Source: Fructobacillus americanaquae
GTDB lineage: Bacteria; Bacillota; Bacilli; Lactobacillales; Lactobacillaceae
Direction of reading: 5' to 3'
NCBI RefSeq assembly: GCF_024029775.1
Contig: NZ_CP097122.1
Coordinates: 124,001 to 188,000, forward strand
Length of the DNA stretch: 64,000 bases
Shown: piece after piece, positions 1-64,000 of the stretch
Layout: every line of letters starts with the position of its first letter
Position numbering within the stretch: the stretch's first letter is position 1
Translations under genes and position numbers: made by a program
The notes under the pieces: model-generated
What the model saw: only the letters and a program-made list of their open reading frames with translations
Database searches by the model: none
Told to the model about the DNA's origin: nothing

Positions 1-1
1 A

Positions 2-304
2 TTCGGTGAACCAATATCACAATCGATTCAAACACAGATTCAAGCATACCAAGTTCAGAACAGGAACAAAACAATTAACCACCTACAAAGCGAAATTCCG
101 AATGAGGTTAGTTTACGTAAACTTGACTCTCAATTGAAATATCGAGGTATAGATTTAGACGATGCAGATAGCGTTAGTTATGACAATGGTGTTTTGAAGA
201 TATTTTTTTCTGATTGGAACCTCTTCACAGGAACACAATCAACAACCTGGTCTGTGAAATTACATGATAATGCAATTGACAGTACATCAAGAAGTAGAAG
301 TTAA
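2..304 (+). CDS. Hypothetical protein, C-terminal part (5' end outside the window)
   Basis: An open frame enters from the left edge and ends at TAA 302-304, giving the last 100 residues of a protein of unknown function. The fragment begins FGEPISQSIQTQIQAY and contains a helical Gln-rich stretch followed by a more beta-like part (SVSYDNGVLKIFFSDWN). I recognise no family. The next gene, 43 bases downstream on the same strand, is an accessory single-stranded DNA-binding protein, so this is probably part of a plasmid, phage or conjugative-element module. That context is inference; the reading frame itself is directly seen. Confidence 0.55.
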   Translation, partial: FGEPISQSIQTQIQAYQVQNRNKTINHLQSEIPNEVSLRKLDSQLKYRGIDLDDADSVSYDNGVLKIFFSDWNLFTGTQSTTWSVKLHDNAIDSTSRSRS

Positions 305-347
305 GATTATCAAATATTGAAAAACTAGAACGTTTGGAGGAAAAAAT

Positions 348-761
348 ATGAGCACGAATATTGCAGCATTACGAGGTCGTTTGGTTTCAAAAACTGTGTT
401 GGGTTACACATCTTCTGGCAAAGTTTTCACAACAGGACGAATTGCCGTATCAAGAAACTTTACGAACAAGAAGGGACAACGTCAAACTGACTTTTTCCGT
501 TTTGTTCTTTGGGGAAAACAGGCGCAAAATTTTACTGATTTGGTTGATCAAGGAGATCGCATTGGGTTGGATGGCCATCTTCAAAGTAGCTCTTACGAAA
601 AAGATGGGAGTACTCATTTTGTAACTGACCTTTATGTTGACCATTTTGATCTTGTCGAAACCCTTCAGGATAAAGAAATTATCCGTCACCAGTTAGCTCA
701 AGACGATTTGGTATCTAGCCATGACGAAGTTGTCGTGACCGATGATGATTTGCCATTTTAA
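348..761 (+). CDS. ssb: Single-stranded DNA-binding protein (accessory copy)
   Basis: This 137-residue protein has the OB-fold layout of bacterial SSB: an N-terminal strand (NIAALRGRLVSKTV), a central F-x-F-V-L-W-G-K-Q-A segment near residues 50-60, and a G-x-L-x-S-S-S-Y segment near residues 76-83. It ends in the acidic tip DDDLPF, the peptide through which SSB recruits replication and repair proteins. It lacks the long Gly/Gln/Pro linker of housekeeping SSBs and does not sit between rpsF and rpsR, so it is more likely a copy belonging to a mobile element. The start is supported by GGAGG 7 bases upstream. Other small plus-strand genes follow, consistent with an element module. Binding of ssDNA is known for the family; the mobile-element assignment is inference. 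Confidence 0.85.
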   Translation: MSTNIAALRGRLVSKTVLGYTSSGKVFTTGRIAVSRNFTNKKGQRQTDFFRFVLWGKQAQNFTDLVDQGDRIGLDGHLQSSSYEKDGSTHFVTDLYVDHFDLVETLQDKEIIRHQLAQDDLVSSHDEVVVTDDDLPF

Positions 762-782
762 TTTTTAAAAGGAGATATGAGT

Positions 783-1030
783 ATGAATAACATTGATATT
801 GCCATTGCTAATTATGAAAACAGAAAAAATGCTGGTTTGTATCATACTGCAGAAGTAAATGCAGTGAATAACAAGCTGATTAAAATGCAGTGAATAACAA
901 GCTGATTAAAAAGACAAGCAAAACTGCTCAAAAATTGGCTTTACAGAAAAACATTAAAATTAGGGAGTTACAAAACGCTTCATTGCCATATGCAAAGCAC
1001 ATGAAATGGTTATCCCATCCATATTATTAA
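783..1030 (+). pseudogene. Small ORF broken by a 26-bp tandem duplication
   Basis: A ribosome binding site (AAAAGGAG) lies 8 bases before ATG 783. Translation gives MNNIDIAIANYENRKNAGLY and continues to residue 36, where it stops at TGA 891. The cause is visible: bases 859-884 are repeated exactly at 885-910. Because 26 is not a multiple of three, the second copy shifts the frame. With one copy removed the frame runs to TAA 1028-1030 and gives about 73 residues with a basic helical tail ending MKWLSHPYY. No family is recognised. The gene lies between ssb and another small ORF on the same strand, as in phage or plasmid modules. The coordinates cover the full ancestral gene. Confidence 0.7.
859..910 (+). 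repeat. Perfect 26-bp direct tandem duplication
   Basis: Two adjacent, identical 26-base copies (859-884 and 885-910), each starting ATGCAGTGAATAACAAGC. No mismatches were seen between the copies. The duplication falls inside a small coding sequence and breaks its frame. Confidence 0.95.
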
Positions 1031-1069
1031 TTACTGTATTTCAGAGAGATTGAGGGAGGGAGAAGTGTA

Positions 1070-1354
1070 ATGGTAACTAAGCAGTTAAGTTTGTTTAAAG
1101 AAAAAGAACAAAGTGTAGTAGATCGTGTTGAACAAATTATCAGAGAAGAAATTATTAATTGCAAGAAACGAAATATTAACTATAAAAAGCAAAAGAAAAT
1201 TCGTCAATTACAAAAATATATTGATTTTTTGAATATCAGATTAAGCTTCATCCCAATCACGAGTGAGCAACATGCAATATTGAAATTTAAGATTAATCAA
1301 GAAGTCAAAAAACTCAATCAATTAATCATGAAAGAGGAAAAAAATGAAGACTAG
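1070..1354 (+). CDS. Small basic helical protein of unknown function
   Basis: This 94-residue, Lys/Ile/Gln-rich protein is preceded by a GAGGGAGGGAGAA ribosome binding site just before ATG 1070. The sequence is almost entirely helix-favouring, with charged heptad-like stretches (KKQKKIRQLQKYIDFLNIRL and INQEVKKLNQLIMKEEK), so a coiled coil or helical bundle is likely. It has no signal peptide or membrane segment. The stop overlaps the next start (ATG 1344) by 11 bases, which suggests translational coupling. It belongs to the same plus-strand small-gene string as ssb. I do not recognise a family. Confidence 0.55.
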   Translation: MVTKQLSLFKEKEQSVVDRVEQIIREEIINCKKRNINYKKQKKIRQLQKYIDFLNIRLSFIPITSEQHAILKFKINQEVKKLNQLIMKEEKNED

Positions 1355-1406
1355 AAAAGAATATTTACGTTTTACTTTTTTAACAGGAAATGGTTTTGCC
1401 ATCTGA
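1344..1406 (+). pseudogene. 5' fragment of an unidentified gene, cut at a junction
   Basis: ATG 1344 follows AGAGGAAA and overlaps the end of the preceding ORF. It encodes only MKTRKEYLRFTFLTGNGFAI before TGA 1404. The opening is basic and then hydrophobic, like the start of a longer protein. The frame ends just where the truncated 3' end of thiT arrives from the opposite strand (stop at 1415-1417). I read this as a recombination or deletion joint around 1400 that removed the 3' ends of both genes. The identity of the lost gene cannot be told. Confidence 0.45.
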
Positions 1407-1414
1407 CTGATCTT

Positions 1415-1756
1415 CTAATCTATTTCCTTGTTCCCAAAGGCCTTCTTAACCATTGGGACAGTCACAGCTGTGAAACCGACCAACCCAAAGGTCAATGGGT
1501 AATCCAAGAAAGCCTGAAAAGGTGTCAAAATATAGGCACCTAAGATTAACTTGATGAGTCCAAACAGAATTCCGACTGTTAAACCACCCTTATAGCCATA
1601 GCGATACGCCATAATCATCGTTGGTACCATTTGAAATGAAATGGAGCCACCCTCACCCCAAAGACGAATAGACCAGAAACTCAAGACAACGAATAGGGCG
1701 ATGAAAAGCGCCAATTCCGTAATAAAACGTAAATTTTTCGATTGCGTGTTTTGCAT
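1415..1756 (-). pseudogene. thiT: Thiamine ECF-transporter substrate-binding subunit ThiT, 3'-truncated
   Basis: The protein begins MQNTQSKNLRFITELALFIA and shows ThiT features: hydrophobic helices, the segment SIRLWGEGGSISFQMVPTMI and the later ILTPFQAFLDYPLTFGLVGF, which matches the Q-A-x-L-D/E-Y signature of the family. I place the start at 1756, because AGAGGAG lies a suitable distance upstream; an in-frame ATG at 1783 is poorly placed and lies in the terminator. About 113 residues remain, against roughly 180-190 for intact ThiT, so the last two helices or so are missing and thiamine binding with the ECF module is unlikely. Upstream are a promoter, a TPP riboswitch and a terminator on the same strand. 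The identification is mainly from sequence pattern plus the riboswitch. Confidence 0.75.
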
Positions 1757-1783
1757 TTTTCTCCTCTTAGTGCATAAGTCCAC

Positions 1784-1822
1784 AAAAAAAAACCATCCGA
1801 AACAGTAAAAGCGAACGGACGA
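1784..1822 (-). terminator. Rho-independent terminator of the TPP riboswitch expression platform
   Basis: On the minus strand a 7-bp stem (plus-strand arms 1793-1799 and 1816-1822, with G-U pairs) is followed by nine U residues (1784-1792). It lies between the TPP aptamer and the thiT start codon, where ligand binding would favour transcription termination. Confidence 0.75.
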
Positions 1823-1837
1823 TTGTCTTAATCTTTT

Positions 1838-1922
1838 CTGTTTTCCCTACGCGTGTCTTAACACAACAGGTTCGAAGGGTCGGCTTGCGCACTTTCAGCT
1901 CCAAAGAGCTCCCCTAAACGGA
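1838..1922 (-). promoter_or_regulatory. TPP (thi-box) riboswitch aptamer
   Basis: Read on the minus strand the segment holds the conserved thi-box blocks in order: AGGGGAGC, GGAGCTGAAAGTGCG, ACCCTTCGAACCTG, and GCGTAGGGAA at the 3' end. This matches the TPP aptamer consensus (GGGG..CUGAGA..ACCCUU.GAACCUG..GCGUAGGGAA), with CUGAAA in place of CUGAGA. It sits upstream of thiT and is followed by a terminator, the usual arrangement for thiamine-repressed uptake genes. The control element looks intact although its gene is truncated. Confidence 0.9.
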
Positions 1923-1943
1923 CGTTATTTATTTGTTACCACC

Positions 1944-1973
1944 ATTATGACCAGGTCCAAGCGTTTTTGACAA
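1944..1973 (-). promoter_or_regulatory. Predicted sigma-A promoter of thiT
   Basis: Minus-strand TTGTCA (plus coordinates 1968-1973) and CATAAT (1944-1949) are separated by 18 bases, directly upstream of the TPP aptamer. Confidence 0.55.
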
Positions 1974-1983
1974 GCCATCGCTC

Positions 1984-2014
1984 AAAAAAAAGTCGGCTGC
2001 TCACGCAACCGACT
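1984..2014 (-). terminator. Terminator of the ABC-TetR operon
   Basis: The minus strand forms a strong stem AGTCGG..CCGACT around a GC-rich loop, followed by eight T residues (1984-1991). It starts just after the TetR stop codon. Confidence 0.85.
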
Positions 2015-2018
2015 CCGT

Positions 2019-2663
2019 CTAATTAATCTTATAAATTCCCGCTAAAATAATTTGACGTGTTTGCTCCAGTCGCTGTTCAACAGTAGATCCCGACAACTGT
2101 AGACCCATCCGTTTTTCCTCAATAAAGATGAGTAACATCTGTGAGGCAATCAAGCGAAGAATATCTTGACCAGATAATTTAGCATCCGGTCCAGCTAGTT
2201 CCTCAATGATTTTAGTAAGGAACCAAAACTTATCCGTCAACGCATTTTCTAGTTTTTTCATTAAAGTCTCGTCCACCATTAATTGCGCAACTAAGATAAT
2301 CAAAACATCTTGATTGGAATCCATGAAACGAAAGCGGTCATGCAAAACAAAGGATAAAAATTCTTCAAATGACTCGTGCCCAGCTACATCCTGTAATTTT
2401 GCAACAAATTCATCACTATACTTTGGTAGCAGATTCTCAATGGTCAAATTTAAAATCTGGTCGAGCAACCCTTCTTTATTTTTAAAGTACTTGAAGATGA
2501 CTGCCTGACTAACACCAGCTTCCTTGGTGATGGCAGCAGTCGATGTACTGGCGTACCCTTGGCCCGCAAACAATTGAATGGCTGCTTGAAGAACTTTCTT
2601 TTGAGAAGGGGGCACCTTTTTTTCTTCAGATAGCTTCACAAACTCTTGAATAATTTGATCCAT
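2019..2663 (-). CDS. TetR/AcrR-family transcriptional repressor
   Basis: This 214-residue protein has an N-terminal TetR helix-turn-helix at about residues 21-65 (VLQAAIQLFAGQGYASTSTA, then AITKEAGVSQAVIFKYFKNK), followed by an all-helical ligand-binding half. The start at 2663 is chosen because GAGGTGG lies just upstream; the longer frame to 2720 has no such site and would overlap the permease stop. It is the last gene of an ABC ATPase-permease-TetR operon, 28 bases after the permease. A perfect palindrome covers the operon promoter at 4528-4551, so the protein very probably represses its own operon until a toxic ligand binds. Autorepression is inferred from context; the fold is clear from sequence. 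Confidence 0.88.
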   Translation of the reverse strand: MDQIIQEFVKLSEEKKVPPSQKKVLQAAIQLFAGQGYASTSTAAITKEAGVSQAVIFKYFKNKEGLLDQILNLTIENLLPKYSDEFVAKLQDVAGHESFEEFLSFVLHDRFRFMDSNQDVLIILVAQLMVDETLMKKLENALTDKFWFLTKIIEELAGPDAKLSGQDILRLIASQMLLIFIEEKRMGLQLSGSTVEQRLEQTRQIILAGIYKIN

Positions 2664-2691
2664 GTTTCCACCTCTTTTCAGACTGAATACA

Positions 2692-3789
2692 TTATACCTT
2701 ACGGTAACGACGGAGACCAAAGATATTCAATGCCGTCAAAACGGCTAAGAAAATAACCAAGGCGACAATCTGTCCAGAAATGGCTGAAAAACCCTGTCCC
2801 TGAAGAACAACAGCGTTCATTGCATCAGCTGCGTACTTCATTGGCAAAATATCGCCAATGGCTTGTGCCCAGGAGGCCATGGAATCAAACGGAATAATGC
2901 CTGAGAAAATCATTTGTGGCACAACAACGATTGGAATGAATTGAATCATCTGGAATTCTGACGCGGCCAGCGTTGAAACTAAGAGTCCCAGCGCCAAGGC
3001 GACCATGGCTAACAAGACATTGATGAGGAAGAGTAACCAAACAGAACCAAGCACCTCAACGTGAAGCAGTGTAATCGTAAAGGACACAATCACGGCCGTC
3101 TGCAAAACTGCAATTAGCGCATAAGACAACATGTAACCGAAAACAATTTCAGAACGTCGAACTGGCGTTGCTAACAAACGGGAAAGCGTGCCCTTTGTCC
3201 GTTCCTTCAATAGTGAAATTCCTGAAATTAAGAAAACGAACATGAAGACGAAAAAGCCCATGAATATTGGCATAATTGTGTCGAAGAAACTCGTGTCCTT
3301 ACCGCCATAGTTGTACTTCTCTGAAAGGGACACGTTCGCTTGTGCAGCCGGTTGCTGCCCAGTTTGTGTGGCCAGCGCAACATATTGCTGGACCATCGCC
3401 CCGACTTTTATCTTACTGAAGGCGCCGTTCACGACTTGACGAATCATTGCCGTTTTGGAAGCATCGATGTTGGCATAACGAATTTCAAACTGGTTATTCC
3501 TCGTTTGCGTCAGGATAGCATCAATATCCTTGTCCTTCAAAGCTGATTTGGCCTTGCTATCGGAAGAATAAGCTTTGGTGGAAACGTGGCTGGTTTGATC
3601 AAGGGTTTGGCTCACCGCTTGTTCCACACGTACCGTTCCGATTTCAACGGATGGTGTTGAGTTGATAGTAAAGACATAGTTCAAGAGCGATAGGATTAAA
3701 ACAGGCGCTAAAAACATCAAGGCTAAGGTCCGCTTATCACGCATCATTTCCATCAAAATTCGCTTTGCAATGGCTAATGTTCGGCTCAT
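2692..3789 (-). CDS. ABC-2 type transporter permease
   Basis: This 365-residue membrane protein has the ABC-2 (NodJ/YhgE-like) plan: a basic N-terminus, one membrane helix at about residues 22-42 (LALMFLAPVLILSLLNYVF), an external domain of about 140 residues, and then five hydrophobic helices from residue 175 onward (TIMPIFMGFFVFMFVFLISG and following). The loop KERTKGTLSRLLATPVRRSE between helices 2 and 3 is the family's coupling signature. The start codon overlaps the stop of the upstream ATPase gene by 4 bases (ATGA), so the two are translationally coupled and must form one exporter. The substrate is unknown; with a TetR partner, drugs or other amphipathic toxins are likely. Confidence 0.9.
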   Translation of the reverse strand: MSRTLAIAKRILMEMMRDKRTLALMFLAPVLILSLLNYVFTINSTPSVEIGTVRVEQAVSQTLDQTSHVSTKAYSSDSKAKSALKDKDIDAILTQTRNNQFEIRYANIDASKTAMIRQVVNGAFSKIKVGAMVQQYVALATQTGQQPAAQANVSLSEKYNYGGKDTSFFDTIMPIFMGFFVFMFVFLISGISLLKERTKGTLSRLLATPVRRSEIVFGYMLSYALIAVLQTAVIVSFTITLLHVEVLGSVWLLFLINVLLAMVALALGLLVSTLAASEFQMIQFIPIVVVPQMIFSGIIPFDSMASWAQAIGDILPMKYAADAMNAVVLQGQGFSAISGQIVALVIFLAVLTALNIFGLRRYRKV

Positions 3790-4508
3790 GACAATTCCTC
3801 CTCTGCCTTCAAGAAGACGTCTTCGATACTTGGTACGCCATAATCGACTTCCAACTTCTTCGGTGCATCATTGGCGATGACCCGTCCCCCAATTAGTAGG
3901 GCAACCCGATCAACCAATTCAGCCTCGTCCATGACGTGGGTGGTGACCAAGATAGCGTGTCCCTCTTCCTTCATCTTATGAAGTTCGGACCAAATTTGAC
4001 GGCGCAACGCTGGATCAATTCCAACTGTTGGTTCATCTAAAACAAGTAAGAATGGGTTGCCTAGCAAGGCAATGGCCAATGACAAACGACGCTTCATTCC
4101 CCCTGAAAAACCAGACACATATTGGTCGAGCTTGTCACCAAGTGAAACAACATTCGCCACTCGTTCAATCTCTTGCTCCAAGCCTTCCTTATCGATGCCT
4201 CGCATCTCGGCAAAGAACTTTAGGTTAGCACGAGCCGTTAACGATTCGTACAGCGCATCAGATTGGGCCATATACCCCATTTGACCAAGTAGTTCGCGAT
4301 TTGGCATCACCTTACCAAAAACATAAGCGGTACCATAATCGGCCTTTTCAACACCCAAAGTCACGTTGATGACCGTTGACTTACCGGCTCCGGATGGACC
4401 GAGCAAACCGAGAATTTCTCCTCGGCCCAATGACAGGTCAACGTCCTTCAGGACTTTTAGGCTACCAAAGGACTTGGCAACTTTTTCCAAAGAAATGACT
4501 TTTTCCAT
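3786..4508 (-). CDS. ABC transporter ATP-binding protein (drug/antibiotic exporter type)
   Basis: This 240-residue protein contains every nucleotide-binding motif: Walker A GPSGAGKST at about 38-46, the Q-loop (YMAQSDALYES), the signature FSGGMKRR, Walker B FLLVLDEP, the D-loop region, and the switch histidine in TTHVMDE. The wording DEPTVGIDPALRR and GAGKST place it with DrrA/CcmA-like ATPases paired with ABC-2 permeases. The start at 4508 has GGAG seven bases upstream. It is the first gene of the operon and energises the coupled permease at the membrane. The promoter, with an overlapping palindromic operator, lies directly upstream. Confidence 0.93.
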   Translation of the reverse strand: MEKVISLEKVAKSFGSLKVLKDVDLSLGRGEILGLLGPSGAGKSTVINVTLGVEKADYGTAYVFGKVMPNRELLGQMGYMAQSDALYESLTARANLKFFAEMRGIDKEGLEQEIERVANVVSLGDKLDQYVSGFSGGMKRRLSLAIALLGNPFLLVLDEPTVGIDPALRRQIWSELHKMKEEGHAILVTTHVMDEAELVDRVALLIGGRVIANDAPKKLEVDYGVPSIEDVFLKAEEELS

Positions 4509-4527
4509 AATGGACTCCTTTTACACA

Positions 4528-4551
4528 TAGTGAGTGATTAATCACTCACTA
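4528..4551. promoter_or_regulatory. Perfect 24-bp palindrome, predicted TetR operator
   Basis: The half-site TAGTGAGTGATT is followed directly by its exact reverse complement, with no mismatch over 24 bases. It begins at the last base of the predicted -10 box (4551-4556) and covers the expected transcription start of the ABC-TetR operon, an ideal position for steric repression. Confidence 0.85.
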
Positions 4552-4578
4552 ATATACACCAACTCTTCACAATGTCAA
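4551..4578 (-). promoter_or_regulatory. Predicted sigma-A promoter of the ABC-TetR operon
   Basis: Minus-strand consensus TTGACA (plus coordinates 4573-4578) and TATATT (4551-4556) are separated by 16 bases. The palindromic operator directly follows. Confidence 0.75.
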
Positions 4579-4608
4579 CAAAAAAAGACGGCAAAGCCGT
4601 ATTTTTTG
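4579..4608. terminator. Terminator of the DUF915 hydrolase gene (symmetrical, may act both ways)
   Basis: The stem ACGGC/GCCGT with an AAA loop is flanked by an A-run on one side and a T-run on the other. It directly follows the hydrolase stop codon (minus strand) and precedes the ABC operon promoter, so it insulates the two units. Confidence 0.8.
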
Positions 4609-4609
4609 T

Positions 4610-5316
4610 TTATTTCTTTAAGAACGCCAGCATGATCGCATCAACTGCTTTGTTTTCATGCAACTTGGAATGCTGTCCATCCGCACCGGTAATCAGTTTT
4701 TCTTCATAAGTTGAAGGACTTTGAACCAAGTGCTTCAAGGACTTAGACGAATTATTATAAACCGTCGTATCGTTATTACCAGAACCCTGCGAATTACCAT
4801 AAATGTTCAGCACCTGAACCTGGTGCTTTTGATAATACTCACGCAGTGGTAATAAACGTTTGTAGTACGCAGACTGATTGACCGGTTGCCCATCGTCTGT
4901 TAGGGGTGAATCGGATTCAGGATCCGTTAACATCAAACCGTTATAGGTACCGGCTAAATCAATCTGTTTCTTAACTACTGGCAACGAATCGCTTTTACCC
5001 TCAGCCGTTGCCATCAAATAGTATGTAATGGCCATGTTCCCTGGAGTGCCCACCACGTTAACCTGATCATCGTCCTTGACCGTTACGTTCACGCGCCGAT
5101 TCGAATAACCCTGGTCAACCAAATACTGGGCTATTGACTTTTCAGCATTGTGTGAGGAACCGTAGCCATGGAAAAAAACCGTGGCGGTTTTACCAGAAGC
5201 AGTTGAGGAATTTGTCCCCGTTTTGTGTTGTGCATTCAGTGATTGGAAGACCGCGTAGCCAATTAAGACCAAAAAAATAATCACTAAAAGGCTGATAATG
5301 CCATGCGTTTTTTCAT
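4610..5316 (-). pseudogene. DUF915-family alpha/beta hydrolase with a one-base frame break after the start
   Basis: The long frame encodes a secreted or membrane-anchored alpha/beta hydrolase of the DUF915 type. An N-terminal hydrophobic helix (VIIFLVLIGYAVFQSL) is followed by the oxyanion/first-strand motif TVFFHGYGSSHNAEKS, then the nucleophile elbow region NIYGNSQGSG (G-N-S-Q-G, Ser nucleophile), and a late histidine (QHSKLHENKAVD). The only well-placed ATG (5314-5316) follows AAGGAG, but its A6 run puts it out of frame and it stops after 10 codons. One extra A would give MKKTHGIISLLVIIFLVLIG joined perfectly to the rest. Without it, translation would need slippage or the GTG near 5284. 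The gene is therefore either broken, phase-variable or affected by a sequencing indel. The substrate is unknown. Confidence 0.75.
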
Positions 5317-5371
5317 AAAATAGTTACTCCTTAGCCTCTTATTGTAACGCCTTCATCACTATCATTCATAA

Positions 5372-5402
5372 TAAAAAGAGAGTTAACCTTTTGGTTAACC
5401 CC
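5372..5402 (-). terminator. Terminator-like hairpin
   Basis: On the minus strand GGTTAACC-AAAA-GGTTAAC forms a stem, followed by a T-rich tail (5373-5377). No minus-strand gene ends here, so it may be the leftover of a lost gene or an upstream insulator for the hydrolase gene. Confidence 0.5.
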
Positions 5403-5445
5403 GCTTTTATAAAACTCTTTTTACAATTCGCCGTTTAGGCAGTGA

Positions 5446-5925
5446 TTCTTTCCCAAACCAACTCACCATTCCAAAAAGTTCTGGTGGTCTACAAGTGTTG
5501 GGGTCTCGCTTCTTTTACTGGGCGCCGGGGCAGGAGGTATGAAGGCGTACTCAACATTGCAAAATACGCAAGAAACTAATCAACGGTTACAAAAAGAAGT
5601 CACCAAATTAACCAAGGAGGCGTCTTCTTCAAATAACACGAAAACCGCCCAAACCAATTCAACGACAAGTAATCAATCCAGTACAACGAATGATAATAGG
5701 GTAAACAATCGCCCCTACCAAGCTCTCGACGATTCACTCAAGCGAAATAGCTTAGATGTTTATCGTCAAAGCTTCTCAGATAATCAATTGGGGCAAGATA
5801 GCTATCGTGTCTTTCGGGTCGGACAGCTTTTGAATCAACAAGTTGGTCGTGATGCAGCGGTAGCCGTATCACAAGCCAACCCTGGTTATAATCAAACTTT
5901 GAATCAATATCTAGGTATTCGTTAA
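5446..5925 (+). pseudogene. Membrane-anchored small protein of unknown function, start codon missing
   Basis: The frame is open from 5446 (after TGA 5443) to TAA 5925. ATG 5539 is a weak start, because AGGAGG touches it with one base of spacing and it would cut a transmembrane helix. Upstream codons in the same frame read SKKFWWSTSVGVSLLLLGAG, a typical signal or membrane anchor, but contain no ATG, GTG or TTG. The rest is a Ser/Thr/Asn/Gln-rich linker (residues about 50-85 of the open frame) and a C-terminal domain with DSYRVFRVGQLLNQQVGRDA. I do not recognise the family. It precedes two tiny ORFs and a decayed adhesin on the same strand. The 5' end was probably lost or mutated. Confidence 0.45.
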
Positions 5926-5938
5926 GAAAGGAAATTCT

Positions 5939-6055
5939 ATGACAACTAAAAAGGCAGCACCAATTGATGTTCAAATTACTAGTCACAACTCGATTAATTT
6001 GGTAAGTCAGAACGAATTTGTTGCTCAATCCATCAAAGTCAACAGTCAAAAATGA
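5939..6055 (+). CDS. Tiny ORF (38 residues), function unknown
   Basis: ATG 5939 has AAAGGAAA at good distance upstream. The peptide begins MTTKKAAPIDVQITSHNSIN and has neither a signal peptide nor a membrane segment. Its stop overlaps the next ATG by 4 bases (ATGA at 6052-6055), a hallmark of coupled genes. It lies between a membrane-anchored protein gene and an adhesin gene on the same strand. Accessory-Sec small proteins (Asp4/Asp5 type) came to mind because a KxYKxGKxW adhesin follows, but no residue pattern supports that. Confidence 0.4.
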   Translation: MTTKKAAPIDVQITSHNSINLVSQNEFVAQSIKVNSQK

Positions 6056-6132
6056 GTTTGAAAGCTGATGGTAACAAAAAAACTAAAAGTGGGTTAACAA
6101 CTTCAGTGAAAGCCACTAACGAATCGCTTTAA
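6052..6132 (+). CDS. Tiny ORF (26 residues), function unknown
   Basis: It starts in the ATGA overlap with the preceding ORF and ends at TAA 6130-6132, 33 bases before the adhesin start. It encodes a Lys/Thr/Ser-rich peptide beginning MSLKADGNKKTKSGLTTSVK. Coding status rests only on the coupled start; it may be noise. Confidence 0.3.
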   Translation: MSLKADGNKKTKSGLTTSVKATNESL

Positions 6133-6165
6133 TTATTTAGGTATTTAAATCAAAGGAGAAAACTT

Positions 6166-8716
6166 ATGCCTATTCAAACACAATCAATCAATGTGAAAAA
6201 TCACTTCAAAATGTATAAGGCTGGTAAGCATTGGCTCTATACCTCACTGGCAGCCGTTACTTTTATTTCTGGGGGAATTGGTCTTTCACAGTCAGCTAAT
6301 GCGGATGAGGTGTCACCAACTACAACAGCTCAAGGAACTAACAGCACAGTTCCAGCCGCTGAACATCAAGGGGAGATGAATCAAGTTAATGGCTTGAAAG
6401 ATACTCATAACGCCCTCAATCAAGCGGTTACGACGGCTCAAGCTGCTGGAGTTACCGTTACGGATCAAGGCACAACGACTAAAACCGTTACGCAAGATCA
6501 AGTGTCCAACGAACGTCAAGCGGTTAAGAACGATGAAACGACCCAAACAGCTCAAGTAAATCAGGCCACCGCCAATATTAATTCATTAAAGGATTCCAAC
6601 AAAAAGGTTAATGATGCTGCGACTGAGGCCCAAAATAGTGGCGTTATTTTAACCCAAGATAATACGGTTAAAAAAGATCCCCAAGATGCTGCTCAAGATG
6701 CTCAATCACAAGCTGATAATTTGAAGAAGTTGGCTGATGAGAAAAAAGCTGACAATGACTATGTTGCTCAAGCGCTCAAGGGAACTACTAATTACAACAA
6801 TCAACCATCAGAGGATAAAGGGGGCTTGAAGTTTGTAAATACTGGACAAAAACCAAAGGCTATCGTTTCTTCTGACTATGGTGATAAAAACACACCATTT
6901 TCTCAGATCCAAGTACCTAATTCCGTTAGCGTTGATGTTCAGCAGGGATCACAAGCCGGCACAAATGCCTCTCTAAAACCGTTTTTAGGTAAGACAAATG
7001 CTATTGATCCAAATGTTCCTTTCTTTACTACGAATTCAGGTGACACCTATCGGATTAATGGTTTATTTGTTACACCCACAGATGGCGGACCCAGTCAAAA
7101 TGCTTATCTGATTTACAAAGTGAACAGTGTTCAAAGTATTAATCCTAATAAGGGCAGTTACGTGGCTTTCCATGAAAGTCAAAACACCGGGAACGGTCAA
7201 GATCGAGGTGCTCATTCTCTAAGCATCTTCATTACCAATGCCTCCTATGCTGATATTGATGCTAAGCTCTATGCAGAAAACGGCCAACCGCTAAACATCA
7301 AAACGGCGATTACTTATAACGATATTGACATTGAACAGGGTATTCGCGAAAATTCTGGAAATATTGTTAATTTGACTTATTCTCACGATACTAAGGTCGC
7401 AGATGATGGAACTGTTTACTCCACTTCATCTCATGATTTGAATGGAAATGAAACCGACGAGGGTCAATATATTGCCATTGGCCAGGGAAATGATTTCTCT
7501 CATAAGTTCTATAACCCTTATACCAATCAAGTTGATCCAGATACAGGCAAGTGGGGTGTAAGTACTGATGGATATGATACTTTCCGTTATGATTTATTTG
7601 GTACTGATGATCGTTTAAAGACGGTTAGTCCTAAGGTCATTACAGGCAACTATCACTTATACGACCAAACGCAAGCAGTGACGGTTCACAAAACTGATTT
7701 ACAGTATCAACCAGTGGTTCAACCGTACAAGTCAGAAACCAATGAAGAAGATGAAAATAGCAACACCAAGCCTGTCATGCGTGGAGACATTGTTAAGTAT
7801 TACGTCAATCAAGATTAAACTGGTTATAAAGATGCTGATCTAACGGGGTCAACTATTGGCACAACCCCTGGTGCTTACGATAATTATGATGCTAAGACTA
7901 CCGCAAACAAAGGCACGGAAAAAACATATTTAATGCCGGAGGGGTATAAGTTTAACCCTGATACAGTAGCTCAAGACCTTAAGAAGGGGCGGTTGCTCGA
8001 CAACAATGAATTTGTTTATCAATATGACGATCAAGGTCATAAATTTACAGTAAACGCTAAAGATGCTCAAGACTTTTTAACAAAGTATATTCAAGCCGGC
8101 CGAACGTTGGTAACGACGTTTGATACAACTGTGAATGATGACGTTGATGGCGAAATTCAGAACACGGCCTACCAACTTGATTTTCAAAGCAAAACTGGCC
8201 GTTCATTCCAAACTGAAACTGTCCAAAATCCATTGCCCAAAATTAATCCTAAAAAGGATGTTGTGGCCGGTGTAGGGAACCGTTCAAGCTTAAATAATCA
8301 AACAATCGACTATGGTCAGTTGTTTGACTATGCTCTAGAATCCAGCACACGTCCTGCTAATTATGGTGGTAAGACAAACGAATGGTCAATTGATGATCAA
8401 ACCGACATCGTTCATGATTTACTAACAGGACAATACTCTGTGTTAAACACTGGCGGAGATCTAACAACGGAAGATGGTCAAAAGATTGTCAAGAACCAAA
8501 TTTTGGACCCAAGTTACTTCATAGCGGTGATGGATGGTCATGGAAAAATCTCACTTCAGGCAACTGATAAGTATCTTAAGCTTATTGATCTTCCTGATAA
8601 CAAAAAAGTACCGGTTCAATGGACAGCCCAGGAATCACATAAAAAAAGAATCCATAAATTGGATCCTTGACTATGACAAAAATAGGCAAGTCTTTTTAGT
8701 GACCACAAATTATTAA
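6166..8716 (+). pseudogene. Antigen I/II (GbpC/Spa-like) surface adhesin, broken by a nonsense codon and 3' loss
   Basis: A KxYKxGKxW signal peptide (KNHFKMYKAGKHW, residues 11-23, with a hydrophobic core to about 45) follows a good AAAGGAGA site. Residues about 70-205 are an alanine-rich coiled-coil repeat with the antigen I/II pattern (TTAQAAGVTVTDQ, later EAQNSGVILTQ). Residues about 220-530 match the V/GbpC lectin-like domain (PFFTTNSGDTYRINGLFVTP, then YNDIDIEQGIRENSG). TAA 7816-7818 interrupts the frame, which then continues unbroken into a C2/C3-like beta domain (GYKDADLTGSTIGTTPGAYD onward). An A7 run at 8641-8647 adds a probable frameshift; the alternative frame ends at 8716. No LPxTG or wall anchor follows, so the gene is 3'-truncated. 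The intact ancestor would have bound glucans or salivary/plant ligands. Confidence 0.82.
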
Positions 8717-8973
8717 AAATTTAAAAACCTTGCTATAATCTGCTTTAACAAGGTTATATCAGAAAAAAATTTAGACTGTTGCATTAGGGGTTGACATACA
8801 TAAATTGGCCCTTAACTTTCGATAATATATATTATGTAAAGTAAAGAATTTTATATAAGCATTCTTTATCGCTTGGAATAACTTATTTTATCGAATATCT
8901 GTTTGGATTACCAACGCAAAAAGCCCAGCCATCTTTGACTGGGTTTTCTTTATGTATTGGTGTTGTTATGCCT
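8717..8973. other. AT-rich intergenic stretch downstream of the adhesin remnant
   Basis: No ORF with coding character was seen. It contains a short inverted repeat (ACCTTG..CAAGGT near 8727-8755), a TTGACA without a well-spaced -10 box near 8793, a small AAGAAT/ATTCTT hairpin near 8844-8868, and a terminator at 8918-8952. The left inverted repeat of the neighbouring IS30 could not be identified. Confidence 0.5.
8918..8952 (+). terminator. Rho-independent terminator
   Basis: The stem GCCCAG..CTGGGT is flanked by an A-run upstream and TTTTCTTT downstream. It probably ended the original adhesin gene, and could also work on the opposite strand after the IS30 transposase. Confidence 0.7.
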
Positions 8974-10034
8974 TTAACTCAGTATCGTTGCTAGATTAAT
9001 GTTGCGATACTGACAATGACGCTTAAAAGCTTGCAAACGGCTCATATAGCGATGGATACGCATTGGACGTGTGTTGATACTCATAACACTTTCATTAAGC
9101 TCAGATTGGCTCACCTTAGCGAAGTCTGTCTTTTTTGGATAATACTCCCGTAAGAGCTTATTAAAGTTCTCATTGGATCCACGTTCGTATGGTGAATACG
9201 CATGGGCAAAGTAATATTTGACCTTGTTTTTTTAGAACATGTCTAGTTTGTAAAGCGATGAACTCAGACCCGCGATCACAAGTAACGCTATCGACGCAAC
9301 CTTGATATTTTAAGCAAAATTGTTCAATGGCTTTGCTCACTGTATAAGCGGACTTATTTTTTTACAACCATTGAAACGGCGTATCGGCTAAAGCGTTCTA
9401 CAAAAGTTAACAACAAGTGATTGGATTGACGAGACTCCACACCGTCGAGTTCCCAATGGCCAAAACGGTTACGATTTTCAATCACACTTGGTCGAAACTC
9501 AATGGAATACTGGTGTGTCGCTCGTTTCTGATCTTCTTTTTTCAGATAAAGACTCTTTCGTTCGCTCCAACTTAACGCTCGCTTATGATACCGTTGTAGC
9601 TTGCCTTTATCTCGCAAGACCCAGTAATCGAGGCCTTTGATCCTTTTATGATTCACCCAGTTGTAGATGGTTTTGAAAGACACACCTGCTCGTAACGGCC
9701 CCTTGGCGATTTGCTCGGGTGACCACTTGTGTTCGAGGATGTATTCTTTGATGAGCTGTTCTCGTCGGGGTGTTAACTTAGCTAGGGATTTCTTTTTGTT
9801 CCGTTGCTTTTGGTCAGCTAACGTTTGCCCCTCAATGGCTCGATACATTCTTCTAGATATATGTGTACTTACTTTTCTACCCATTGTAGCGTGAAGTGTT
9901 GTTCGCTGAATTTTTTTGGTAATAGCGGCTTTTGAGTAACCAATGGTCTTAGCAATAAAGCTTAAAGTATGACCTTCTTTTAACATGGTTTCAATTTGAA
10001 CACGTTGTGCCAATTTTAAATGTTTTTGTCCCAT
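8974..10034 (-). pseudogene. IS30-family transposase with two frameshifts
   Basis: The first 226 residues (MGQKHLKLAQRVQIETMLKE onward) contain the IS30 N-terminal helix-turn-helix, the central KLTPRREQLIKEYILEHKWS and KTIYNWVNHKRIKG blocks, and the first catalytic Asp in HWELDGVESR. The frame fails in an A7 run (MVVKK then stop at 9354). The next frame restores NKSAYTVSKAIEQFCLKYQG and the second Asp in VTCDRGSEF. A second A7 run breaks it again before YYFAHAYSPYERGSNENFNK, which carries the catalytic Glu, and the protein would end at 8974. The start at 10034 has GGGAGA upstream, and a TGCTATAAT extended -10 lies near 10098. The transposase is inactive as written unless frameshifting is programmed. 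Element ends were not resolved. Confidence 0.85.
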
Positions 10035-10118
10035 TATCATTCTCCCGTTATTTTGCGTTAAACAGCCAATCTGTTTTCGCGATTACATACAGAAAAAATT
10101 ATAGCAAAGCATGGAAAA

Positions 10119-10146
10119 GCCCCTCGCCTTCTCTTGGGCGTGGGGC
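10119..10146 (-). terminator. Strong GC-rich hairpin upstream of the IS30 transposase
   Basis: GCCCC-x-CGC pairs with GCG-x-GGGGC, and on the minus strand the stem is followed by TTTT. It could stop read-through into the transposase gene. Confidence 0.55.
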
Positions 10147-10175
10147 TCTTTGGGGAATACTTTTGAATAGGCAAC

Positions 10176-10204
10176 AAAAAAGGCCTCAAACGAGACCTCT
10201 TTTT
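10176..10204. terminator. Bidirectional terminator hairpin
   Basis: An A-run, the stem AGGCCTC..GAGACCT and a T-run (TCTTTTT) are arranged symmetrically. On the minus strand it follows the 20-residue peptide ORF by about 40 bases. Confidence 0.7.
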
Positions 10205-10241
10205 GTTTCAAATATAAAAAATCCAGTCACATACATTTACT

Positions 10242-10304
10242 TTAGACGGTAACTGTGAATGGAGCAAAACCTGGTAGTGATAAACTACCAAACTTATTAA
10301 CCAT
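10242..10304 (-). CDS. Possible 20-residue peptide
   Basis: A minus-strand ORF encodes MVNKFGSLSLPGFAPFTVTV. TAGGAAAT lies about 10 bases before the ATG, and a terminator follows the stop (10176-10204), so it resembles a small independent or leader-type transcription unit. The peptide is hydrophobic and Pro/Phe/Gly-rich, without Cys. It lies downstream of the EamA transporter gene on the same strand, separated by a terminator-like hairpin and an AT-rich inverted repeat. It could be a secreted or signalling peptide, but such a short ORF may arise by chance. Confidence 0.3.
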   Translation of the reverse strand: MVNKFGSLSLPGFAPFTVTV

Positions 10305-10325
10305 AATGTAATTTCCTATTCTTTC

Positions 10326-10355
10326 TTATATTTAAATAAAAATATTTAAATATAA
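10326..10355. repeat. Perfect AT-only inverted repeat
   Basis: Two 13-base arms (TTATATTTAAATA and its exact complement) flank a 4-base loop, between the EamA gene and the small peptide ORF. It may be a regulator site or simply part of the terminator region. Confidence 0.6.
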
Positions 10356-10378
10356 AAGTCCTCACAAAGCGTGTAGAC
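10352..10378 (-). terminator. Probable terminator of the EamA gene
   Basis: On the minus strand GTC-xx-CAC pairs with GTG-xx-GAC, followed by TTTTAT. It begins about 10 bases after the EamA stop codon. The stem has an internal mismatch, so it is of moderate strength. Confidence 0.5.
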
Positions 10379-10387
10379 AATTATTAA

Positions 10388-11311
10388 CTATTTTTTTGCT
10401 ATTTTTAATATTTTTTGTATTTTAAACTTTTGCGTTGGCCACACTTGTAAAAAAGCAGTTAAAATAATCAAGAAAGCGCCGACAATTTCAATGAAACTAA
10501 GATGCAAGTGAAGCAGAATTACAGAGAGAACCGTCGCTGTTAGTGGCTCAAACGCACTTAGTACACCAGTAATAGCAGGTTCAATAAATTTTAAACTAAG
10601 TAAATAAAATAAATAAGATAAAATTGTTCCAAAAATAATTATAAATGCTAATGATAAAGCAATTTTCCAATTAAATACCGTTAATTGATGGGTACTGACT
10701 ATTGGAATAAAAGGTATACTCCCTAAAAGCATAGCCCAACCTACAACTATTAAAGAGCTAAACTTGCTCAACAAATTTTTAGGAATTAAGGTATATGAAG
10801 CTTGACTAAGTCCAGCCAATAGTCCCCAAAAAACTGCAATAGGAGCCAACGACAATGCATTTAGATGCCCTTTAGTTACCAACAAAATTGTACCGATCAT
10901 GGCAATAATAATTGAAATACAGTCTATTCTACGGGGAAGTTTTAATTGTCTTAATGCAATAAAAATTATAATGAAAAGAGGCCCAGTGAATTGTAAAATA
11001 GTAGCAGTTGCAGCATTTCCATACTTAATTGCCATAAAGTATGTGAATTGTGATGGTAGCATTCCCAAAAATGCAAAAGCCAACAGTAACATAACACTGT
11101 CTTTATGTCGCCAAATGTTTAGTATAGGTTCTTTTTTAACAAATAACACAAATGCTAAGAGTAGAAAACCTGATGTTAATAACCTCATTCCTACTAACCA
11201 CTGAGGAGATACATTATAATTTTGAAACAAAAACTGAGCTGCTGTTCCCGCAGCACCCCAAAATAATGAACCAATGATTGCTAACCAAATACCTACTGAA
11301 CTATTTTTCAT
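10388..11311 (-). CDS. EamA/DMT-family transporter
   Basis: This 307-residue integral membrane protein has ten predicted helices in two EamA halves of about 140 residues each. The first half opens SSVGIWLAIIGSLFWGAAGT and the second begins near residue 150 with LAPIAVFWGLLAGLSQASYT. The glycine/alanine-rich helices and the late motif EPLTATVLSVILLH (E-P-x-x-A) are typical of the drug/metabolite transporter superfamily. It ends in a basic cytoplasmic tail. The start at 11311 has TGGAG eight bases upstream, and TTACTG/CATAAT spaced by 18 bases may be its promoter. It is not in an operon with any recognisable enzyme, so the exported metabolite is unknown. Confidence 0.9.
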   Translation of the reverse strand: MKNSSVGIWLAIIGSLFWGAAGTAAQFLFQNYNVSPQWLVGMRLLTSGFLLLAFVLFVKKEPILNIWRHKDSVMLLLAFAFLGMLPSQFTYFMAIKYGNAATATILQFTGPLFIIIFIALRQLKLPRRIDCISIIIAMIGTILLVTKGHLNALSLAPIAVFWGLLAGLSQASYTLIPKNLLSKFSSLIVVGWAMLLGSIPFIPIVSTHQLTVFNWKIALSLAFIIIFGTILSYLFYLLSLKFIEPAITGVLSAFEPLTATVLSVILLHLHLSFIEIVGAFLIILTAFLQVWPTQKFKIQKILKIAKK

Positions 11312-11458
11312 TGCTTATACTCCATAAATTATGATAGTACATGATATGCTACAGTAACTTTACTATCCTATCAATATTTTTATTAATAATTTATGAAATA
11401 TATATTCTCAGTTTTTTGGTCGTTTAACATTTATCCTGCAAGAGAACGATAAATTCTT

Positions 11459-12345
11459 CTAGATAAAAGAGCTATTATTTTGATCAGGTAGGTAGACTCC
11501 TTTCAACCCATCTTGATAACCAGCTTTAGCAGCGGCTAAGGTTTTAATGACTGTCGTATCACTTAATGAAGGGATCTCTTGTTCAGTACTCAAAAGTGTC
11601 AAAGCATTTTGAACTGCTTTAGATGCCCTAAATCCAGACATAAAGCTCAGATCATTTAACTGATCAGTCGAAAGCTGTTCTACTCCATTCGTTTCTCCAT
11701 ATTGGTAACCATCATGAGCATATTGATACCCATATTGACTCAAATCATTTTTAACTGATTCATACTTTTCCCATCAATAAAGGCTTGCCGATGAGTTGGC
11801 GAGCTTGCAGATAAGCTAGTTGATAAGATTGTTGATAAAAACTACTTTGATTGTGAATATCAATCTTTTTATTATTCACGTTCATAGCCCCATTAAAGCT
11901 AAGTTCTCCACCATTCTTGGCATCATCAGCAACCATTTGATAAACAGTCTGATATGCCTGACTATGTTGAGTTAAATTAGGAATCCCCATCGAATTTCGG
12001 TTCAAATTAACCGCATCCTTGGCATCCTGATAGGCATCTTTCCGATTTCTGTCAAGACCAGTATCTGACCCAATGACTTGGTTATCTGCGTCTTCTAACC
12101 CTTTCTTAACTTCTTCATAAGCGCGAAAACCACTCATAAAGTCTTGATCATTTTTTGTTCTTCTGTTAATTCTTTTTCGGATCTATTCATCGCAATATGA
12201 AATCCGTCTTTAGCCAATTCATAACCCAATTGACCAGCCCGATCTGAAATTGATGAACCCTTGAAAGCGGTTGTTCCCGTTAGGAAAGCCTGCGCTCCTA
12301 TACTTTAAAAGCATCTTGAGCCAGTTGGTAAGATTGAGCTAATCA
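11459..12345 (-). pseudogene. Internal fragment of a giant Tyr/Gln/Ala-repeat surface protein
   Basis: Three minus-strand frame segments read in order as a decayed paralog of the giant protein at 51122-61561. About 12345-12145 gives GAQAFLTGTTAFKGSSISDR; 12137-11760 gives FMSGFRAYEEVKKGLEDADN; 11743-11459 gives QYGYQYAHDGYQYGETNGVE. The same order of motifs occurs in the intact giant near 54.3-53.4 kb (GYEAAESGYQIA, FMLGFKAYKEVQKG, YQYGYQQAQAGYLAA). At least two frameshifts separate the segments, and both the 5' and 3' parts of the gene are gone. It lies just downstream of the 4.8-kresidue giant, mirroring the order of the two gene types near 62 kb. Confidence 0.8.
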
Positions 12346-12450
12346 CTTTCACTAATTTTTAAACATATCATTCAAACAATAATCAGATCGAGCTTTTCTA
12401 ATCAGTGCCTGATTAGTTGATAACAAATCCAATTCAATTAATTATTAAAC

Positions 12451-12481
12451 ATAAAAACCACGGGGATAAAATCTCCGTGGT
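12451..12481 (-). terminator. Terminator of the 4.8-kresidue giant gene
   Basis: CCACGGAGA..CCCCGTGG forms a stem followed by TTTTTA on the minus strand. A closely similar hairpin lies at 61954-61984 behind the paralogous gene remnant. Confidence 0.85.
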
Positions 12482-12492
12482 ACGCCTCTCAC

Positions 12493-15400
12493 TTATTTTA
12501 TTACCCGACGTTTTTCATTCATTAATTCAAACCAGAAAATAATTGATGAAAGTAAGAGAGGTAATTCAAAACTTGAATTGTTAGTACGCCCCGTTTCTGG
12601 CAAAACCAGAAAGCGTTGACGACTTAACCAAGAATGCCAGACTCGACTATCTTGATATAAAGTTTGCATTGTTTGCACAATGTTTTGCTGCTGTCTAATA
12701 ATTTCGTCTGCCGACTTACTTTCCTTAATCAAAGCATGCTGAGCTTGTAGCCAACGATCCATCCTGGTTAATATGGATTGTTTATCTTGTTCAGTCAGAT
12801 TTACATCAGCTTGAATTTCTCGACGAAGCAAAGACTCTTTATCTAAAATCCAGTGCCAACTTTGATGCTGTTGATCATTTAACGAACGACCGATTTGGTG
12901 AACATTATTAACCTTAATTTGAGCCGACTGAACAAAGTTCACTACATCTTGAGCTAAATTCAAATCAGATACTTTCTGTAGTTCATACTTCAAAAGAAAG
13001 TTTAACTCTTCAACCTGCCGATCTTTTTCCCCCTGATTCAAAGTGGAATCGTTATTAATTACTAATGTTTGGGATTGAACTAGGTCCAATAAGAGATTCT
13101 TAGCCGACTTAATCCGATCTGATAGCGATAGTATAGCCGACCGGTGCCCCTGCAAGATATCCGTTTTTAGAGTTGGCATTTCCTGAATATCACTCAACTC
13201 ATCAGCGTTTTTACAGTAAGCTATTTGATCAGCCGTTTTCGCTACTGCCTGACTCACCGAATTAACTTGTTGTTCCTTTTCCGCATCAGTCAGACTAGAA
13301 TCAGATTGGATATCAGCAATTACTTGATTGGATCGTTCAAAAATCAACTGTTCAGCCTCATTCTTTTGGTCCGAGAGAGCCAAAACATCTTGAAAATTGG
13401 TAGCGTCTCGGATTCCCTCTAACAGTATCAATGCGTTTTGAACATCCGTTACCCCGTCACTATTCAATGCCTGGTCAATTCCTTGATCTACTCTCTTTTG
13501 ATTTTGGATAATTAACTGAATTCGACTCTCCTTTTGGTTTTGACGAAGGTCAACACTCTTTTTCAAAAGCTTAATAGCTTTTTTAGCAAAATCACCTAGA
13601 ATATGTTTAATAATTTCTTTTTGCTGGGACAATGGAACCACATTTGAAAAATCTGTTTGTCGGTCTATTTCGTAGCTAAGTGTAAAATTAGTGGTAACTG
13701 AAGATAAAGAATCACTATTTTTAACCCAATTAACTCTAGATTCAGCGGTTATCAAAGCATTTTTCAAAATATTAACTCGTTCGCTTTTTTCAAATCGACT
13801 CAAATTAACATTTGCCTCAACTTTTCTAATTGCTTCATTTACTTGTTGTGCAAAGCTAGCTTGAACCACTTGCTTCTGTTGATCCAACGATATAATACCA
13901 GAAAAATCAGTCATCTCATTAACTATCGTTTGAAACTGTGATGTTTCCACCGCATGATTCAGGTCTTCACGATTTTTTGCATCAGATAATGACTGATCAT
14001 ATTGGCCTTGAGCTTGCCGAATAAGCCGAATCCGTCGATTTTTTTCATCACTTCGCAGGTTAACATTATTTTCAACCTGAGCTATCGCTTGATCAACCAA
14101 ACGACTAAGTTCAGCCTGATAACCACTCTGCACAATTTGGTAAGCAGTAATCTGACTGAAATCAGTTTGACTGCTGATTTCTGAAACAACTTTAGGTGTG
14201 ACTACTGCAAGCTGATCGTTTAAGTCGTCACTGTTATTAACTTTCTTAATCACATTTACAGCTGACTTTAAAGTAACATCAATTGCTTGGCACCTCTCAT
14301 CTCGCTGCTTTTCTGTTAAATCTGGATTTCGGTCTATTTGCTCTTTTGCAGCTTCAACTTGTTCACTTAGAGCACTAATAGCAGTCTGCTTTTGATCTGA
14401 TAAAGAAGGGACCTTACTAAAATCGGTTTGTGATTGAATCACAGCATCAAATTCAGTACTATGGCTAACCGCATTTACCTGATCACTATTACTAGACTGG
14501 ATTACGCTCTGTTGTGCATTCAACAAAGCTTGGTTAATCTTATTAATTCGATTTTGTTGATCATTTGTAGTCAAAGCTGAATTATTTTGGATATCTTGAC
14601 TTGCTTTTTTAACTATCTCAGCTAAACTATTTTTCACTTGATCTTGTTGATCAGTCAAACTAGGAATACCACTGAAATCAGTTTGCAGACTAAGGATTTG
14701 TTCGAGTGCTGGGTTAGCCGTCACCGCAATAACAGAATCACTATCCTTAGCAGCAGATAGCCGTTGATGGAACGCTTTTTGTGCTAACAAAATTGCTTGT
14801 TCTCGCTGCGTCTTATCTGCCTGTGTTAATTTATCCTCCTGATCAATCATTTGAAGAGCTGATGTAACTTGCTGGTCTATTGCTTGGCTAGAAATCAGCT
14901 TTTGATCGGCCAATGCTTTAACACCAGTGAAATCAGTGCCCATGCCAATCGCCTTCATCAAAATTGGATTACTAGTTGCTTGACTTACTTGATCACTATT
15001 TTTAGCAGTAGTAATCAAGCTATCCAAATTTTTCTGAGCCTGAATAATCATCTGTATTCGGCTATCCCGACTGGCCTGTTCTAGATCCACATTATTTTGA
15101 ATTATTTTAATTGCGTCCTGACTTCGAATATTAAATTCGTCTTTAGCATCCTTCTTTTGCTGATCAAGACTTAATATCCCGTTCAAACTCAGTACTCTAT
15201 CTAAGACAACTTTCATACGAGCATCTTCCGCAATTCTCGTTTTCTGCAAACCATCACTATCTGTAGCATTCGATAATTCTTGATTAATCTGATTTTGCAA
15301 ATTTCGCAAATCATCAATTCGCTGATTCTGATCCTCCTTTTTTAATGCCTCATAGGACACAATCTTATCAATTGCAATTTGAACCTGATCTGTAAACTTT

Positions 15401-18400
15401 TGCTGAACCAGAGTTCGCTGTTCCGACAGGGTTTTTACTTTGCTGATGTCAGTAGAAACTAATACTGCATTTAAGACAGCCTGCTTACTATTCGAACCGA
15501 TTAACAAAAGATCATCACGATTACTAGTTGTGGATATCTGAGATGTAACCCGATCCACTACTTTTTGCAACGTGGTCAATCGCTCATCCTTTTCCACACC
15601 ACCTATATTTACATAACCAATAATAACTTTTCGAGCCGAATCTGTTACTTTGTAAATTTGATCTAAATAATCCTTTTTCTGCTCATCCAAAGTGGGAATA
15701 GACGTTATATCCGTTTCAGATGTAATAGTTTTCTTTAAGGCATTTATATCAGCTTCCTGATGAGCCGATTCGCTATCTTGACTTGCTAACACTTTTGCTT
15801 TGAGTTTATCTGCTTGCTCTTGAATAACAGATAAACGAGCCGCCTGATCAGCTTGGGTAAGAACTACTGCATGAGAAAGATTCTGACTAGCTTCGTTAAC
15901 TAAATTTTGAATATCTTGATTTAATTTTACTTTCTGATCAGCTAGCGATAAAACATTAGAAAAATCAGTAGATGACTTTAAGTCAACTGCCATTTGGCTC
16001 TTTGCTTGGTCAAAAATATCATCTAGATCATCACTGTTTGCAGCTGTCTGAATTTGTGAGTGCGCTTTATTTTTTGCTTCTTGAACTAACTTTATCCGAC
16101 TATTCTTTTCGCTGCTCTGAAGATCGTGATTATCTTCAATTGTATTTACAGCAACTTGAACTAAATTAGATAACTGCTGAATATATGCTTGTTCTTGAAC
16201 ACTTAAAGAAGTAACTTGATCAAAATTAGTTTCTTCCTTAATAACCTCTGGCAAAGATATATCGTTCACACCTTGTTGCACCTGATCACTATTCATTGCA
16301 CTTTGAATCAAATCTTCAGCCTGTTTTTTTGCATTAATAATGAATCCAATTCGTGCGTCTTTTTCTCTCTGTTTCAAATCAACATTATTCTGAATCTTAT
16401 TCACCGCAACTTTAACTAATTGGTTAACACTATCAACTGCCATCTTCTTTTGAATAATTAACGACTGAATACCATCAAAATTTTGTTCTAATTGGATTAA
16501 AGAAGTTAACGTTTGATTTTCTTTAATAGTTTTTAATGCATCACTATCTTGAGCTCCTTGAAGTTTCTGAACTAATTCATCCAAGGACGTTTGAATTACC
16601 TGATTTCGCTGATTTTTCTGTTCTTTTGTTAAATTAACATTAGACAGAATAACTTTTGTAGCTGCCAAAACCATTTCTTTAAAATCGTGAATAACAGCTT
16701 CCTTTTGATGAGCCAAATCCGTTACTTGTTTAAAATCAGAAGCCACTTTTAAAGCTTGATTAAAGATTAAACTATCTTGTGCTGATTGAACATCACCTAA
16801 CGTTACAGCTTGATCAACAGACTTAATTGTTTGGTCAAGTGCTTGGTTAAATGCTTGTAACCGATCCGCTTTTTCATTTTGATTAAGATCAATATTTTGT
16901 CGAATTTTTTCAATAACCTGATCAGCCTGTAGATTCAAGACTCGACGAGCAATTCCCTTAACGACATGTAAATTGGTCAAAGTATTAATTGCATTTTGTT
17001 GAATTTGTAAAACTTCTTGAGCATCATGAGCATTGTTGATTAGGTCAATAGACGCTTTAGAAAACGAGTCAACTGCATTATTTTGGTCTGCCTTATTAGT
17101 TTCAGACAAAGCTTGATCAGTTGCAATACTATTATTTTTAGCACTTGATTGATTTACCTGAATTGCCTGAATTGCTTGATTTTTACGATCAGCTAAGGTA
17201 GTTATCCCTTGACCATTCGTTCCACTAGTAATGGCATTAGTTAAGGATTGTTCCTGCACAGCTGCACTAATGTCATCACTCGAATTAGCGAGATTAACAT
17301 TAGCGACTGCTCGATCCAATGCGGTATTAATTTTACCTATCCGAATGTCCTTTTCAGACTGAGTCATATCCACATTAGAGTTAATTTGATCAACAGCCAC
17401 TTGAGCAACTGCTTGCAAAGAAGCATTAGCTTTAATTCTTTGCTGTTCAAGTGTCAAAATATTAGTCAAATCTTTTTCTTTATTTATGATATTTAGTAAT
17501 GTCGGATCATCTTTAGCCGCCGTAATAGCATCACTATTAGCAGCTTTGCTAACAGCTAATCTTGCATTATTATAAACTTGAGTAATTGTTTCTACCCGTT
17601 CATTTTTTTGAACTTGACTTAACGATGGCTCGCGATTTATATCGCCGATTGCTTCAGTTACAACTTGATTTAACTGTTTGGAGACTAACTCTTTTTGTTG
17701 ACTTAGGGAGACCACACTAGAGAAATCAAGAGCTTTATTAATTTCCATTGTTAATTCGTCACTATTGGCCCGTTTATTTGCATCATCCAGGGTAGTCGAA
17801 CTATCGACATTCTGTTGGACAATTTGCAGTATCTGGTTAATCTCATCAACCCGATCACTTTGCTCTTGTTCCGTTAAGTCAACGTTACCCTTAATAATTG
17901 AAATGGCCTTTTGGGCTTGTCGATCTAGTGTATCCCGACTATTTTTTTTCTGTTGGCCAAGTGTATTAAAAGTTATTTGTGCAATTTTAAGTTGATCAAC
18001 TACTGTTTGTGCTTGTTTAGCATTTTTAAGATTATTCACAAACTGATTAGATGCTTGAATCAAAGCCTGTTCTTGTAAGTTCTGGCTAACTTTATTCAAA
18101 GTCTCATCGTGTTGCACTAGTTGTTGTGCTTGATTTACAAATTGACCTACAGCTACTACAGCTTCTGTAATCCGCTCTGGTAAGAGAGTAACATCAGCTA
18201 ATGAATAGGCAGCATTAATAGTTGTCTGTAACGCTACATCATTTTTTGCTGCCAAAACTCCATCACTGTTAGTAGCTTGTGTAATATTGACCTTCGCTCG
18301 GTCAAGAGCTACTAATAGGTGGTTTATCCGACCAATCTTATCTCCTTGAGTGAAGTTAACATTTTGGTCAACCCAATCAATTACGGTTTGAACTTGTTGA

Positions 18401-21400
18401 TCTAAATCATTTTGGGCTTCGTTAATTTGATCCGACAAATTTTGGACTCCTGAAAAGTCAATTGCAATAGAAAGAACTTTTTGGAATCCCATGCTTAGCA
18501 GGGCATCATTTACTTGATCACTATTAGTTGCCTGAATAATGGCTGACTTTATCTGGCCATATACCTTCGTAATAGAATCGATGCGGTTATTCTTTTGAGT
18601 TTGAGATAAGTTAATGTTTTCATTAATCTTTGTTAAAGCATCTGTTACCTGCTGGTTCAAATCTTTCGTCGCATCATTTTGCTGATCGCTCAAAGACTTC
18701 ACACCCGTAAAATCGGTTTGATGACTAATTACAGCCGACAATTTATCATTTTCCTGTACATGTGCTACTTGGTCCAAGTCAATTGCCTGATCAACTTGTT
18801 CCAAAGCGCGAGCAAGAGCCTCGTTAATTGCATTCATTCGGTTATTCTGTTCATTCGAAGAAAGATCAGAGTTAGTCTTAATCGTTTGATTAGCAATCTG
18901 AGCAAGATTTGTTAAAGACTGACGTGCATTTTGTTTCGTAGATGAAAGACCGGCCAAAATTGCTATTTCACGATTTTCCGTGTCAACAACTTCTTGAGCA
19001 TTTTGAGCTGCTTGAACAGCTGTTTGAGCAGTAACTGTAGCTTCGACAACTGATTGCTTTTGTTGATTCTTTGAACTTTCTGACAAGGTTTCATCATTGT
19101 CAACAGCTGCTTGAGCAACTTCTTGAGCTTTCTCAATCGCTTTTGCAGCAACCAATTTACGCTGCTCAACAGACAAAATAGCCGGATTAGTAGCCATAGT
19201 CAATGCAGTCTGCAAGTCTTGACTCGATAAAACAGTAGTTAGGTCATCATTGTTATTAGCCGAATTAATCGCTGCCAATGCGGTATTCTGAGCCGAAGTT
19301 AACTGATTAAAACGAGCCAATTTTTCATCATTAGTCAAATCTAGATTATTATCAACTTTATCAATCGCAGCGTGAATCTTATCGTTGATTATAGTGACAT
19401 ATTGACTTTTCTGATCAGCCAATGATGTAATACCATCTTGGCTCAATCCTCGAGTAACGGCTCTGACCAATCCGTTATCTTCTTCAGCTCTGGCTACAGC
19501 ATCACTGTCTGTAGCATTTTCAATCCGCTGCTTGACCTGTTCTAGGGATAAAGTCATGTCATTAATCCGAGTCTGCTGTTCCTTACTAGACAAACTGACA
19601 TATCCCTCAATTTGGCTAATAGCATTTTTGACCCATTGGCTTAATTTATTTTCGGCAGCAACTTTTTGTTGATCTAATGGCGTGACTGTCTTAAAGTTTG
19701 TATTGTCCTCTATCGTTTGGATCAATGTTGAATCGTTAATAACAGCTACTACCGCATCACTGTTAAGAGCTAGTTGAATTTGTTGATCAACCGCTTGCTG
19801 CGCCGCAATGATTTTGTTTTTTCGATTATCTTTTTCAGAACGACTAAGATCATGATTATCCTCAATCATTCCTAAAGCTGAAACTACTTGGCCATCGATA
19901 GTTCTTTGTCCATCAATCTTTTGCTTAGCCAGTGGTACTACCTGGGAAAAATCGGTAGCTTGCTTATATGAATCATAATAAACCTTGGATTGACTAGCTA
20001 TTTTAACCGCATCACTATTAGTAGATTGGTCTATTAAAGCATCTAATTGACTTAGTGCCTGAGACAACACGGTCACTCTACTTTGTTGAGCATCCTTGGT
20101 TAAATCAGTATTTCCCAAAATCTGACCAATTGCTTGATCAACGTCTTGCTTGAAGCTCTTCTTAGCATCCTCTTTTTGGGTAGATAGTGATTTAATCGAT
20201 TGAAAATTTGTCTGTGCGTTAAGATTAGTCAAAAAATCAGCATTATCGGCTACGACACTTTTAATAGTGGTTAGATCAGTGGCTTGATCAATCACCGCGT
20301 TCGCTTTCATCAATGCCATTTGAATGGAACCGATACGGACTGCTTGCTCAACTCCTGATAAGTCCACATTATTTTGAATCGTCTGAATGGCTGACTGACT
20401 TTTCTGATAAATAGCTTCCCTAATAACCTTTTTCTGATTATTAACTTGACTAATTTTGTTCAAAGCAGCGCTAAGATCATTCACAACCATTTGAGCCGTG
20501 GAATCATTAGTAATTTGATCAGTAAAGACCTTTGCAATATTTTGTAGAGCTGTTTTTTGATCTTGTTTACTAGTAGTATCTAAATCGGCATTTGGCTCAA
20601 TATCTTGCTGAAAAAGAGAATTGACCAAGTCATTAATTTGTTGAACAGCTTTGATCTGACGATCTGATAAAGATTGAACCCCATCATTACCCTGAGCAGT
20701 CGCTAAAATATTAGAAAAAGTTTTATCTGCTTGAGCCGAGCTAACTCCGTCACTATTAATAGCCTGATCAATATTCGTGTCAGCACGGTCTAAGGCTGCA
20801 ACTACCCTAGCCATGCGTATATTTTGGTCCAATTGAGTCAAGTTAACGTTTTTCAAAATGTTAGCAATCGTCTCTTTGGCTAGCTTACTTAAACTATTTT
20901 GAGCTTGGGTCTTTTGTCCAGCTAAGGGAATTACCCCGTCAAAACTCGTAACCGTATTAATCACCTCTAACAAGTTAGAGGTAGATTGAGCATTAATAAT
21001 GCTATCACTGTTAGTAGCCGCATTAACCAGATTCTTTACTTGAGTATAAGCTGCGACGATTTGAGCAATACGATTCGTCTTATCATTTTGTGATAAATCA
21101 ACATTATCATTAATTATCTTAACGGCATCGGAAACCTTTTTATTCAACTCAATAGTCGCTGATCTTTGTTGGTCAGCCAAGGTAACAACACCTTGAAAAT
21201 CTGTTGCCTGATTCAAGGCTTTTTGATAATCCGAATCACTTGGGGCAACAATTATAGCGGCCACATCTGTCTCTTTATCAATCCTAGTATTCAAGCGCCC
21301 TAAAGCTTGATTAATCATATCAATTCGGCTAGCTTTCTCTTGCCTATTCAAATTCACATTATTGTTTATTTGATTTTCAGCTTGATTAGCAGCATCAGCT

Positions 21401-24400
21401 GTTGATTGGCGAGCTGTAAACTTTTGACTATGAATATTTTGAAGAGTTATTACGCCATTATTTTGCGCATCTAAAATTGCCTGAGCACTTTGTGCCTGAG
21501 AAACTTGATTTTCGGCTGAACTACTTATTGAGTCAACTGCTTGTCCTTGATCAAGTTGACTAACAGTATCTAAAGTATAATCACTAGCAATATCTTGATC
21601 TTTAGCTGACTTTTGAGCTGATTGTATAATTTTTATCGCACTTTTTTGTTGATCAACTAAACTAGGTACCCCTTGAATACTTTCACCATCTTGTATAGCT
21701 TTTGACAATATTTGATCGTTAGCCACACTATCAACGCCATCACTATTAACTGCCTGAGAAATATTTGCAATCGCCCGATCACGAGCAATTGCAATTTTAT
21801 TTATACGCTCATCCTGCTCAAATGTTGTTAAAAGTTGATTAGTCCGAATTTGATTGATTGCTTTATCAGTTAGAGAATTTAAATTAGATACTGCAATATT
21901 TATTTGATCAGCAAGGCTGAGTATTTGACTTAAATCCGTCTGATCATTGATAACTTGATTAAGGGATACTGAATGAACTGCTTGTGCCAAATCATCGCTA
22001 TTTTCAGTTGATGAAATTGTTAATTGCGCTGCATTATATGCTGCCGTTATCTTTGCTGCACGTTCATCTTTTTGATTTTGTCGAAGATTTGTTGCTGATG
22101 AAATTAAATTTAATGCCTTTGTTACTCGATCATTAAATATATTCATGACTGCCGCTTGTTGTCCAGCCAATGGGACTACACCAGCAAAATTTGTCTGAGA
22201 AGCAATTACATCATGAACATTCTGATTGTTTTGAGCTTCTAAAACCGCGTCCAAAGAACTAGCCTGATCAATTAGATTCGTTGAAACTGCTAATTGGTCA
22301 GTAATGATCTTAATACGGCTAACTTTTTGATCATGAGTTAAGTCAACATTATTTTGAATGTCTTGAATGCCTATCTCGGTTTCCTGAATCAATGCCTGTC
22401 GTGCTGTAGACTTAGCCTCATGCATTTTATTCAAAATAGATACTCCCTCATTTTGAGCATCGATAACGCCCTGGGCATCATTGGCTAGTTTAATCTGATC
22501 TCTTGCCATCTGAGATGCTCGATCAATTGCCTCATTTTGAGTCATTTTTTCGTCATCTGACAACTCCTTATCAGTAGAAATATCTTGACTCTTAGCCTGA
22601 TTTTGAGTCGAATCAATTATTGAATAAGCCTGTACTTTTTGATCAGACAAAGGGATTATACCTGATTCACTTTTACCAGCTGCTACAACGTCTTGCAAAA
22701 TTTGGTCCTGACTAGCATTAGTAATTCCATCACTATCAACTGCATCATCAATATTCCCTTGAACTCTCTGTAAAGCATTTTGAATATTAGTTATCCGCTG
22801 TTCTTTTTGTGACCGGTTCAAGTTCACATTATTTTTAATCCAATCTAAAATTGGCTGAATCATTTGTGATAGATTGTCACTAGCCTTCTTTTTTTGCTGA
22901 TCTAAGTTAAGAATCTCATCGAAGTTAGTCGCAGTTGAAATTGTAGCGGTCAATGAAGGCGATATTACAGCAGTATCAACTTGATCACGATTAATAGCCG
23001 AATTGATTACATCTTTCACTTGATTATAAGATGCGTTAATTGCAGTTACTCTTTTAGTTTTCTCGGTCGATAACAGGGCTTTATTAGACATGACCTGATT
23101 AACGGCTGTTTTTACTATAGTATCCAAGTTATTGACTGCTATTACTTTTTGCTGGTCCAATGGCACAACGTCATGAAAATCAGTTTGTTTTCTAATAACT
23201 TGGTTGAGACTATCACTAGTTTCATTCGCTTGAGCATTAGCCACTGTGTTAGCCTGATCAACGTTCGATAGAGCTACCTTTAAAACGCTCAGAATCTCAT
23301 TAACACGGTCTTGTTGTTCGCTATATTTTAAGGAAGTGTTTGCTTTAATTTCACCGATAGCTTGTTCCGCTTTCTGATGGAGCTGCTGCCGAGACATTGC
23401 CATCTGGTCATGCAAATTAGAGATTTCATTTAAGTCAACATTCTGCCAATCTTCAAGATCCTGCGCTTTTTTACTATCATTTATATGAACTTTTGCTCGT
23501 TGAACTGCTTCATCTATCGCATTCCTTTGATCAGTTTTTTCAACATCAGTTAAACTATCGTCGGCGTCAATAGCCTCCTTAGCTAGTGCTTGATTTCGAC
23601 TTAAATTAGACAGTGCATTTTGTTGCTGGATTGACAAAGAAGACACCTTGCTAAAATCTTGGCTTTTAATTAACGCAGCATCAAAATCAGAACTATTCTT
23701 ATTTTGGTTAACACTGTCAGCATTTCGTGACTGATCAATCGCACCTTGCACCTTGTCTAATACTTGATTCAAAATAATAATCCGGCTCTTTTTTTGATCA
23801 TCAGTCAAATCGTTATTTGAATTAATTACCTTAATAACATCAGCAACTTGATTAGCTACTTTTGTTTTAGCACGGTCCTTTTGTGTTGCCAAAGGTTGAA
23901 TGTTCGTTGGATTTATACCATTTTTAACTGCATCATTAAAATCCTGACTAGCTCTTTCTTGGTTTACACCATCCGCATTATCAGCCTGATCAACAGCTTG
24001 CTTAGCCTTTTGTTCTGCTGACTGAATGGCTGAAACGAAACTAGATTTTTGGTCGCTAGTTAAATCATTATTCTCCTCTATAGACTGAATGGCAGCTTGA
24101 GCTGCCTTATCATAATCTTGTTTAGCATCTTCTTTTTGTGATGTTAAAGGAATCACATCATCTGATAAAAGGGCCTTATTGATGGCTCGTGTTAACTGAT
24201 CATTTGCCTTAACCTTTTGAAGATCATCAGCATTTGTAGCAGCTTGTATAGCTTGATCAAACGATTCTTGAGCCACAGTAATCAATTGAATACGTTCAGT
24301 CTTCTGACTAGTCGTCAAGTCATGGTTACTCTGGATAGCAGAAATGGCATCATTAACCTCTTTGCCAAAGCTGTCTTGCACTTCTTTTTGTTGATCTGCT

Positions 24401-26931
24401 AACAAAGGTACACTACTAAAATCACTTTGACTATCAAAAATTTGTTGTACTTTTTTTCCTGAATCTGAAGCTTCTCTAAAATCAGTCGCAGTTGCTGAAC
24501 TGTCAATTAACTTCAATAACGAATCTAAAGCTGTTGTAATGTAATCAGTTCTCTGTTTTTTCTGTTCAACGGTTAAATTGATATTACTATTAATATTATT
24601 AATTGCAACTTGAGACTTTTGTTTTAAATATTGCCGAAATCCTGATTTTTGAGCATGCAAATTTTTAACAAATCCTATAGAAAACGAAAGATTCATAGCA
24701 ACATTATCAGCCGTCGTTTGATTTGACAACGCTTTATTTTGATTAGCTACAACCAAATCAATAGCATGTTTTTGAATATCTTTCTCAGTCGAAGACAACG
24801 TGTCATCATTATCAACATCTGTCTTGGCGTCATTAGCGGCTTGAGCAATAAGTGCTTGAGCATCAGCAATCCTAGTAGCCACTGGAGTGGCTGTTGCTAA
24901 ATTACTATTAATATTATAAGAAGATATAAAATTATTATCAGAAGTTGCAGCATTAATCAAATCAGCACTATTTGCAGCATTAACCATGTTACTTAGCAAA
25001 TTTAACGATGTATTCAAGGCGCCTATGCGAGTCTTCTTTTCATTTGTCGTTAAATTAATACTAGCATTAATATTACCAATGGCCTGGTTTATTATCGCTC
25101 TCCAGTGGTTAATTGTATTGGCCTGCTGTTGACTTATTGGTAGGACATTTTGGAAGTTAATACTATTACTAATGGTACTTGCTAGATTGGCATTATTTTG
25201 GCTAGCAAGAATATTTACTTGAGACTGATCCTGATCGATATGATCTTTTGTCTGACGCTGCTGATCTATAATAGACGTAATTCGGTTCTGTTGATCAGTA
25301 GCAGTCAAAGCCAAATTTGCTTTAATCAATGTCAACGCTGTGTTCACTCTTTGATCCACAGCATCTCGAGCTACCTTTTTTTGAGCATATAATCCTTTCA
25401 AAGTATCTATTGCCGCCATTCTGGCATCAGCAGCAACCTGAGCATTTTGAGCATTATTTAGGCTAGATTCGGCCATGCTGGCAAGATTATCAATAGCAAC
25501 CTTCTGTGATTGTTTTTCAGACGCTGTCAGATTATCATCAGCATCCACTTGTCTCCTGGCGTTGATTCGCTCTGTCTCAACATCACTAACTGCACTAAAC
25601 TTTTGTTCCTCCAAACTAGGAAAAGTCGTAAAATCAAGTGCTTTCACAATTGTTGACGGTAAAGTTGTTTGATTAACAACATTATTTATCCCATCAGCAT
25701 TAATAGCTCCATTAACATTTTCTTGCAATTTAGTAAAGCTATCATTAATCAATTTTAGTCGACGCTGTTTTTCAGCACTAGTGAGTTGACTACTGTTTTG
25801 AATCGCTTGAATAGCGGAGCTCACACTACTTTGAAAATTATTAATCGCGTTATTTTGCTGGGTAGTTAATGGTATACCTGTTTGATATTGACTATTTAAC
25901 TGTCCTGTATAATACTTTTCAGAAGCGGAAACAGCACTAGCATTATCTTTTGAATTCAAATCGCTAAGAGCTGTCTGAAGAGTATTATTAACATTATTAA
26001 CCTGGTTTTCTTGCTGAACCGAGGTTAAACTAGAATCATTTTGGATTTGGGCAATTAAACTTGAAGCCAAACTTGTCAAATTGCTAGTCGAAGTGTTCTT
26101 CTGAGCTTGGGAATCAGATTTTGACAGTTCAGCCTGGGAAATTTCAAATTGCAGAACGCTTTGGGTCCGGAATTGAACTAACTCTGGTGTATAAAAAACA
26201 TAATAACCAGAGCCGCCTACCCGCTTACTATTATCAGATGTATAACGAAGTTGCAACATCATATTGTCGCCATTTTGTCCCACAGGAATTACATTATTAT
26301 TAATGCTAATTGGCTTAGTAGTTTGATCTTTTCCCGGACGCAAATCTTTAGCAACTAGAACGCCTTTTTTTTGAACTTCACCTATTTGATCATAATAATA
26401 ATCATAATAGTCAGCAGCCCCCATAATTTTTAACTGTGTTGGGGTTAAAGAAGGATTTAATTGAAAAGTTTGCTGCTGCCTATATTGATCTTTGGTTATA
26501 GCATAAATCTCTACAGAATTTCGAGCTCCATGAGTTGTCACTGTAAAGGTTGTGACTCCAGGAACATAAGCAGCAATATAATGATCATTATATTTACGGA
26601 TATAAGCATTATTAACCTGAAAATCAATATTTTCATTTGGATCCTTAATGTCTTGGGCCACTCCCGTTACTAACGGCAAATTTGCGTATTGACCGATAAC
26701 AGCATCTTCCGGAGTAGCAAAATTAGTTATACTTTGTAACATAGACTCAGTAATAGAAGTCGTGCCTGATAAGAAATCTGCCGAAGCTTTGAAAGATCCC
26801 AAATTTAGAAAAGATGTAGACGATTGTGACAACCCGGACACACCAGCAACACTGAAAGCAGCAATAGCGGCAAAAATCCACTGCCTACCAGCTTTATACA
26901 TTTTGTAATGTTCCTTTTTTGTTACATTCAT
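12493..26931 (-). CDS. Giant LPxTG-anchored surface protein with about 50 three-helix repeats
   Basis: This is a single open frame of about 4,812 residues. The start is placed at ATG 26931 (GAGG seven bases upstream); an ATG at 26937 touches that site. A KxYKxGKxW signal (EHYKMYKAGRQWIFAAIAAF) with hydrophobic core leads to cleavage near ASAD. Residues about 55-265 form a beta-rich, Tyr-rich domain. From about 270 to 4,690 there are units of about 85-87 residues with the pattern TDFS-x-V-x-SLSDQK, I-x-x-N-x-x-LT-x-x-EK-x-RI, and NSDxV, similar to DUF1542/GA-like three-helix modules. Units are diverged. It ends LPETGR, a hydrophobic helix and RRVIK, so sortase should attach it to the wall. Likely role: a very long stalk-like adhesin. 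The repeat count is an estimate. Confidence 0.92.
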   Translation of the reverse strand: MNVTKKEHYKMYKAGRQWIFAAIAAFSVAGVSGLSQSSTSFLNLGSFKASADFLSGTTSITESMLQSITNFATPEDAVIGQYANLPLVTGVAQDIKDPNENIDFQVNNAYIRKYNDHYIAAYVPGVTTFTVTTHGARNSVEIYAITKDQYRQQQTFQLNPSLTPTQLKIMGAADYYDYYYDQIGEVQKKGVLVAKDLRPGKDQTTKPISINNNVIPVGQNGDNMMLQLRYTSDNSKRVGGSGYYVFYTPELVQFRTQSVLQFEISQAELSKSDSQAQKNTSTSNLTSLASSLIAQIQNDSSLTSVQQENQVNNVNNTLQTALSDLNSKDNASAVSASEKYYTGQLNSQYQTGIPLTTQQNNAINNFQSSVSSAIQAIQNSSQLTSAEKQRRLKLINDSFTKLQENVNGAINADGINNVVNQTTLPSTIVKALDFTTFPSLEEQKFSAVSDVETERINARRQVDADDNLTASEKQSQKVAIDNLASMAESSLNNAQNAQVAADARMAAIDTLKGLYAQKKVARDAVDQRVNTALTLIKANLALTATDQQNRITSIIDQQRQTKDHIDQDQSQVNILASQNNANLASTISNSINFQNVLPISQQQANTINHWRAIINQAIGNINASINLTTNEKKTRIGALNTSLNLLSNMVNAANSADLINAATSDNNFISSYNINSNLATATPVATRIADAQALIAQAANDAKTDVDNDDTLSSTEKDIQKHAIDLVVANQNKALSNQTTADNVAMNLSFSIGFVKNLHAQKSGFRQYLKQKSQVAINNINSNINLTVEQKKQRTDYITTALDSLLKLIDSSATATDFREASDSGKKVQQIFDSQSDFSSVPLLADQQKEVQDSFGKEVNDAISAIQSNHDLTTSQKTERIQLITVAQESFDQAIQAATNADDLQKVKANDQLTRAINKALLSDDVIPLTSQKEDAKQDYDKAAQAAIQSIEENNDLTSDQKSSFVSAIQSAEQKAKQAVDQADNADGVNQERASQDFNDAVKNGINPTNIQPLATQKDRAKTKVANQVADVIKVINSNNDLTDDQKKSRIIILNQVLDKVQGAIDQSRNADSVNQNKNSSDFDAALIKSQDFSKVSSLSIQQQNALSNLSRNQALAKEAIDADDSLTDVEKTDQRNAIDEAVQRAKVHINDSKKAQDLEDWQNVDLNEISNLHDQMAMSRQQLHQKAEQAIGEIKANTSLKYSEQQDRVNEILSVLKVALSNVDQANTVANAQANETSDSLNQVIRKQTDFHDVVPLDQQKVIAVNNLDTIVKTAVNQVMSNKALLSTEKTKRVTAINASYNQVKDVINSAINRDQVDTAVISPSLTATISTATNFDEILNLDQQKKKASDNLSQMIQPILDWIKNNVNLNRSQKEQRITNIQNALQRVQGNIDDAVDSDGITNASQDQILQDVVAAGKSESGIIPLSDQKVQAYSIIDSTQNQAKSQDISTDKELSDDEKMTQNEAIDRASQMARDQIKLANDAQGVIDAQNEGVSILNKMHEAKSTARQALIQETEIGIQDIQNNVDLTHDQKVSRIKIITDQLAVSTNLIDQASSLDAVLEAQNNQNVHDVIASQTNFAGVVPLAGQQAAVMNIFNDRVTKALNLISSATNLRQNQKDERAAKITAAYNAAQLTISSTENSDDLAQAVHSVSLNQVINDQTDLSQILSLADQINIAVSNLNSLTDKAINQIRTNQLLTTFEQDERINKIAIARDRAIANISQAVNSDGVDSVANDQILSKAIQDGESIQGVPSLVDQQKSAIKIIQSAQKSAKDQDIASDYTLDTVSQLDQGQAVDSISSSAENQVSQAQSAQAILDAQNNGVITLQNIHSQKFTARQSTADAANQAENQINNNVNLNRQEKASRIDMINQALGRLNTRIDKETDVAAIIVAPSDSDYQKALNQATDFQGVVTLADQQRSATIELNKKVSDAVKIINDNVDLSQNDKTNRIAQIVAAYTQVKNLVNAATNSDSIINAQSTSNLLEVINTVTSFDGVIPLAGQKTQAQNSLSKLAKETIANILKNVNLTQLDQNIRMARVVAALDRADTNIDQAINSDGVSSAQADKTFSNILATAQGNDGVQSLSDRQIKAVQQINDLVNSLFQQDIEPNADLDTTSKQDQKTALQNIAKVFTDQITNDSTAQMVVNDLSAALNKISQVNNQKKVIREAIYQKSQSAIQTIQNNVDLSGVEQAVRIGSIQMALMKANAVIDQATDLTTIKSVVADNADFLTNLNAQTNFQSIKSLSTQKEDAKKSFKQDVDQAIGQILGNTDLTKDAQQSRVTVLSQALSQLDALIDQSTNSDAVKIASQSKVYYDSYKQATDFSQVVPLAKQKIDGQRTIDGQVVSALGMIEDNHDLSRSEKDNRKNKIIAAQQAVDQQIQLALNSDAVVAVINDSTLIQTIEDNTNFKTVTPLDQQKVAAENKLSQWVKNAISQIEGYVSLSSKEQQTRINDMTLSLEQVKQRIENATDSDAVARAEEDNGLVRAVTRGLSQDGITSLADQKSQYVTIINDKIHAAIDKVDNNLDLTNDEKLARFNQLTSAQNTALAAINSANNNDDLTTVLSSQDLQTALTMATNPAILSVEQRKLVAAKAIEKAQEVAQAAVDNDETLSESSKNQQKQSVVEATVTAQTAVQAAQNAQEVVDTENREIAILAGLSSTKQNARQSLTNLAQIANQTIKTNSDLSSNEQNNRMNAINEALARALEQVDQAIDLDQVAHVQENDKLSAVISHQTDFTGVKSLSDQQNDATKDLNQQVTDALTKINENINLSQTQKNNRIDSITKVYGQIKSAIIQATNSDQVNDALLSMGFQKVLSIAIDFSGVQNLSDQINEAQNDLDQQVQTVIDWVDQNVNFTQGDKIGRINHLLVALDRAKVNITQATNSDGVLAAKNDVALQTTINAAYSLADVTLLPERITEAVVAVGQFVNQAQQLVQHDETLNKVSQNLQEQALIQASNQFVNNLKNAKQAQTVVDQLKIAQITFNTLGQQKKNSRDTLDRQAQKAISIIKGNVDLTEQEQSDRVDEINQILQIVQQNVDSSTTLDDANKRANSDELTMEINKALDFSSVVSLSQQKELVSKQLNQVVTEAIGDINREPSLSQVQKNERVETITQVYNNARLAVSKAANSDAITAAKDDPTLLNIINKEKDLTNILTLEQQRIKANASLQAVAQVAVDQINSNVDMTQSEKDIRIGKINTALDRAVANVNLANSSDDISAAVQEQSLTNAITSGTNGQGITTLADRKNQAIQAIQVNQSSAKNNSIATDQALSETNKADQNNAVDSFSKASIDLINNAHDAQEVLQIQQNAINTLTNLHVVKGIARRVLNLQADQVIEKIRQNIDLNQNEKADRLQAFNQALDQTIKSVDQAVTLGDVQSAQDSLIFNQALKVASDFKQVTDLAHQKEAVIHDFKEMVLAATKVILSNVNLTKEQKNQRNQVIQTSLDELVQKLQGAQDSDALKTIKENQTLTSLIQLEQNFDGIQSLIIQKKMAVDSVNQLVKVAVNKIQNNVDLKQREKDARIGFIINAKKQAEDLIQSAMNSDQVQQGVNDISLPEVIKEETNFDQVTSLSVQEQAYIQQLSNLVQVAVNTIEDNHDLQSSEKNSRIKLVQEAKNKAHSQIQTAANSDDLDDIFDQAKSQMAVDLKSSTDFSNVLSLADQKVKLNQDIQNLVNEASQNLSHAVVLTQADQAARLSVIQEQADKLKAKVLASQDSESAHQEADINALKKTITSETDITSIPTLDEQKKDYLDQIYKVTDSARKVIIGYVNIGGVEKDERLTTLQKVVDRVTSQISTTSNRDDLLLIGSNSKQAVLNAVLVSTDISKVKTLSEQRTLVQQKFTDQVQIAIDKIVSYEALKKEDQNQRIDDLRNLQNQINQELSNATDSDGLQKTRIAEDARMKVVLDRVLSLNGILSLDQQKKDAKDEFNIRSQDAIKIIQNNVDLEQASRDSRIQMIIQAQKNLDSLITTAKNSDQVSQATSNPILMKAIGMGTDFTGVKALADQKLISSQAIDQQVTSALQMIDQEDKLTQADKTQREQAILLAQKAFHQRLSAAKDSDSVIAVTANPALEQILSLQTDFSGIPSLTDQQDQVKNSLAEIVKKASQDIQNNSALTTNDQQNRINKINQALLNAQQSVIQSSNSDQVNAVSHSTEFDAVIQSQTDFSKVPSLSDQKQTAISALSEQVEAAKEQIDRNPDLTEKQRDERCQAIDVTLKSAVNVIKKVNNSDDLNDQLAVVTPKVVSEISSQTDFSQITAYQIVQSGYQAELSRLVDQAIAQVENNVNLRSDEKNRRIRLIRQAQGQYDQSLSDAKNREDLNHAVETSQFQTIVNEMTDFSGIISLDQQKQVVQASFAQQVNEAIRKVEANVNLSRFEKSERVNILKNALITAESRVNWVKNSDSLSSVTTNFTLSYEIDRQTDFSNVVPLSQQKEIIKHILGDFAKKAIKLLKKSVDLRQNQKESRIQLIIQNQKRVDQGIDQALNSDGVTDVQNALILLEGIRDATNFQDVLALSDQKNEAEQLIFERSNQVIADIQSDSSLTDAEKEQQVNSVSQAVAKTADQIAYCKNADELSDIQEMPTLKTDILQGHRSAILSLSDRIKSAKNLLLDLVQSQTLVINNDSTLNQGEKDRQVEELNFLLKYELQKVSDLNLAQDVVNFVQSAQIKVNNVHQIGRSLNDQQHQSWHWILDKESLLRREIQADVNLTEQDKQSILTRMDRWLQAQHALIKESKSADEIIRQQQNIVQTMQTLYQDSRVWHSWLSRQRFLVLPETGRTNNSSFELPLLLSSIIFWFELMNEKRRVIK

Positions 26932-26984
26932 TTTCATACCTCAGCCTTCAAAAACCAATCAATTTAATTTCTCTAATAGTAATT

Positions 26985-27013
26985 ATTGTAACATCTAGAT
27001 AGCAAACGGTAAA
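26985..27013 (-). promoter_or_regulatory. Predicted promoter of the 4.8-kresidue giant gene
   Basis: Minus-strand TTTACC (27008-27013) and TGTTACAAT with -10 TACAAT (26985-26990) are spaced by 17 bases; the TG makes it an extended -10. It lies about 50 bases before the start codon. Confidence 0.55.
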
Positions 27014-27951
27014 CAAATGTTGGTAAGTCATCATAATATAAAAAACGAAAATTTTATGTTAAGATCTAAACATTTTCTAATGTTAGCTTAGATTAAAAAT
27101 CTTACTATTATGTTTACAATCATATCCGTTAGAAAACGCATAATTTAAAATACACAATATAGAAAAGTATTTGGATGTTCTATTTCGAGAAATCACTGTA
27201 GACAAAAAAATGTCACACCTTCTGTAACTAATTCACTATGAAAGTCCCTATTTCAAAAGGAAATTGTGTAATCGATCCTTACTTACAGATGAACAAATAA
27301 AGAAATTCAAAAATTATTTGTCCCCTATTTGCTTCCCCAAACCGACTAACCCTTATCGCACCAGTTCTAAAGAACTTCTATATAATCAGCTTTGTCGTAG
27401 ACATTACCTGTCTCAAACTGACAAATATTTTTCATTAAAATGTATATCCATATCGTAAAATGACTATATCCTATTTCACAATATTAGTTAAATGACTAAT
27501 AATCGTTTAACTATCTTTGATTAGCAAGAGAAATTTTTCTTTCAAATTATAACAAGTTACGACGTATCCTATTATTTTATTAGACTAAAAAATCGTCTTT
27601 TTTTTAGTAAGTAACTCTTTTAATTAAAAAACGTCTGATAATTTATCAATATCCATCTAAGATTATTAACTCAGTTACATAGATTATGAAAAAAATTTTT
27701 CAAGATAACAAAAAAAGAAATAACATATACTTTTCCCTTTCCTCGTAAAATAAAAAATTAGTGATAAATTCTCAATCGAAAATTCTAATATTTATTTTTT
27801 TAAAAATAAATAAACAAAAATATTAATATTATCTACCATTCGAACCAATAAAAACAATAAAATTCCCAATCGTCAGTCACATAAAACAAATTGTTGAAAA
27901 ATCATGAAAAGTCTTATCAGAATATATCTATATTAACTTTTAATTTTCCAA
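27014..27951. other. Long AT-rich intergenic region
   Basis: About 940 bases between two surface-protein genes without a convincing gene. A plus-strand ORF at 27264-27458 lacks a ribosome binding site and family signs. The stretch is rich in A/T runs and short inverted repeats. It may hold upstream regulatory sites or the remains of a lost gene, but I can identify none. Confidence 0.5.
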
Positions 27952-27980
27952 CAAAAAAAGACCGAAAAAAATCGATCTTA
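27952..27980 (-). terminator. Terminator of the Ig-like adhesin gene
   Basis: On the minus strand the 8-bp stem AAGATCGA/TCGGTCTT is followed by a run of seven T. Confidence 0.75.
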
Positions 27981-28018
27981 AATAGTATCACATTCTTAAT
28001 CTAAACCAATGATCCTAG

Positions 28019-30658
28019 CTAATTTAACCTATCTCGCATTGATTTTTTGAAACCTAAAAGTCGCAAAAACAGTAGAGCACTAAAACCAATGACTATCAAC
28101 ACAGTAGTAATGAGTGTATTAGATTTTGTTAACCTTCCTGTAAATGGTAAGGCGTTTGACTTATTCTGTCTTTCATGACTAATTGGATCTTGCTGTGACA
28201 TGCCGGCAAAACTAACTGCATTCCATCCGTCACTTTCTAACCCAGATTTATCTGATTTAAACTCCACCGAATTAGTACTTTTTCCTACTTCGGATTGAGC
28301 AATTGGAGACACCAGTATAGTTGCACTCTTTATCAAAACATTGCCACTACCATCTGTGTAGATATACGTAACCGGGTACATACCCGCTTTGGTCAAATCC
28401 ACCGAACCATCCGTACGAACCTCGGTAATATTAATTGAGTGACCGTATTCATCAGTGGCTGAAACGAAGTTGTCTTGCGCTGACCATTTGCCAGCTTTAT
28501 TAGCTAACACTGTACTGTCAGTAACAACTAGTGATGCTTTTGATTCAATCACATGAACTTGCAATGGTACCGTTATATAAGTACTACTCAGTTCATCCCA
28601 AAACTCAACTGTTACCGAATAAATTCCAGGTGTTTTCGTATCAAGTTGTCCATAGTCCGTTATGGACACATTCTGCGGATTGATTGGCTGACCATACTCG
28701 TTTAACCCTTTTATGATAATATCATTCTTACTAAGTCGGCTTTTAGGTCCAGCAATCAGTGTCAAGTTATTGACTTGGATACTTGTCTGATCTTTGACTG
28801 TTATAGTTGCCATCTTTGTGAAAATATTTCCACTACCATCAGTATACGTGTAAGTAACTGGGTAAATGCCGGCTTTAGTCAAATTAACTGATCCACTCGT
28901 TTGCACTTCGGTAATGTCAATGGGACGCCCATATTCATCAGTCGCTGCAACAAAGTTGTCTACTGGACTCCAACTTTTACCAATACTTGCTAAGAAATCA
29001 CTATTCTTCACACTTAAACCAGCCAAAGAAGCCATGACATTAACTTGAGCTGGTTGAAGAACTGATCGACCAGTATCATCAATATATTGATAGATCAGAG
29101 TGTAAGTACCGGGAACCATAGTTTGCAAACTAGTTGGGTTCATTAAGGTTACTTTCTTTGGATCAACCTGACGTCCATCCTGATCTAAAATTGTTTCAAC
29201 AGCATCTGTTAGCTGCCATTTAGGCTTTGGACCGGCAATTAAGGAAGTTGATTTTGTAACTAACTGAGATTTATTTTTTAGCACTGTAATTAGTCGAGTA
29301 AATGTTTGACTAGATTGATTATCAGCCACTACCTGATACGTTATATTATACACTCCTGCCAATGGCGTTTGACCATTCTGAGGATAGCCATCGTAATCAA
29401 CTATTTGAATTTTATCAGTTAATGATTGTGTACCTAAAAAGGCATATACCTCTTCTAAAGGATTATAATTCTCATTATCATAAATAGTAGCATCATTTCC
29501 CCGAAAATATGGTAAATTAGAATCAGAACCTACTTCTTGAAACGTTACTAATTCAGTCGGATAAGTGAACCAAGATGTAGTATAGTTTGTTTTATTAGTT
29601 GCTGTAACTGAAGAAACCGGAACGTAGGATCTTAAAAATAATTGACCTAATCCTACTTCCTTAATATATTCAGTAGCATCAACTTGAATTTGATTGTTAG
29701 TAACCGTCCACTTTAACCTTGGATCATTAGTAATATTTGTATAAGTTTTAGAATCATTGTCGTAATAGTACAAAGCGTAGTGATTTAAATCAAAATCAAG
29801 CTCCGACTTAATACCTAAAATTGCTTGGATTGGCTGATTATAGGCCCATTTTGCAATGTACGGTTGATAGTTAACGGTATATGAAAAGTAATGATGATTA
29901 TCAGTAGAAATATTTCCAGGATTTGCTAACTTAGAATTATTAGTTCCGTCAATAACTGGTTGTTCATTAGGATAGTTGGAATCCATTAAGTTCGAATCTT
30001 TTGTCCCGGCTTGTCCCCATCCAGCAACTCCACTAGAAACAATTTTAGAAGAATTCGGCTTTACGTACAAGGTATCCTGATAAAAACTATCATGATAGCT
30101 ACCCGAATCTAAACTAAGCGAAAGGGCACCCTCAACCGGTGTAGGGTCTTCAGAATGATTAGCTCCATCCCAATTACTATCAGGACTAACCGCCGTCAAG
30201 TTTAAGACAAAATTGGATTGTCCTGGCGTTAGATCGTGATTCAGCGTTATTGTAGCAGTTCCATTACCATTATTGAGTAAAGTAAAATCATTTCCGTTTT
30301 GACTAATACTAGTAAAATTTAAAAACTTATCAAAAGTTACTGGTTCTTGAGGCTTTACACTTACTGTTATAGTTGTTCCCTTGGGAATTACCTCACCAAC
30401 AGCACTAGTATTTGTCAAACTAACGTGCAATATATATGAACTATCGACTTTTAAAGGATTGCTCTGCGAATTTTGAGACTGTCTATCTAATGAAGCCGTT
30501 GCCTTCATAAAAGAACTAGTATTGGTTACTGCTACATTGTCATTATGTGTCACATCTTCAGCCTGAACAGTATTAGCACCAAGTATTAGGCCAGTCCCCA
30601 AAATCAAAGCAGAGCTCAGCCAAATTTTTCCTGCATTATGTTTAGCATGTAATTTCAT
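28019..30658 (-). CDS. LPxTG-anchored adhesin with bacterial Ig-like repeats
   Basis: This 879-residue surface protein has a signal peptide with a degenerate KxYKxGKxW motif (KLHAKHNAGKIWLSSALILG, cleavage near VQAED). Residues about 40-420 form a beta-rich adhesive head. From about 420 to 790 come four or five units of about 75 residues, each with YPVTYTYTDGSGN-like strands and IDITEV/GHSINITEV segments, typical of cell-surface Ig-like (Big_3/DUF5011-type) domains. Two of these are near copies (NFVAATDEYGRPIDITEVQT and NFVSATDEYGHSINITEVRT). LPFTG at residue 837, a hydrophobic helix and the basic tail KKSMRDRLN complete a sortase anchor. AGGAT precedes the start, and an extended -10 promoter lies upstream. 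Confidence 0.88.
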   Translation of the reverse strand: MKLHAKHNAGKIWLSSALILGTGLILGANTVQAEDVTHNDNVAVTNTSSFMKATASLDRQSQNSQSNPLKVDSSYILHVSLTNTSAVGEVIPKGTTITVSVKPQEPVTFDKFLNFTSISQNGNDFTLLNNGNGTATITLNHDLTPGQSNFVLNLTAVSPDSNWDGANHSEDPTPVEGALSLSLDSGSYHDSFYQDTLYVKPNSSKIVSSGVAGWGQAGTKDSNLMDSNYPNEQPVIDGTNNSKLANPGNISTDNHHYFSYTVNYQPYIAKWAYNQPIQAILGIKSELDFDLNHYALYYYDNDSKTYTNITNDPRLKWTVTNNQIQVDATEYIKEVGLGQLFLRSYVPVSSVTATNKTNYTTSWFTYPTELVTFQEVGSDSNLPYFRGNDATIYDNENYNPLEEVYAFLGTQSLTDKIQIVDYDGYPQNGQTPLAGVYNITYQVVADNQSSQTFTRLITVLKNKSQLVTKSTSLIAGPKPKWQLTDAVETILDQDGRQVDPKKVTLMNPTSLQTMVPGTYTLIYQYIDDTGRSVLQPAQVNVMASLAGLSVKNSDFLASIGKSWSPVDNFVAATDEYGRPIDITEVQTSGSVNLTKAGIYPVTYTYTDGSGNIFTKMATITVKDQTSIQVNNLTLIAGPKSRLSKNDIIIKGLNEYGQPINPQNVSITDYGQLDTKTPGIYSVTVEFWDELSSTYITVPLQVHVIESKASLVVTDSTVLANKAGKWSAQDNFVSATDEYGHSINITEVRTDGSVDLTKAGMYPVTYIYTDGSGNVLIKSATILVSPIAQSEVGKSTNSVEFKSDKSGLESDGWNAVSFAGMSQQDPISHERQNKSNALPFTGRLTKSNTLITTVLIVIGFSALLFLRLLGFKKSMRDRLN

Positions 30659-30696
30659 AATATCCTAACCCCCAAAAAAACATCATATTCGAAACG

Positions 30697-30724
30697 ATTA
30701 TAACATATAATAACGAAACTGAAA
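30697..30724 (-). promoter_or_regulatory. Predicted promoter of the Ig-like adhesin gene
   Basis: Minus-strand TTTCAG (30719-30724) and TGTTATAAT with consensus -10 TATAAT (30697-30702) are spaced by 16 bases, about 40 bases before the start codon. Confidence 0.6.
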
Positions 30725-31137
30725 CAATATTATCTTTTGAAATAATCTTTATTATATTCTTTTATTATTCATAATCGTTTTTAATAAGCCACAGTTTCAT
30801 TATAATCCTGTTTTGATCTCGCAATCATTACATCTAAAAATTGTTAGAGCCTTCATTTTAACAACTGAAAAAGGGCTGTAAATTCAATGTTATTCCTTAA
30901 ACCAGCTAGCTTTTTCGTAGAACCTGATTCAATGAACTAACCATACAGGGCTAATTTTATTTTAATCTTTCGTCTCTCTTCCCATTTTTAATCTAACGTT
31001 CCAATAGTCAAGTTATATCAAACATTTTAAAAATAATTACATGAAAAGAGAGTTACAAAATTATTCAAAATTAAAAAATAGATTATTTATGTTAGTAACA
31101 GAATGACCTCAGTTCATCCTATCACTTTGAATACGCT
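30725..31137. other. Intergenic region between the Ig-like adhesin and the CPBP remnant
   Basis: No gene is supported here. The last 30 bases before 31138 still resemble the region around the stop codon of the intact CPBP paralog. The rest is AT-rich with no clear element. Confidence 0.5.
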
Positions 31138-31657
31138 TTACCAAGGCCGGCTCTTTTTTCGTGGCCAAAAGACATAAAGAATTAATCCAATTTTAAGATA
31201 ATTTAATGTCAACAAAGCAATAAATTCAAAACGGCCGTCTTGAATTTGAGACATATCATTAGCTGTTCGCATGTAATCAGTTGCAAAATGCAAAGCCATC
31301 GCATACCAAATGCTTCCAGTTTGCACGTATAAAGCACTGTATGCAAGACCACCCAAAAAAGATAAAACAGTTTGAACTAACACATACTGCAAAGAAGAAT
31401 GAGATAAATTAGGTGTTTTGAGGAAAGGTAAATCCATTGCAATAATCAATAACCAAAAAGCATAATCCCACAAAGTAAATGATCTGTTCATATAAAACAC
31501 TTGTTTGGTAATTAAACGATTTAAAAAAATTACCACAACCAGTTCACTAATTTTAAACAAAAAATGTTTAAAATTGAGTTAAATTAAAATGATAATCTAC
31601 AGTATTTAAAACTTGATAAACGCCTAATTGAGTGACTAATAATTCGAGTACTAAAAA
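31138..31657 (-). pseudogene. CPBP-family membrane protease remnant, catalytic core deleted
   Basis: It is a close paralog of the intact CPBP gene at 62891-63667. The match runs from FKISELVVVIFLNRLITKQV through WDYAFWLLIIAMDLPF and resumes at LSHSSLQYVLVQTVLSFLGG to the end. About 58 residues between KTP and NLSH are missing in frame, including the EExxxR and FxxxH motifs that form the active site. Further damage is visible: a stop and 2-base loss in the N-terminal part (near 31562-31582) and a 1-base loss near the C-terminus (PRKKSRPW then stop). The 5' end is cut about where the IS30 starts. The product cannot be a functional protease. Confidence 0.87.
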
Positions 31658-31670
31658 ATCATTTTTAAAA

Positions 31671-32703
31671 GGCAGATTACAAGTTTAATTCGAACAACCC
31701 CGAAAAACTTCTAGTGGCGTCTGGTAGTTATGTAACTTCATGGGTCGATTGTTGATCAACTCAATTACCTCATAAAGTCGCTGCTCATCAACATCTCGAA
31801 AGTTAGACTTCTTCGGAAAGAAGTATCGTAATTTACGGTTGAATAGTTCATTACTGGCTCGTTCCCATGGGGAGTACGCATGGCAGAAATATACCGATAT
31901 CTTGTACGTATCTCTTAACTCACGATATCCTGAGAACTCTTTTCCATGATCAACAGTGATACTTTTTACAGTGCTGCCAAACGAGTTCATGAAACGTTGA
32001 AAGGCAGTTGTCATGGCCTCCTTAGTTCGATTGTGTACCTTGATTGCCCAATAGACACGACTTTGGCGCTCTAAAAAGGTAACCACACATGTTCGATCTT
32101 GACCTCGACTAGAGAGAACAGTATCAACTTCCCAGTGCCCAAATTCTTTCCGTTAATTCACTTTTTCAGGACGTTTTTCAATGGTTTGTTCTACTTTGAA
32201 AGTTCCACGTGTTTCTTTCTTGCGACGTTGGTAGACATTCCGATGTGGCAAGTCTGATAACGAGAAATTTAAGCAACCATTGTTCAACCAGTTGTACACA
32301 GTTGAAGTCGCCAATTTCAACTTGTAAGCAACTATTTCAGGCGACCAAGTCAGTCGAAGATGGTTTTCGATTAGGCGCTTCTTGTCAGGAGTCAGAGACG
32401 ATTTTCGTCCACACTGACCACGCTTTCTATCGGCATCTTTTTGTGCTAATTGGGCATTGTAGGGTTGAACACGATGGAGTTCGTAGTGAATCGTTGATTT
32501 TGCAAAACCAAAAGTATCTGCAATCAATTGCATAGAATATCCTAATTTGTGTAATTTCTCAATCGCACCACGGTCATAAGATGATAAAATTAAATGGCTC
32601 AAAGAATTTCTCCTTTTGGTTGGTCTAATCAACTACCATTGTAAAGAAATTCTTTGGGTTTTTATTTTAAATTTTCTCGTTCGAATTAATTATAGAATCT
32701 GCC
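31671..32703 (-). mobile_element. IS30-family insertion sequence, 1,033 bp
   Basis: The ends carry imperfect inverted repeats of about 25 bases: GGCAGATT at 31671 followed by TTAATTCGAAC, and the matching complement ending at 32703. The transposase lies inside on the minus strand. AT-rich flanks make a target duplication hard to define. It has removed or separated the 5' end of the CPBP remnant. Confidence 0.82.
31685..32632 (-). pseudogene. IS30-family transposase with one in-frame stop
   Basis: Starting at 32632, the protein opens with the IS30 helix-turn-helix region (AIEKLHKLGYSMQLIADTFG) and the central SLTPDKKRLIENHLRLTWSP block. Stop TAA at 32153-32155 follows RPEKVN, but the same frame continues without loss into RKEFGHWEVDTVLSSRGQDR (first Asp), SITVDHGKEF (second Asp) and YSPWERASNELFNRKLRYFF (Glu), ending at 31685. 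So all DDE residues remain and one base change (for example CAA to TAA) explains the break. It is only distantly similar to the IS30 copy at 8974-10034, so two different IS30 lineages have entered the window. Confidence 0.88.
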
Positions 32704-32712
32704 AAAAATATT

Positions 32713-32748
32713 AAAAAAATGACTATCACTCTAAATGATAGTCATTTT
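32713..32748 (-). terminator. Terminator of the MucBP-like adhesin gene
   Basis: A perfect 10-bp stem (AATGACTATC/GATAGTCATT) with T-runs on both sides; on the minus strand it is followed by seven T. Confidence 0.88.
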
Positions 32749-32785
32749 GATACTTCGTCGATTCATATCTCGCAAAACAAACATC

Positions 32786-35107
32786 TTACGATTTATTAAT
32801 TATTTCTTTTTTAACACTCGTCAGGAAAAAAATTGACAATGATAGAGCAACAACAGCAATAAGATCTTGCAATGAAGTCGTTCTCATTCCATTGTGTTTT
32901 CCGGTTTCCGGCAATGAAGAGCGACTGCTCTCCTTACTAGATTCGGTTTTAGACACTGCAGTAGTCGGTATAACAATCTCGTCTTTCATATAAGTTACCG
33001 TAAAGAGCAAATCTTGCGAATCGCTATTTACATTTTGAGCCTCAATTTCAGCTTTATCAGCAGTGTAGCCTTTCACAGATGGACTTGTCACCGCTGAAAA
33101 ACTCTGAGCTGGACTCCAAGAACCATAACTTACTTCACCTGTTACAGCGTCAGTAAAGACTGTACGTATGAAAGTTACATCCTTTTCATAAGCATCAGCA
33201 GCTTTCTGACCATCCGCAAACTGGTAGGTAACTTTTTCTTTAACAGTTTTTGTTTCAGTTGACTGAGCTGGAGCATTTTTTGTATATGTCAAGCTTATTG
33301 TTGCATCATCACCATATATACCAGTTAATGCTGAACTAGACTTATCATACTGATATCCTTTGATTTCAGGCCTATCCACTGAGTAAACCGTCCCCTTCAA
33401 ACCAACCATTTGTTTTTCGGGCATACCAGCTATTTCGTTACCATTTTCATCAACGTAGTGAATAATCAATTTACCAACTTGTTCATTTGGATTTGACGGA
33501 GAAATAATTGTCGCAGTACCATTAGACATCGCAAGAGAGGCAACTTCTTGTCCATCAATAGTAGTTTTATAAACGACTTGATAGGTAACTTTATAAGTAC
33601 CTGGTTGCTTATTTTTCCATGCAGACACGAAGTCGCTATCATTGACAATCTGAACATCATTAGTTAGGTCAATCACCCTTCCAGAAGTTGAAACAGAAGC
33701 AGTAACATTGTCTTTCAACCAGGCATTTACGTCAGAAATATTATCTGTTGTCATCACTGATTTTGTTGATGGAACCGAAATTTTAGGTGTTGGTGCAAAA
33801 ATTTCCTTAGGGTTAAACCACGTTAACGTGATAATGTGGTTCCAACTACTAGTTCCCTGATCATCTTTATAAAGTTGGTCATATTTATATTCACCGTCAG
33901 CATCTGGAGCAACAATATTAAAAATAACAGTTAAGTTCTGTATATTCATTCCATTTGGAATGATCAGTTGCACACGATTATCGGCAAGTTGAATTAATTG
34001 GAAAGCAGGATATGCAGTTCCATTAGCCAAACCATTCTGTATATCAGAGACCGTTCCCCATCCTTTTCCATAAACAACATCAGACCCCGAAGGAAGTTGA
34101 AATCGGAAAGAATTTAAATCAATAGACGCGTTCGGCCCATCAACAGAAAAAGTATAATTTCTTCCCGTTAAGGATTTCGAATTATCACGATCCGGCTGCA
34201 AAATGTCAAAAACGGTCATAGTATCAGTTGTTACATTTTGGCTTAGAATATGAGAGTAACCATTGACGTTAACTGGGTTATTAATAACAATATCTGATCC
34301 CGTATATGCATGTAATCCAAACGCATTTCCTGAAGCTGGAGCCTGCATGCGGTTTGTTCCACTAGGTAATGGTTCATTTTGTGGAGCAGGACCAATATTA
34401 AAAGTTGATCCTGTAACGGGAATAGCCAACGTCTGACCATCTTTGGAAACAAAATTTGACGAAATCAAATTACCGTTTGAAGCAGCAGCATCAGATTTGA
34501 TAGGTATGAAAAGATTAAATCCAAATGACCCAATTTTATTTTGAAGATCATGAGAAAAAGTAAACGCCACAGTATTTGATGTGGCATCATGTGAGATAAT
34601 CCCGTAATCTTCACCACCAGTTTGCTTAACACTATTCCAATCAACCAAATCATTAGGAATAGTAAATTTTATCTGATCGCCTGCTTTAATAGAAGTTTGA
34701 AGAGAATTCAAATTAACATTAACGAACAAATTCACAGTACTTCCAGCAGTAATTTCAGACTGTTGGTTCAAAACAGAAATTTGTAGACCAGATAAATTTG
34801 ATTTTCCAGATTCATCATCGTTCATTGTAACAGTGCGTATATTAGACTTTTCGGTATCAACATTATTTTTTTCTTGATTTGTCGTTGAAGAATTAGTAAC
34901 ACCGCCCGTATCAGAGCTCGTTAACCCCGCCGAAGTACTGAGCGTTTGGTTTGCATCTGCTGCACTAACAAGGTCGTTGTTTTGAATAATAAATGAACCT
35001 CCAACAAGTACAAATGATATAACAGAGACAACAATCCAATTTTTTTTCACCTTACGCAAAACTTTACGTCCCTCAGATTTTCTAATAAGATTCTTGTTAT
35101 GATTCAT
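32786..35107 (-). CDS. LPxTG-anchored MucBP-type adhesin
   Basis: This 773-residue protein has an N-terminal signal of a variant type (RKVLRKVKKNWIVVSVISFV, cleavage near VSAAD). Residues about 100-440 form a beta-sandwich adhesive head with internal repeats of the FTIPNDLVDWNSVK type. At about 555-620 lies a MucBP domain (KLIIHYVDENGNEIAGMPEK, then GYQYDKSSSALTGIYGDD), and at about 625-715 a Mub B2-like domain (KVTYQFADGQKAADAYEKDV, GSWSPAQSFSAVTSPSVKGY). LPETG at residue 732, a hydrophobic helix and KKEIINKS form the sortase anchor. AGGAG lies upstream of the start. MucBP/Mub domains in lactobacilli bind mucus glycans, so mucus or glycan adhesion is likely. Confidence 0.9.
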   Translation of the reverse strand: MNHNKNLIRKSEGRKVLRKVKKNWIVVSVISFVLVGGSFIIQNNDLVSAADANQTLSTSAGLTSSDTGGVTNSSTTNQEKNNVDTEKSNIRTVTMNDDESGKSNLSGLQISVLNQQSEITAGSTVNLFVNVNLNSLQTSIKAGDQIKFTIPNDLVDWNSVKQTGGEDYGIISHDATSNTVAFTFSHDLQNKIGSFGFNLFIPIKSDAAASNGNLISSNFVSKDGQTLAIPVTGSTFNIGPAPQNEPLPSGTNRMQAPASGNAFGLHAYTGSDIVINNPVNVNGYSHILSQNVTTDTMTVFDILQPDRDNSKSLTGRNYTFSVDGPNASIDLNSFRFQLPSGSDVVYGKGWGTVSDIQNGLANGTAYPAFQLIQLADNRVQLIIPNGMNIQNLTVIFNIVAPDADGEYKYDQLYKDDQGTSSWNHIITLTWFNPKEIFAPTPKISVPSTKSVMTTDNISDVNAWLKDNVTASVSTSGRVIDLTNDVQIVNDSDFVSAWKNKQPGTYKVTYQVVYKTTIDGQEVASLAMSNGTATIISPSNPNEQVGKLIIHYVDENGNEIAGMPEKQMVGLKGTVYSVDRPEIKGYQYDKSSSALTGIYGDDATISLTYTKNAPAQSTETKTVKEKVTYQFADGQKAADAYEKDVTFIRTVFTDAVTGEVSYGSWSPAQSFSAVTSPSVKGYTADKAEIEAQNVNSDSQDLLFTVTYMKDEIVIPTTAVSKTESSKESSRSSLPETGKHNGMRTTSLQDLIAVVALSLSIFFLTSVKKEIINKS

Positions 35108-35514
35108 GAAATTACGCTCTCCTGTCTTTATTTCCTATTCAGCCTGAAAAAAATTTTTTTCGTAATACTGATAATGACAACGACATTTTATCATTTTTTT
35201 CTTCAACAATCTATAATTGCGACTCAATCATGATCTAAAAATTACTAAATATTTCGTTTAAGTTTCATAAAGAGGACTTTTATTCATTTTTTTCAGTCTG
35301 TTGGCTTCCTAATAAACTTTTTAAATAATTATTGGTATTTTTCTCTGACACATAAAAATTATATTCTGCAACACAAAATATCATATTCTTAGTTGAACAC
35401 AGCAGAACCGATCTCATCTCGTGAATGAACATCCCAAAATACTTTTGGGATAATAAAATAGATAGTTCAATATATAAAGATGAAAGTTGAAGTATTTAAA
35501 AGTACTTTTTACCT
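35108..35514. other. Intergenic region with a perfect inverted repeat
   Basis: No gene is supported. A 9-base perfect inverted repeat (ATCCCAAAA, 3-base loop, TTTTGGGAT) lies near 35431-35451, downstream of the YdcF-family gene. It lacks a following T-run on the minus strand, so it is at best a weak terminator or a protein-binding site. Confidence 0.45.
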
Positions 35515-36573
35515 TTAAACGAAAATTAGCGCACTCAGCAACACAATCAAAAGTGCCATCAGAAAATGAAAACGCTTATGATTCAATAAAATGGCGATAT
35601 ATTCACGAATCAACGCATTTGGAAGGAAATAGGAAGATGTTTTCGATCCAATACCGTTAATATTTAGACCAACTAAGCGGGCATATCCGGCAGCACGAAA
35701 AACATGATAATCACTTGTTGTAAAAATCCCCTTTTTAAGGTTAAATCCTCGCTCTTCCAATAATTCTTTTGAAAAAAGCATATTTTCAAAGGTATTTTTT
35801 GACTTATCATCAACTAAGATTTGGTCAGCAGACGCACCATGTTCAACAGCATATTTCTTCATAGCAATTCCCTCTGGGAGTTTCTCATCACCTCCCTGGC
35901 CACCAGACATGACAAGGGTAACCTCTTTACCTGTTTTTTTCAGTTCTGCCTTTTGAAAATCAATTGCAAGTTGTATTCGTGAGCCGAGCAAAGGGGATAC
36001 CTTGGTCCCGTCAATCAAACCCGATCCCAATACTATAACGTATTCCTGATCATACTTGGGACGAAAAAGTTTAGTAATAACAAAAGACATTAAAAATGTC
36101 AACACCCAGAAAAGTAAATAACGCACAAAAAAAGTCGAAACATTTTGTAAAAACGTAATCGTTTTCGAATGAGGCCACCAATGGTTTAACAAGTGAAAGC
36201 CAACCGGAACAATTATCAATAGAAATCCGATAATTAATGTTAAGACATTGCCTAATGAATGACTTTCACGTCGCCAAACAACCAAGCCGTTAAAGATAAA
36301 TAGATAAGCCGATATTGCTGTAAGTAAGATGATTGGTATCGCAATAATGACTACGAGAACGAAGTATCCCCTTAGAAGCATCGGCTGATTGAGAAACATC
36401 AAAATCAATGTCAAAGTTATAAAATAGGAAAGAATGGTAAAATTAGCCACAATTCCACAAAGCAATCGGTAACGATTTTTTTTTACCAAAAGATAGAGAG
36501 CGTAAGTTAGGAATCCTGTTAAAATCAACGATAAAACTAATGGCATGGCCAGTAAACTAAATAGACGAGACAT
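35515..36573 (-). CDS. YdcF/DUF218-family membrane protein
   Basis: This 352-residue protein has about six membrane helices in the first 170 residues, then a DUF218 (YdcF/SanA/ElyC) domain, then a C-terminal hydrophobic helix. The domain shows the expected blocks: YVIVLGSGLIDGTKVSPLLG near 178-197, LVMSGGQGGDEKLPEG, ILVDDKSKNTFENMLFSK, and TTSDYHVFRAAGYARLVGL. Members of this family act at the envelope, but their reaction is not established. AAGGAG precedes the start by a good distance and TATAAT lies about 35 bases upstream. It stands alone, transcribed in the same direction as the adhesin genes around it, with intergenic gaps on both sides. Confidence 0.9.
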   Translation of the reverse strand: MSRLFSLLAMPLVLSLILTGFLTYALYLLVKKNRYRLLCGIVANFTILSYFITLTLILMFLNQPMLLRGYFVLVVIIAIPIILLTAISAYLFIFNGLVVWRRESHSLGNVLTLIIGFLLIIVPVGFHLLNHWWPHSKTITFLQNVSTFFVRYLLFWVLTFLMSFVITKLFRPKYDQEYVIVLGSGLIDGTKVSPLLGSRIQLAIDFQKAELKKTGKEVTLVMSGGQGGDEKLPEGIAMKKYAVEHGASADQILVDDKSKNTFENMLFSKELLEERGFNLKKGIFTTSDYHVFRAAGYARLVGLNINGIGSKTSSYFLPNALIREYIAILLNHKRFHFLMALLIVLLSALIFV

Positions 36574-37097
36574 AAATAACTCCTTACTTTTTTATAGATT
36601 AATTATAAGATACTTGAAATAAAATAATAATGCGACTGCTTTATATTTATGTAAAAAATATTTTCCTTTTCAGTAAAACGCTACTCCGAAAATTCATTAT
36701 TCCAAAAACTCACTCCCTTGCCCGATGTTTCTTTTTCTTTCTTTTTTTGGCCATCTGCATTGCTCCGATCATGAATCATGTTGCTAATTAATTAACAAAC
36801 AGAAATCTCACATGAATCTATTATAGCGGTTAAACGAAGAATGACTCAACTAAAGACATTGGTTACCGGTGAAACCGTCTTTTTTCCAAAATAGGTTTCA
36901 CTCCCTTTAAAAAGAGTTCACTGTAAGGGCCGGGTGAATTTGCGAATGGAATCGTTCCTTTTTTACTATTTGACTGGTACGGTTAAAAGGACCAAATTCC
37001 AGTAATAGAATAAAACCGGTTAATAATATCTCTTTTCCATCCCTCTTCTTCCTTTTCAGCAAAATAATCTTGTTACCGCAAAATTGACTGATAGTAC
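36574..37097. other. Intergenic region upstream of the YdcF-family gene
   Basis: It includes the likely YdcF promoter (TATAAT near 36604 on the minus strand) and a terminator-like plus-strand hairpin near 36857-36893, followed by TTTTTT. A minus-strand frame is open through 36907-37097 but reads as shifted sequence downstream of the M20 remnant, not as a gene. Confidence 0.4.
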
Positions 37098-38209
37098 CAA
37101 GCTGTACAGTCTCTAAATCTGCATCATCTAATATTAATTCCGAGTGGTGCAATCCTGAATTGCCTCCGATACCAATTTCTGCAAACATAATGGTAAATTT
37201 ACTCGTATAAAAAGCAAAATCTTCATCATCGGATGATGACGAAAAATTCACCAAATTAGCATAGTACTGAATATTCTCGGCCAGAATGTCCGTCTAAATT
37301 GAATTATTTTCTAGCACTGGTGATCCCGTAATCCACTCAATTTCTGCTGAAATACCGTATGTTGCAGCTTGACCATTAATAATTTGGTAGACCTTCCCTT
37401 TAGATCGTTCACGGTCATAGTCTCCAAAAGTACGAATTATTTCTTCAAACCATATGCTATCAGAAATAACGTTTCATGTTTGACCCTTTAATATGGATAA
37501 CCAATAAAACACTTTGTCGGTAAGAATTGAGCGAACGACTAATAATACTTTGTAAACCCGTGACAGTACTAGTTAATGCTAAAAATGGGGTCAATATTTT
37601 TATGTGCCTTAGCATGACCACCAACCCCCCGTTAATTTGACGACGAATTTGTCAACAGCCGCATTACGACGACCATTACCTGCACTGATTTGACCAATGG
37701 GTAAATTTGGGTGCTTGTGGTATCCGACAAGTAAGTCCACGCCTTCTAAATCACCACTTGTGATCACTCGCTCTGCACCAATATGCGCTTCTTCTGCTGG
37801 TTGAAAAATTAGTCGCACCTTAATAGTCAAGTTACCTACATTTTCTTTAATCTTTTCAGCAACACCCAGTAAAGAGGTAAGGTGAAAATCATGATCACAG
37901 GCATGCTGATACCAGCATTCTCAGAAGCAACGTCCAGGTTCATTTGTTCTTGAATTAGCAAAGCATTAATATCGGCTGCAAAGCAACTGTTTGTTGATCA
38001 TCTTCTGGACCCATCTCAGCAATAACACCAATCTTTAAGGCTTGTGGAGTAATAATTTTATAGTTCCAATCAGCTAAATAGGTCTAATTTAATGCCGTTG
38101 TTTGATATTCTTAGTTTAAAAGTTCTGGATGCTGATGAAAGTAGTGTCGAATGTCACTCCAATTAGTAAGCGTTTCAGTTGCAATAGTTAATTGCATTGA
38201 TGCTCTCAT
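37098..38209 (-). pseudogene. M20D-family amidohydrolase/carboxypeptidase remnant
   Basis: Segments in several minus-strand frames follow the order of an M20D enzyme (hippurate hydrolase or N-acyl amino acid amidohydrolase). Start at 38209: DIRHYFHQHPELLN (the HxHPEL metal-site motif) then a stop; LKIGVIAEMGPEDDQQTVAL; KVRLIFQPAEEAHIGAERVI (the QPAEE catalytic motif) near 37815; and the C-terminal SSDDEDFAFYTSKFTIMFAE followed by GIGGNSGLHH near 37240-37105. Multiple stops and shifts separate them. The intact enzyme would remove acyl groups from amino acids or peptides in the cytoplasm. It lies beside a decayed metal-binding protein gene, so the area is under little selection. Confidence 0.82.
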
Positions 38210-38224
38210 CTCAAAGCAAAGAAA

Positions 38225-38262
38225 AAGGCTAGTACCCATCATTGCTGATAAACACTAGCCCG
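38225..38262 (-). terminator. Terminator-like hairpin in the leader of the M20 remnant
   Basis: GGGCTAGT and ACTAGCC pair across a 20-base loop and are followed by TTTTTC on the minus strand, just upstream of the M20 remnant start. It could be the terminator arm of a leader control element; the aptamer part is not recognisable. Confidence 0.5.
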
Positions 38263-38569
38263 ACATAAAGAACTAAAATTGTTTCAATCACAATGTTGTG
38301 CGAATCAAATGATGGTCCTCAGATATGGAGCATAACGTTCTACAATAAATAAATGAAAACCAAGCACAAGATTAAGTGCCCATTTATCGTTTCAACATTC
38401 AAGAGCAGCACAATTTTTTTCGTCCTTTTTTCTAATATTTTTTAAATAAACATTGAACTTTAACTTTATCAACTGATTAGATCCATTTTATTTTTATCAG
38501 TTCTAAAGTCTGTACATACAATTGCCGTCCAATCCCATCATGTTACAAATTTTACTTTGATAGACATTC

Positions 38570-39062
38570 TTAAATCTTGTCTAATTTCGTCTTCATCATT
38601 CCATAGTAAATATCGCCGGGCTTGCCTTTCTTAGCTAGCAAATCGGTATACGTCTTAGCATAAACTGACAAATCAGTTTCCTTAAAAATCTTGTCTATTA
38701 ACTTTGGTGAAACAAGGCTTTCAAAAAAGACAGCAGATACCTTTTATGAGCTGGAATATTGTTAAACTTCGTCTTGGTATTTTGATCTAACTTAGTCAGC
38801 TGTTCAATGTATGCATCGTGTTCTTTTGGTAAGCCATTTTATTCTTTGGATCCTTTGCAATCAAAATCTTTTCAAGATCTTGCACATACTACATTCCGTT
38901 TTGAATATCTAACCAACATGTGGATCCATTTCATCTTTTTAACAGCATCCGTCAAATTCTTAGTAGTACGTCCCAGCATTTAAGTTTTTATTTTTTGAAA
39001 TTGACGGACTATCAGCTAGCTTCTTCTTTGCTGACACACCTAGTTGATAATCCCCAACTACT
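38570..39062 (-). pseudogene. Mn/Zn ABC transporter substrate-binding lipoprotein remnant
   Basis: Frame fragments match the C-terminal half of MntA/ZnuA-type metal-binding proteins: KKMKWIHMLV.DIQN (from DPHxWLD), YVQDLEKILIAKDPKNK, EQLTKLDQNTKTKFNNIP, and the ending YTDLLAKKGKPGDIYYGMMK followed by TKLDKI and stop. Several frameshifts interrupt it and the N-terminal half with the lipobox is absent. The intact protein would capture Mn or Zn at the cell surface for an ABC importer; no permease or ATPase partner is nearby. Confidence 0.75.
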
Positions 39063-39079
39063 TTTCTAGAATATTAAAA

Positions 39080-39592
39080 TTAAATGACTGAAGTTTCCTG
39101 CCCTAATATTTTCATCGAATCTAAATAATCATCAACAGAACACGCCAAATTACTTGTCAACAGATGAAAGTCACTTTCCATATTGTGAGCAATTTTTTTA
39201 GTGTCAATGAAACCATTTTTCAAATAAAAATGGTAACGCGCTTCACGTTGCTTCTGGTCATCAACATTCTCCATCGTACTTTCAGATTCCAGAATAATCC
39301 CCTTTGGATAACGTGCTTTCAAAACTGATAGTATTTTGCCACCAACCCCCTGTCCTCGAAATAATTGATCGACAGCTAAGTAAAGAACAAAAGCTTTTTC
39401 CTTTAAGTCAACAAAATAAGAAATACCAACGTTTTGTTCACCATCAGTAATCACCACCATTTTGATTTGATTATTATCAGTGGCTTTTTGCTTAAGATTT
39501 TGAAAAGGAATTTGTTCACCTGCAGGAAATGATTCATGATAGATTTTTTGCCAATAATTATGATTGGTCTGATTTAGCGAGATAAATTGCAT
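39080..39592 (-). CDS. GNAT-family N-acetyltransferase
   Basis: This 170-residue protein has the GNAT fold. Strand beta4 reads KAFVLYLAVDQLFRGQGVGG, containing the acetyl-CoA pyrophosphate loop R-G-Q-G-V-G at about residues 80-85, followed by helix KILSVLKARYPKG. A later segment REARYHFYLKNGF carries the motif-B Tyr and the typical Y-x-x-x-G-F pattern. The start at 39592 has AAAGGAG nearby. The substrate cannot be told. It is intact although flanked by a decayed metal-binding protein gene and a giant adhesin gene. Confidence 0.88.
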   Translation of the reverse strand: MQFISLNQTNHNYWQKIYHESFPAGEQIPFQNLKQKATDNNQIKMVVITDGEQNVGISYFVDLKEKAFVLYLAVDQLFRGQGVGGKILSVLKARYPKGIILESESTMENVDDQKQREARYHFYLKNGFIDTKKIAHNMESDFHLLTSNLACSVDDYLDSMKILGQETSVI

Positions 39593-39798
39593 GTTTCTCC
39601 TTTATTTCTTTATCATTTTGTTATTCAAGAAGGGTTTAAGGTCGGCGCCACTTCAACCGAAAGGATTTTTTGAACGATAATCAAACCAAAATTATCCCTC
39701 AAAATCAATCAACTGAGATCCTAATTCAAAATTATGTGAATAATCAACTGGTACATCAACAACAACTTACAATCAATATTCCGTAAAATTTTGCGTAC
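39593..39798. other. Short intergenic region with a possible gene scrap
   Basis: A plus-strand open stretch at about 39684-39786 reads QNYVNNQLVHQQQLTINIP followed by a stop, without a start codon. It may be the tail of a lost plus-strand gene. No other signal was seen. Confidence 0.3.
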
Positions 39799-39832
39799 AA
39801 AAAACAAAGCAACACACATTTTGTGTGCTGCT
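39799..39832 (-). terminator. Terminator of the 3.57-kresidue giant gene
   Basis: AAGCA-x-CACACA pairs with TGTGTG-x-TGCTT, and on the minus strand a T-run follows. Confidence 0.8.
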
Positions 39833-39876
39833 TCGCTTTATCACCTTAAAAATTTTTTCCAATCTCTTCAATGTCT

Positions 39877-42800
39877 TTACTTTTCGCATTGCCGACGCCT
39901 GTTCATCTTAGAAAGGAAGAATCCGGCCATGGAATCTACCAAAGCTTCAGCAACAAGTGCTTCTTCATGTTTTTTTTCTGTTTCGCCAGTTTGTGGCAAA
40001 ACAGAAATTGTTTCAGGAGTTGTTGATTGTTTCTCATCATATTGCTCCTGAACCTTTTGTTGGTATGCAGCCTCAAGCTGAACCGTACCGTAATCCAAAC
40101 CAGCAACAATTTCATCAGCATTCAAAGCAGCGTTCACCTGAGACTTAGCCTTAGCAACTGCACCCTCTACCAACTGGTAGTCTGCGTCTTTTTGTGCTTT
40201 GGTCAAACGACTATCATTAGCGATTTGTGTCCGAATCTGGTATGCCATCTGATCGATGGTGGTAATCGCATCAGACTTTTGTTCAGTTAATGGCTTACCC
40301 TGCTGATGGAGATTCTTAAGTAAATCCAAAGCTTGATTGACCACATCCAAACGGTCTTGGTACTTAGTTAAACCAGCAATCTTGGCCTTCGTTTCAGCAA
40401 CAAAACTATCAATGGTATGCTTTTGAGCGGATTTTTCGGCATCCCTAAGAGTCACATCAGCATCAATTTCAGCCTTAACCTTAGCAGCCTGGTCATCAAT
40501 CTGCTCGTTCAACTCCTCTTCTTGCTGAGCAGGTGTTTTCGTTGCACGAACATGTCCTTGATTAATTTTCTTAACAGCGGTTGAACCATCTGGAATGCCA
40601 TTAATCGTTAGAACATCCTGACCATTATCAACATCGATAACAGCCTGTTTCAAAGCAGCGTCAACACCATCCTTTTGATCCTGCTTTTGAGCATTGCTCA
40701 AGTTGTCATCAGCATCAATAGCTGCCTTTGTTGTTGCTGCATTATTTTGCAATCTTGCACGCGCATCAATCTTTGATTGGTTTAACTTTTCAAAAGTTGG
40801 CACAACCGTTGGGATGAAGTCCACGACAGCTTGAGCGTTTGATTGATCATTCAACTTTGCAATGGCGTCTTGCGCTTGCTGTTTCAAAACGTCAATCTGA
40901 CGAGTTTTAGCATCGGCATCCAACTTTGGATTGGCGTTTACTTCATCAATAGCCTTTTGTTCAGCGGCGTTAATCGTAGCAACGCCAGCTTGCTTTCGTT
41001 CAGCCAAAGGTGTGACCTTTGAGAAATCAGTGGCCGACTTAACAGCGTTATCAAAGGCTGTCGTTTCATTTGCAGTCTTAATTTCGTCTGGCGTCACAGC
41101 CTGATCGATGGCGTCACTTGCAAGTTGCTGAGCCTTATCTAAATCGCTGATTCGAACCTGCTTTTCGGCATCTGTCAAATCATTGTTGTTTTGGATAGCT
41201 TTTTTGGCGTCGTTGTAAGTTTTATCTTCTGTTTGATGCGCATCACTCTTGGCCTTGTTCAATGCATCGAATGTTGGCAAGTTCGTTGCCTTTGATACAT
41301 CGACCTTAGTTGCAGTCGTTGCAGCATCAACTTGGTTTTGAGCAATCTTCAATGCCTGGTTAATTGCTTGCTTTTGCGCAGTCTTTTGGGCGCCAGTCAA
41401 AGTCTTATCAGCGTCAATTGCTGATTTAGTCTTATCAGCTGCGTCTTGGAGCGTCTTCTTGGCATCCGTCTTGCGGTCTGCAAGAGTTTGCACACCGGCA
41501 TCAGACGTTGCATCGTTCAATGTTTCTGAGAAGGCAGTAGCCTTACGTGCAGCATCCACACCTGGCAAATCAATTGCTTCATTGATGGCATCGTGAGCAT
41601 CTTGCAGAGCCTTAGCAACAGCTGCCACTCGGGTTGCCTTTTCATCGTCCGTGAATGATGGGTCAGCATTTATTGTATCCGTTGCCTTCTTGGATTGGGC
41701 ATCCAAATCAGTCAAAGCATCTGTCTTGGATTGGTTCAATCCGTTGACCGTATTCAAAACATCAACTAGAGTCTTTTTCAAGTCATCAGCGTTGGTTTGA
41801 GCATTCAACTTAGCCGTTCCGTCAGACAAAACCTTGTCCAATGCCTTCTTTTGAGCATCAGCATCTGGCCCAGACAAGGCATCCTTGGCTTTGTTGACGG
41901 CCTCCGTCAACTTTTCAATAGCGGCATGCACTTGGTCAACCAATGATGGCACCTTAGCAAGACCGTCCGCGATGTCTTGGAGAGCCTTGTTGTAAGCAGC
42001 TTGATTACCAGAATTAACAACATCCTCGGCATTTGTTGTGCGATCCGTTACTGCTTGCGCATTCGTCAAAGCTTTGGCAACTGCTTCGTGTGCGGCTTGT
42101 TTCTGGTCTGTTGTCAAAGCATTGTTAGCATCAATGGCGTGATTGGCATCATCTGCTTGCTTTTGTAACTTGCTCAACGCATCAGCCTTTTGATCATGAA
42201 TGTTATTCAAAGCGTCAGTCATGTTGATTTGAATTTTGTTGATACTATCCGCGTCCATTGCCTGGTTAATGGCGTCAGTAGCTGATTTCACAATGGCATC
42301 AATGGCAGCCTTCTGGTCATTTTTTTGAGCACCTGTCAACGTCTTGTCGACATCGATCGTTTGCTTTGCCTGATCGGCTGCTTGTTGGATGGCTTGGTTA
42401 GCCGTCGCCTTTTGGCTATCTAATGAAGGAACGGCGGATGCTTGTTGTGCAATCGTTGCTAACTGCTTAGCATAATCACTGTTTAGCGAATCAACTGCTG
42501 CTGAGGCAGTTGATGGATCAGTCGCTTTATTGACAATTTCTTGTGCTGCATTTTTAGCGTCATCAATTTGCTTGTTAAAGCCATCTTTTTGCGCTTGTGT
42601 CAAAGCAGGATTGTCGTTAATAGCTGCATGAGCATCCGCAGCTTGCTTAGCTACACTTTCGTCATCTACCGTTTTATCCATGTTGTCCAAGGCATTGGCA
42701 CCATTGACCTGTGCTTGATTAACAGCATCGGCTGTCGTTGCTTGCTGAATGATGGCCTTTGCTTGATTAGCTACGATGTCCAAAGCATCTTTTTGAGCTT

Positions 42801-45800
42801 GCTTATCAGTGTCAGTCAAGTTTGTATCGGCATCAACCTTACCCTTGGCAGCTGCATTCGCAGCGTCAATGGCTTTTTTAGCATCGGCTTGCTGCTGCGC
42901 AATGGTTTCAACACCATTAGTGTCAGTAGCAGTTATTAAAGCAACCTTAAACTCTGATGAATCAGCAATTGCTGCGTTAACTGCATCAGGCGTTGTTGCT
43001 TGATTAACAACACCTTGTACCTTACTTGCAGCAGTGTCAATGGCCGCATTTCGACTGGCTTTTTCGGCAGTCGATAATGCCGGGTTGTTGTTAATTGCGT
43101 CATGAGCTGTCTTCACAGCATTCACAATCATGTCATCAGCTGATGTTTTAGCATTTGCTAAATCGTTGATGGCCTTGACACCTTGAGCTTGGGCTGTGTT
43201 GACGTTATCGGCATCGTTGGCGTCGGCAATGGCCTGTTTAGCAGCCGTTACTTGTGAATCAACAACTGTCTTTTGAGCTGTTTTATCGACGTCTGACAAA
43301 TTCTTGTCAGCGTCAATGCCTGATTTTACAGTGTTGGCTGCGTTATCAATGGCTTGGTTAGCCGTTGTCTTTTGGCTATCTAATGAAGGAATGGCTGATA
43401 CTTGTTGTGCAATAGTTGCTAACTGCTTGGCATAATCACTGTTTAGAGTGTCAACTGCTGCTGAGGCAGTTGATGGATCAGTCGCTTTATTGACAATTTC
43501 TTGTGCTGCATTTTTAGCATCGTCAATTTGCTTGTTAAAGCCATCTTTTTGCGCTTGTGTCAAAGCAGGATTGTCGTTAATAGCTGCATGAGCATCCGCT
43601 GCCTGCTTAGCTACACTTTCGTCATTTGCCGTCTTGTTCAAGTTGTTCAGGCTATTGATGCCATTGGCTTGAGCTTGATTGATGTCGTCGGCCGTTGCTG
43701 CTTGTTGAATGGCTGTCTTAGCTTGATTAGCCACTATGTCTAAAGCATCTTTTTGAGCTTGCTTATCAGTGTCGCTCAAATTTGTGTCAGCATCAACTAC
43801 TTGTTTTGCTTCATCCACCGCTTGTTGAATAGCAACAATGGCAGCTTTTTGCTGGTCAGCGACTGAAGATACATTGGAAATATCTTGTGCGTTCTTCATT
43901 GCCCTGTCATAGTCAGATCCGTCAGCCAAAGCACCATTAACACCATCTAGCGTCGTTGCTTTGTTAATTACATCTTGAGCTGCTGTTTTAGCATCTTCTA
44001 TTTGCTTGTTACGTGCATCCTTTTGTGCTTGCGATAAAGCTTTGTTGTTGTTCACAGCGTCATGTGCATTTTGAACATCTGATGCTAATTTGACATTCGC
44101 TTGCATTTTAGCGTCCGTTAAGTCCTGCAAGAACTTAACACCTGCAGCAGTGTTCTTACTAATATCATCGGCGTTGTTTGCAGCATTAATCGCTTTCTTG
44201 AACATATCAGCTTGGCTGTTGATGACATCTTTTTGTGCTTGTTTATCAACATCCGTTAAGGTCTTGTCAGCATCAATTGCTTGTTTTGCTTTAGCAGCTG
44301 CATCATCAATTTCCGTACCAGCGTCTACTTGCTGGCCTGCGACGGTTTTAACGCCGTCACTTGACGTTGCTGATTTCAAAGCGTTATCCAACGTATTTCC
44401 TGAAGAAATAACAGTGTTGGCATCGTCAATTGTTGTTGCCTTATTGACAACATCTTGAGCAGCTTTGGCAGCATCATCAATTGCTTGATTGCGCCTCTGC
44501 TTTTCGGCAGAACTCAAAGCAGGATTATTGTTAACGGCCGTATGAGCGGCTTGAACCTGCTTTACCAAATTAGCGTCAACGGATGTTTTGTCTAAATTAG
44601 TGATGCTATTAACGCCAGTTGTTTTAGCAGCCGTAACACCATCGGCATTTGTGGCGGCATTGATGTTTGTTTTTGCCTTGTTTGCCAAATCATTGATGGT
44701 TGCTTCTTGTGCTTGTTTATCGACATCACTCAAATTTGTATCAGCCTCAATTTTAGCCTTAGCTGCGGTCACAGCGTTATCAATTGCTTCGGCAGCTGCG
44801 GCTTTTTGACCAGCCAAAGGTGTCACTTCTGTAGTTGAGGTTGCCTTAGAGATGGCACTATCGAAATCAGCACCGTTTGCAAGTGCCTTTGCAATATCGT
44901 CAAGGGTTGTTGCCTTATTAATAGTGTCTTGCACAGTCTTAGTGGCCGTGTCAATTGCTTGATTACGGGCATCTTTTTCAGCTTGTAACAAATCATTATC
45001 ACTATTTACAGTAGCATGAGCTTGGGCAACCTTGTCAGATAATTGCTTATCGGCAGTTGTTTTATCTAAGTCATTCAATGATTTTACACCAGTATTTTGG
45101 GCCTTTGTAATGTCATCGGCTGTTTGAGCATTTTGAATATTTTGCTTAGCAGCATTGGCCAAACTATCCAAAGTTGCTTTTTGAGCCGCTTTATCAGCGT
45201 CACTCAAATTTGTGTCGGCATCAACCTTAGCCTTGGCAGCTGCATTCGCAGCGTCAATAACTTTTCCAGCATCAGTTTGTTGTTGCGCAATGGTCTCAAT
45301 GTTATCCATGTTTGTTGCGTTTGCAAGCGCACTCGAGAAATCAGATGTATCAGCGATTGCTGCATTGACTTCTTCAGGTGTTGTTGCCTGGTTGACCTTG
45401 CTTTGAACCTTACTGATAGCCGCATTGATCTTATTGTTACGGTTGGCCTTTTCATTGTCTGACAAAGCTGAACTGTTGTTGATTAGACTGCGAGCGTCCT
45501 TTGCTTTTGTGGCAATCATATTATCCGCATTTGTCTTGTCCAAACTATTTAAGGCATTGGCACCATTGACCTGTGCTTGATTAACAGCATCGGCCGTTGT
45601 TGCTTGCTGAATGATGGCCTTTGCTTGATTAGCTACGATGTCCAAAGCATCTTTTTGAGCTTGCTTATCAGCATCTGTAATTGATGAATCTGCGTCAACC
45701 TTTGCCTTAGCAGCTGTGGTAGCTGCATCAATTGCTTCATTGGCTGCAGTTTGCTGCGCTTGGATAGACGGTGTTTGGCCTGCTTGAGCTAAAACGTTTT

Positions 45801-48800
45801 GCAACTGCTTAGCGTAGTCACTGTTTTGTGAATCAACCAACGATGCTACGGTTGATGAATCTGTTGCATTATTAACATTATCTTGAGCAGTTTGCTTAGC
45901 ATCATTAATTTGCTTGTTAAAGGCGTCTTTTTGAGCCTGTGTCAATGCAGGATTGCCGTTGATAGCTGCATGAGCGGATGACGCTTGGTCAGACACTGCT
46001 TTATCGGCGTTTGTCTTGTCCAAACTACTCAAAGCGTCTGTACCATTATCCCGAACTTGGTTAATAGTATCAGCTGTCGTTGCTTGTTGGATGTTGTCCT
46101 TTGCTTTATTTGCGACTGCGTCTAAAGCATCTTTTTGAGCTTGCTTATCAGTGTCGCTCAAATTCGTGTCAGCATTAATCTTGTCTTTAGCGGCTGTGGT
46201 AGCTGCGTCAATTACTTTACCGGCTGCAACTTGCTGTGCTTGGATGGACGGCACTTGGCTAGTATCGACACTAGCTGCCAGACTTGTTTTGAAATCTGAT
46301 GTGTCTAACACCACTTGATTGACATCATCCGGGGTAGTTGCTTGGTCGATTGCGTTTTGCGCGTTCGTCACAGCGGCGTCAATTTGCTTATTACGATTTG
46401 CTTTTTCTACAGTTGTTAATACGGGACTGTTATTGATGACATCGCGTGCTTTTTGGGCGTCATCTTTAACTGCTTGACTCGCAGATTTTTTTGCATTTGC
46501 AAGATCGTTGATACTTTGAATCCCTTGCGTTTGTGCTTGGTTGACTTCATCTGCATTGTTGGCATTTTGAACTGCTTGTTTAGCATTCGATGCTTGCGCA
46601 TCTATGACTGCTTTTTGATTTGACCGATCAGCGTCAACGTCTGATTTTACAGTGTTAGCTGCATCATCGATGGCTTGACTAGCCGTTGTCTTTTGGATAT
46701 CTAAAGAAGGGGTTGACGAAGCATTTGTCAAAATATTTTGCAATTGCTTGGCATAATCACTATTTTGTGAACTAACCAGCGACACAATTGTTGATGCGTC
46801 TGTTGCCTTATTGACATTATCTTGAACCGTTTGTTTAGCATCATCGATTTGCTTATTAAAGATGTCTTTTTGAGTTTGCGTCAATGCAGGATTGTCATTG
46901 ATTGTCGCATGAGCTGATGATGCCTGATGTGACGCTACTTTGTCAGCATTTATCTTGTCTAAACTGTTCAGGGTATTGGTGCCATTAGCTTGAGCTTGAT
47001 TAATGTCATCGGCTGTTGCTGCTTGTTGAATGGTTGTCTTAGCTTGATTAGCCACTGCGTCTAAAGCATCTTTTTGAGCTTGCTTGTCAGCATCTGCAAT
47101 TAATGAATCTGCGTCAACCTTTGCCTTGGCGGCTGTGGTAGCTGCATCAATTGCTTGATTAGCCGCAGTTTGCTGTGCTTGGATAGACGGTGTTTGGCCT
47201 GCTTGAGCTAAAACATTTTGCAACTGCTTGGCGTAGTCGCTGTTTTGTGAATCAATCAATGATGCGACGGTTGATGAATCTGTTGCATTATTAACATTGC
47301 TTTGAGCAGTTTGTTTAGCATCATCAATTTGCTTGTTAAAGGCGGCCTTTTGAGCTTGCGTCAATGCAGGATTGCCGTTGATAGTCGCATGTGTGGATGA
47401 CGCTTGGACAGACATTGCTCTATCAGCATTTGTCTTGTCTAGTCCATTGATTGTCTGAACGGCGACATTCTTAGCAGTCACAATACCATCAGCATTGGTA
47501 GCTGAATCGATCACATTTTTCTTAGATGCGGCTACTGCGTCAATTGTTGATTTTTGAGCAGTCTTGTCTTCACTACTTAAGTTTGTGTCGGCATCAATAT
47601 TTGCCTTAATCACAGCAGTTATGTCATCAATTTGCTTGTCAGCTGCAGTCTTTTGATCGGCTAATGACAAAACGTTTGAAAAGTCCGTTGCTTTGGCAAC
47701 TGCGTTGGTAAAGCCAGTCGTGTTTCCCACAGATGCAATGACTTGCGAATTGGTTGCATCATCAATAGCGGTTGTCGCCGTATTGTAAGCATCTTGAATT
47801 TGTTGAATTCGGGACGCTTTTTCACCGGAGGTCAATGCGTCATATTGGTTAATTTTATCAATGGCGTCTTGCGCATTTTTTGCCAATGATTCTCGGGAAT
47901 TTGTTTTATCGCTCGTCATTTTCAAAATAGCAGCTACAGCTACGTCTCGTGCTTTAGTAACATCGTCGGCATTGGTTGTGCTTGCAATGTTGTTTTTGGC
48001 ATTTGACACCGCTGCGTCGATTGCTGCTTTTTGCATGGCCTTTTGTTCAGACGTTAAACTGCCATCTTGGTTGATTGCATTTTCTGAAGCTGTTTTGGCA
48101 GCATCTAGTGCATCCTTGGCTGCTTGTCCGGCGTTTGCTACTGCTACTCCTGCGTTGGCTTGTTGATCATTTAATGATGTGACATTTGAAAAATCCGTTG
48201 CACTTTTAATGGATTTATCAAAATCTGAACCGTTTGCGGGGATTTTAGCAATCGTATCAGCGTCTGTTGCCGCATCAACAGCTTGCTTTGCAGCTGCTTG
48301 AGCGGCTTCAATCTGGGACACACGCTTTGTTTTTTCATCAGCGGTCAAAGCATTATTGTTGTTGACCTTCGCTTTGGCATCTTGTGCGGCATTATTGATG
48401 GTCGTGCGTGCGTCAAGTTTTTGGCCATTCAAGTTGCTAACAACATTTTTTCCATCATTTAAGATGGCGTCGATGTCGTCTGCATTAGTGGCGTTGCTTA
48501 TTTTTGCAAGAATTGCATTTGCTGCATTTTGGATAGCTTGCTTTTGAGCTGCCTTTTCATCATCTGTCAAATAATGATTATTGTTCACGTCGTTGTTCGC
48601 CTGGGCAACCTGATCATCCAGATTATGTTTAGCTGTTTCAGTAGTTGCTTGCAAATCTTTTTCGGCGTCTTGTTGACGGTCAGACAACGGCTTTCCTGCA
48701 ATATAACTACCAGCAATTGCTCCCTGGGCTCTTGAAACGGCATTGGCCACAATTTGAGCAGACCCATTGGCAATCGCTGTTTTGGCTTCAGAGGCTGCCT

Positions 48801-50577
48801 TATCAACATTGGCTAATTGAGTGGCTTTTTCTTGAGCTGTTAAAGTTGGGTCTTGATTGATCTTTGATTTCGTATCAGAAACCGCTTGGTCAATTTGTTT
48901 ATTGGCATTATCGCGTTGTGTGCCGATTGGCGTGACACCGTTGTCTGATGTTGCCGTTGTGATGGCCACGTCCAAATCAGTGTTGTTTTTTAAGCTGTCG
49001 ACAACACCAGGGTCTGTAGCTTGGTCAATATGGTCAGTGAGCTTCTTCAAAGCGTCTGTTACTTGACTCTTTCTTGTCGCTTTTTCAGCGTCTGTCAAGT
49101 TTTCGTCATTGTTGATTGTCGCAACAGCAGTGTTTGCCTTATTTGTCAATGCCGTATAGGCATTTGGCTTTGCTGTATCTAAATCAGTCAGATTTTTAAC
49201 GCCTGCGGCTTGTGTTGCGTTGATATCGTCAGCACTCGTTTTGGCGGCAATGTTGTTTTTCACAGCCGTTCCGATGGCATCAATTGCACTACTTTGTGCA
49301 CTTTTTTCAGCGTCTGTCAAAACATTATTGCTGTTGACTAATGCTTTTGACTTTGCAATTTGATCATCAATGGCAGCTTGTGCATTTTTAATTTGAGTTG
49401 CTAAGTCGACTCCTGACTTATAGGCTGACGCAATAATATTGTCTTGAGACGTATCTGCAATTACAGCGGCTACGTCATCAGAATCTGTTGCGTTTCCCAA
49501 GTTGCCATTGATAACTGCAATGGCATCATTGATTTGCTTTGACTGTGCTGCTTTTTGGTCGGATGTCAACGTTGAATCGTTTGCGATGTTCGCTAACAAC
49601 TTATCAACGTTGTGCGCGTCTTTATATTGTTGCAATGCAATAGCACGCTGAGTGGCGATCGAAACAGCATTGGCTTTGCTTTTTGCATCGATTTCTTTAT
49701 CGATGTCTTGCAACTTATTAACAAAATCTTCGTCAGTCGTTACACTGTTTACTTTTGCTTGCTCAGCGGCTTTCTGTTTCGTTGAAAGCTTTGAGTTGTT
49801 GATGGTGTTTGTTGAATTGGTCTTCATTTGCTTCAACAGTGTTTGGTTGAATTGCAAACCAAATTCGTTGTAGCCCATCGTACGAACGGTCGAGAAGATT
49901 GGGTGGTACCCTGTCGTGCCCGTATCTGATGAATACATTACTGAAATTTCATCGTTCTTTTGGATCTTAACAGGGTTAAGTTGAATTGATATGGTTGATG
50001 TACCACCAACATATCCGCCGGCAGAGAAATTGTTACTGTAAATACCATTACCGTTTGCGACCAAAGTACCAGGGTTACCGTTAGCTGCAATCAGGCTTGG
50101 AATTCCGGATGTCTTTGCTGACAAAGAATCTGAAAATCCTAAATCAAGATACGATGTACGGCCCGCACCAGATTGTGTCAGTTGGGGAACGTTCATCTTG
50201 ATTGTTAGCCTATAGAGTCCTGTTGTTGCATCATAATTCAAACTATCAAACTTAAGGTTTGTTTGTGCTTGCAACAACGGAATTTCAGTTCTTGCATAAC
50301 CCCATGTTTGTTGAACAGATTGAGGAATTTGCGTTTGTCCTGGCAGCTCAGTATATCGTTTGTAGTAATCGGTGTTTTGACCGAACCAATAGTTCGTTGA
50401 GCTGTCTGCCGCATAGGCTGTAGTGTCTTGCCCAAAATCAATTGGGGCATGGCCCATAATTATTTGACCGGCAGATGCTAGAGCAAAAGTTACCACTCCT
50501 GCAACTAGCCACTTCTTTCCGGCTTTGTACATTTTAAAATGTGTTCTTTTTTGGAACTTATTTACTCTAGTATCCAT
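39877..50577 (-). CDS. Giant LPxTG surface protein with alternating three-helix repeats
   Basis: This is an open frame of 3,566 residues. A KxYKxGKxW signal (THFKMYKAGKKWLVAGVVTF) with cleavage near AYAAD is followed by a beta-rich head at about 55-235 (SYLDLGFSDSLSAKTSGIPS). From about 240 to 3,500, DUF1542/GA-like helical units alternate in two flavours: NLSDTDKQAQKDALDAVANQ (A) and NNPALTQAQKDAFNKQIDDA (B). A-B pairs of about 158-160 residues recur some 20 times. Some stretches are nearly identical at DNA level. The end is LPQTGETEKK, a weakly hydrophobic segment with Glu and Asp, and the basic tail NRRRQCEK. GAGGTG precedes the start. Base composition is visibly richer in G+C than the 4.8-kresidue giant, suggesting a different history. 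Likely role: a long stalk adhesin. Confidence 0.92.
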   Translation of the reverse strand: MDTRVNKFQKRTHFKMYKAGKKWLVAGVVTFALASAGQIIMGHAPIDFGQDTTAYAADSSTNYWFGQNTDYYKRYTELPGQTQIPQSVQQTWGYARTEIPLLQAQTNLKFDSLNYDATTGLYRLTIKMNVPQLTQSGAGRTSYLDLGFSDSLSAKTSGIPSLIAANGNPGTLVANGNGIYSNNFSAGGYVGGTSTISIQLNPVKIQKNDEISVMYSSDTGTTGYHPIFSTVRTMGYNEFGLQFNQTLLKQMKTNSTNTINNSKLSTKQKAAEQAKVNSVTTDEDFVNKLQDIDKEIDAKSKANAVSIATQRAIALQQYKDAHNVDKLLANIANDSTLTSDQKAAQSKQINDAIAVINGNLGNATDSDDVAAVIADTSQDNIIASAYKSGVDLATQIKNAQAAIDDQIAKSKALVNSNNVLTDAEKSAQSSAIDAIGTAVKNNIAAKTSADDINATQAAGVKNLTDLDTAKPNAYTALTNKANTAVATINNDENLTDAEKATRKSQVTDALKKLTDHIDQATDPGVVDSLKNNTDLDVAITTATSDNGVTPIGTQRDNANKQIDQAVSDTKSKINQDPTLTAQEKATQLANVDKAASEAKTAIANGSAQIVANAVSRAQGAIAGSYIAGKPLSDRQQDAEKDLQATTETAKHNLDDQVAQANNDVNNNHYLTDDEKAAQKQAIQNAANAILAKISNATNADDIDAILNDGKNVVSNLNGQKLDARTTINNAAQDAKAKVNNNNALTADEKTKRVSQIEAAQAAAKQAVDAATDADTIAKIPANGSDFDKSIKSATDFSNVTSLNDQQANAGVAVANAGQAAKDALDAAKTASENAINQDGSLTSEQKAMQKAAIDAAVSNAKNNIASTTNADDVTKARDVAVAAILKMTSDKTNSRESLAKNAQDAIDKINQYDALTSGEKASRIQQIQDAYNTATTAIDDATNSQVIASVGNTTGFTNAVAKATDFSNVLSLADQKTAADKQIDDITAVIKANIDADTNLSSEDKTAQKSTIDAVAASKKNVIDSATNADGIVTAKNVAVQTINGLDKTNADRAMSVQASSTHATINGNPALTQAQKAAFNKQIDDAKQTAQSNVNNATDSSTVASLIDSQNSDYAKQLQNVLAQAGQTPSIQAQQTAANQAIDAATTAAKAKVDADSLIADADKQAQKDALDAVANQAKTTIQQAATADDINQAQANGTNTLNSLDKINADKVASHQASSAHATINDNPALTQTQKDIFNKQIDDAKQTVQDNVNKATDASTIVSLVSSQNSDYAKQLQNILTNASSTPSLDIQKTTASQAIDDAANTVKSDVDADRSNQKAVIDAQASNAKQAVQNANNADEVNQAQTQGIQSINDLANAKKSASQAVKDDAQKARDVINNSPVLTTVEKANRNKQIDAAVTNAQNAIDQATTPDDVNQVVLDTSDFKTSLAASVDTSQVPSIQAQQVAAGKVIDAATTAAKDKINADTNLSDTDKQAQKDALDAVANKAKDNIQQATTADTINQVRDNGTDALSSLDKTNADKAVSDQASSAHAAINGNPALTQAQKDAFNKQINDAKQTAQDNVNNATDSSTVASLVDSQNSDYAKQLQNVLAQAGQTPSIQAQQTAANEAIDAATTAAKAKVDADSSITDADKQAQKDALDIVANQAKAIIQQATTADAVNQAQVNGANALNSLDKTNADNMIATKAKDARSLINNSSALSDNEKANRNNKINAAISKVQSKVNQATTPEEVNAAIADTSDFSSALANATNMDNIETIAQQQTDAGKVIDAANAAAKAKVDADTNLSDADKAAQKATLDSLANAAKQNIQNAQTADDITKAQNTGVKSLNDLDKTTADKQLSDKVAQAHATVNSDNDLLQAEKDARNQAIDTATKTVQDTINKATTLDDIAKALANGADFDSAISKATSTTEVTPLAGQKAAAAEAIDNAVTAAKAKIEADTNLSDVDKQAQEATINDLANKAKTNINAATNADGVTAAKTTGVNSITNLDKTSVDANLVKQVQAAHTAVNNNPALSSAEKQRRNQAIDDAAKAAQDVVNKATTIDDANTVISSGNTLDNALKSATSSDGVKTVAGQQVDAGTEIDDAAAKAKQAIDADKTLTDVDKQAQKDVINSQADMFKKAINAANNADDISKNTAAGVKFLQDLTDAKMQANVKLASDVQNAHDAVNNNKALSQAQKDARNKQIEDAKTAAQDVINKATTLDGVNGALADGSDYDRAMKNAQDISNVSSVADQQKAAIVAIQQAVDEAKQVVDADTNLSDTDKQAQKDALDIVANQAKTAIQQAATADDINQAQANGINSLNNLNKTANDESVAKQAADAHAAINDNPALTQAQKDGFNKQIDDAKNAAQEIVNKATDPSTASAAVDTLNSDYAKQLATIAQQVSAIPSLDSQKTTANQAIDNAANTVKSGIDADKNLSDVDKTAQKTVVDSQVTAAKQAIADANDADNVNTAQAQGVKAINDLANAKTSADDMIVNAVKTAHDAINNNPALSTAEKASRNAAIDTAASKVQGVVNQATTPDAVNAAIADSSEFKVALITATDTNGVETIAQQQADAKKAIDAANAAAKGKVDADTNLTDTDKQAQKDALDIVANQAKAIIQQATTADAVNQAQVNGANALDNMDKTVDDESVAKQAADAHAAINDNPALTQAQKDGFNKQIDDAKNAAQEIVNKATDPSTASAAVDSLNSDYAKQLATIAQQASAVPSLDSQKATANQAIQQAADQAKQTIDVDKTLTGAQKNDQKAAIDAIVKSATDAINQAMDADSINKIQINMTDALNNIHDQKADALSKLQKQADDANHAIDANNALTTDQKQAAHEAVAKALTNAQAVTDRTTNAEDVVNSGNQAAYNKALQDIADGLAKVPSLVDQVHAAIEKLTEAVNKAKDALSGPDADAQKKALDKVLSDGTAKLNAQTNADDLKKTLVDVLNTVNGLNQSKTDALTDLDAQSKKATDTINADPSFTDDEKATRVAAVAKALQDAHDAINEAIDLPGVDAARKATAFSETLNDATSDAGVQTLADRKTDAKKTLQDAADKTKSAIDADKTLTGAQKTAQKQAINQALKIAQNQVDAATTATKVDVSKATNLPTFDALNKAKSDAHQTEDKTYNDAKKAIQNNNDLTDAEKQVRISDLDKAQQLASDAIDQAVTPDEIKTANETTAFDNAVKSATDFSKVTPLAERKQAGVATINAAEQKAIDEVNANPKLDADAKTRQIDVLKQQAQDAIAKLNDQSNAQAVVDFIPTVVPTFEKLNQSKIDARARLQNNAATTKAAIDADDNLSNAQKQDQKDGVDAALKQAVIDVDNGQDVLTINGIPDGSTAVKKINQGHVRATKTPAQQEEELNEQIDDQAAKVKAEIDADVTLRDAEKSAQKHTIDSFVAETKAKIAGLTKYQDRLDVVNQALDLLKNLHQQGKPLTEQKSDAITTIDQMAYQIRTQIANDSRLTKAQKDADYQLVEGAVAKAKSQVNAALNADEIVAGLDYGTVQLEAAYQQKVQEQYDEKQSTTPETISVLPQTGETEKKHEEALVAEALVDSMAGFFLSKMNRRRQCEK
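42421..43860 (-). repeat. Near-identical DNA repeats inside the 3.57-kresidue giant gene
   Basis: The sequence from 42421 recurs from 43381 (offset 960 bp) with few changes for over 200 bases. Related copies occur elsewhere in the gene, for example about 42680-42800 with 45550-45670, and 45781 with 47200 (offset 1,419 bp). The offsets are multiples of a unit near 475-480 bp. Confidence 0.85.
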
Positions 50578-50611
50578 TCCAGCACCTCAATTAAACATTT
50601 ATGCAATGAAA

Positions 50612-50640
50612 AGTATACACCGAAGTAACAAAAGATACAA
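50612..50640 (-). promoter_or_regulatory. Predicted promoter of the 3.57-kresidue giant gene
   Basis: Minus-strand TTGTAT (50635-50640) and TATACT (50612-50617) are spaced by 17 bases, about 35 bases before the start codon. Confidence 0.6.
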
Positions 50641-51088
50641 ATAAAAAGATAACATAATATTTGAATAGATTCCCTAATCTTCATTTTTCATCACAAGAGA
50701 TAAAAATTATAACCACCAGAATATTTACACGGTCAACACTTGAAGTTAAATTATACTCAGATACTTTTGAAAGACTATTTCAATAACAATCAGAACAGGT
50801 GATAATATCATAATTTTCTACGTTAGACCTACTAGATACTAAATATGATTGCAAGATGTTAACTAAATTTCTCCTTAAGTAGTGGAAAAATTCCCCCATC
50901 TTAATTGAATTTTTTGAAAGGCAATTAAACTCGGACAAGCGAAATACCATTTTGATAACTGAAGACTTTTTTCTAGTCTACTAATTAATCAACATATTCG
51001 TTATTGTGAATCATAAATAACAGGTCACTAAGTCCTCTCTTTATAAATCATAAAGAACGATCAAACGATTAAATATTTCATAACTCAA
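50641..51088. other. AT-rich intergenic region between two giant genes
   Basis: No ORF, RNA or repeat could be supported in this stretch. Confidence 0.5.
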
Positions 51089-51113
51089 CAAAAAAAGGCC
51101 ACTAAAGTGGCCC
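51089..51113 (-). terminator. Terminator of the Tyr/Gln/Ala-repeat giant gene
   Basis: GGGCCACT and AGTGGCC form a tight stem with a 2-base loop, followed by seven T on the minus strand. Confidence 0.88.
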
Positions 51114-51121
51114 TTCCGTCA

Positions 51122-54100
51122 TCATGAATCTTGCTTCCTTTTTACGAGATATGAAAGCATTGTAATAAACCCAACTATAGTCGAGGCTAAAATAAATTGA
51201 TCTCGATAATCAATCACAATATTATCAGCTAAGGATAAATTCGTTAATTTTCGATCAAAATATGAATTTTTTGCCCCTTCCCATTGTGAGACTGCATGTT
51301 GATTTTGAGAATGTCGATTGAGATAGGAACCTTGATTCAATTGCAAGGAATTTTTTCTACCCAAAGAATCATTCAAGATCGCAGAGATGGCTGTATTATA
51401 ATTCAAATTGGCAAAAAATTCTTGTGATTGAAAAGAAGACCGACTCACTCCATGGTAGTTAGATTGAAAGACAAATATCGCGTGCCAAAAAGTAATGGAT
51501 GCTAATAAATTATCCTGAAAGACTGTTGGCAGTGTCCAATTTCCTAAAGGATTAACGGACACAGCATGTTTCGCTGATTGAATTGCCTGATCTAAAACAC
51601 TCCAATTTGTTGCTGGATCTTGTCCCTTTTGTACGCGAGCAATACCCTCTAATACTGATTTGGCTAGATCATATCCTGTTCGAGGTGCCTCGTTATCAAG
51701 ATTAAAGTCTAATCCTAAAGTTAAACCCTTTTGGAATCCAGATAAACTATCTGACATGGCCTTAAACACCATTTTCTGGTCATCCGTTCCTAAAATATCA
51801 CTGATATCAGAACTTTGTCCACCTTGACTAAACTGCTCTAGACCTTTTTGGTAGGCCCGATATAAGCGCATCCAACCTTGATGGAATCCATACTGGTAAG
51901 CTGCGTTGCCAATAATAACAGTTGGTTCTTGATCTGGATTAACCAAAATTTCTTTCAAAGCATCTTGATACCCTTGTTGAGCACTATTATAACTATTTTG
52001 ATCGACAACTGTTTCCTCTGTTTTGGACAACAAAGCTTCTCTTGCCGCTTGACCTGATTGATAACCTAAGTAGTACTTTCCTTGACTTTGATCTGCTTTT
52101 TGACCGGCTACCCCATCATTGAAACCAAGCTGTGTTTTCTGATAGCCTGCCAAGCTTACCTGGCTATTTAAATCGCTCTGGTGTGGTGGTTGATAACCTT
52201 TTAAGAAAGCCTGAGATCCAGCAGAATATGCTATTTTACCAGATTGTTTACCTATTAAGTATGCATCCTGATAAGCTGGTGACTTTCCAGTCAAATCAGG
52301 TTCAGCAACCTCAGTTTCATCAATTTTGTACCCATCCCGAATTCCATAATAAGCATCTGATAAGCTTGTTGACGAGTTAACTGGTAGATTTGCTAAAGTA
52401 ATAGCTAAATTCTGACCAGATTGGGCATCTTCATAAGCTTGATAGCCAATCATAAAAGCGTTATCTTCTTTTTGGTCTGAAGTTAACTCTTGACCTGGAT
52501 AATCAATCTTCCATTTATAACCGTTTTGACTAACTTGATATCCATTATTCATGGCTTGATTCAAGATTCCAAAACCATTCGAATTACGTTTGCCTTGAAT
52601 GTAATCTTGAGCACCAGCAATACGACTGTCTTGAACTTCTTGAACTGCAAGTTGGTAAGCCAATTTTTCCGGATCAGTTAATTGATTCAGCGCAACTTCT
52701 CCCTTAATTTGATGAGATAAACCATTTTGAAATCCTGTTTGCGCACCAGCAAAGACTTGCTCAGAAAAAATATCATTAACATGCGGAGATGCCTCCTGAT
52801 CTAGTGCCGACTGGTAGGCCTTTTTAAATATATCGGCAGCGTCAATACCAGCCTGCTGACCAAAGTTCGCTTGAGAAATTGACGAGCTTTTAGGAACAAC
52901 AATTGATTTCAAGCCGTTTAAGTAGTCCATCCGTCCCTGGTCAAAAGCCCAAGATGGAGTTATCGGATTTTCCTGAGACTCCATAGATCTAACACCGGTC
53001 AGATAAGCTTTTTGATAATTCAAAATCGCTTGATCATACACCAATTGATCAAATGTGTGGTCAAAGGTACTTTGATCAGTCGTTTTTGGATTTTTTTGAA
53101 AATCTTGTTTCGCCTCTAATAATATTTCCTTAATCTGGTTTTTTATGGCTATGGGGAGCTGCTGATCCCCCACATATGAATCTTCTAGAATAGATTGCAC
53201 ATATAACCGAGCCTTTCGCCCTATTTCCAAACTAGCCTCAACTTCTGGACTGGTTTCTGCTATTGACTCCCCTTGGAATCCAGATAGAAAAGCCTTCTTA
53301 CCGTCACTCATAATTTGATTAGCCAATGCTTGTAATTGCGAATTTGGACTAATATCCATGACATTATCAGAAAGTGGATTATTTAAAAGTTGTTCCAATG
53401 CGGCTTGCTTAACTTTATTGGCCGATTGTTTACCAGCCTGATATGCTAAGTCATTAACGGGATTATCTGCTAACGTTTTCGAATTTCCCCCCTTATTGAC
53501 ATCGGCCACCCCTTGGGAAAACGCTTGAATGGCCTGATTGTAAGCAATCTGATTAACCTCATTAAGACTATGATTTTCAGATTTTTCTTGATCTTCAATT
53601 GCTTGAAGTGTTGCTTGGCCCACTTGAAATCCAAACATAAAGGACGGAGTAGCAAGTTCTGTTTGAGTTAATGGTTTCATAGAAGAACTAATGGCTGCCA
53701 GATAACCAGCTTGAGCTTGCTGATATCCATATTGGTACAAATCATTGCTTACCGGCTCTTGATCTTGACCGGTAATAAAGGCTTGAATTCCCTTGTCAAT
53801 AGCTTGACGAGCCTGAAGATAAGCTGTTTGGTAAGCTTGCTGATAAAAAGCACTTTCCTTTCGAATGTCTGTTTTCAAAGTATCAGGCTTCTTAGAATCA
53901 GATAGACCAATTCTGCTACCATCCTGAGCATCATGAGTAACTGCACGATAGGCAGTCTGATAAGCTTGACTATATCGAGATAAATCAGTGGAACTCAGTG
54001 GATTTTGACCATCTAGAATAGCGTCTTGGGCAGCTTGATAAGCGTCCCTTTGATTTTTGTCAGCGCTAACATCAGGACGATCAACTTGGGTAGATGCAGC

Positions 54101-57100
54101 TACTAGACCTTTTTGAACTTCTTTATATGCTTTAAAACCAAGCATGAAGTTCTTATCGGTCTTTTGCTCATCTGTTAATTGATTTTCAGTGAGTGTTGAA
54201 GCAATCTGATAACCACTTTCCGCTGCCTCATATCCCAACTGTCTCGCGTTGTCTGAAATCGACAAAATAGTGAAAGGAGGCTTTCCATCTAAGAAAGCTA
54301 TCGCCCCATTAGTTTTCAAGTCTTGAAAAGTGCTCTGAGCTTTTCTGTATGCTTGAATTTTTATCCAAGACCAACCTTGTTGATGATCAGGCGTTACCTT
54401 TTTATCAGAAAAACTATCATTAAAGCCTTCTTGAGCACCAACAAAAGAATCTTGGCTAATAGGGTCATTATTAGGAGCTACATCAATTCGATCTAGAGCA
54501 GCCTGATAACCTTGTTGATAAGTTTTAGCAGCTATGATACCAATATTTTGGCCTCGATTAGGATTCAATAATAAATCTTGACCGGGCACAATTTTAGAAT
54601 TAATTCCTTGCCAAAAATCTTTAAAGCCTTGGCTTTCAGCCGGAGTGCTTTTAGGATCATCACTTAGATTTTGCGCCAATTGAACGCCTTGATCATATTC
54701 CTTTTGATACCGGTCAACGGCAATAAAGTAAACGTAGCGGTCAATCGATGATGATGACGCACTTTGATCACTAATGTCTGGATTGGATTCAAAAAGTTTT
54801 TTTACTCGATCTATAGAAGATTGAACTGCAGTTTGAACTGTTTCTGGAATGCTTGCCACAGGTGGATTCTCGTTATTTAAGACCGAATCAGCATACTCCT
54901 TAACCAGCCTACCAAGGTTCATACCATCAAGTTGTATGGCAGTAGGATTAGTTATGCTAGTCCCAATAAGTATGGAATCAAATCCAACCTTTGCTTGATC
55001 CATTGCTACTTGAGCGAGTTTTTGAACATTAGGATTAGCACTCACAGTTGTTACTGTATCTGATAAAGGATTTTTTTGGAACTGCAAGAGACCATTTTCT
55101 TGAGCTGCAAGACCATCCTTCATTCCCTTTTGGTAAGCTTCATTATTAATTGGATTATTAGCCACCGTCTGAGAATCAGACAATCCTTTGCCGCCATTAA
55201 CCGCATCAAGTCCAGATTGATAAGCAGCTTGTGCCAATTGATAAGAACTCGTATCAGCGACCACATTAGGCTGTACGTGACCGGCTTGGCTATCAATTAT
55301 CGCTTGATATACAGATAAACCAGCTTGATAACCATTTTGATAAGAACCTTGATAAGTACTGTTAGCCGGTTGTTGACTGACACCTCCTTTGATTCCTTGT
55401 TCAAAACCACTCTGCGCTTGGTGAATGGCTAGATTAATGATTGTAGCCGCAGGACTAGTTTCTTGAATGACTTGATCTCCTGTAAGATAGCTTTGAACCC
55501 CAGCATTTACTAGAACGGCAGCAGCTTGCTTGGCTAAGAAATAACTATTTTTATAAATTTGACTACTTACAACGTCATTGTCTGGAACAATAGCCATATT
55601 CTCATCATTATTTGGATCTTTTAACTCCAATAACGCCTGTTTTTTAGCGTCTTGCATTGCTTGCTGATCGGCCGGCGATGTTGGAACGTTAGAATTGGAA
55701 GCGACATTGAGAGCATCTAAACTGGACTGTGCTGCTTGATAGCCAGTTAGCTGATCATTGCTACTTGGAACAACTACCACTGCATTGGGGTTTTGCACCT
55801 GAGATAGTTTTAATTTCATTCCTAAGGCAACTTGCTGATAAGCATGATCATAGATAAGTTGAGCAGCAGCGCTTGAAAGCTTACTATGATCTGCAACATT
55901 ACCAGTTAAGACAGCATTAGTCGCTTGATTATTCGCAGCATTAGCCTGATCAACTGCAAGATTATAAGCAGCAACATAAGCTCCATTGTGAATTTCATCA
56001 ACACCAATATGAGATTTCGTTCCATATTGATATACCGCAATAATAGCAGCTGCAGCACCATTATAAGTATCCGAGTCTTGGCTATTCACTTTTGGAAGCT
56101 GTTCTGACCAAGCTCGCTGATAGTCAGACTGGACTTTTAGACCAGCATTAAACCCAGTAAGGTAACTTTTATCTTGAGAGCTCGGCTCAGCTTTTACTCC
56201 ACCATTTAAAGCATCATCAAACCCGTTCTGAGCATTAGTAAAAACTTGTGAACTGGCCAAAGACTGGGCACTATTCTTCAAGAATGGGTTCCCGGCGCGA
56301 TTTGTTACAGAATTAAGAATACTAGGAATCAGATTCAAATTTGTTGCTGAATTCACCGCCTGCAGATAAGCGTCTTGATACGCACGACTTCGATGCGATA
56401 CATCTTGCGAGCCACCACGATTAAAGACATCGTTATAACCATCTTTAGTCCCTAAAAGTGCATCTTGAGCAGTTGGGTCACTCATTGTTACCGTTGCGTC
56501 ATTATTGGCCTGGTCAATTCCAGTAGCTTCATTTTCTTTTAACTCAAGACCTTGGAGGTAACCATTGGAACTTACATTTCCAGTTTGAGCATTGCCGCGA
56601 TAACCATCATTCACATCTTTAATTCCTGCCTGAGTAAAGAAATCTTCTCCCATTGCTTGTGGATTAGTCAAGGATTGGAGAACCCCATTATTATAATTAC
56701 TAATACCTCCCTTCCCTAAAGTAGATAAAATAATCTGATTCATTGGTTTATCAGAAATAAGATAACCAATTCCCTCAACTTGAGCAACAGTTGCGTTAAA
56801 GGCATCATTAGTAGCGCTTGTCAGATCTGGAATCCCCTGAACAGGAAGTACTTGTTGACCACTTAGCATAGCCGATTTCCAAACCACTAAAACATCATTC
56901 GCAGCCTTTTTTCCACTGTCATATGCAGACTTTTGATCAGCAGCATAATTGCTAGTATCAGTTTTATTTCCCGACAAGATATCCACGAAGCCTTGCTGAG
57001 TAGCATAATAATTTTTAAGAATATTTTGATTTTCTTCCGAATTACCTGAAGGTGCCGGTTCATTGTTCAAAAATAACTTAGCTCCATCTGGAACTATTTC

Positions 57101-60100
57101 GTTTGATTCCTGATTATTATCATTATTTGAACTATTGTTATTATTTTGATTACTATTTGATGTTTTTTCGTCTAAATTAGCTGAACTGGCATAGCTCTTC
57201 TGATAAGCATCCTGATAAAGTGGACTTCCATTCTTATCCCTGTGCTGATCATTTTTAGCCTGTCCATCCTTGTAACCATCAACTGCTCCATGATATCCAG
57301 CTAAGTAAGCACTCTTTAACTGATCAGTAACGTTATTTGGGATAGTCGGTTGGTCACTCACCAGACCATGTTTTTGAGCCTCAATTAAACCTGTATTATA
57401 ACCATTTTCGTAAGACGCTATGGCATCAGCATATCCTTGTCCAAAAGCAGCTAAACCTGTTTGAGAGGCCGCTGCGACCCCTGAGGTGGCTTTAGATCCC
57501 GTCAACTGATTGACTGCATTAATTCCTTCTTGTTTAGCAACTGGAATAATTACTTGATTGTAACCTACTTTTTCCAATGTGTTTAACAGTGTATCAGTCT
57601 TACCTTGTAATCCGGCATAGGCACCAAATTTCAAATATTGATAAACAGTCGCATTGATAGATTTATCTGAATTCAGTTGTGACGGATCCAACAATTGTGC
57701 CTCAATACTATCAATCCCATTTGTTCTAGCCGATGCAACTGCATCCTGGGCTAATTGCCAACCGATTTGTGCTGCTTCCAGGTTCTTCAAATGATAGCTA
57801 GTATCAACTGTAACAGGTTTATTTTGACTAAGGGCCCCATTAATCATTGATTGGACATAATCGAAAGCATCTTGTTCAACTTTGTTAGCATTCATATCCG
57901 GGTTAACTGCATAGCGGTCAACCATTAAAGCGTTTTGAAAACCAATTTTAGCATCATTATAAACCGCTTGTTGTTCTTTAGTAAGAGTATTGAACTGTCC
58001 ACTGCTAATTTTCCCACTCTGAATATCACTAAAAAAAGCAACTAAAGCTTGAGCATCCGATATACCTTGGTAAGCCGCTGTATTGGCAATTGGCACATCC
58101 GGAGTAGAATTCGAATTTGTACTTGGATATTTAGATTGTATTTGACTTGTGTTCTTACCTTGATTAACAGAAAGCTGTGTCTCCTGGTAAGCTTTCTTGT
58201 AATAATCTTGAGCTTCTTGATATTTCTGACTTTTATCCGCTACTACATTAGTTACATTAAATCGAGCATCTTGAACCCCAGTTTGATAAGCTGCTTCATT
58301 AAAACCAAGTACGAAGGCCTCCGGATTAGAGGAACTATAATAAGCAGGTATGGTTGTTGGATCTTTATCAGGGTTAGCCTTATAGGCTGAAAATCCAGAC
58401 TGAACACTGGCATAGGCAGCTAAGTAGTCAGCATTTGCTTTTTGATTAAAGGACTGCTGATCTCGACTGGCCGAAGAACCTGTAATACTATCAACAATCG
58501 CATCTTTTAACCCTGTTGAAATGTCTGCCAGAGATCCTGTGGCCACTTGCATATCTCCGCCATTAACCACTTCCAAAACTTTTCCATTTTGTCCCTGTTG
58601 ATACCCTTCCACTGTCGTGTAGTATTTATCTGGAGTTAATATAGAGTTAACCGCACTAACTCCATAATGGAGTCGCATACCAATATATGCTGGATTTTGT
58701 CCTTTGGCCAATTTAAAGGTAATTGGAATAATTCCCCCTTTATAATCAGCAGGAGTTGCTATTTGGCTTACATAGGTATTCGGATCTGCAATTGAATCCT
58801 TATTTACAATAGTCGACCCTGAAACTTGAGTTAAGTTGTTATAATTGCCTTGTGGATCAGTGTTACTAGTGGCAATTCCAACATAAATGGGTTCGGGATT
58901 GTTATCCAACTCTTGATAATTTGCCAGTCGAGCATATCCCGTTATTGTTGCCGTCCCATCAGCATCAATAGTTTTAGAAAGATTCCCTATAAATGAAACA
59001 GATGGCACGTCAAAAATTTCTAGGGTATTTCCAGAAATTGTTCCAGAAATCTGATTTCCTTGTAAATCAATCCCAGTATACTGGTTCGATCCTGAAGCTA
59101 AGGAAAAATTGTATAGATATCGCTTACGATTACCATCATAAACTGCAACTGTATACGCGTTGATGTTCCCAGCAGTTCCAGAACCAGCTAATCCCTGTCC
59201 AGACGAAGTTGTTTGAAATTGTGAAACCGTTGGCGTTTTAATAAAAATAGCATGGTTAGAACCAATCGTGTTGATGCTAATCGGACCATAATAGGGAACA
59301 ATATAGCTAGTATCGGAGTTAGTTACACCAACCTTTAAGTTACCGCGCGCGCCTACATTAAAAATTCCTTGGCCGACATTGTTAATCAGGGCATTCCAAG
59401 TAGCTTGATGACCATTACGGGTGTAGGAGTATACTCCTTGACCATCTGGAACTTGATCCATCATGACCTGCATCAGGCCACCATTGGTTACACTAATTTG
59501 AGTTCCCGAACCACCTTGCAAATCAATTGGTTGATTATAGTAACCAGCTAATCCACCTTGCGCTTCATAATTTAGCGTTCCACCATTAATATTAATTTGA
59601 ATAGCATAGGCCTTGTAAACAGCACCACCAAAAATATACTTATCTCCTTGAAAATTATCAGGAATAATATTTAAAGTAGCGTTTTTATTAATGTTCAATG
59701 AAGAACCAGTATTTCGAAGCCAAACTCCCCAAGTACTACTATCAACAGTAAATTCAGAATTTGAAAACCCTCGAGGGATTAGCGTCATTTTGGCATTTTC
59801 GCCAATAGTGAAATTCCCTTGAACCACAACATTAATGCCACCCCTTACTGGAGAAGCGTTTCCAAAAAAGTGAGCATTAGTTTCCAAGATAAAATTATTA
59901 ACTTCCAAATTTTGTTGGTTTCCACCGCCCTCCATATAAACCTTAGTTTGAAAAGGTGACGTATAAGTTGCGTCACTAGATGTAGGTGTTACAACATTAA
60001 TATTGCCAGAAGCATAACTATCATTATTATAAGAACTTAAAAGTTGAGGACCAACATAATTTAGATTGCTAAAATGTAAGGACGCTCCTGCCTCAGCGCG

Positions 60101-61561
60101 GAATGGGCCAAAATAATTAGATCCATAAAGAGTCTGAAAATTTTGAACATATAAATCCAAAGCACCTGGGCCAAGACGATTAACCGTATAATTATTTCCG
60201 TGAAAGTCCATCATGTGATGTTGGCCATCTACAGTTAAGACTGACATATTAGTATAAATAGTCCCATCATTTTCGCCATTGGTTGCACCGGTTAAATCAA
60301 TATCATTAACTAATTTAACTGTATTAATATTACCGGCCACATAGCCACCAACTGTGTAAGTCTGGATTTGTCCAGTCATGATCGATGACCACTGCTGCCC
60401 ATTAGCAACATAAACAACACCATTAGAAGCTTGAGTGACGATGTCATTGAACCCTTGGTCATAATAAAAATTACCAGTATCTGACTGAGCAACCGCTGTA
60501 TTTCCATTATAGATGTTATTAGTAAAATACCGGTTCATTGCACTTTTGGCACCACGATAAGCCTGATCATAAGGACTAGTAACTTTCGCCGTGTTACTAC
60601 TAAGGTAAAAGTCTTTGGTTTGCCCGTTACTCCCATGGTAAACCCCTTGCCATTTACCAGTTTCTGCATCTCGTTGTCCTAATTGTCCTAAAGTATAATT
60701 AACCGCCGATTCAAAAGCTTTTTGCAAACCTGATCCAACCAAACCATTGCGGTAACTAGCAATAATAGAATCCGTTGCTGTTGGAATTGTAATGGTTTGA
60801 TTGTAATCACTAACCTTAATTGAAGTATTATTACTGGAATTAAAAAGATTGACCAGCGTATTTTCATATTTTTTAACACTGGCCTTAGCTTCTTTCGGAG
60901 TATCAGCCCCACCTTGATTCACATCATCAGATGTCCCATAATTCTGAGGGGTTCCATCCGTTAGCACCGAATTAAAATGCGTCGAATTATCCCCTTGCAC
61001 ATTAGAAACTTGAGTTCCTTGTTCGCTAGCTTTATCAGCATCTGAATTAGGCTGAGCACTTCCATTTATCCCAGTTTGAGCATCTTTATTATCATTAGAA
61101 AATCCATCGGCCTTTTTAGCAGTATTTCCATAAAAATAATAGTCTTGATTACCAGCGCCCTGGCCTTGGGTTGCACTGTTATAAGCCTGTAAAGTTTTTT
61201 GAGCCCCAGCATAAGCAACGTTATAATAATCTGCCCCTCGTCCACTCAAAGTTTGTGATTGATTAGACTTACCTTGATAGCCGTCTAAGTATCCCTGTTG
61301 GATTTGGTCCGAGTAATTATTAGCATCCGCAACTGTATAAGAGTTTCCACCTGTCGGAGGCGTGAGAACATCCGTTCCACTAACACTTTCAGCCTGATTC
61401 CCAACCTGGTTTGTATCGGCACTAACTTGAGACACTTGACTCAAACCGATGGCACCTGCTAGTGATAAGGTAGCCACTGAAACGACTACCCACTGGCTAT
61501 TCACTCTACGAAGTATCTTTTTATCATTTATTTTTTGGTGTGTTCTCTTATTATATAACAT
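51122..61561 (-). CDS. Giant surface protein: pectate-lyase-like head and Tyr/Gln/Ala repeats, no LPxTG
   Basis: The start is set at ATG 61561 (CAGGAG ten bases upstream), giving about 3,479 residues; the frame extends to 61600 without a good site. The signal is the variant type KKILRRVNSQWVVVSVATLS, cleavage near VSAD. Residues about 380-790 resemble the pectate-lyase-like adhesive beta-helix of Gram-positive adhesins (VKLVNDIDLTG, SLHFSNLNYVG, SLNINKNATLNI). A beta domain follows to about 1,040. From about 1,080 to 3,350 run irregular helical repeats with G-Y-Q-x-A and F-x-x-G-F-x-A-Y-x-x-A-Q-x-G motifs, with an Asn-rich linker near 1,467-1,490. The C-terminus is QFILASTIVGFITMLSYLVK followed by RKQDS: a membrane helix and basic tail without LPxTG. 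It may stay in the membrane or have lost its sortase site. Confidence 0.9.
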   Translation of the reverse strand: MLYNKRTHQKINDKKILRRVNSQWVVVSVATLSLAGAIGLSQVSQVSADTNQVGNQAESVSGTDVLTPPTGGNSYTVADANNYSDQIQQGYLDGYQGKSNQSQTLSGRGADYYNVAYAGAQKTLQAYNSATQGQGAGNQDYYFYGNTAKKADGFSNDNKDAQTGINGSAQPNSDADKASEQGTQVSNVQGDNSTHFNSVLTDGTPQNYGTSDDVNQGGADTPKEAKASVKKYENTLVNLFNSSNNTSIKVSDYNQTITIPTATDSIIASYRNGLVGSGLQKAFESAVNYTLGQLGQRDAETGKWQGVYHGSNGQTKDFYLSSNTAKVTSPYDQAYRGAKSAMNRYFTNNIYNGNTAVAQSDTGNFYYDQGFNDIVTQASNGVVYVANGQQWSSIMTGQIQTYTVGGYVAGNINTVKLVNDIDLTGATNGENDGTIYTNMSVLTVDGQHHMMDFHGNNYTVNRLGPGALDLYVQNFQTLYGSNYFGPFRAEAGASLHFSNLNYVGPQLLSSYNNDSYASGNINVVTPTSSDATYTSPFQTKVYMEGGGNQQNLEVNNFILETNAHFFGNASPVRGGINVVVQGNFTIGENAKMTLIPRGFSNSEFTVDSSTWGVWLRNTGSSLNINKNATLNIIPDNFQGDKYIFGGAVYKAYAIQININGGTLNYEAQGGLAGYYNQPIDLQGGSGTQISVTNGGLMQVMMDQVPDGQGVYSYTRNGHQATWNALINNVGQGIFNVGARGNLKVGVTNSDTSYIVPYYGPISINTIGSNHAIFIKTPTVSQFQTTSSGQGLAGSGTAGNINAYTVAVYDGNRKRYLYNFSLASGSNQYTGIDLQGNQISGTISGNTLEIFDVPSVSFIGNLSKTIDADGTATITGYARLANYQELDNNPEPIYVGIATSNTDPQGNYNNLTQVSGSTIVNKDSIADPNTYVSQIATPADYKGGIIPITFKLAKGQNPAYIGMRLHYGVSAVNSILTPDKYYTTVEGYQQGQNGKVLEVVNGGDMQVATGSLADISTGLKDAIVDSITGSSASRDQQSFNQKANADYLAAYASVQSGFSAYKANPDKDPTTIPAYYSSSNPEAFVLGFNEAAYQTGVQDARFNVTNVVADKSQKYQEAQDYYKKAYQETQLSVNQGKNTSQIQSKYPSTNSNSTPDVPIANTAAYQGISDAQALVAFFSDIQSGKISSGQFNTLTKEQQAVYNDAKIGFQNALMVDRYAVNPDMNANKVEQDAFDYVQSMINGALSQNKPVTVDTSYHLKNLEAAQIGWQLAQDAVASARTNGIDSIEAQLLDPSQLNSDKSINATVYQYLKFGAYAGLQGKTDTLLNTLEKVGYNQVIIPVAKQEGINAVNQLTGSKATSGVAAASQTGLAAFGQGYADAIASYENGYNTGLIEAQKHGLVSDQPTIPNNVTDQLKSAYLAGYHGAVDGYKDGQAKNDQHRDKNGSPLYQDAYQKSYASSANLDEKTSNSNQNNNNSSNNDNNQESNEIVPDGAKLFLNNEPAPSGNSEENQNILKNYYATQQGFVDILSGNKTDTSNYAADQKSAYDSGKKAANDVLVVWKSAMLSGQQVLPVQGIPDLTSATNDAFNATVAQVEGIGYLISDKPMNQIILSTLGKGGISNYNNGVLQSLTNPQAMGEDFFTQAGIKDVNDGYRGNAQTGNVSSNGYLQGLELKENEATGIDQANNDATVTMSDPTAQDALLGTKDGYNDVFNRGGSQDVSHRSRAYQDAYLQAVNSATNLNLIPSILNSVTNRAGNPFLKNSAQSLASSQVFTNAQNGFDDALNGGVKAEPSSQDKSYLTGFNAGLKVQSDYQRAWSEQLPKVNSQDSDTYNGAAAAIIAVYQYGTKSHIGVDEIHNGAYVAAYNLAVDQANAANNQATNAVLTGNVADHSKLSSAAAQLIYDHAYQQVALGMKLKLSQVQNPNAVVVVPSSNDQLTGYQAAQSSLDALNVASNSNVPTSPADQQAMQDAKKQALLELKDPNNDENMAIVPDNDVVSSQIYKNSYFLAKQAAAVLVNAGVQSYLTGDQVIQETSPAATIINLAIHQAQSGFEQGIKGGVSQQPANSTYQGSYQNGYQAGLSVYQAIIDSQAGHVQPNVVADTSSYQLAQAAYQSGLDAVNGGKGLSDSQTVANNPINNEAYQKGMKDGLAAQENGLLQFQKNPLSDTVTTVSANPNVQKLAQVAMDQAKVGFDSILIGTSITNPTAIQLDGMNLGRLVKEYADSVLNNENPPVASIPETVQTAVQSSIDRVKKLFESNPDISDQSASSSSIDRYVYFIAVDRYQKEYDQGVQLAQNLSDDPKSTPAESQGFKDFWQGINSKIVPGQDLLLNPNRGQNIGIIAAKTYQQGYQAALDRIDVAPNNDPISQDSFVGAQEGFNDSFSDKKVTPDHQQGWSWIKIQAYRKAQSTFQDLKTNGAIAFLDGKPPFTILSISDNARQLGYEAAESGYQIASTLTENQLTDEQKTDKNFMLGFKAYKEVQKGLVAASTQVDRPDVSADKNQRDAYQAAQDAILDGQNPLSSTDLSRYSQAYQTAYRAVTHDAQDGSRIGLSDSKKPDTLKTDIRKESAFYQQAYQTAYLQARQAIDKGIQAFITGQDQEPVSNDLYQYGYQQAQAGYLAAISSSMKPLTQTELATPSFMFGFQVGQATLQAIEDQEKSENHSLNEVNQIAYNQAIQAFSQGVADVNKGGNSKTLADNPVNDLAYQAGKQSANKVKQAALEQLLNNPLSDNVMDISPNSQLQALANQIMSDGKKAFLSGFQGESIAETSPEVEASLEIGRKARLYVQSILEDSYVGDQQLPIAIKNQIKEILLEAKQDFQKNPKTTDQSTFDHTFDQLVYDQAILNYQKAYLTGVRSMESQENPITPSWAFDQGRMDYLNGLKSIVVPKSSSISQANFGQQAGIDAADIFKKAYQSALDQEASPHVNDIFSEQVFAGAQTGFQNGLSHQIKGEVALNQLTDPEKLAYQLAVQEVQDSRIAGAQDYIQGKRNSNGFGILNQAMNNGYQVSQNGYKWKIDYPGQELTSDQKEDNAFMIGYQAYEDAQSGQNLAITLANLPVNSSTSLSDAYYGIRDGYKIDETEVAEPDLTGKSPAYQDAYLIGKQSGKIAYSAGSQAFLKGYQPPHQSDLNSQVSLAGYQKTQLGFNDGVAGQKADQSQGKYYLGYQSGQAAREALLSKTEETVVDQNSYNSAQQGYQDALKEILVNPDQEPTVIIGNAAYQYGFHQGWMRLYRAYQKGLEQFSQGGQSSDISDILGTDDQKMVFKAMSDSLSGFQKGLTLGLDFNLDNEAPRTGYDLAKSVLEGIARVQKGQDPATNWSVLDQAIQSAKHAVSVNPLGNWTLPTVFQDNLLASITFWHAIFVFQSNYHGVSRSSFQSQEFFANLNYNTAISAILNDSLGRKNSLQLNQGSYLNRHSQNQHAVSQWEGAKNSYFDRKLTNLSLADNIVIDYRDQFILASTIVGFITMLSYLVKRKQDS

Positions 61562-61668
61562 ACATATATTTCTCCTGAAGAAATAGGGTAAGGTGTTCAA
61601 CCCCGTCCGGGCTTATGAAGTTATTTAACATCATTTTACAAATAAAACAAAATAAGCTTTTGTATGTT

Positions 61669-61690
61669 ATTATACCATTTTTACAAAAGG
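61669..61690 (-). promoter_or_regulatory. Predicted promoter of the Tyr/Gln/Ala-repeat giant gene
   Basis: Consensus TATAAT on the minus strand (61669-61674) with a TG extension lies about 105 bases before the start. The -35 box is poor (TTTTAA-like, about 16 bases upstream). The leader contains a small CCCG-GA-CGGG hairpin near 61600. Confidence 0.5.
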
Positions 61691-61953
61691 TTAAAAATTA
61701 AAACAAAGTTAATAAAATGAAGGAACACGACTTCTTTCTTAATACGCAACATGATTATTTGTCTTCCTATATTGGTTTTTATTTTTTAATCGTCTAATTT
61801 AGTTTTCTTAACAAAAACAGTTTAACAAGAATTCCATCAAAACTTACCTCGTTCATAATTTTACGTCTTTTTTTATTAATATTTATCATTAATCTCACGA
61901 TATCAATCGCTATGTAGATAAACGAAATATCAATTTTAACAATTTCTAAAAAT
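61691..61953. other. AT-rich intergenic region
   Basis: No gene or structured element was recognised. Confidence 0.5.
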
Positions 61954-61984
61954 AAAAAAACCATGGAGACTTAATCTCCATGGT
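61954..61984 (-). terminator. Terminator behind the giant-gene remnant
   Basis: CCATGGAGA..TCTCCATGG forms a perfect stem followed by a T-run on the minus strand. It is similar in sequence and position to the hairpin at 12451-12481. Confidence 0.85.
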
Positions 61985-61997
61985 TTCCTCCTTCATT

Positions 61998-62400
61998 TCA
62001 TAATCGGCGTTTTTTATTAGCCAATGGAAATAAGAAAATAATTAACGAACTGAAAAAGGGATGTCCATCTTAGCTCAGCAGTACGTCCTGTATCCGGTAA
62101 GGAAATAAAACGTTGACGGCTTAACCAAGTATGCCAGAATCGATTATCTTGATACAAGTTTTGCATTTGTTGAATAGCATACTGCTGCTGTCTAACAATC
62201 TCATCTGCCGTATTACCATGATTCATCGCAGCATAATGGTTTTGTAACCAACGATCAATTCCAGTTAAAATAAATTGCTTATCTTGATCTGTTAAATTTA
62301 CATTATACTGAATTTCCCGACGGATCATAGACGCTTTTTCTAGAATTAACTGCCTGCTTTGATCCCGTTGATCAGTTACAGAACGCCCCACATGGTGCAC
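61998..62400 (-). pseudogene. C-terminal fragment of a giant three-helix-repeat surface protein
   Basis: The fragment aligns with the last 125 or so residues of the giant at 12493-26931: HHVGRSVTDQRDQSRQLILE, then IRREIQYNVNLTDQDKQFIL, ADEIVRQQQ, FWHTWLSRQRFISLPDTGRT. After LPDTGRTAE the frame is wrong (it stops at 62017), while another frame continues HPFFSSLIIFLFPLANKKRRL to a stop near 61998, which is the missing hydrophobic anchor and basic tail. So there is one frameshift at the anchor and complete loss of the signal peptide and repeats. No ribosome binding site precedes the ATG at 62400, and nothing suggests expression. Confidence 0.85.
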
Positions 62401-62781
62401 ATCTTTGTATTAAATAACGTTTTCTTCATAATGCACCCATTATATTTTAAACATACATATCACTTTTTTAAATTGAGTCAATACTCTCAAACTAAATACA
62501 TTACGGGTGGATCGTACACAATATTTTATACTAGCCTATATTTAGTGACACCATGTATTAGAACACAGAATTGCAAAAAATATTTTTTAATATTTTATCT
62601 AGATTCTCTATTTAATATTATAAATCCAGTTTAACTTATCACCCATTTAATACATTACATCGTCAAAAATATTTTGACCATCTTAATTGAATTGATTGCT
62701 GATATGGTAACATTATAATAAGTGTTTACATACATTATTCATAATCTAAATAACTTGTTGTATTAAAAATAACCCATAAAT
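62401..62781. other. AT-rich intergenic region
   Basis: No coding signal was recognised here; the expected upstream part of the giant-gene remnant is absent. A plus-strand ORF at 62359-62634 overlaps the remnant and has no family sign or ribosome binding site. Confidence 0.45.
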
Positions 62782-62810
62782 TAAAAAACTTTCCAAATTA
62801 AGGAAAGTTT
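62782..62810 (-). terminator. Terminator of the CPBP protease gene
   Basis: AAACTTTCC and GGAAAGTTT pair across a 7-base loop, followed by a T-run on the minus strand. Confidence 0.8.
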
Positions 62811-62890
62811 CTTTACAAGCTAATCATTATAACTTAGTAACTGAATACTCATAAAATTGTCAACTTCATTCTAAAACCGAAAAAATGGCA

Positions 62891-63667
62891 TCAGTTCTTT
62901 CTATCAGTTTGAATCCGTTGCACCAAGGCTGGAGCATGTTTTCGTGGCCAAAAAACATAAATAATTAATCCTATTTTGAGATAATTTAGTACCATCAAAG
63001 CCATAGATTCAAAGCGGCCATCTTGAATTTGAGACATGTCATTAGCTGTTCGCATGTAATCGGTTGCAAAATGCAAAGCAATCGGATACCAAAGGCTTCC
63101 AGTCTGAACATATAAAGCACTGTATGCAAGACCACCAAAAAAAGATAAAACAATCTGAACTAGAACATACTGCAAAGATGCATGAGACAAATTAGTAAGA
63201 TGTAACAATGCAAAAATTAAGTTAGAAATAGCCACAGCTTCCATCAACTTGCGATAAGAGTATCCATTACGCGATGTATAGTCGAGAAATCTTCCTAACA
63301 AAACACCCCGTGTTAAGAACTCTTCAGAAAATCCCCCCATCACACCAGTGGCCAAACTGATAATTAGATCAGGTGTTTTAAAGAATGGCAAAGCCATTGC
63401 AATTATCAAAAGCCAAAATGCATAGTCCCATATAGTAAATGATCTATGCATATAAAAAGATTGTTTAGTAATCCAATGATTTAAAAGAATCACCACAAAT
63501 AATTCACTTATTTTAAACAAAAAATTCGCTTCAAATTGAGTTAAATTAAAGTGATAATATAAAGCATTCAGAGCTTGATAAACACCTAATTGAGTAATTA
63601 ATAATTCCAGTACTAAAAATAATGCAACTGGAATAATCAAACCAGTTAAAGTATTTTTCCGTGTCAT
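62891..63667 (-). CDS. CPBP-family intramembrane metalloprotease
   Basis: This integral membrane protein of about 258 residues has several hydrophobic helices and the three CPBP (Abi/CAAX-like) motifs in order: EExxxR within GFSEEFLTRGVLLG, FxxxH within FALLHL, and the late HFATD. These form the metal-binding active site of the family, which includes bacteriocin-immunity and surface-processing proteases. I place the start at the third in-frame Met (63667, MTRKNTLTG), eight bases after AAAGGA; two upstream ATGs (63676, 63673) overlap that site. A promoter and terminator bracket the gene, so it is monocistronic. It stands upstream of a giant-gene remnant; a decayed paralog holds the same kind of position near 31 kb. 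The substrate is unknown. Confidence 0.9.
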   Translation of the reverse strand: MTRKNTLTGLIIPVALFLVLELLITQLGVYQALNALYYHFNLTQFEANFLFKISELFVVILLNHWITKQSFYMHRSFTIWDYAFWLLIIAMALPFFKTPDLIISLATGVMGGFSEEFLTRGVLLGRFLDYTSRNGYSYRKLMEAVAISNLIFALLHLTNLSHASLQYVLVQIVLSFFGGLAYSALYVQTGSLWYPIALHFATDYMRTANDMSQIQDGRFESMALMVLNYLKIGLIIYVFWPRKHAPALVQRIQTDRKN

Positions 63668-63704
63668 TTTCATCATCCTTTTTAATCTAATATTTTACTA
63701 CTCT

Positions 63705-63733
63705 ATCATGTCATGAAGTAAATATCCTGTCAA
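63705..63733 (-). promoter_or_regulatory. Predicted promoter of the CPBP protease gene
   Basis: Minus-strand consensus TTGACA (63728-63733) and CATGAT (63705-63710) are spaced by 17 bases, about 40 bases before the start codon. Confidence 0.65.
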
Positions 63734-64000
63734 TATCATAAAAAAAGGTTAAATCTAATTTTATAGTTGATTTTTGAGGACATTAATCCAAACAATTTCG
63801 ATGGTTAGAAGTAACACATAAAAGTTTCTTACTCTTTGTATAAAACAATAATTAGAATCGGAAAACTTCTTATTAGAAAGTCCAAAGAAGATGATCAATA
63901 GAATCCAATACTGCCTTGTAGCCTTATACAATGAATCAACACAGACTAAACACCATTCTCATTGTTTCACGAAAACGTTACTAGAATCGGATTAACTTCA
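63734..64000. other. Intergenic end of the window
   Basis: AT-rich sequence without a recognisable ORF, RNA or repeat. Confidence 0.45.

Follow-up and report, generated by a model that had tools for sequence, protein, structure and literature searches.

Gene content of the locus

The window analysed here, a stretch of 64,000 nucleotides from Fructobacillus americanaquae (contig NZ_CP097122.1, positions 124,001 to 188,000), contains two direct copies of one locus, blocks A and B, which lie about 28 kb apart. The locus comprises genes for a GNAT acetyltransferase, an M20 amidohydrolase, a CPBP protease, a DUF1542 giant (G1) and a giant with Tyr/Gln/Ala repeats (G2); copy B of the GNAT and M20 genes lies just outside the window. 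The features, all on the minus strand, are as follows.

11459..12311, minus: remnant of a G2-type (Tyr/Gln/Ala repeat) giant, block A (blastn to 53703-54320, E 1e-57)
12451..12481, minus: terminator hairpin of G1, block A (12440-12495 folds at -15.2 kcal/mol)
12493..26937, minus: G1, 4814-aa KxYKxGKxW/DUF1542 giant with LPETG, block A (PF07564, E 3.4e-94; PF19258, E 5.1e-13)
28019..30658, minus: Ig-like (Big_3) putative adhesin with LPFTG, block A (PF07523, E 7.8e-29)
31102..31657, minus: decayed CPBP (Rce1-like) protease gene, block A (86.5% and 82.7% to 62884-63619)
31685..32632, minus: transposase in two frames beside the CPBP remnant, presumably IS30-like (open reading frames)
32786..35107, minus: MucBP/Muc_B2 putative adhesin with LPETG (PF17966, E 4e-27; PF06458, E 6.1e-10)
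35515..36573, minus: YdcF-like (DUF218) gene (PF02698, E 7.3e-24)
36881..38545, minus: decayed amidohydrolase gene, which we take to be M20, block A (77% to 65024-66722 of the extended window)
38727..38966, minus: ABC-transporter gene remnant, block A (82% to 9494-9736 of locus L077)
39080..39592, minus: intact GNAT acetyltransferase gene, block A (PF13508, E 6.2e-9)
39877..50577, minus: G3, 3566-aa DUF1542 giant with LPQTG, between the blocks (PF07564, E 5.7e-168)
51122..61600, minus: G2, 3492-aa giant with Tyr/Gln/Ala repeats and a predicted SRRP-type beta-solenoid near the N-terminus, block B
61954..61990, minus: terminator hairpin after the G1 fragment, block B
62017..62402, minus: C-terminal remnant of a G1-type giant, block B (LPDTG, then a frameshift; 71% DNA identity)
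62891..63676, minus: intact CPBP (Rce1-like) intramembrane protease gene, block B (PF02517, E 3e-19)

Like DUF1542 cell-wall proteins, G1 and G3 combine many DUF1542 repeats (309 and 546 bits, respectively; Pfam cut-off 24.3) with a KxYKxGKxW signal (PF19258) and an LPxTG anchor (LPETG and LPQTG), and we presume that they are comparable to the Ebh-type rods of this class. G1 differs in its N-terminal region, for which no alignment of more than 100 aa in the 12 other genus genomes exceeds 41%. G3, a DUF1542 protein that directly follows G2, lies outside the A/B homology and was absent from the first-pass annotation. In block A the MucBP adhesin gene has the GNAT-M20 part on one side and the CPBP-G1 part on the other, and no A-B match provides a counterpart of the Ig-like adhesin gene in block B.

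The N-terminal region of G2 (681 residues) yielded, from a three-row alignment, a mostly beta AlphaFold2 model with a mean pLDDT of 60. Searched with Foldseek, this model gave only two PDB matches of 422 at E<=0.001, 5ny0 (E 6.6e-5) and 5nxk (E 2.9e-4), both of which are SRRP binding regions, while a PDB sequence search with the solenoid alignment returned none at E 0.01. With moderate confidence, the region is predicted to form an SRRP-type beta-solenoid, over which the G2 homologues share 52-58% identity. The predicted fold thus resembles the Lactobacillus reuteri serine-rich repeat proteins, but G2, in which Ala, Gln, Ser, Asn, Gly and Tyr are abundant, has no visible serine-rich stalk. As to export by the accessory-Sec (KxYKxGKxW) route, every one of the 13 genomes has an Asp1 match (in the window genome with E 2.3e-37), but none scores above the TIGR03713 cut-off, and one of 14 control genomes gives a match too. 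No LPxTG motif was found in any of the three frames at the 3' end of G2; its homologues carry LPATG in EFB-N1 and LPETR in F. pseudoficulneus. Both giants had been described as intact, which holds for the open frames of G1 and G2 but not for the G2 anchor. Probably G2 is a binder with a solenoid head carried on a long stalk of repeats, and G1 a DUF1542 rod.

Homology and collinearity of the blocks

A blastn comparison of A with B gave four collinear matches above 100 bits: two in the CPBP gene (31102-31412 with 62884-63195, 86.5%; 31405-31657 with 63365-63619, 82.7%), one across the 3' end of G1 and its terminator (12447-12905 with 61950-62402, 71.0%) and one in the G2 fragment (11706-12178 with 53703-54187, 66.7%, E 9e-26). 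DNA identity therefore runs from 67% (G2) through 71% (G1 end and terminator) up to 86% (CPBP), and the scores of 370, 260, 216 and 112 bits compare with a best of 37 bits when block A was shuffled 50 times in blocks of three bases. The homology extends upstream, where GNAT-A (39080-39592) and the decayed M20-A (36.9-38.5 kb) match copies just right of the window. Terminators are present in both blocks, and their seven-pair core stems differ, by eye, by one paired change, C-G to T-A.

The giant fragments were searched with tblastn against 124 kb of the same chromosome and 12 loci. The B fragment matches the C-terminus of G1 (61% over 108 aa, E 2.6e-42) and nothing further below 1e-6 in this set. 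The A fragment, an internal part only, in more than one frame and with neither a start nor a recognised C-terminus, matches one place in G2 (47% over 124 aa, E 3.9e-34); the next repeat reaches 1e-8 and the best other species 2.5e-10. Since each match is specific to one place in the other block's giant, the fragments are not generic repeats. Both giants are repetitive, which could have made the resemblance spurious or left fragments that had arrived separately. However, five genes stand in one order, and DNA identity is 71-87% for GNAT, M20, CPBP and the terminal part of G1 plus terminator; together with the shuffles and the block-specific fragment matches, this makes such a reading hardly credible, and generic repeat similarity as such is ruled out.

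The first-pass annotation had drawn on a shared gene order, matching terminators, collinear protein matches and a CPBP remnant in A facing an intact gene in B. All of these were recovered: five genes are collinear, both terminators exist, four blastn and two fragment-specific tblastn matches connect the blocks, and CPBP is decayed in A and open in B. Its observation that each block kept the giant lost by the other also stands, the fragments being what is left of genes homologous to the other block's giant. The two-copy pattern is real and larger than first described.

Decay of the copies

Exactly one intact copy survives in four of the five families (GNAT-A, CPBP-B, G1-A and G2-B), and M20 is broken in both. 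GNAT-B (G000:C1:190950-191459, outside the window) has three frameshifts and one stop, GNAT-A none; M20-A has six frameshifts and five stops in 1.16 kb aligned, M20-B one frameshift. CPBP-A has suffered two frameshifts, one stop, an internal deletion of about 170 bases and loss of its 5' end; it ends at 31657, adjoining the IS30-like element (from about 31661), stretches of which are 96-100% identical in genome G005. The ABC genes, which in EFB-N1 stand between GNAT and M20, have been deleted in A and B alike, and the ends of the two deletions do not coincide. This loss does not decide whether A and B are sisters: the ends differ, but the main deletion of A lies within that of B.

GNAT-B, M20-A and CPBP-A together carry 18 lesions in 2.22 kb, a count that omits M20-B and SBP-B. 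Without constraint over the same length of time, about 117 lesions would be expected in the 14.4-kb frame of G1 and about 85 in the 10.5-kb frame of G2, so that both look kept; they are probably surface adhesins whose frames selection has held open.

Origin of the two copies

The sample holds one genome per species, none of them a second strain of the window species. Fructobacillus sp. EFB-N1 has a single open locus (GT-GNAT-ABC-M20-SBP), and in the GNAT tree copy A joins EFB-N1 (100/99), the branch to the decayed copy A being long. The AU test rejects A and B as sisters for GNAT (p 0.0065), GNAT with flanks (0.0056) and GNAT and M20 concatenated (0.011), though not for M20 alone (0.158); the p values are optimistic because this test was picked after the identities had been seen. 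For GNAT and M20, divergence is 19.0 and 20.6% between A and B, 12.9 and 16.3% between A and EFB-N1, and 17.2 and 13.8% between B and EFB-N1. Since the GNAT trees reject A and B as sisters, the copies would be either a pair of ancient date or two orthologous versions that were united in one genome, and we prefer the latter to a duplication before the EFB-N1 split.

The CPBP copies are 85.6% identical, above GNAT or M20 (79-81%). The six CPBP sequences from other species that were aligned are at most 58% identical (best other-species protein 55%), so the CPBP-G1-G2 part cannot be placed by a tree, and a CPBP tree was dropped as no species was near enough. Between F. pseudoficulneus and EFB-N1, GNAT is 85.4% identical and the GT genes 59.8%; judged from these identities, GNAT itself looks laterally exchanged, and its tree need not follow the block.

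A segmental duplication within the lineage, followed by neutral loss and with faster-changing decayed copies distorting the tree, would suit the direct tandem order and the M20 result, and faster evolution is expected of decayed copies. Against it stand the AU values for GNAT with flanks and the concatenated genes, and an A-B divergence that in both genes exceeds that of either copy from EFB-N1, so that we consider it unlikely. The old segmental duplication of the first-pass annotation thus holds as regards collinear homologous copies, but is not supported as a simple duplication within the lineage.

Transfer to F. tropaeoli F214-1

The host is a Fructobacillus with a background identity of about 85% to F. 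tropaeoli. Parts of the block occur in strain F214-1 at about 99%, including the stretch with the YdcF-like gene (99.1%) and the CPBP-B protein (100%), and the sharp change from about 85 to 99% falls inside the GT gene at about nt 1000. Of the five 200-base bins before this point, four put F214-1 at 92-98% identity to EFB-N1 and the fifth at 84%, with 80-90% to the window; beyond it the identity to the window rises to 98-100%, and that to EFB-N1 is 84-89%. F214-1 has imported part of the block, the donor being the window lineage or a close relative of it.

F214-1 then deleted 25 kb including G2 and G3. In F214-1, window position 62375 is joined to 37367; the two sides overlap by 7 bp, of which 6 agree by eye, and both genes cut there run through in the window. 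The converse, that F214-1 is ancestral and the window lineage gained a 25-kb insertion, is rejected because M20-A and the G1 fragment cross the junction and are homologous on both sides to the other copies. Transfer from F214-1 to the window lineage was dismissed for the 62.4-68.5 kb tract because, in the GT part of that tract, F214-1 and the window are equally distant from EFB-N1; a third, window-like donor is possible. As to a plasmid route, a 2-kb megablast of 35400-37400 gave no match, and tblastn with the solenoid found four plasmid records, the best at 36.8%.

Proposed history and survival of the giants

The best explanation overall, which we regard as likely, is that of long-diverged tandem copies, loss of one copy per gene and later spread to F. 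tropaeoli. An ancestral unit of GNAT, ABC genes, M20, CPBP, G1 and G2 would have given rise to copies, now in tandem, that diverged no later than the split from the EFB-N1/F. tropaeoli side, either by duplication before that split or by recombination of a related species' version in beside the resident one. With each gene present twice, one copy would be free to decay, so that loss from either block would be roughly random (fractionation). Decay would have proceeded by deletions, one remnant now adjoining an IS element, and further adhesin genes (Ig, MucBP, G3) may have been inserted into the blocks, before F214-1 took part of the stretch and lost its 25 kb.

More tentatively, and somewhat short of probable, the tandem pair may be a fossil merodiploid, in which a related species' version stood beside the resident one, each with its own giant adhesins, and part was later passed to F. 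tropaeoli. If so, the giant-adhesin sets of Fructobacillus, a genus known from flowers and bees, would be assembled by side-by-side interspecies merging and subsequent one-copy-per-gene loss, and repertoires would not arise by duplication and divergence only.

The first-pass annotation had instead supposed that the cell requires both giants, one of each kind, and that selection partitioned them between the loci. Each block does keep one open giant of the two kinds, in frames far longer than unconstrained DNA is expected to remain open. However, under random loss two families end up on opposite blocks with probability 0.5, so this reciprocal survival is no proof that both are needed, and GNAT and CPBP show the same one-copy pattern though they are not adhesins. 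F214-1 has lost the block's G2 and has only a distant one elsewhere, and neither end of G1 was found at orthologue level in its draft assembly (about 100 contigs). A G2-type N-terminus was found in 4 of 13 genus genomes, with no match in the other nine, and G2 itself is without LPxTG. The supposed requirement is not supported by these data and is quite improbable. In F214-1 and F. pseudoficulneus the G2 homologue follows what is presumably a TetR-ABC pair in the neighbourhood of fhs/purine genes; in EFB-N1, too, the homologue comes after this pair. These homologues were not used as block orthologues because the window genome at that pair (locus L079) gave no match to any of 17 query pieces at E 1e-3. 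Retention of the fragments as gene-conversion donors (silent cassettes) for the full-length giants would draw on their homology to coding parts of the latter, but with protein identities of only 61% and 47%, no near-identical tract, and one fragment per giant in disrupted frames, it is very improbable. Survival in single copies looks like normal turnover of genes in DNA that also passes between species, rather than a division of labour that the cell would require.

Relation to known systems

Reciprocal gene loss after duplication is known as fractionation. The locus resembles it in keeping one copy per family, from either block, in four of five families, and differs in that the two copies may be xenologues and not paralogues. 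It offers a stepwise example of how giant surface-protein genes may turn over in fructophilic bacteria: two versions of a locus come to lie next to each other, single copies are lost gene by gene, part of the stretch has recently passed to a second species, and deletion follows. A literature search found neither a description of the two-block locus nor a paper linking DUF1542 with Fructobacillus.

Giant1-3 are beta-solenoid surface proteins of Apilactobacillus kunkeei and relatives (Pedersen et al. 2026, PMC12863079). The parts of that paper considered here do not describe the GNAT-M20-CPBP unit, G1 or reciprocal loss; they report a single 3,500-aa homologue in the closed genome of F. americanaquae and further homologues in F. 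fructosus and F. pseudoficulneus, as well as solenoids exchanged across species boundaries and, in A. kunkeei, recombination tracts of >25 kb. As far as these parts allow a comparison, G2 is similarly very large and extracellular, and it pairs a predicted SRRP-like solenoid close to the N-terminus with an extended repeat region. Giant1-3 have 3,000-8,000 aa with a long helical repeat stalk, and G2 has 3492 aa. Giant1-3 genes also stand in clusters of consecutive giant genes; here G2 is directly followed by G3, but G3 belongs to the DUF1542 proteins. G2 differs in sitting in a GNAT-M20-CPBP unit that is present in two decayed copies.

Two copies of one locus and their decay

The two adhesin blocks are a genuine example of a locus present in two versions that decay towards a single working set. 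The region is mobile between species, and both the genes and the processes are of known kinds. Blastn aligns block A with block B in four strong collinear matches (370, 260, 216 and 112 bits, versus 37 bits for the best among 50 shuffles): two pieces of the CPBP protease gene (86.5 % and 82.7 % identity), the 3′ end of the giant gene G1 with its terminator (71.0 %) and a piece of the giant gene G2 (66.7 %). When 124 kb of the chromosome itself and 12 loci are searched, the only match of the block B fragment below E 1e-6 is the G1 C-terminus (61 % over 108 aa, E 2.6e-42), while the block A fragment falls in one place in G2 (47 %, E 3.9e-34), far above other repeats or other species. By sequence, then, each fragment is specific, to G1 and G2 respectively. 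The terminators of A and B also match, their core stem, read by eye, differing by one paired change. The homology of the blocks claimed by the first-pass annotation is thus borne out, and generic repeat similarity is ruled out as its source by the shuffles and by the gene-specific fragments. Since the homology of block B to G1 starts abruptly at 62402, with only weak block A matches upstream (E 0.18 or worse), the remainder of block B's G1-type giant has been removed.

The A/B homology extends further than annotated. In window coordinates, extended past its right edge where so stated, the genes are:

12493–26937: G1, DUF1542 giant, block A
36.9–38.5 kb: M20 amidohydrolase, M20-A
39080–39592: GNAT acetyltransferase, GNAT-A
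39877–50577: G3, DUF1542 giant
51122–61600: G2, Tyr/Gln/Ala-repeat giant, block B
62891–63676: CPBP protease, CPBP-B
64.4–67.5 kb (extended): SBP, M20 and GNAT copies of block B

The two GNAT copies lie about 28 kb apart and, since GNAT and M20 follow the same order in both blocks, the repeated unit comprises GNAT, M20, CPBP, G1 and G2. The Ig and MucBP adhesins, YdcF, G3 and SBP are confined to one block.

Lesions in the gene copies
GNAT-A: 0 frameshifts, 0 stops
GNAT-B: 3 frameshifts, 1 stop
M20-A: 6 frameshifts, 5 stops
M20-B: 1 frameshift, 0 stops
SBP-B: 1 frameshift, 0 stops
CPBP-A: 2 frameshifts, 1 stop, internal deletion; 5′ end missing, IS30-like element adjoining

Exactly one copy is intact in four of the five families (GNAT-A, CPBP-B, G1-A and G2-B) and none in M20; each block has indeed kept the giant lost by the other. 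The ABC genes are gone from both copies with different deletion ends, so that decay was at least partly independent in each. A second IS30-like transposase, likewise in broken frames, borders the adhesin region on its left side (8974–10040).

Origin of the two copies

The comparison set consists of 12 other Fructobacillus genomes, including F. tropaeoli F214-1, Fructobacillus sp. EFB-N1 and F. pseudoficulneus; the window genome is a single contig of 1,414,204 bases, of which the window takes up G000:C1:124001–188000. EFB-N1 has a single locus with open frames, GT-GNAT-ABC-M20-SBP. The F. pseudoficulneus locus is GT-GNAT-ABC, without this M20 (best match elsewhere 37 %).

DNA identity between copies
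GNAT: A–B 81.0 %; A–EFB-N1 87.1 %; B–EFB-N1 82.8 %
M20: A–B 79.4 %; A–EFB-N1 83.7 %; B–EFB-N1 86.2 %

An old segmental duplication had been proposed. The collinear copies stand, but the sisterhood of A and B is rejected for GNAT: in its tree A groups with EFB-N1 (support 100/99), and the AU test rejects an A+B clade for GNAT (p 0.0065), for GNAT with flanks (0.0056) and with M20 added (0.011), p values that are optimistic because the test was chosen after the identities had been seen. For M20 alone an A+B clade is not rejected (p 0.158, support 80/83). The separation of A and B probably predates that of A and EFB-N1. The pair goes back either to a duplication predating the species or to the import of one version, placed next to the other. 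GNAT is 85.4 % identical between F. pseudoficulneus and EFB-N1 and the adjoining GT genes 59.8 %; on this comparison, lateral exchange around the locus is plain. Such exchange makes import plausible but weakens any single-gene tree, and an origin of A and B by merging of two versions is plausible, not proven.

Exchange with F. tropaeoli F214-1

Outside special tracts the window and F214-1 share about 82–92 % DNA identity (88 % across one 2.1-kb stretch), and the host is therefore a Fructobacillus species other than F. tropaeoli. The CPBP-B protein is 100 % identical to an F214-1 protein (NZ_DF968078.1), and near-identity runs from extended ~68.5 kb down to 62375 (98–100 %) and from 37367 to 35460 (99.1 %). 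Within the GT gene, F214-1 resembles EFB-N1 before about nt 1000 (92–98 %, one of five 200-base bins 84 %); after it, F214-1 is 84–89 % identical to EFB-N1 and 98–100 % to the window. This switch indicates that F214-1 acquired the tract by import, the donor being the window lineage or one closely related to it. Near-identity returns in a second stretch, at extended 72.2–87.8 kb (98.1–99.5 %). It measures 15.7 kb (G000:C1:196185–211833 in the window genome, G001:C1:29908–45559 in F214-1; background ~85–88 %) and forms with the block tracts a mosaic of recent exchange across ~52 kb.

The F214-1 sequence jumps from 62375 to 37367 via a 7-bp overlap, 6 of 7 bases being alike in both parents. Since the G1 fragment and M20-A are both continuous across this point in the window, 25.0 kb were deleted in F214-1, and with them went GNAT-A, G3 and the G2 of this block. 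The deleted segment does not include G1, whose absence from F214-1 is compatible with loss or with never having been present. Window 1–20000 gives one 29-base match to F214-1 among the 40 of 57 candidates scored; 20001–39999 gives nine among 23 of 40, of which a single one falls in G1 (83 bases, signal-peptide end) and none in the genes for the Ig and MucBP adhesins.

G3 is 73 % (N-terminus) and 82 % (C-terminus) identical to an F214-1 giant beside purB/purA. With the giant that the window genome itself has in this position (G000:C1:213760–220623) it shares less, 62.5 % and 70 %, which suggests further lateral exchange.

Nature of the giants

G1 (4814 aa) and G3 (3566 aa) carry KxYKxGKxW motifs, DUF1542 repeats and LPxTG anchors. 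G2 matches no Pfam family above cut-off. Structure prediction for 681 residues towards the N-terminus gives a mostly beta model (mean pLDDT 60, three-row alignment). Of 422 PDB matches listed for it at E<=10, just two reach E<=0.001: 5ny0 and 5nxk, both solenoid binding regions from SRRPs of L. reuteri. This places G2 among the solenoid giants that Pedersen et al. 2026 (PMC12863079) describe in fructophilic bacteria; the same paper infers solenoid exchange between species and, in A. kunkeei, recombination tracts of more than 25 kb. G2 shows no LPxTG motif in the three frames checked, so "intact" denotes no more than an open frame. All 13 genomes have Asp1-like genes, every match being below the family cut-off. 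At 6166–8670 there is probably a broken antigen I/II-type adhesin, consisting of a 550-aa frame (KxYKxGKxW, Adhesin_P1_N) and, after it, one of 245 aa that carries antigen I/II C-terminal domains.

Are both giants needed?

It had been claimed that the cell needs one of each giant and that the loci have partitioned them. Such a required division is not supported. Among the 12 other genomes, the best hit to the G1 C-terminus has E 3.8e-5 (24 % identity), and for the N-terminal region nothing longer than 100 aa exceeds 41 %. The G2 N-terminal region is present once each in four of 13 genomes: the window genome and, at 52–58 % identity, F214-1 (with an in-frame stop, in a draft assembly of ~100 contigs), EFB-N1 and F. 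pseudoficulneus. Given this sparse distribution, neither giant is universal. Random loss of one copy would leave the two giants on opposite blocks with p 0.5, and split four families two-two with 0.375. Counted over three decayed copies, with M20-B and SBP-B left out, there are 18 lesions in 2.22 kb, about 8 per kb. That frames as long as 14.4 kb (G1) and 10.5 kb (G2) have stayed open suggests that selection maintains both giants; they are useful, then, though not demonstrably required.

The three G2 homologues outside the window genome follow a TetR-ABC pair, at which the window genome gives no hit. Six further species carry a CPBP gene after this ABC pair. In another Fructobacillus (locus L057, G010:C20:55001–75000), a CPBP gene (14401–15204) lies directly upstream of a giant frame below 14179 with a KxYKxGKxW-like start, an order resembling that of the blocks.
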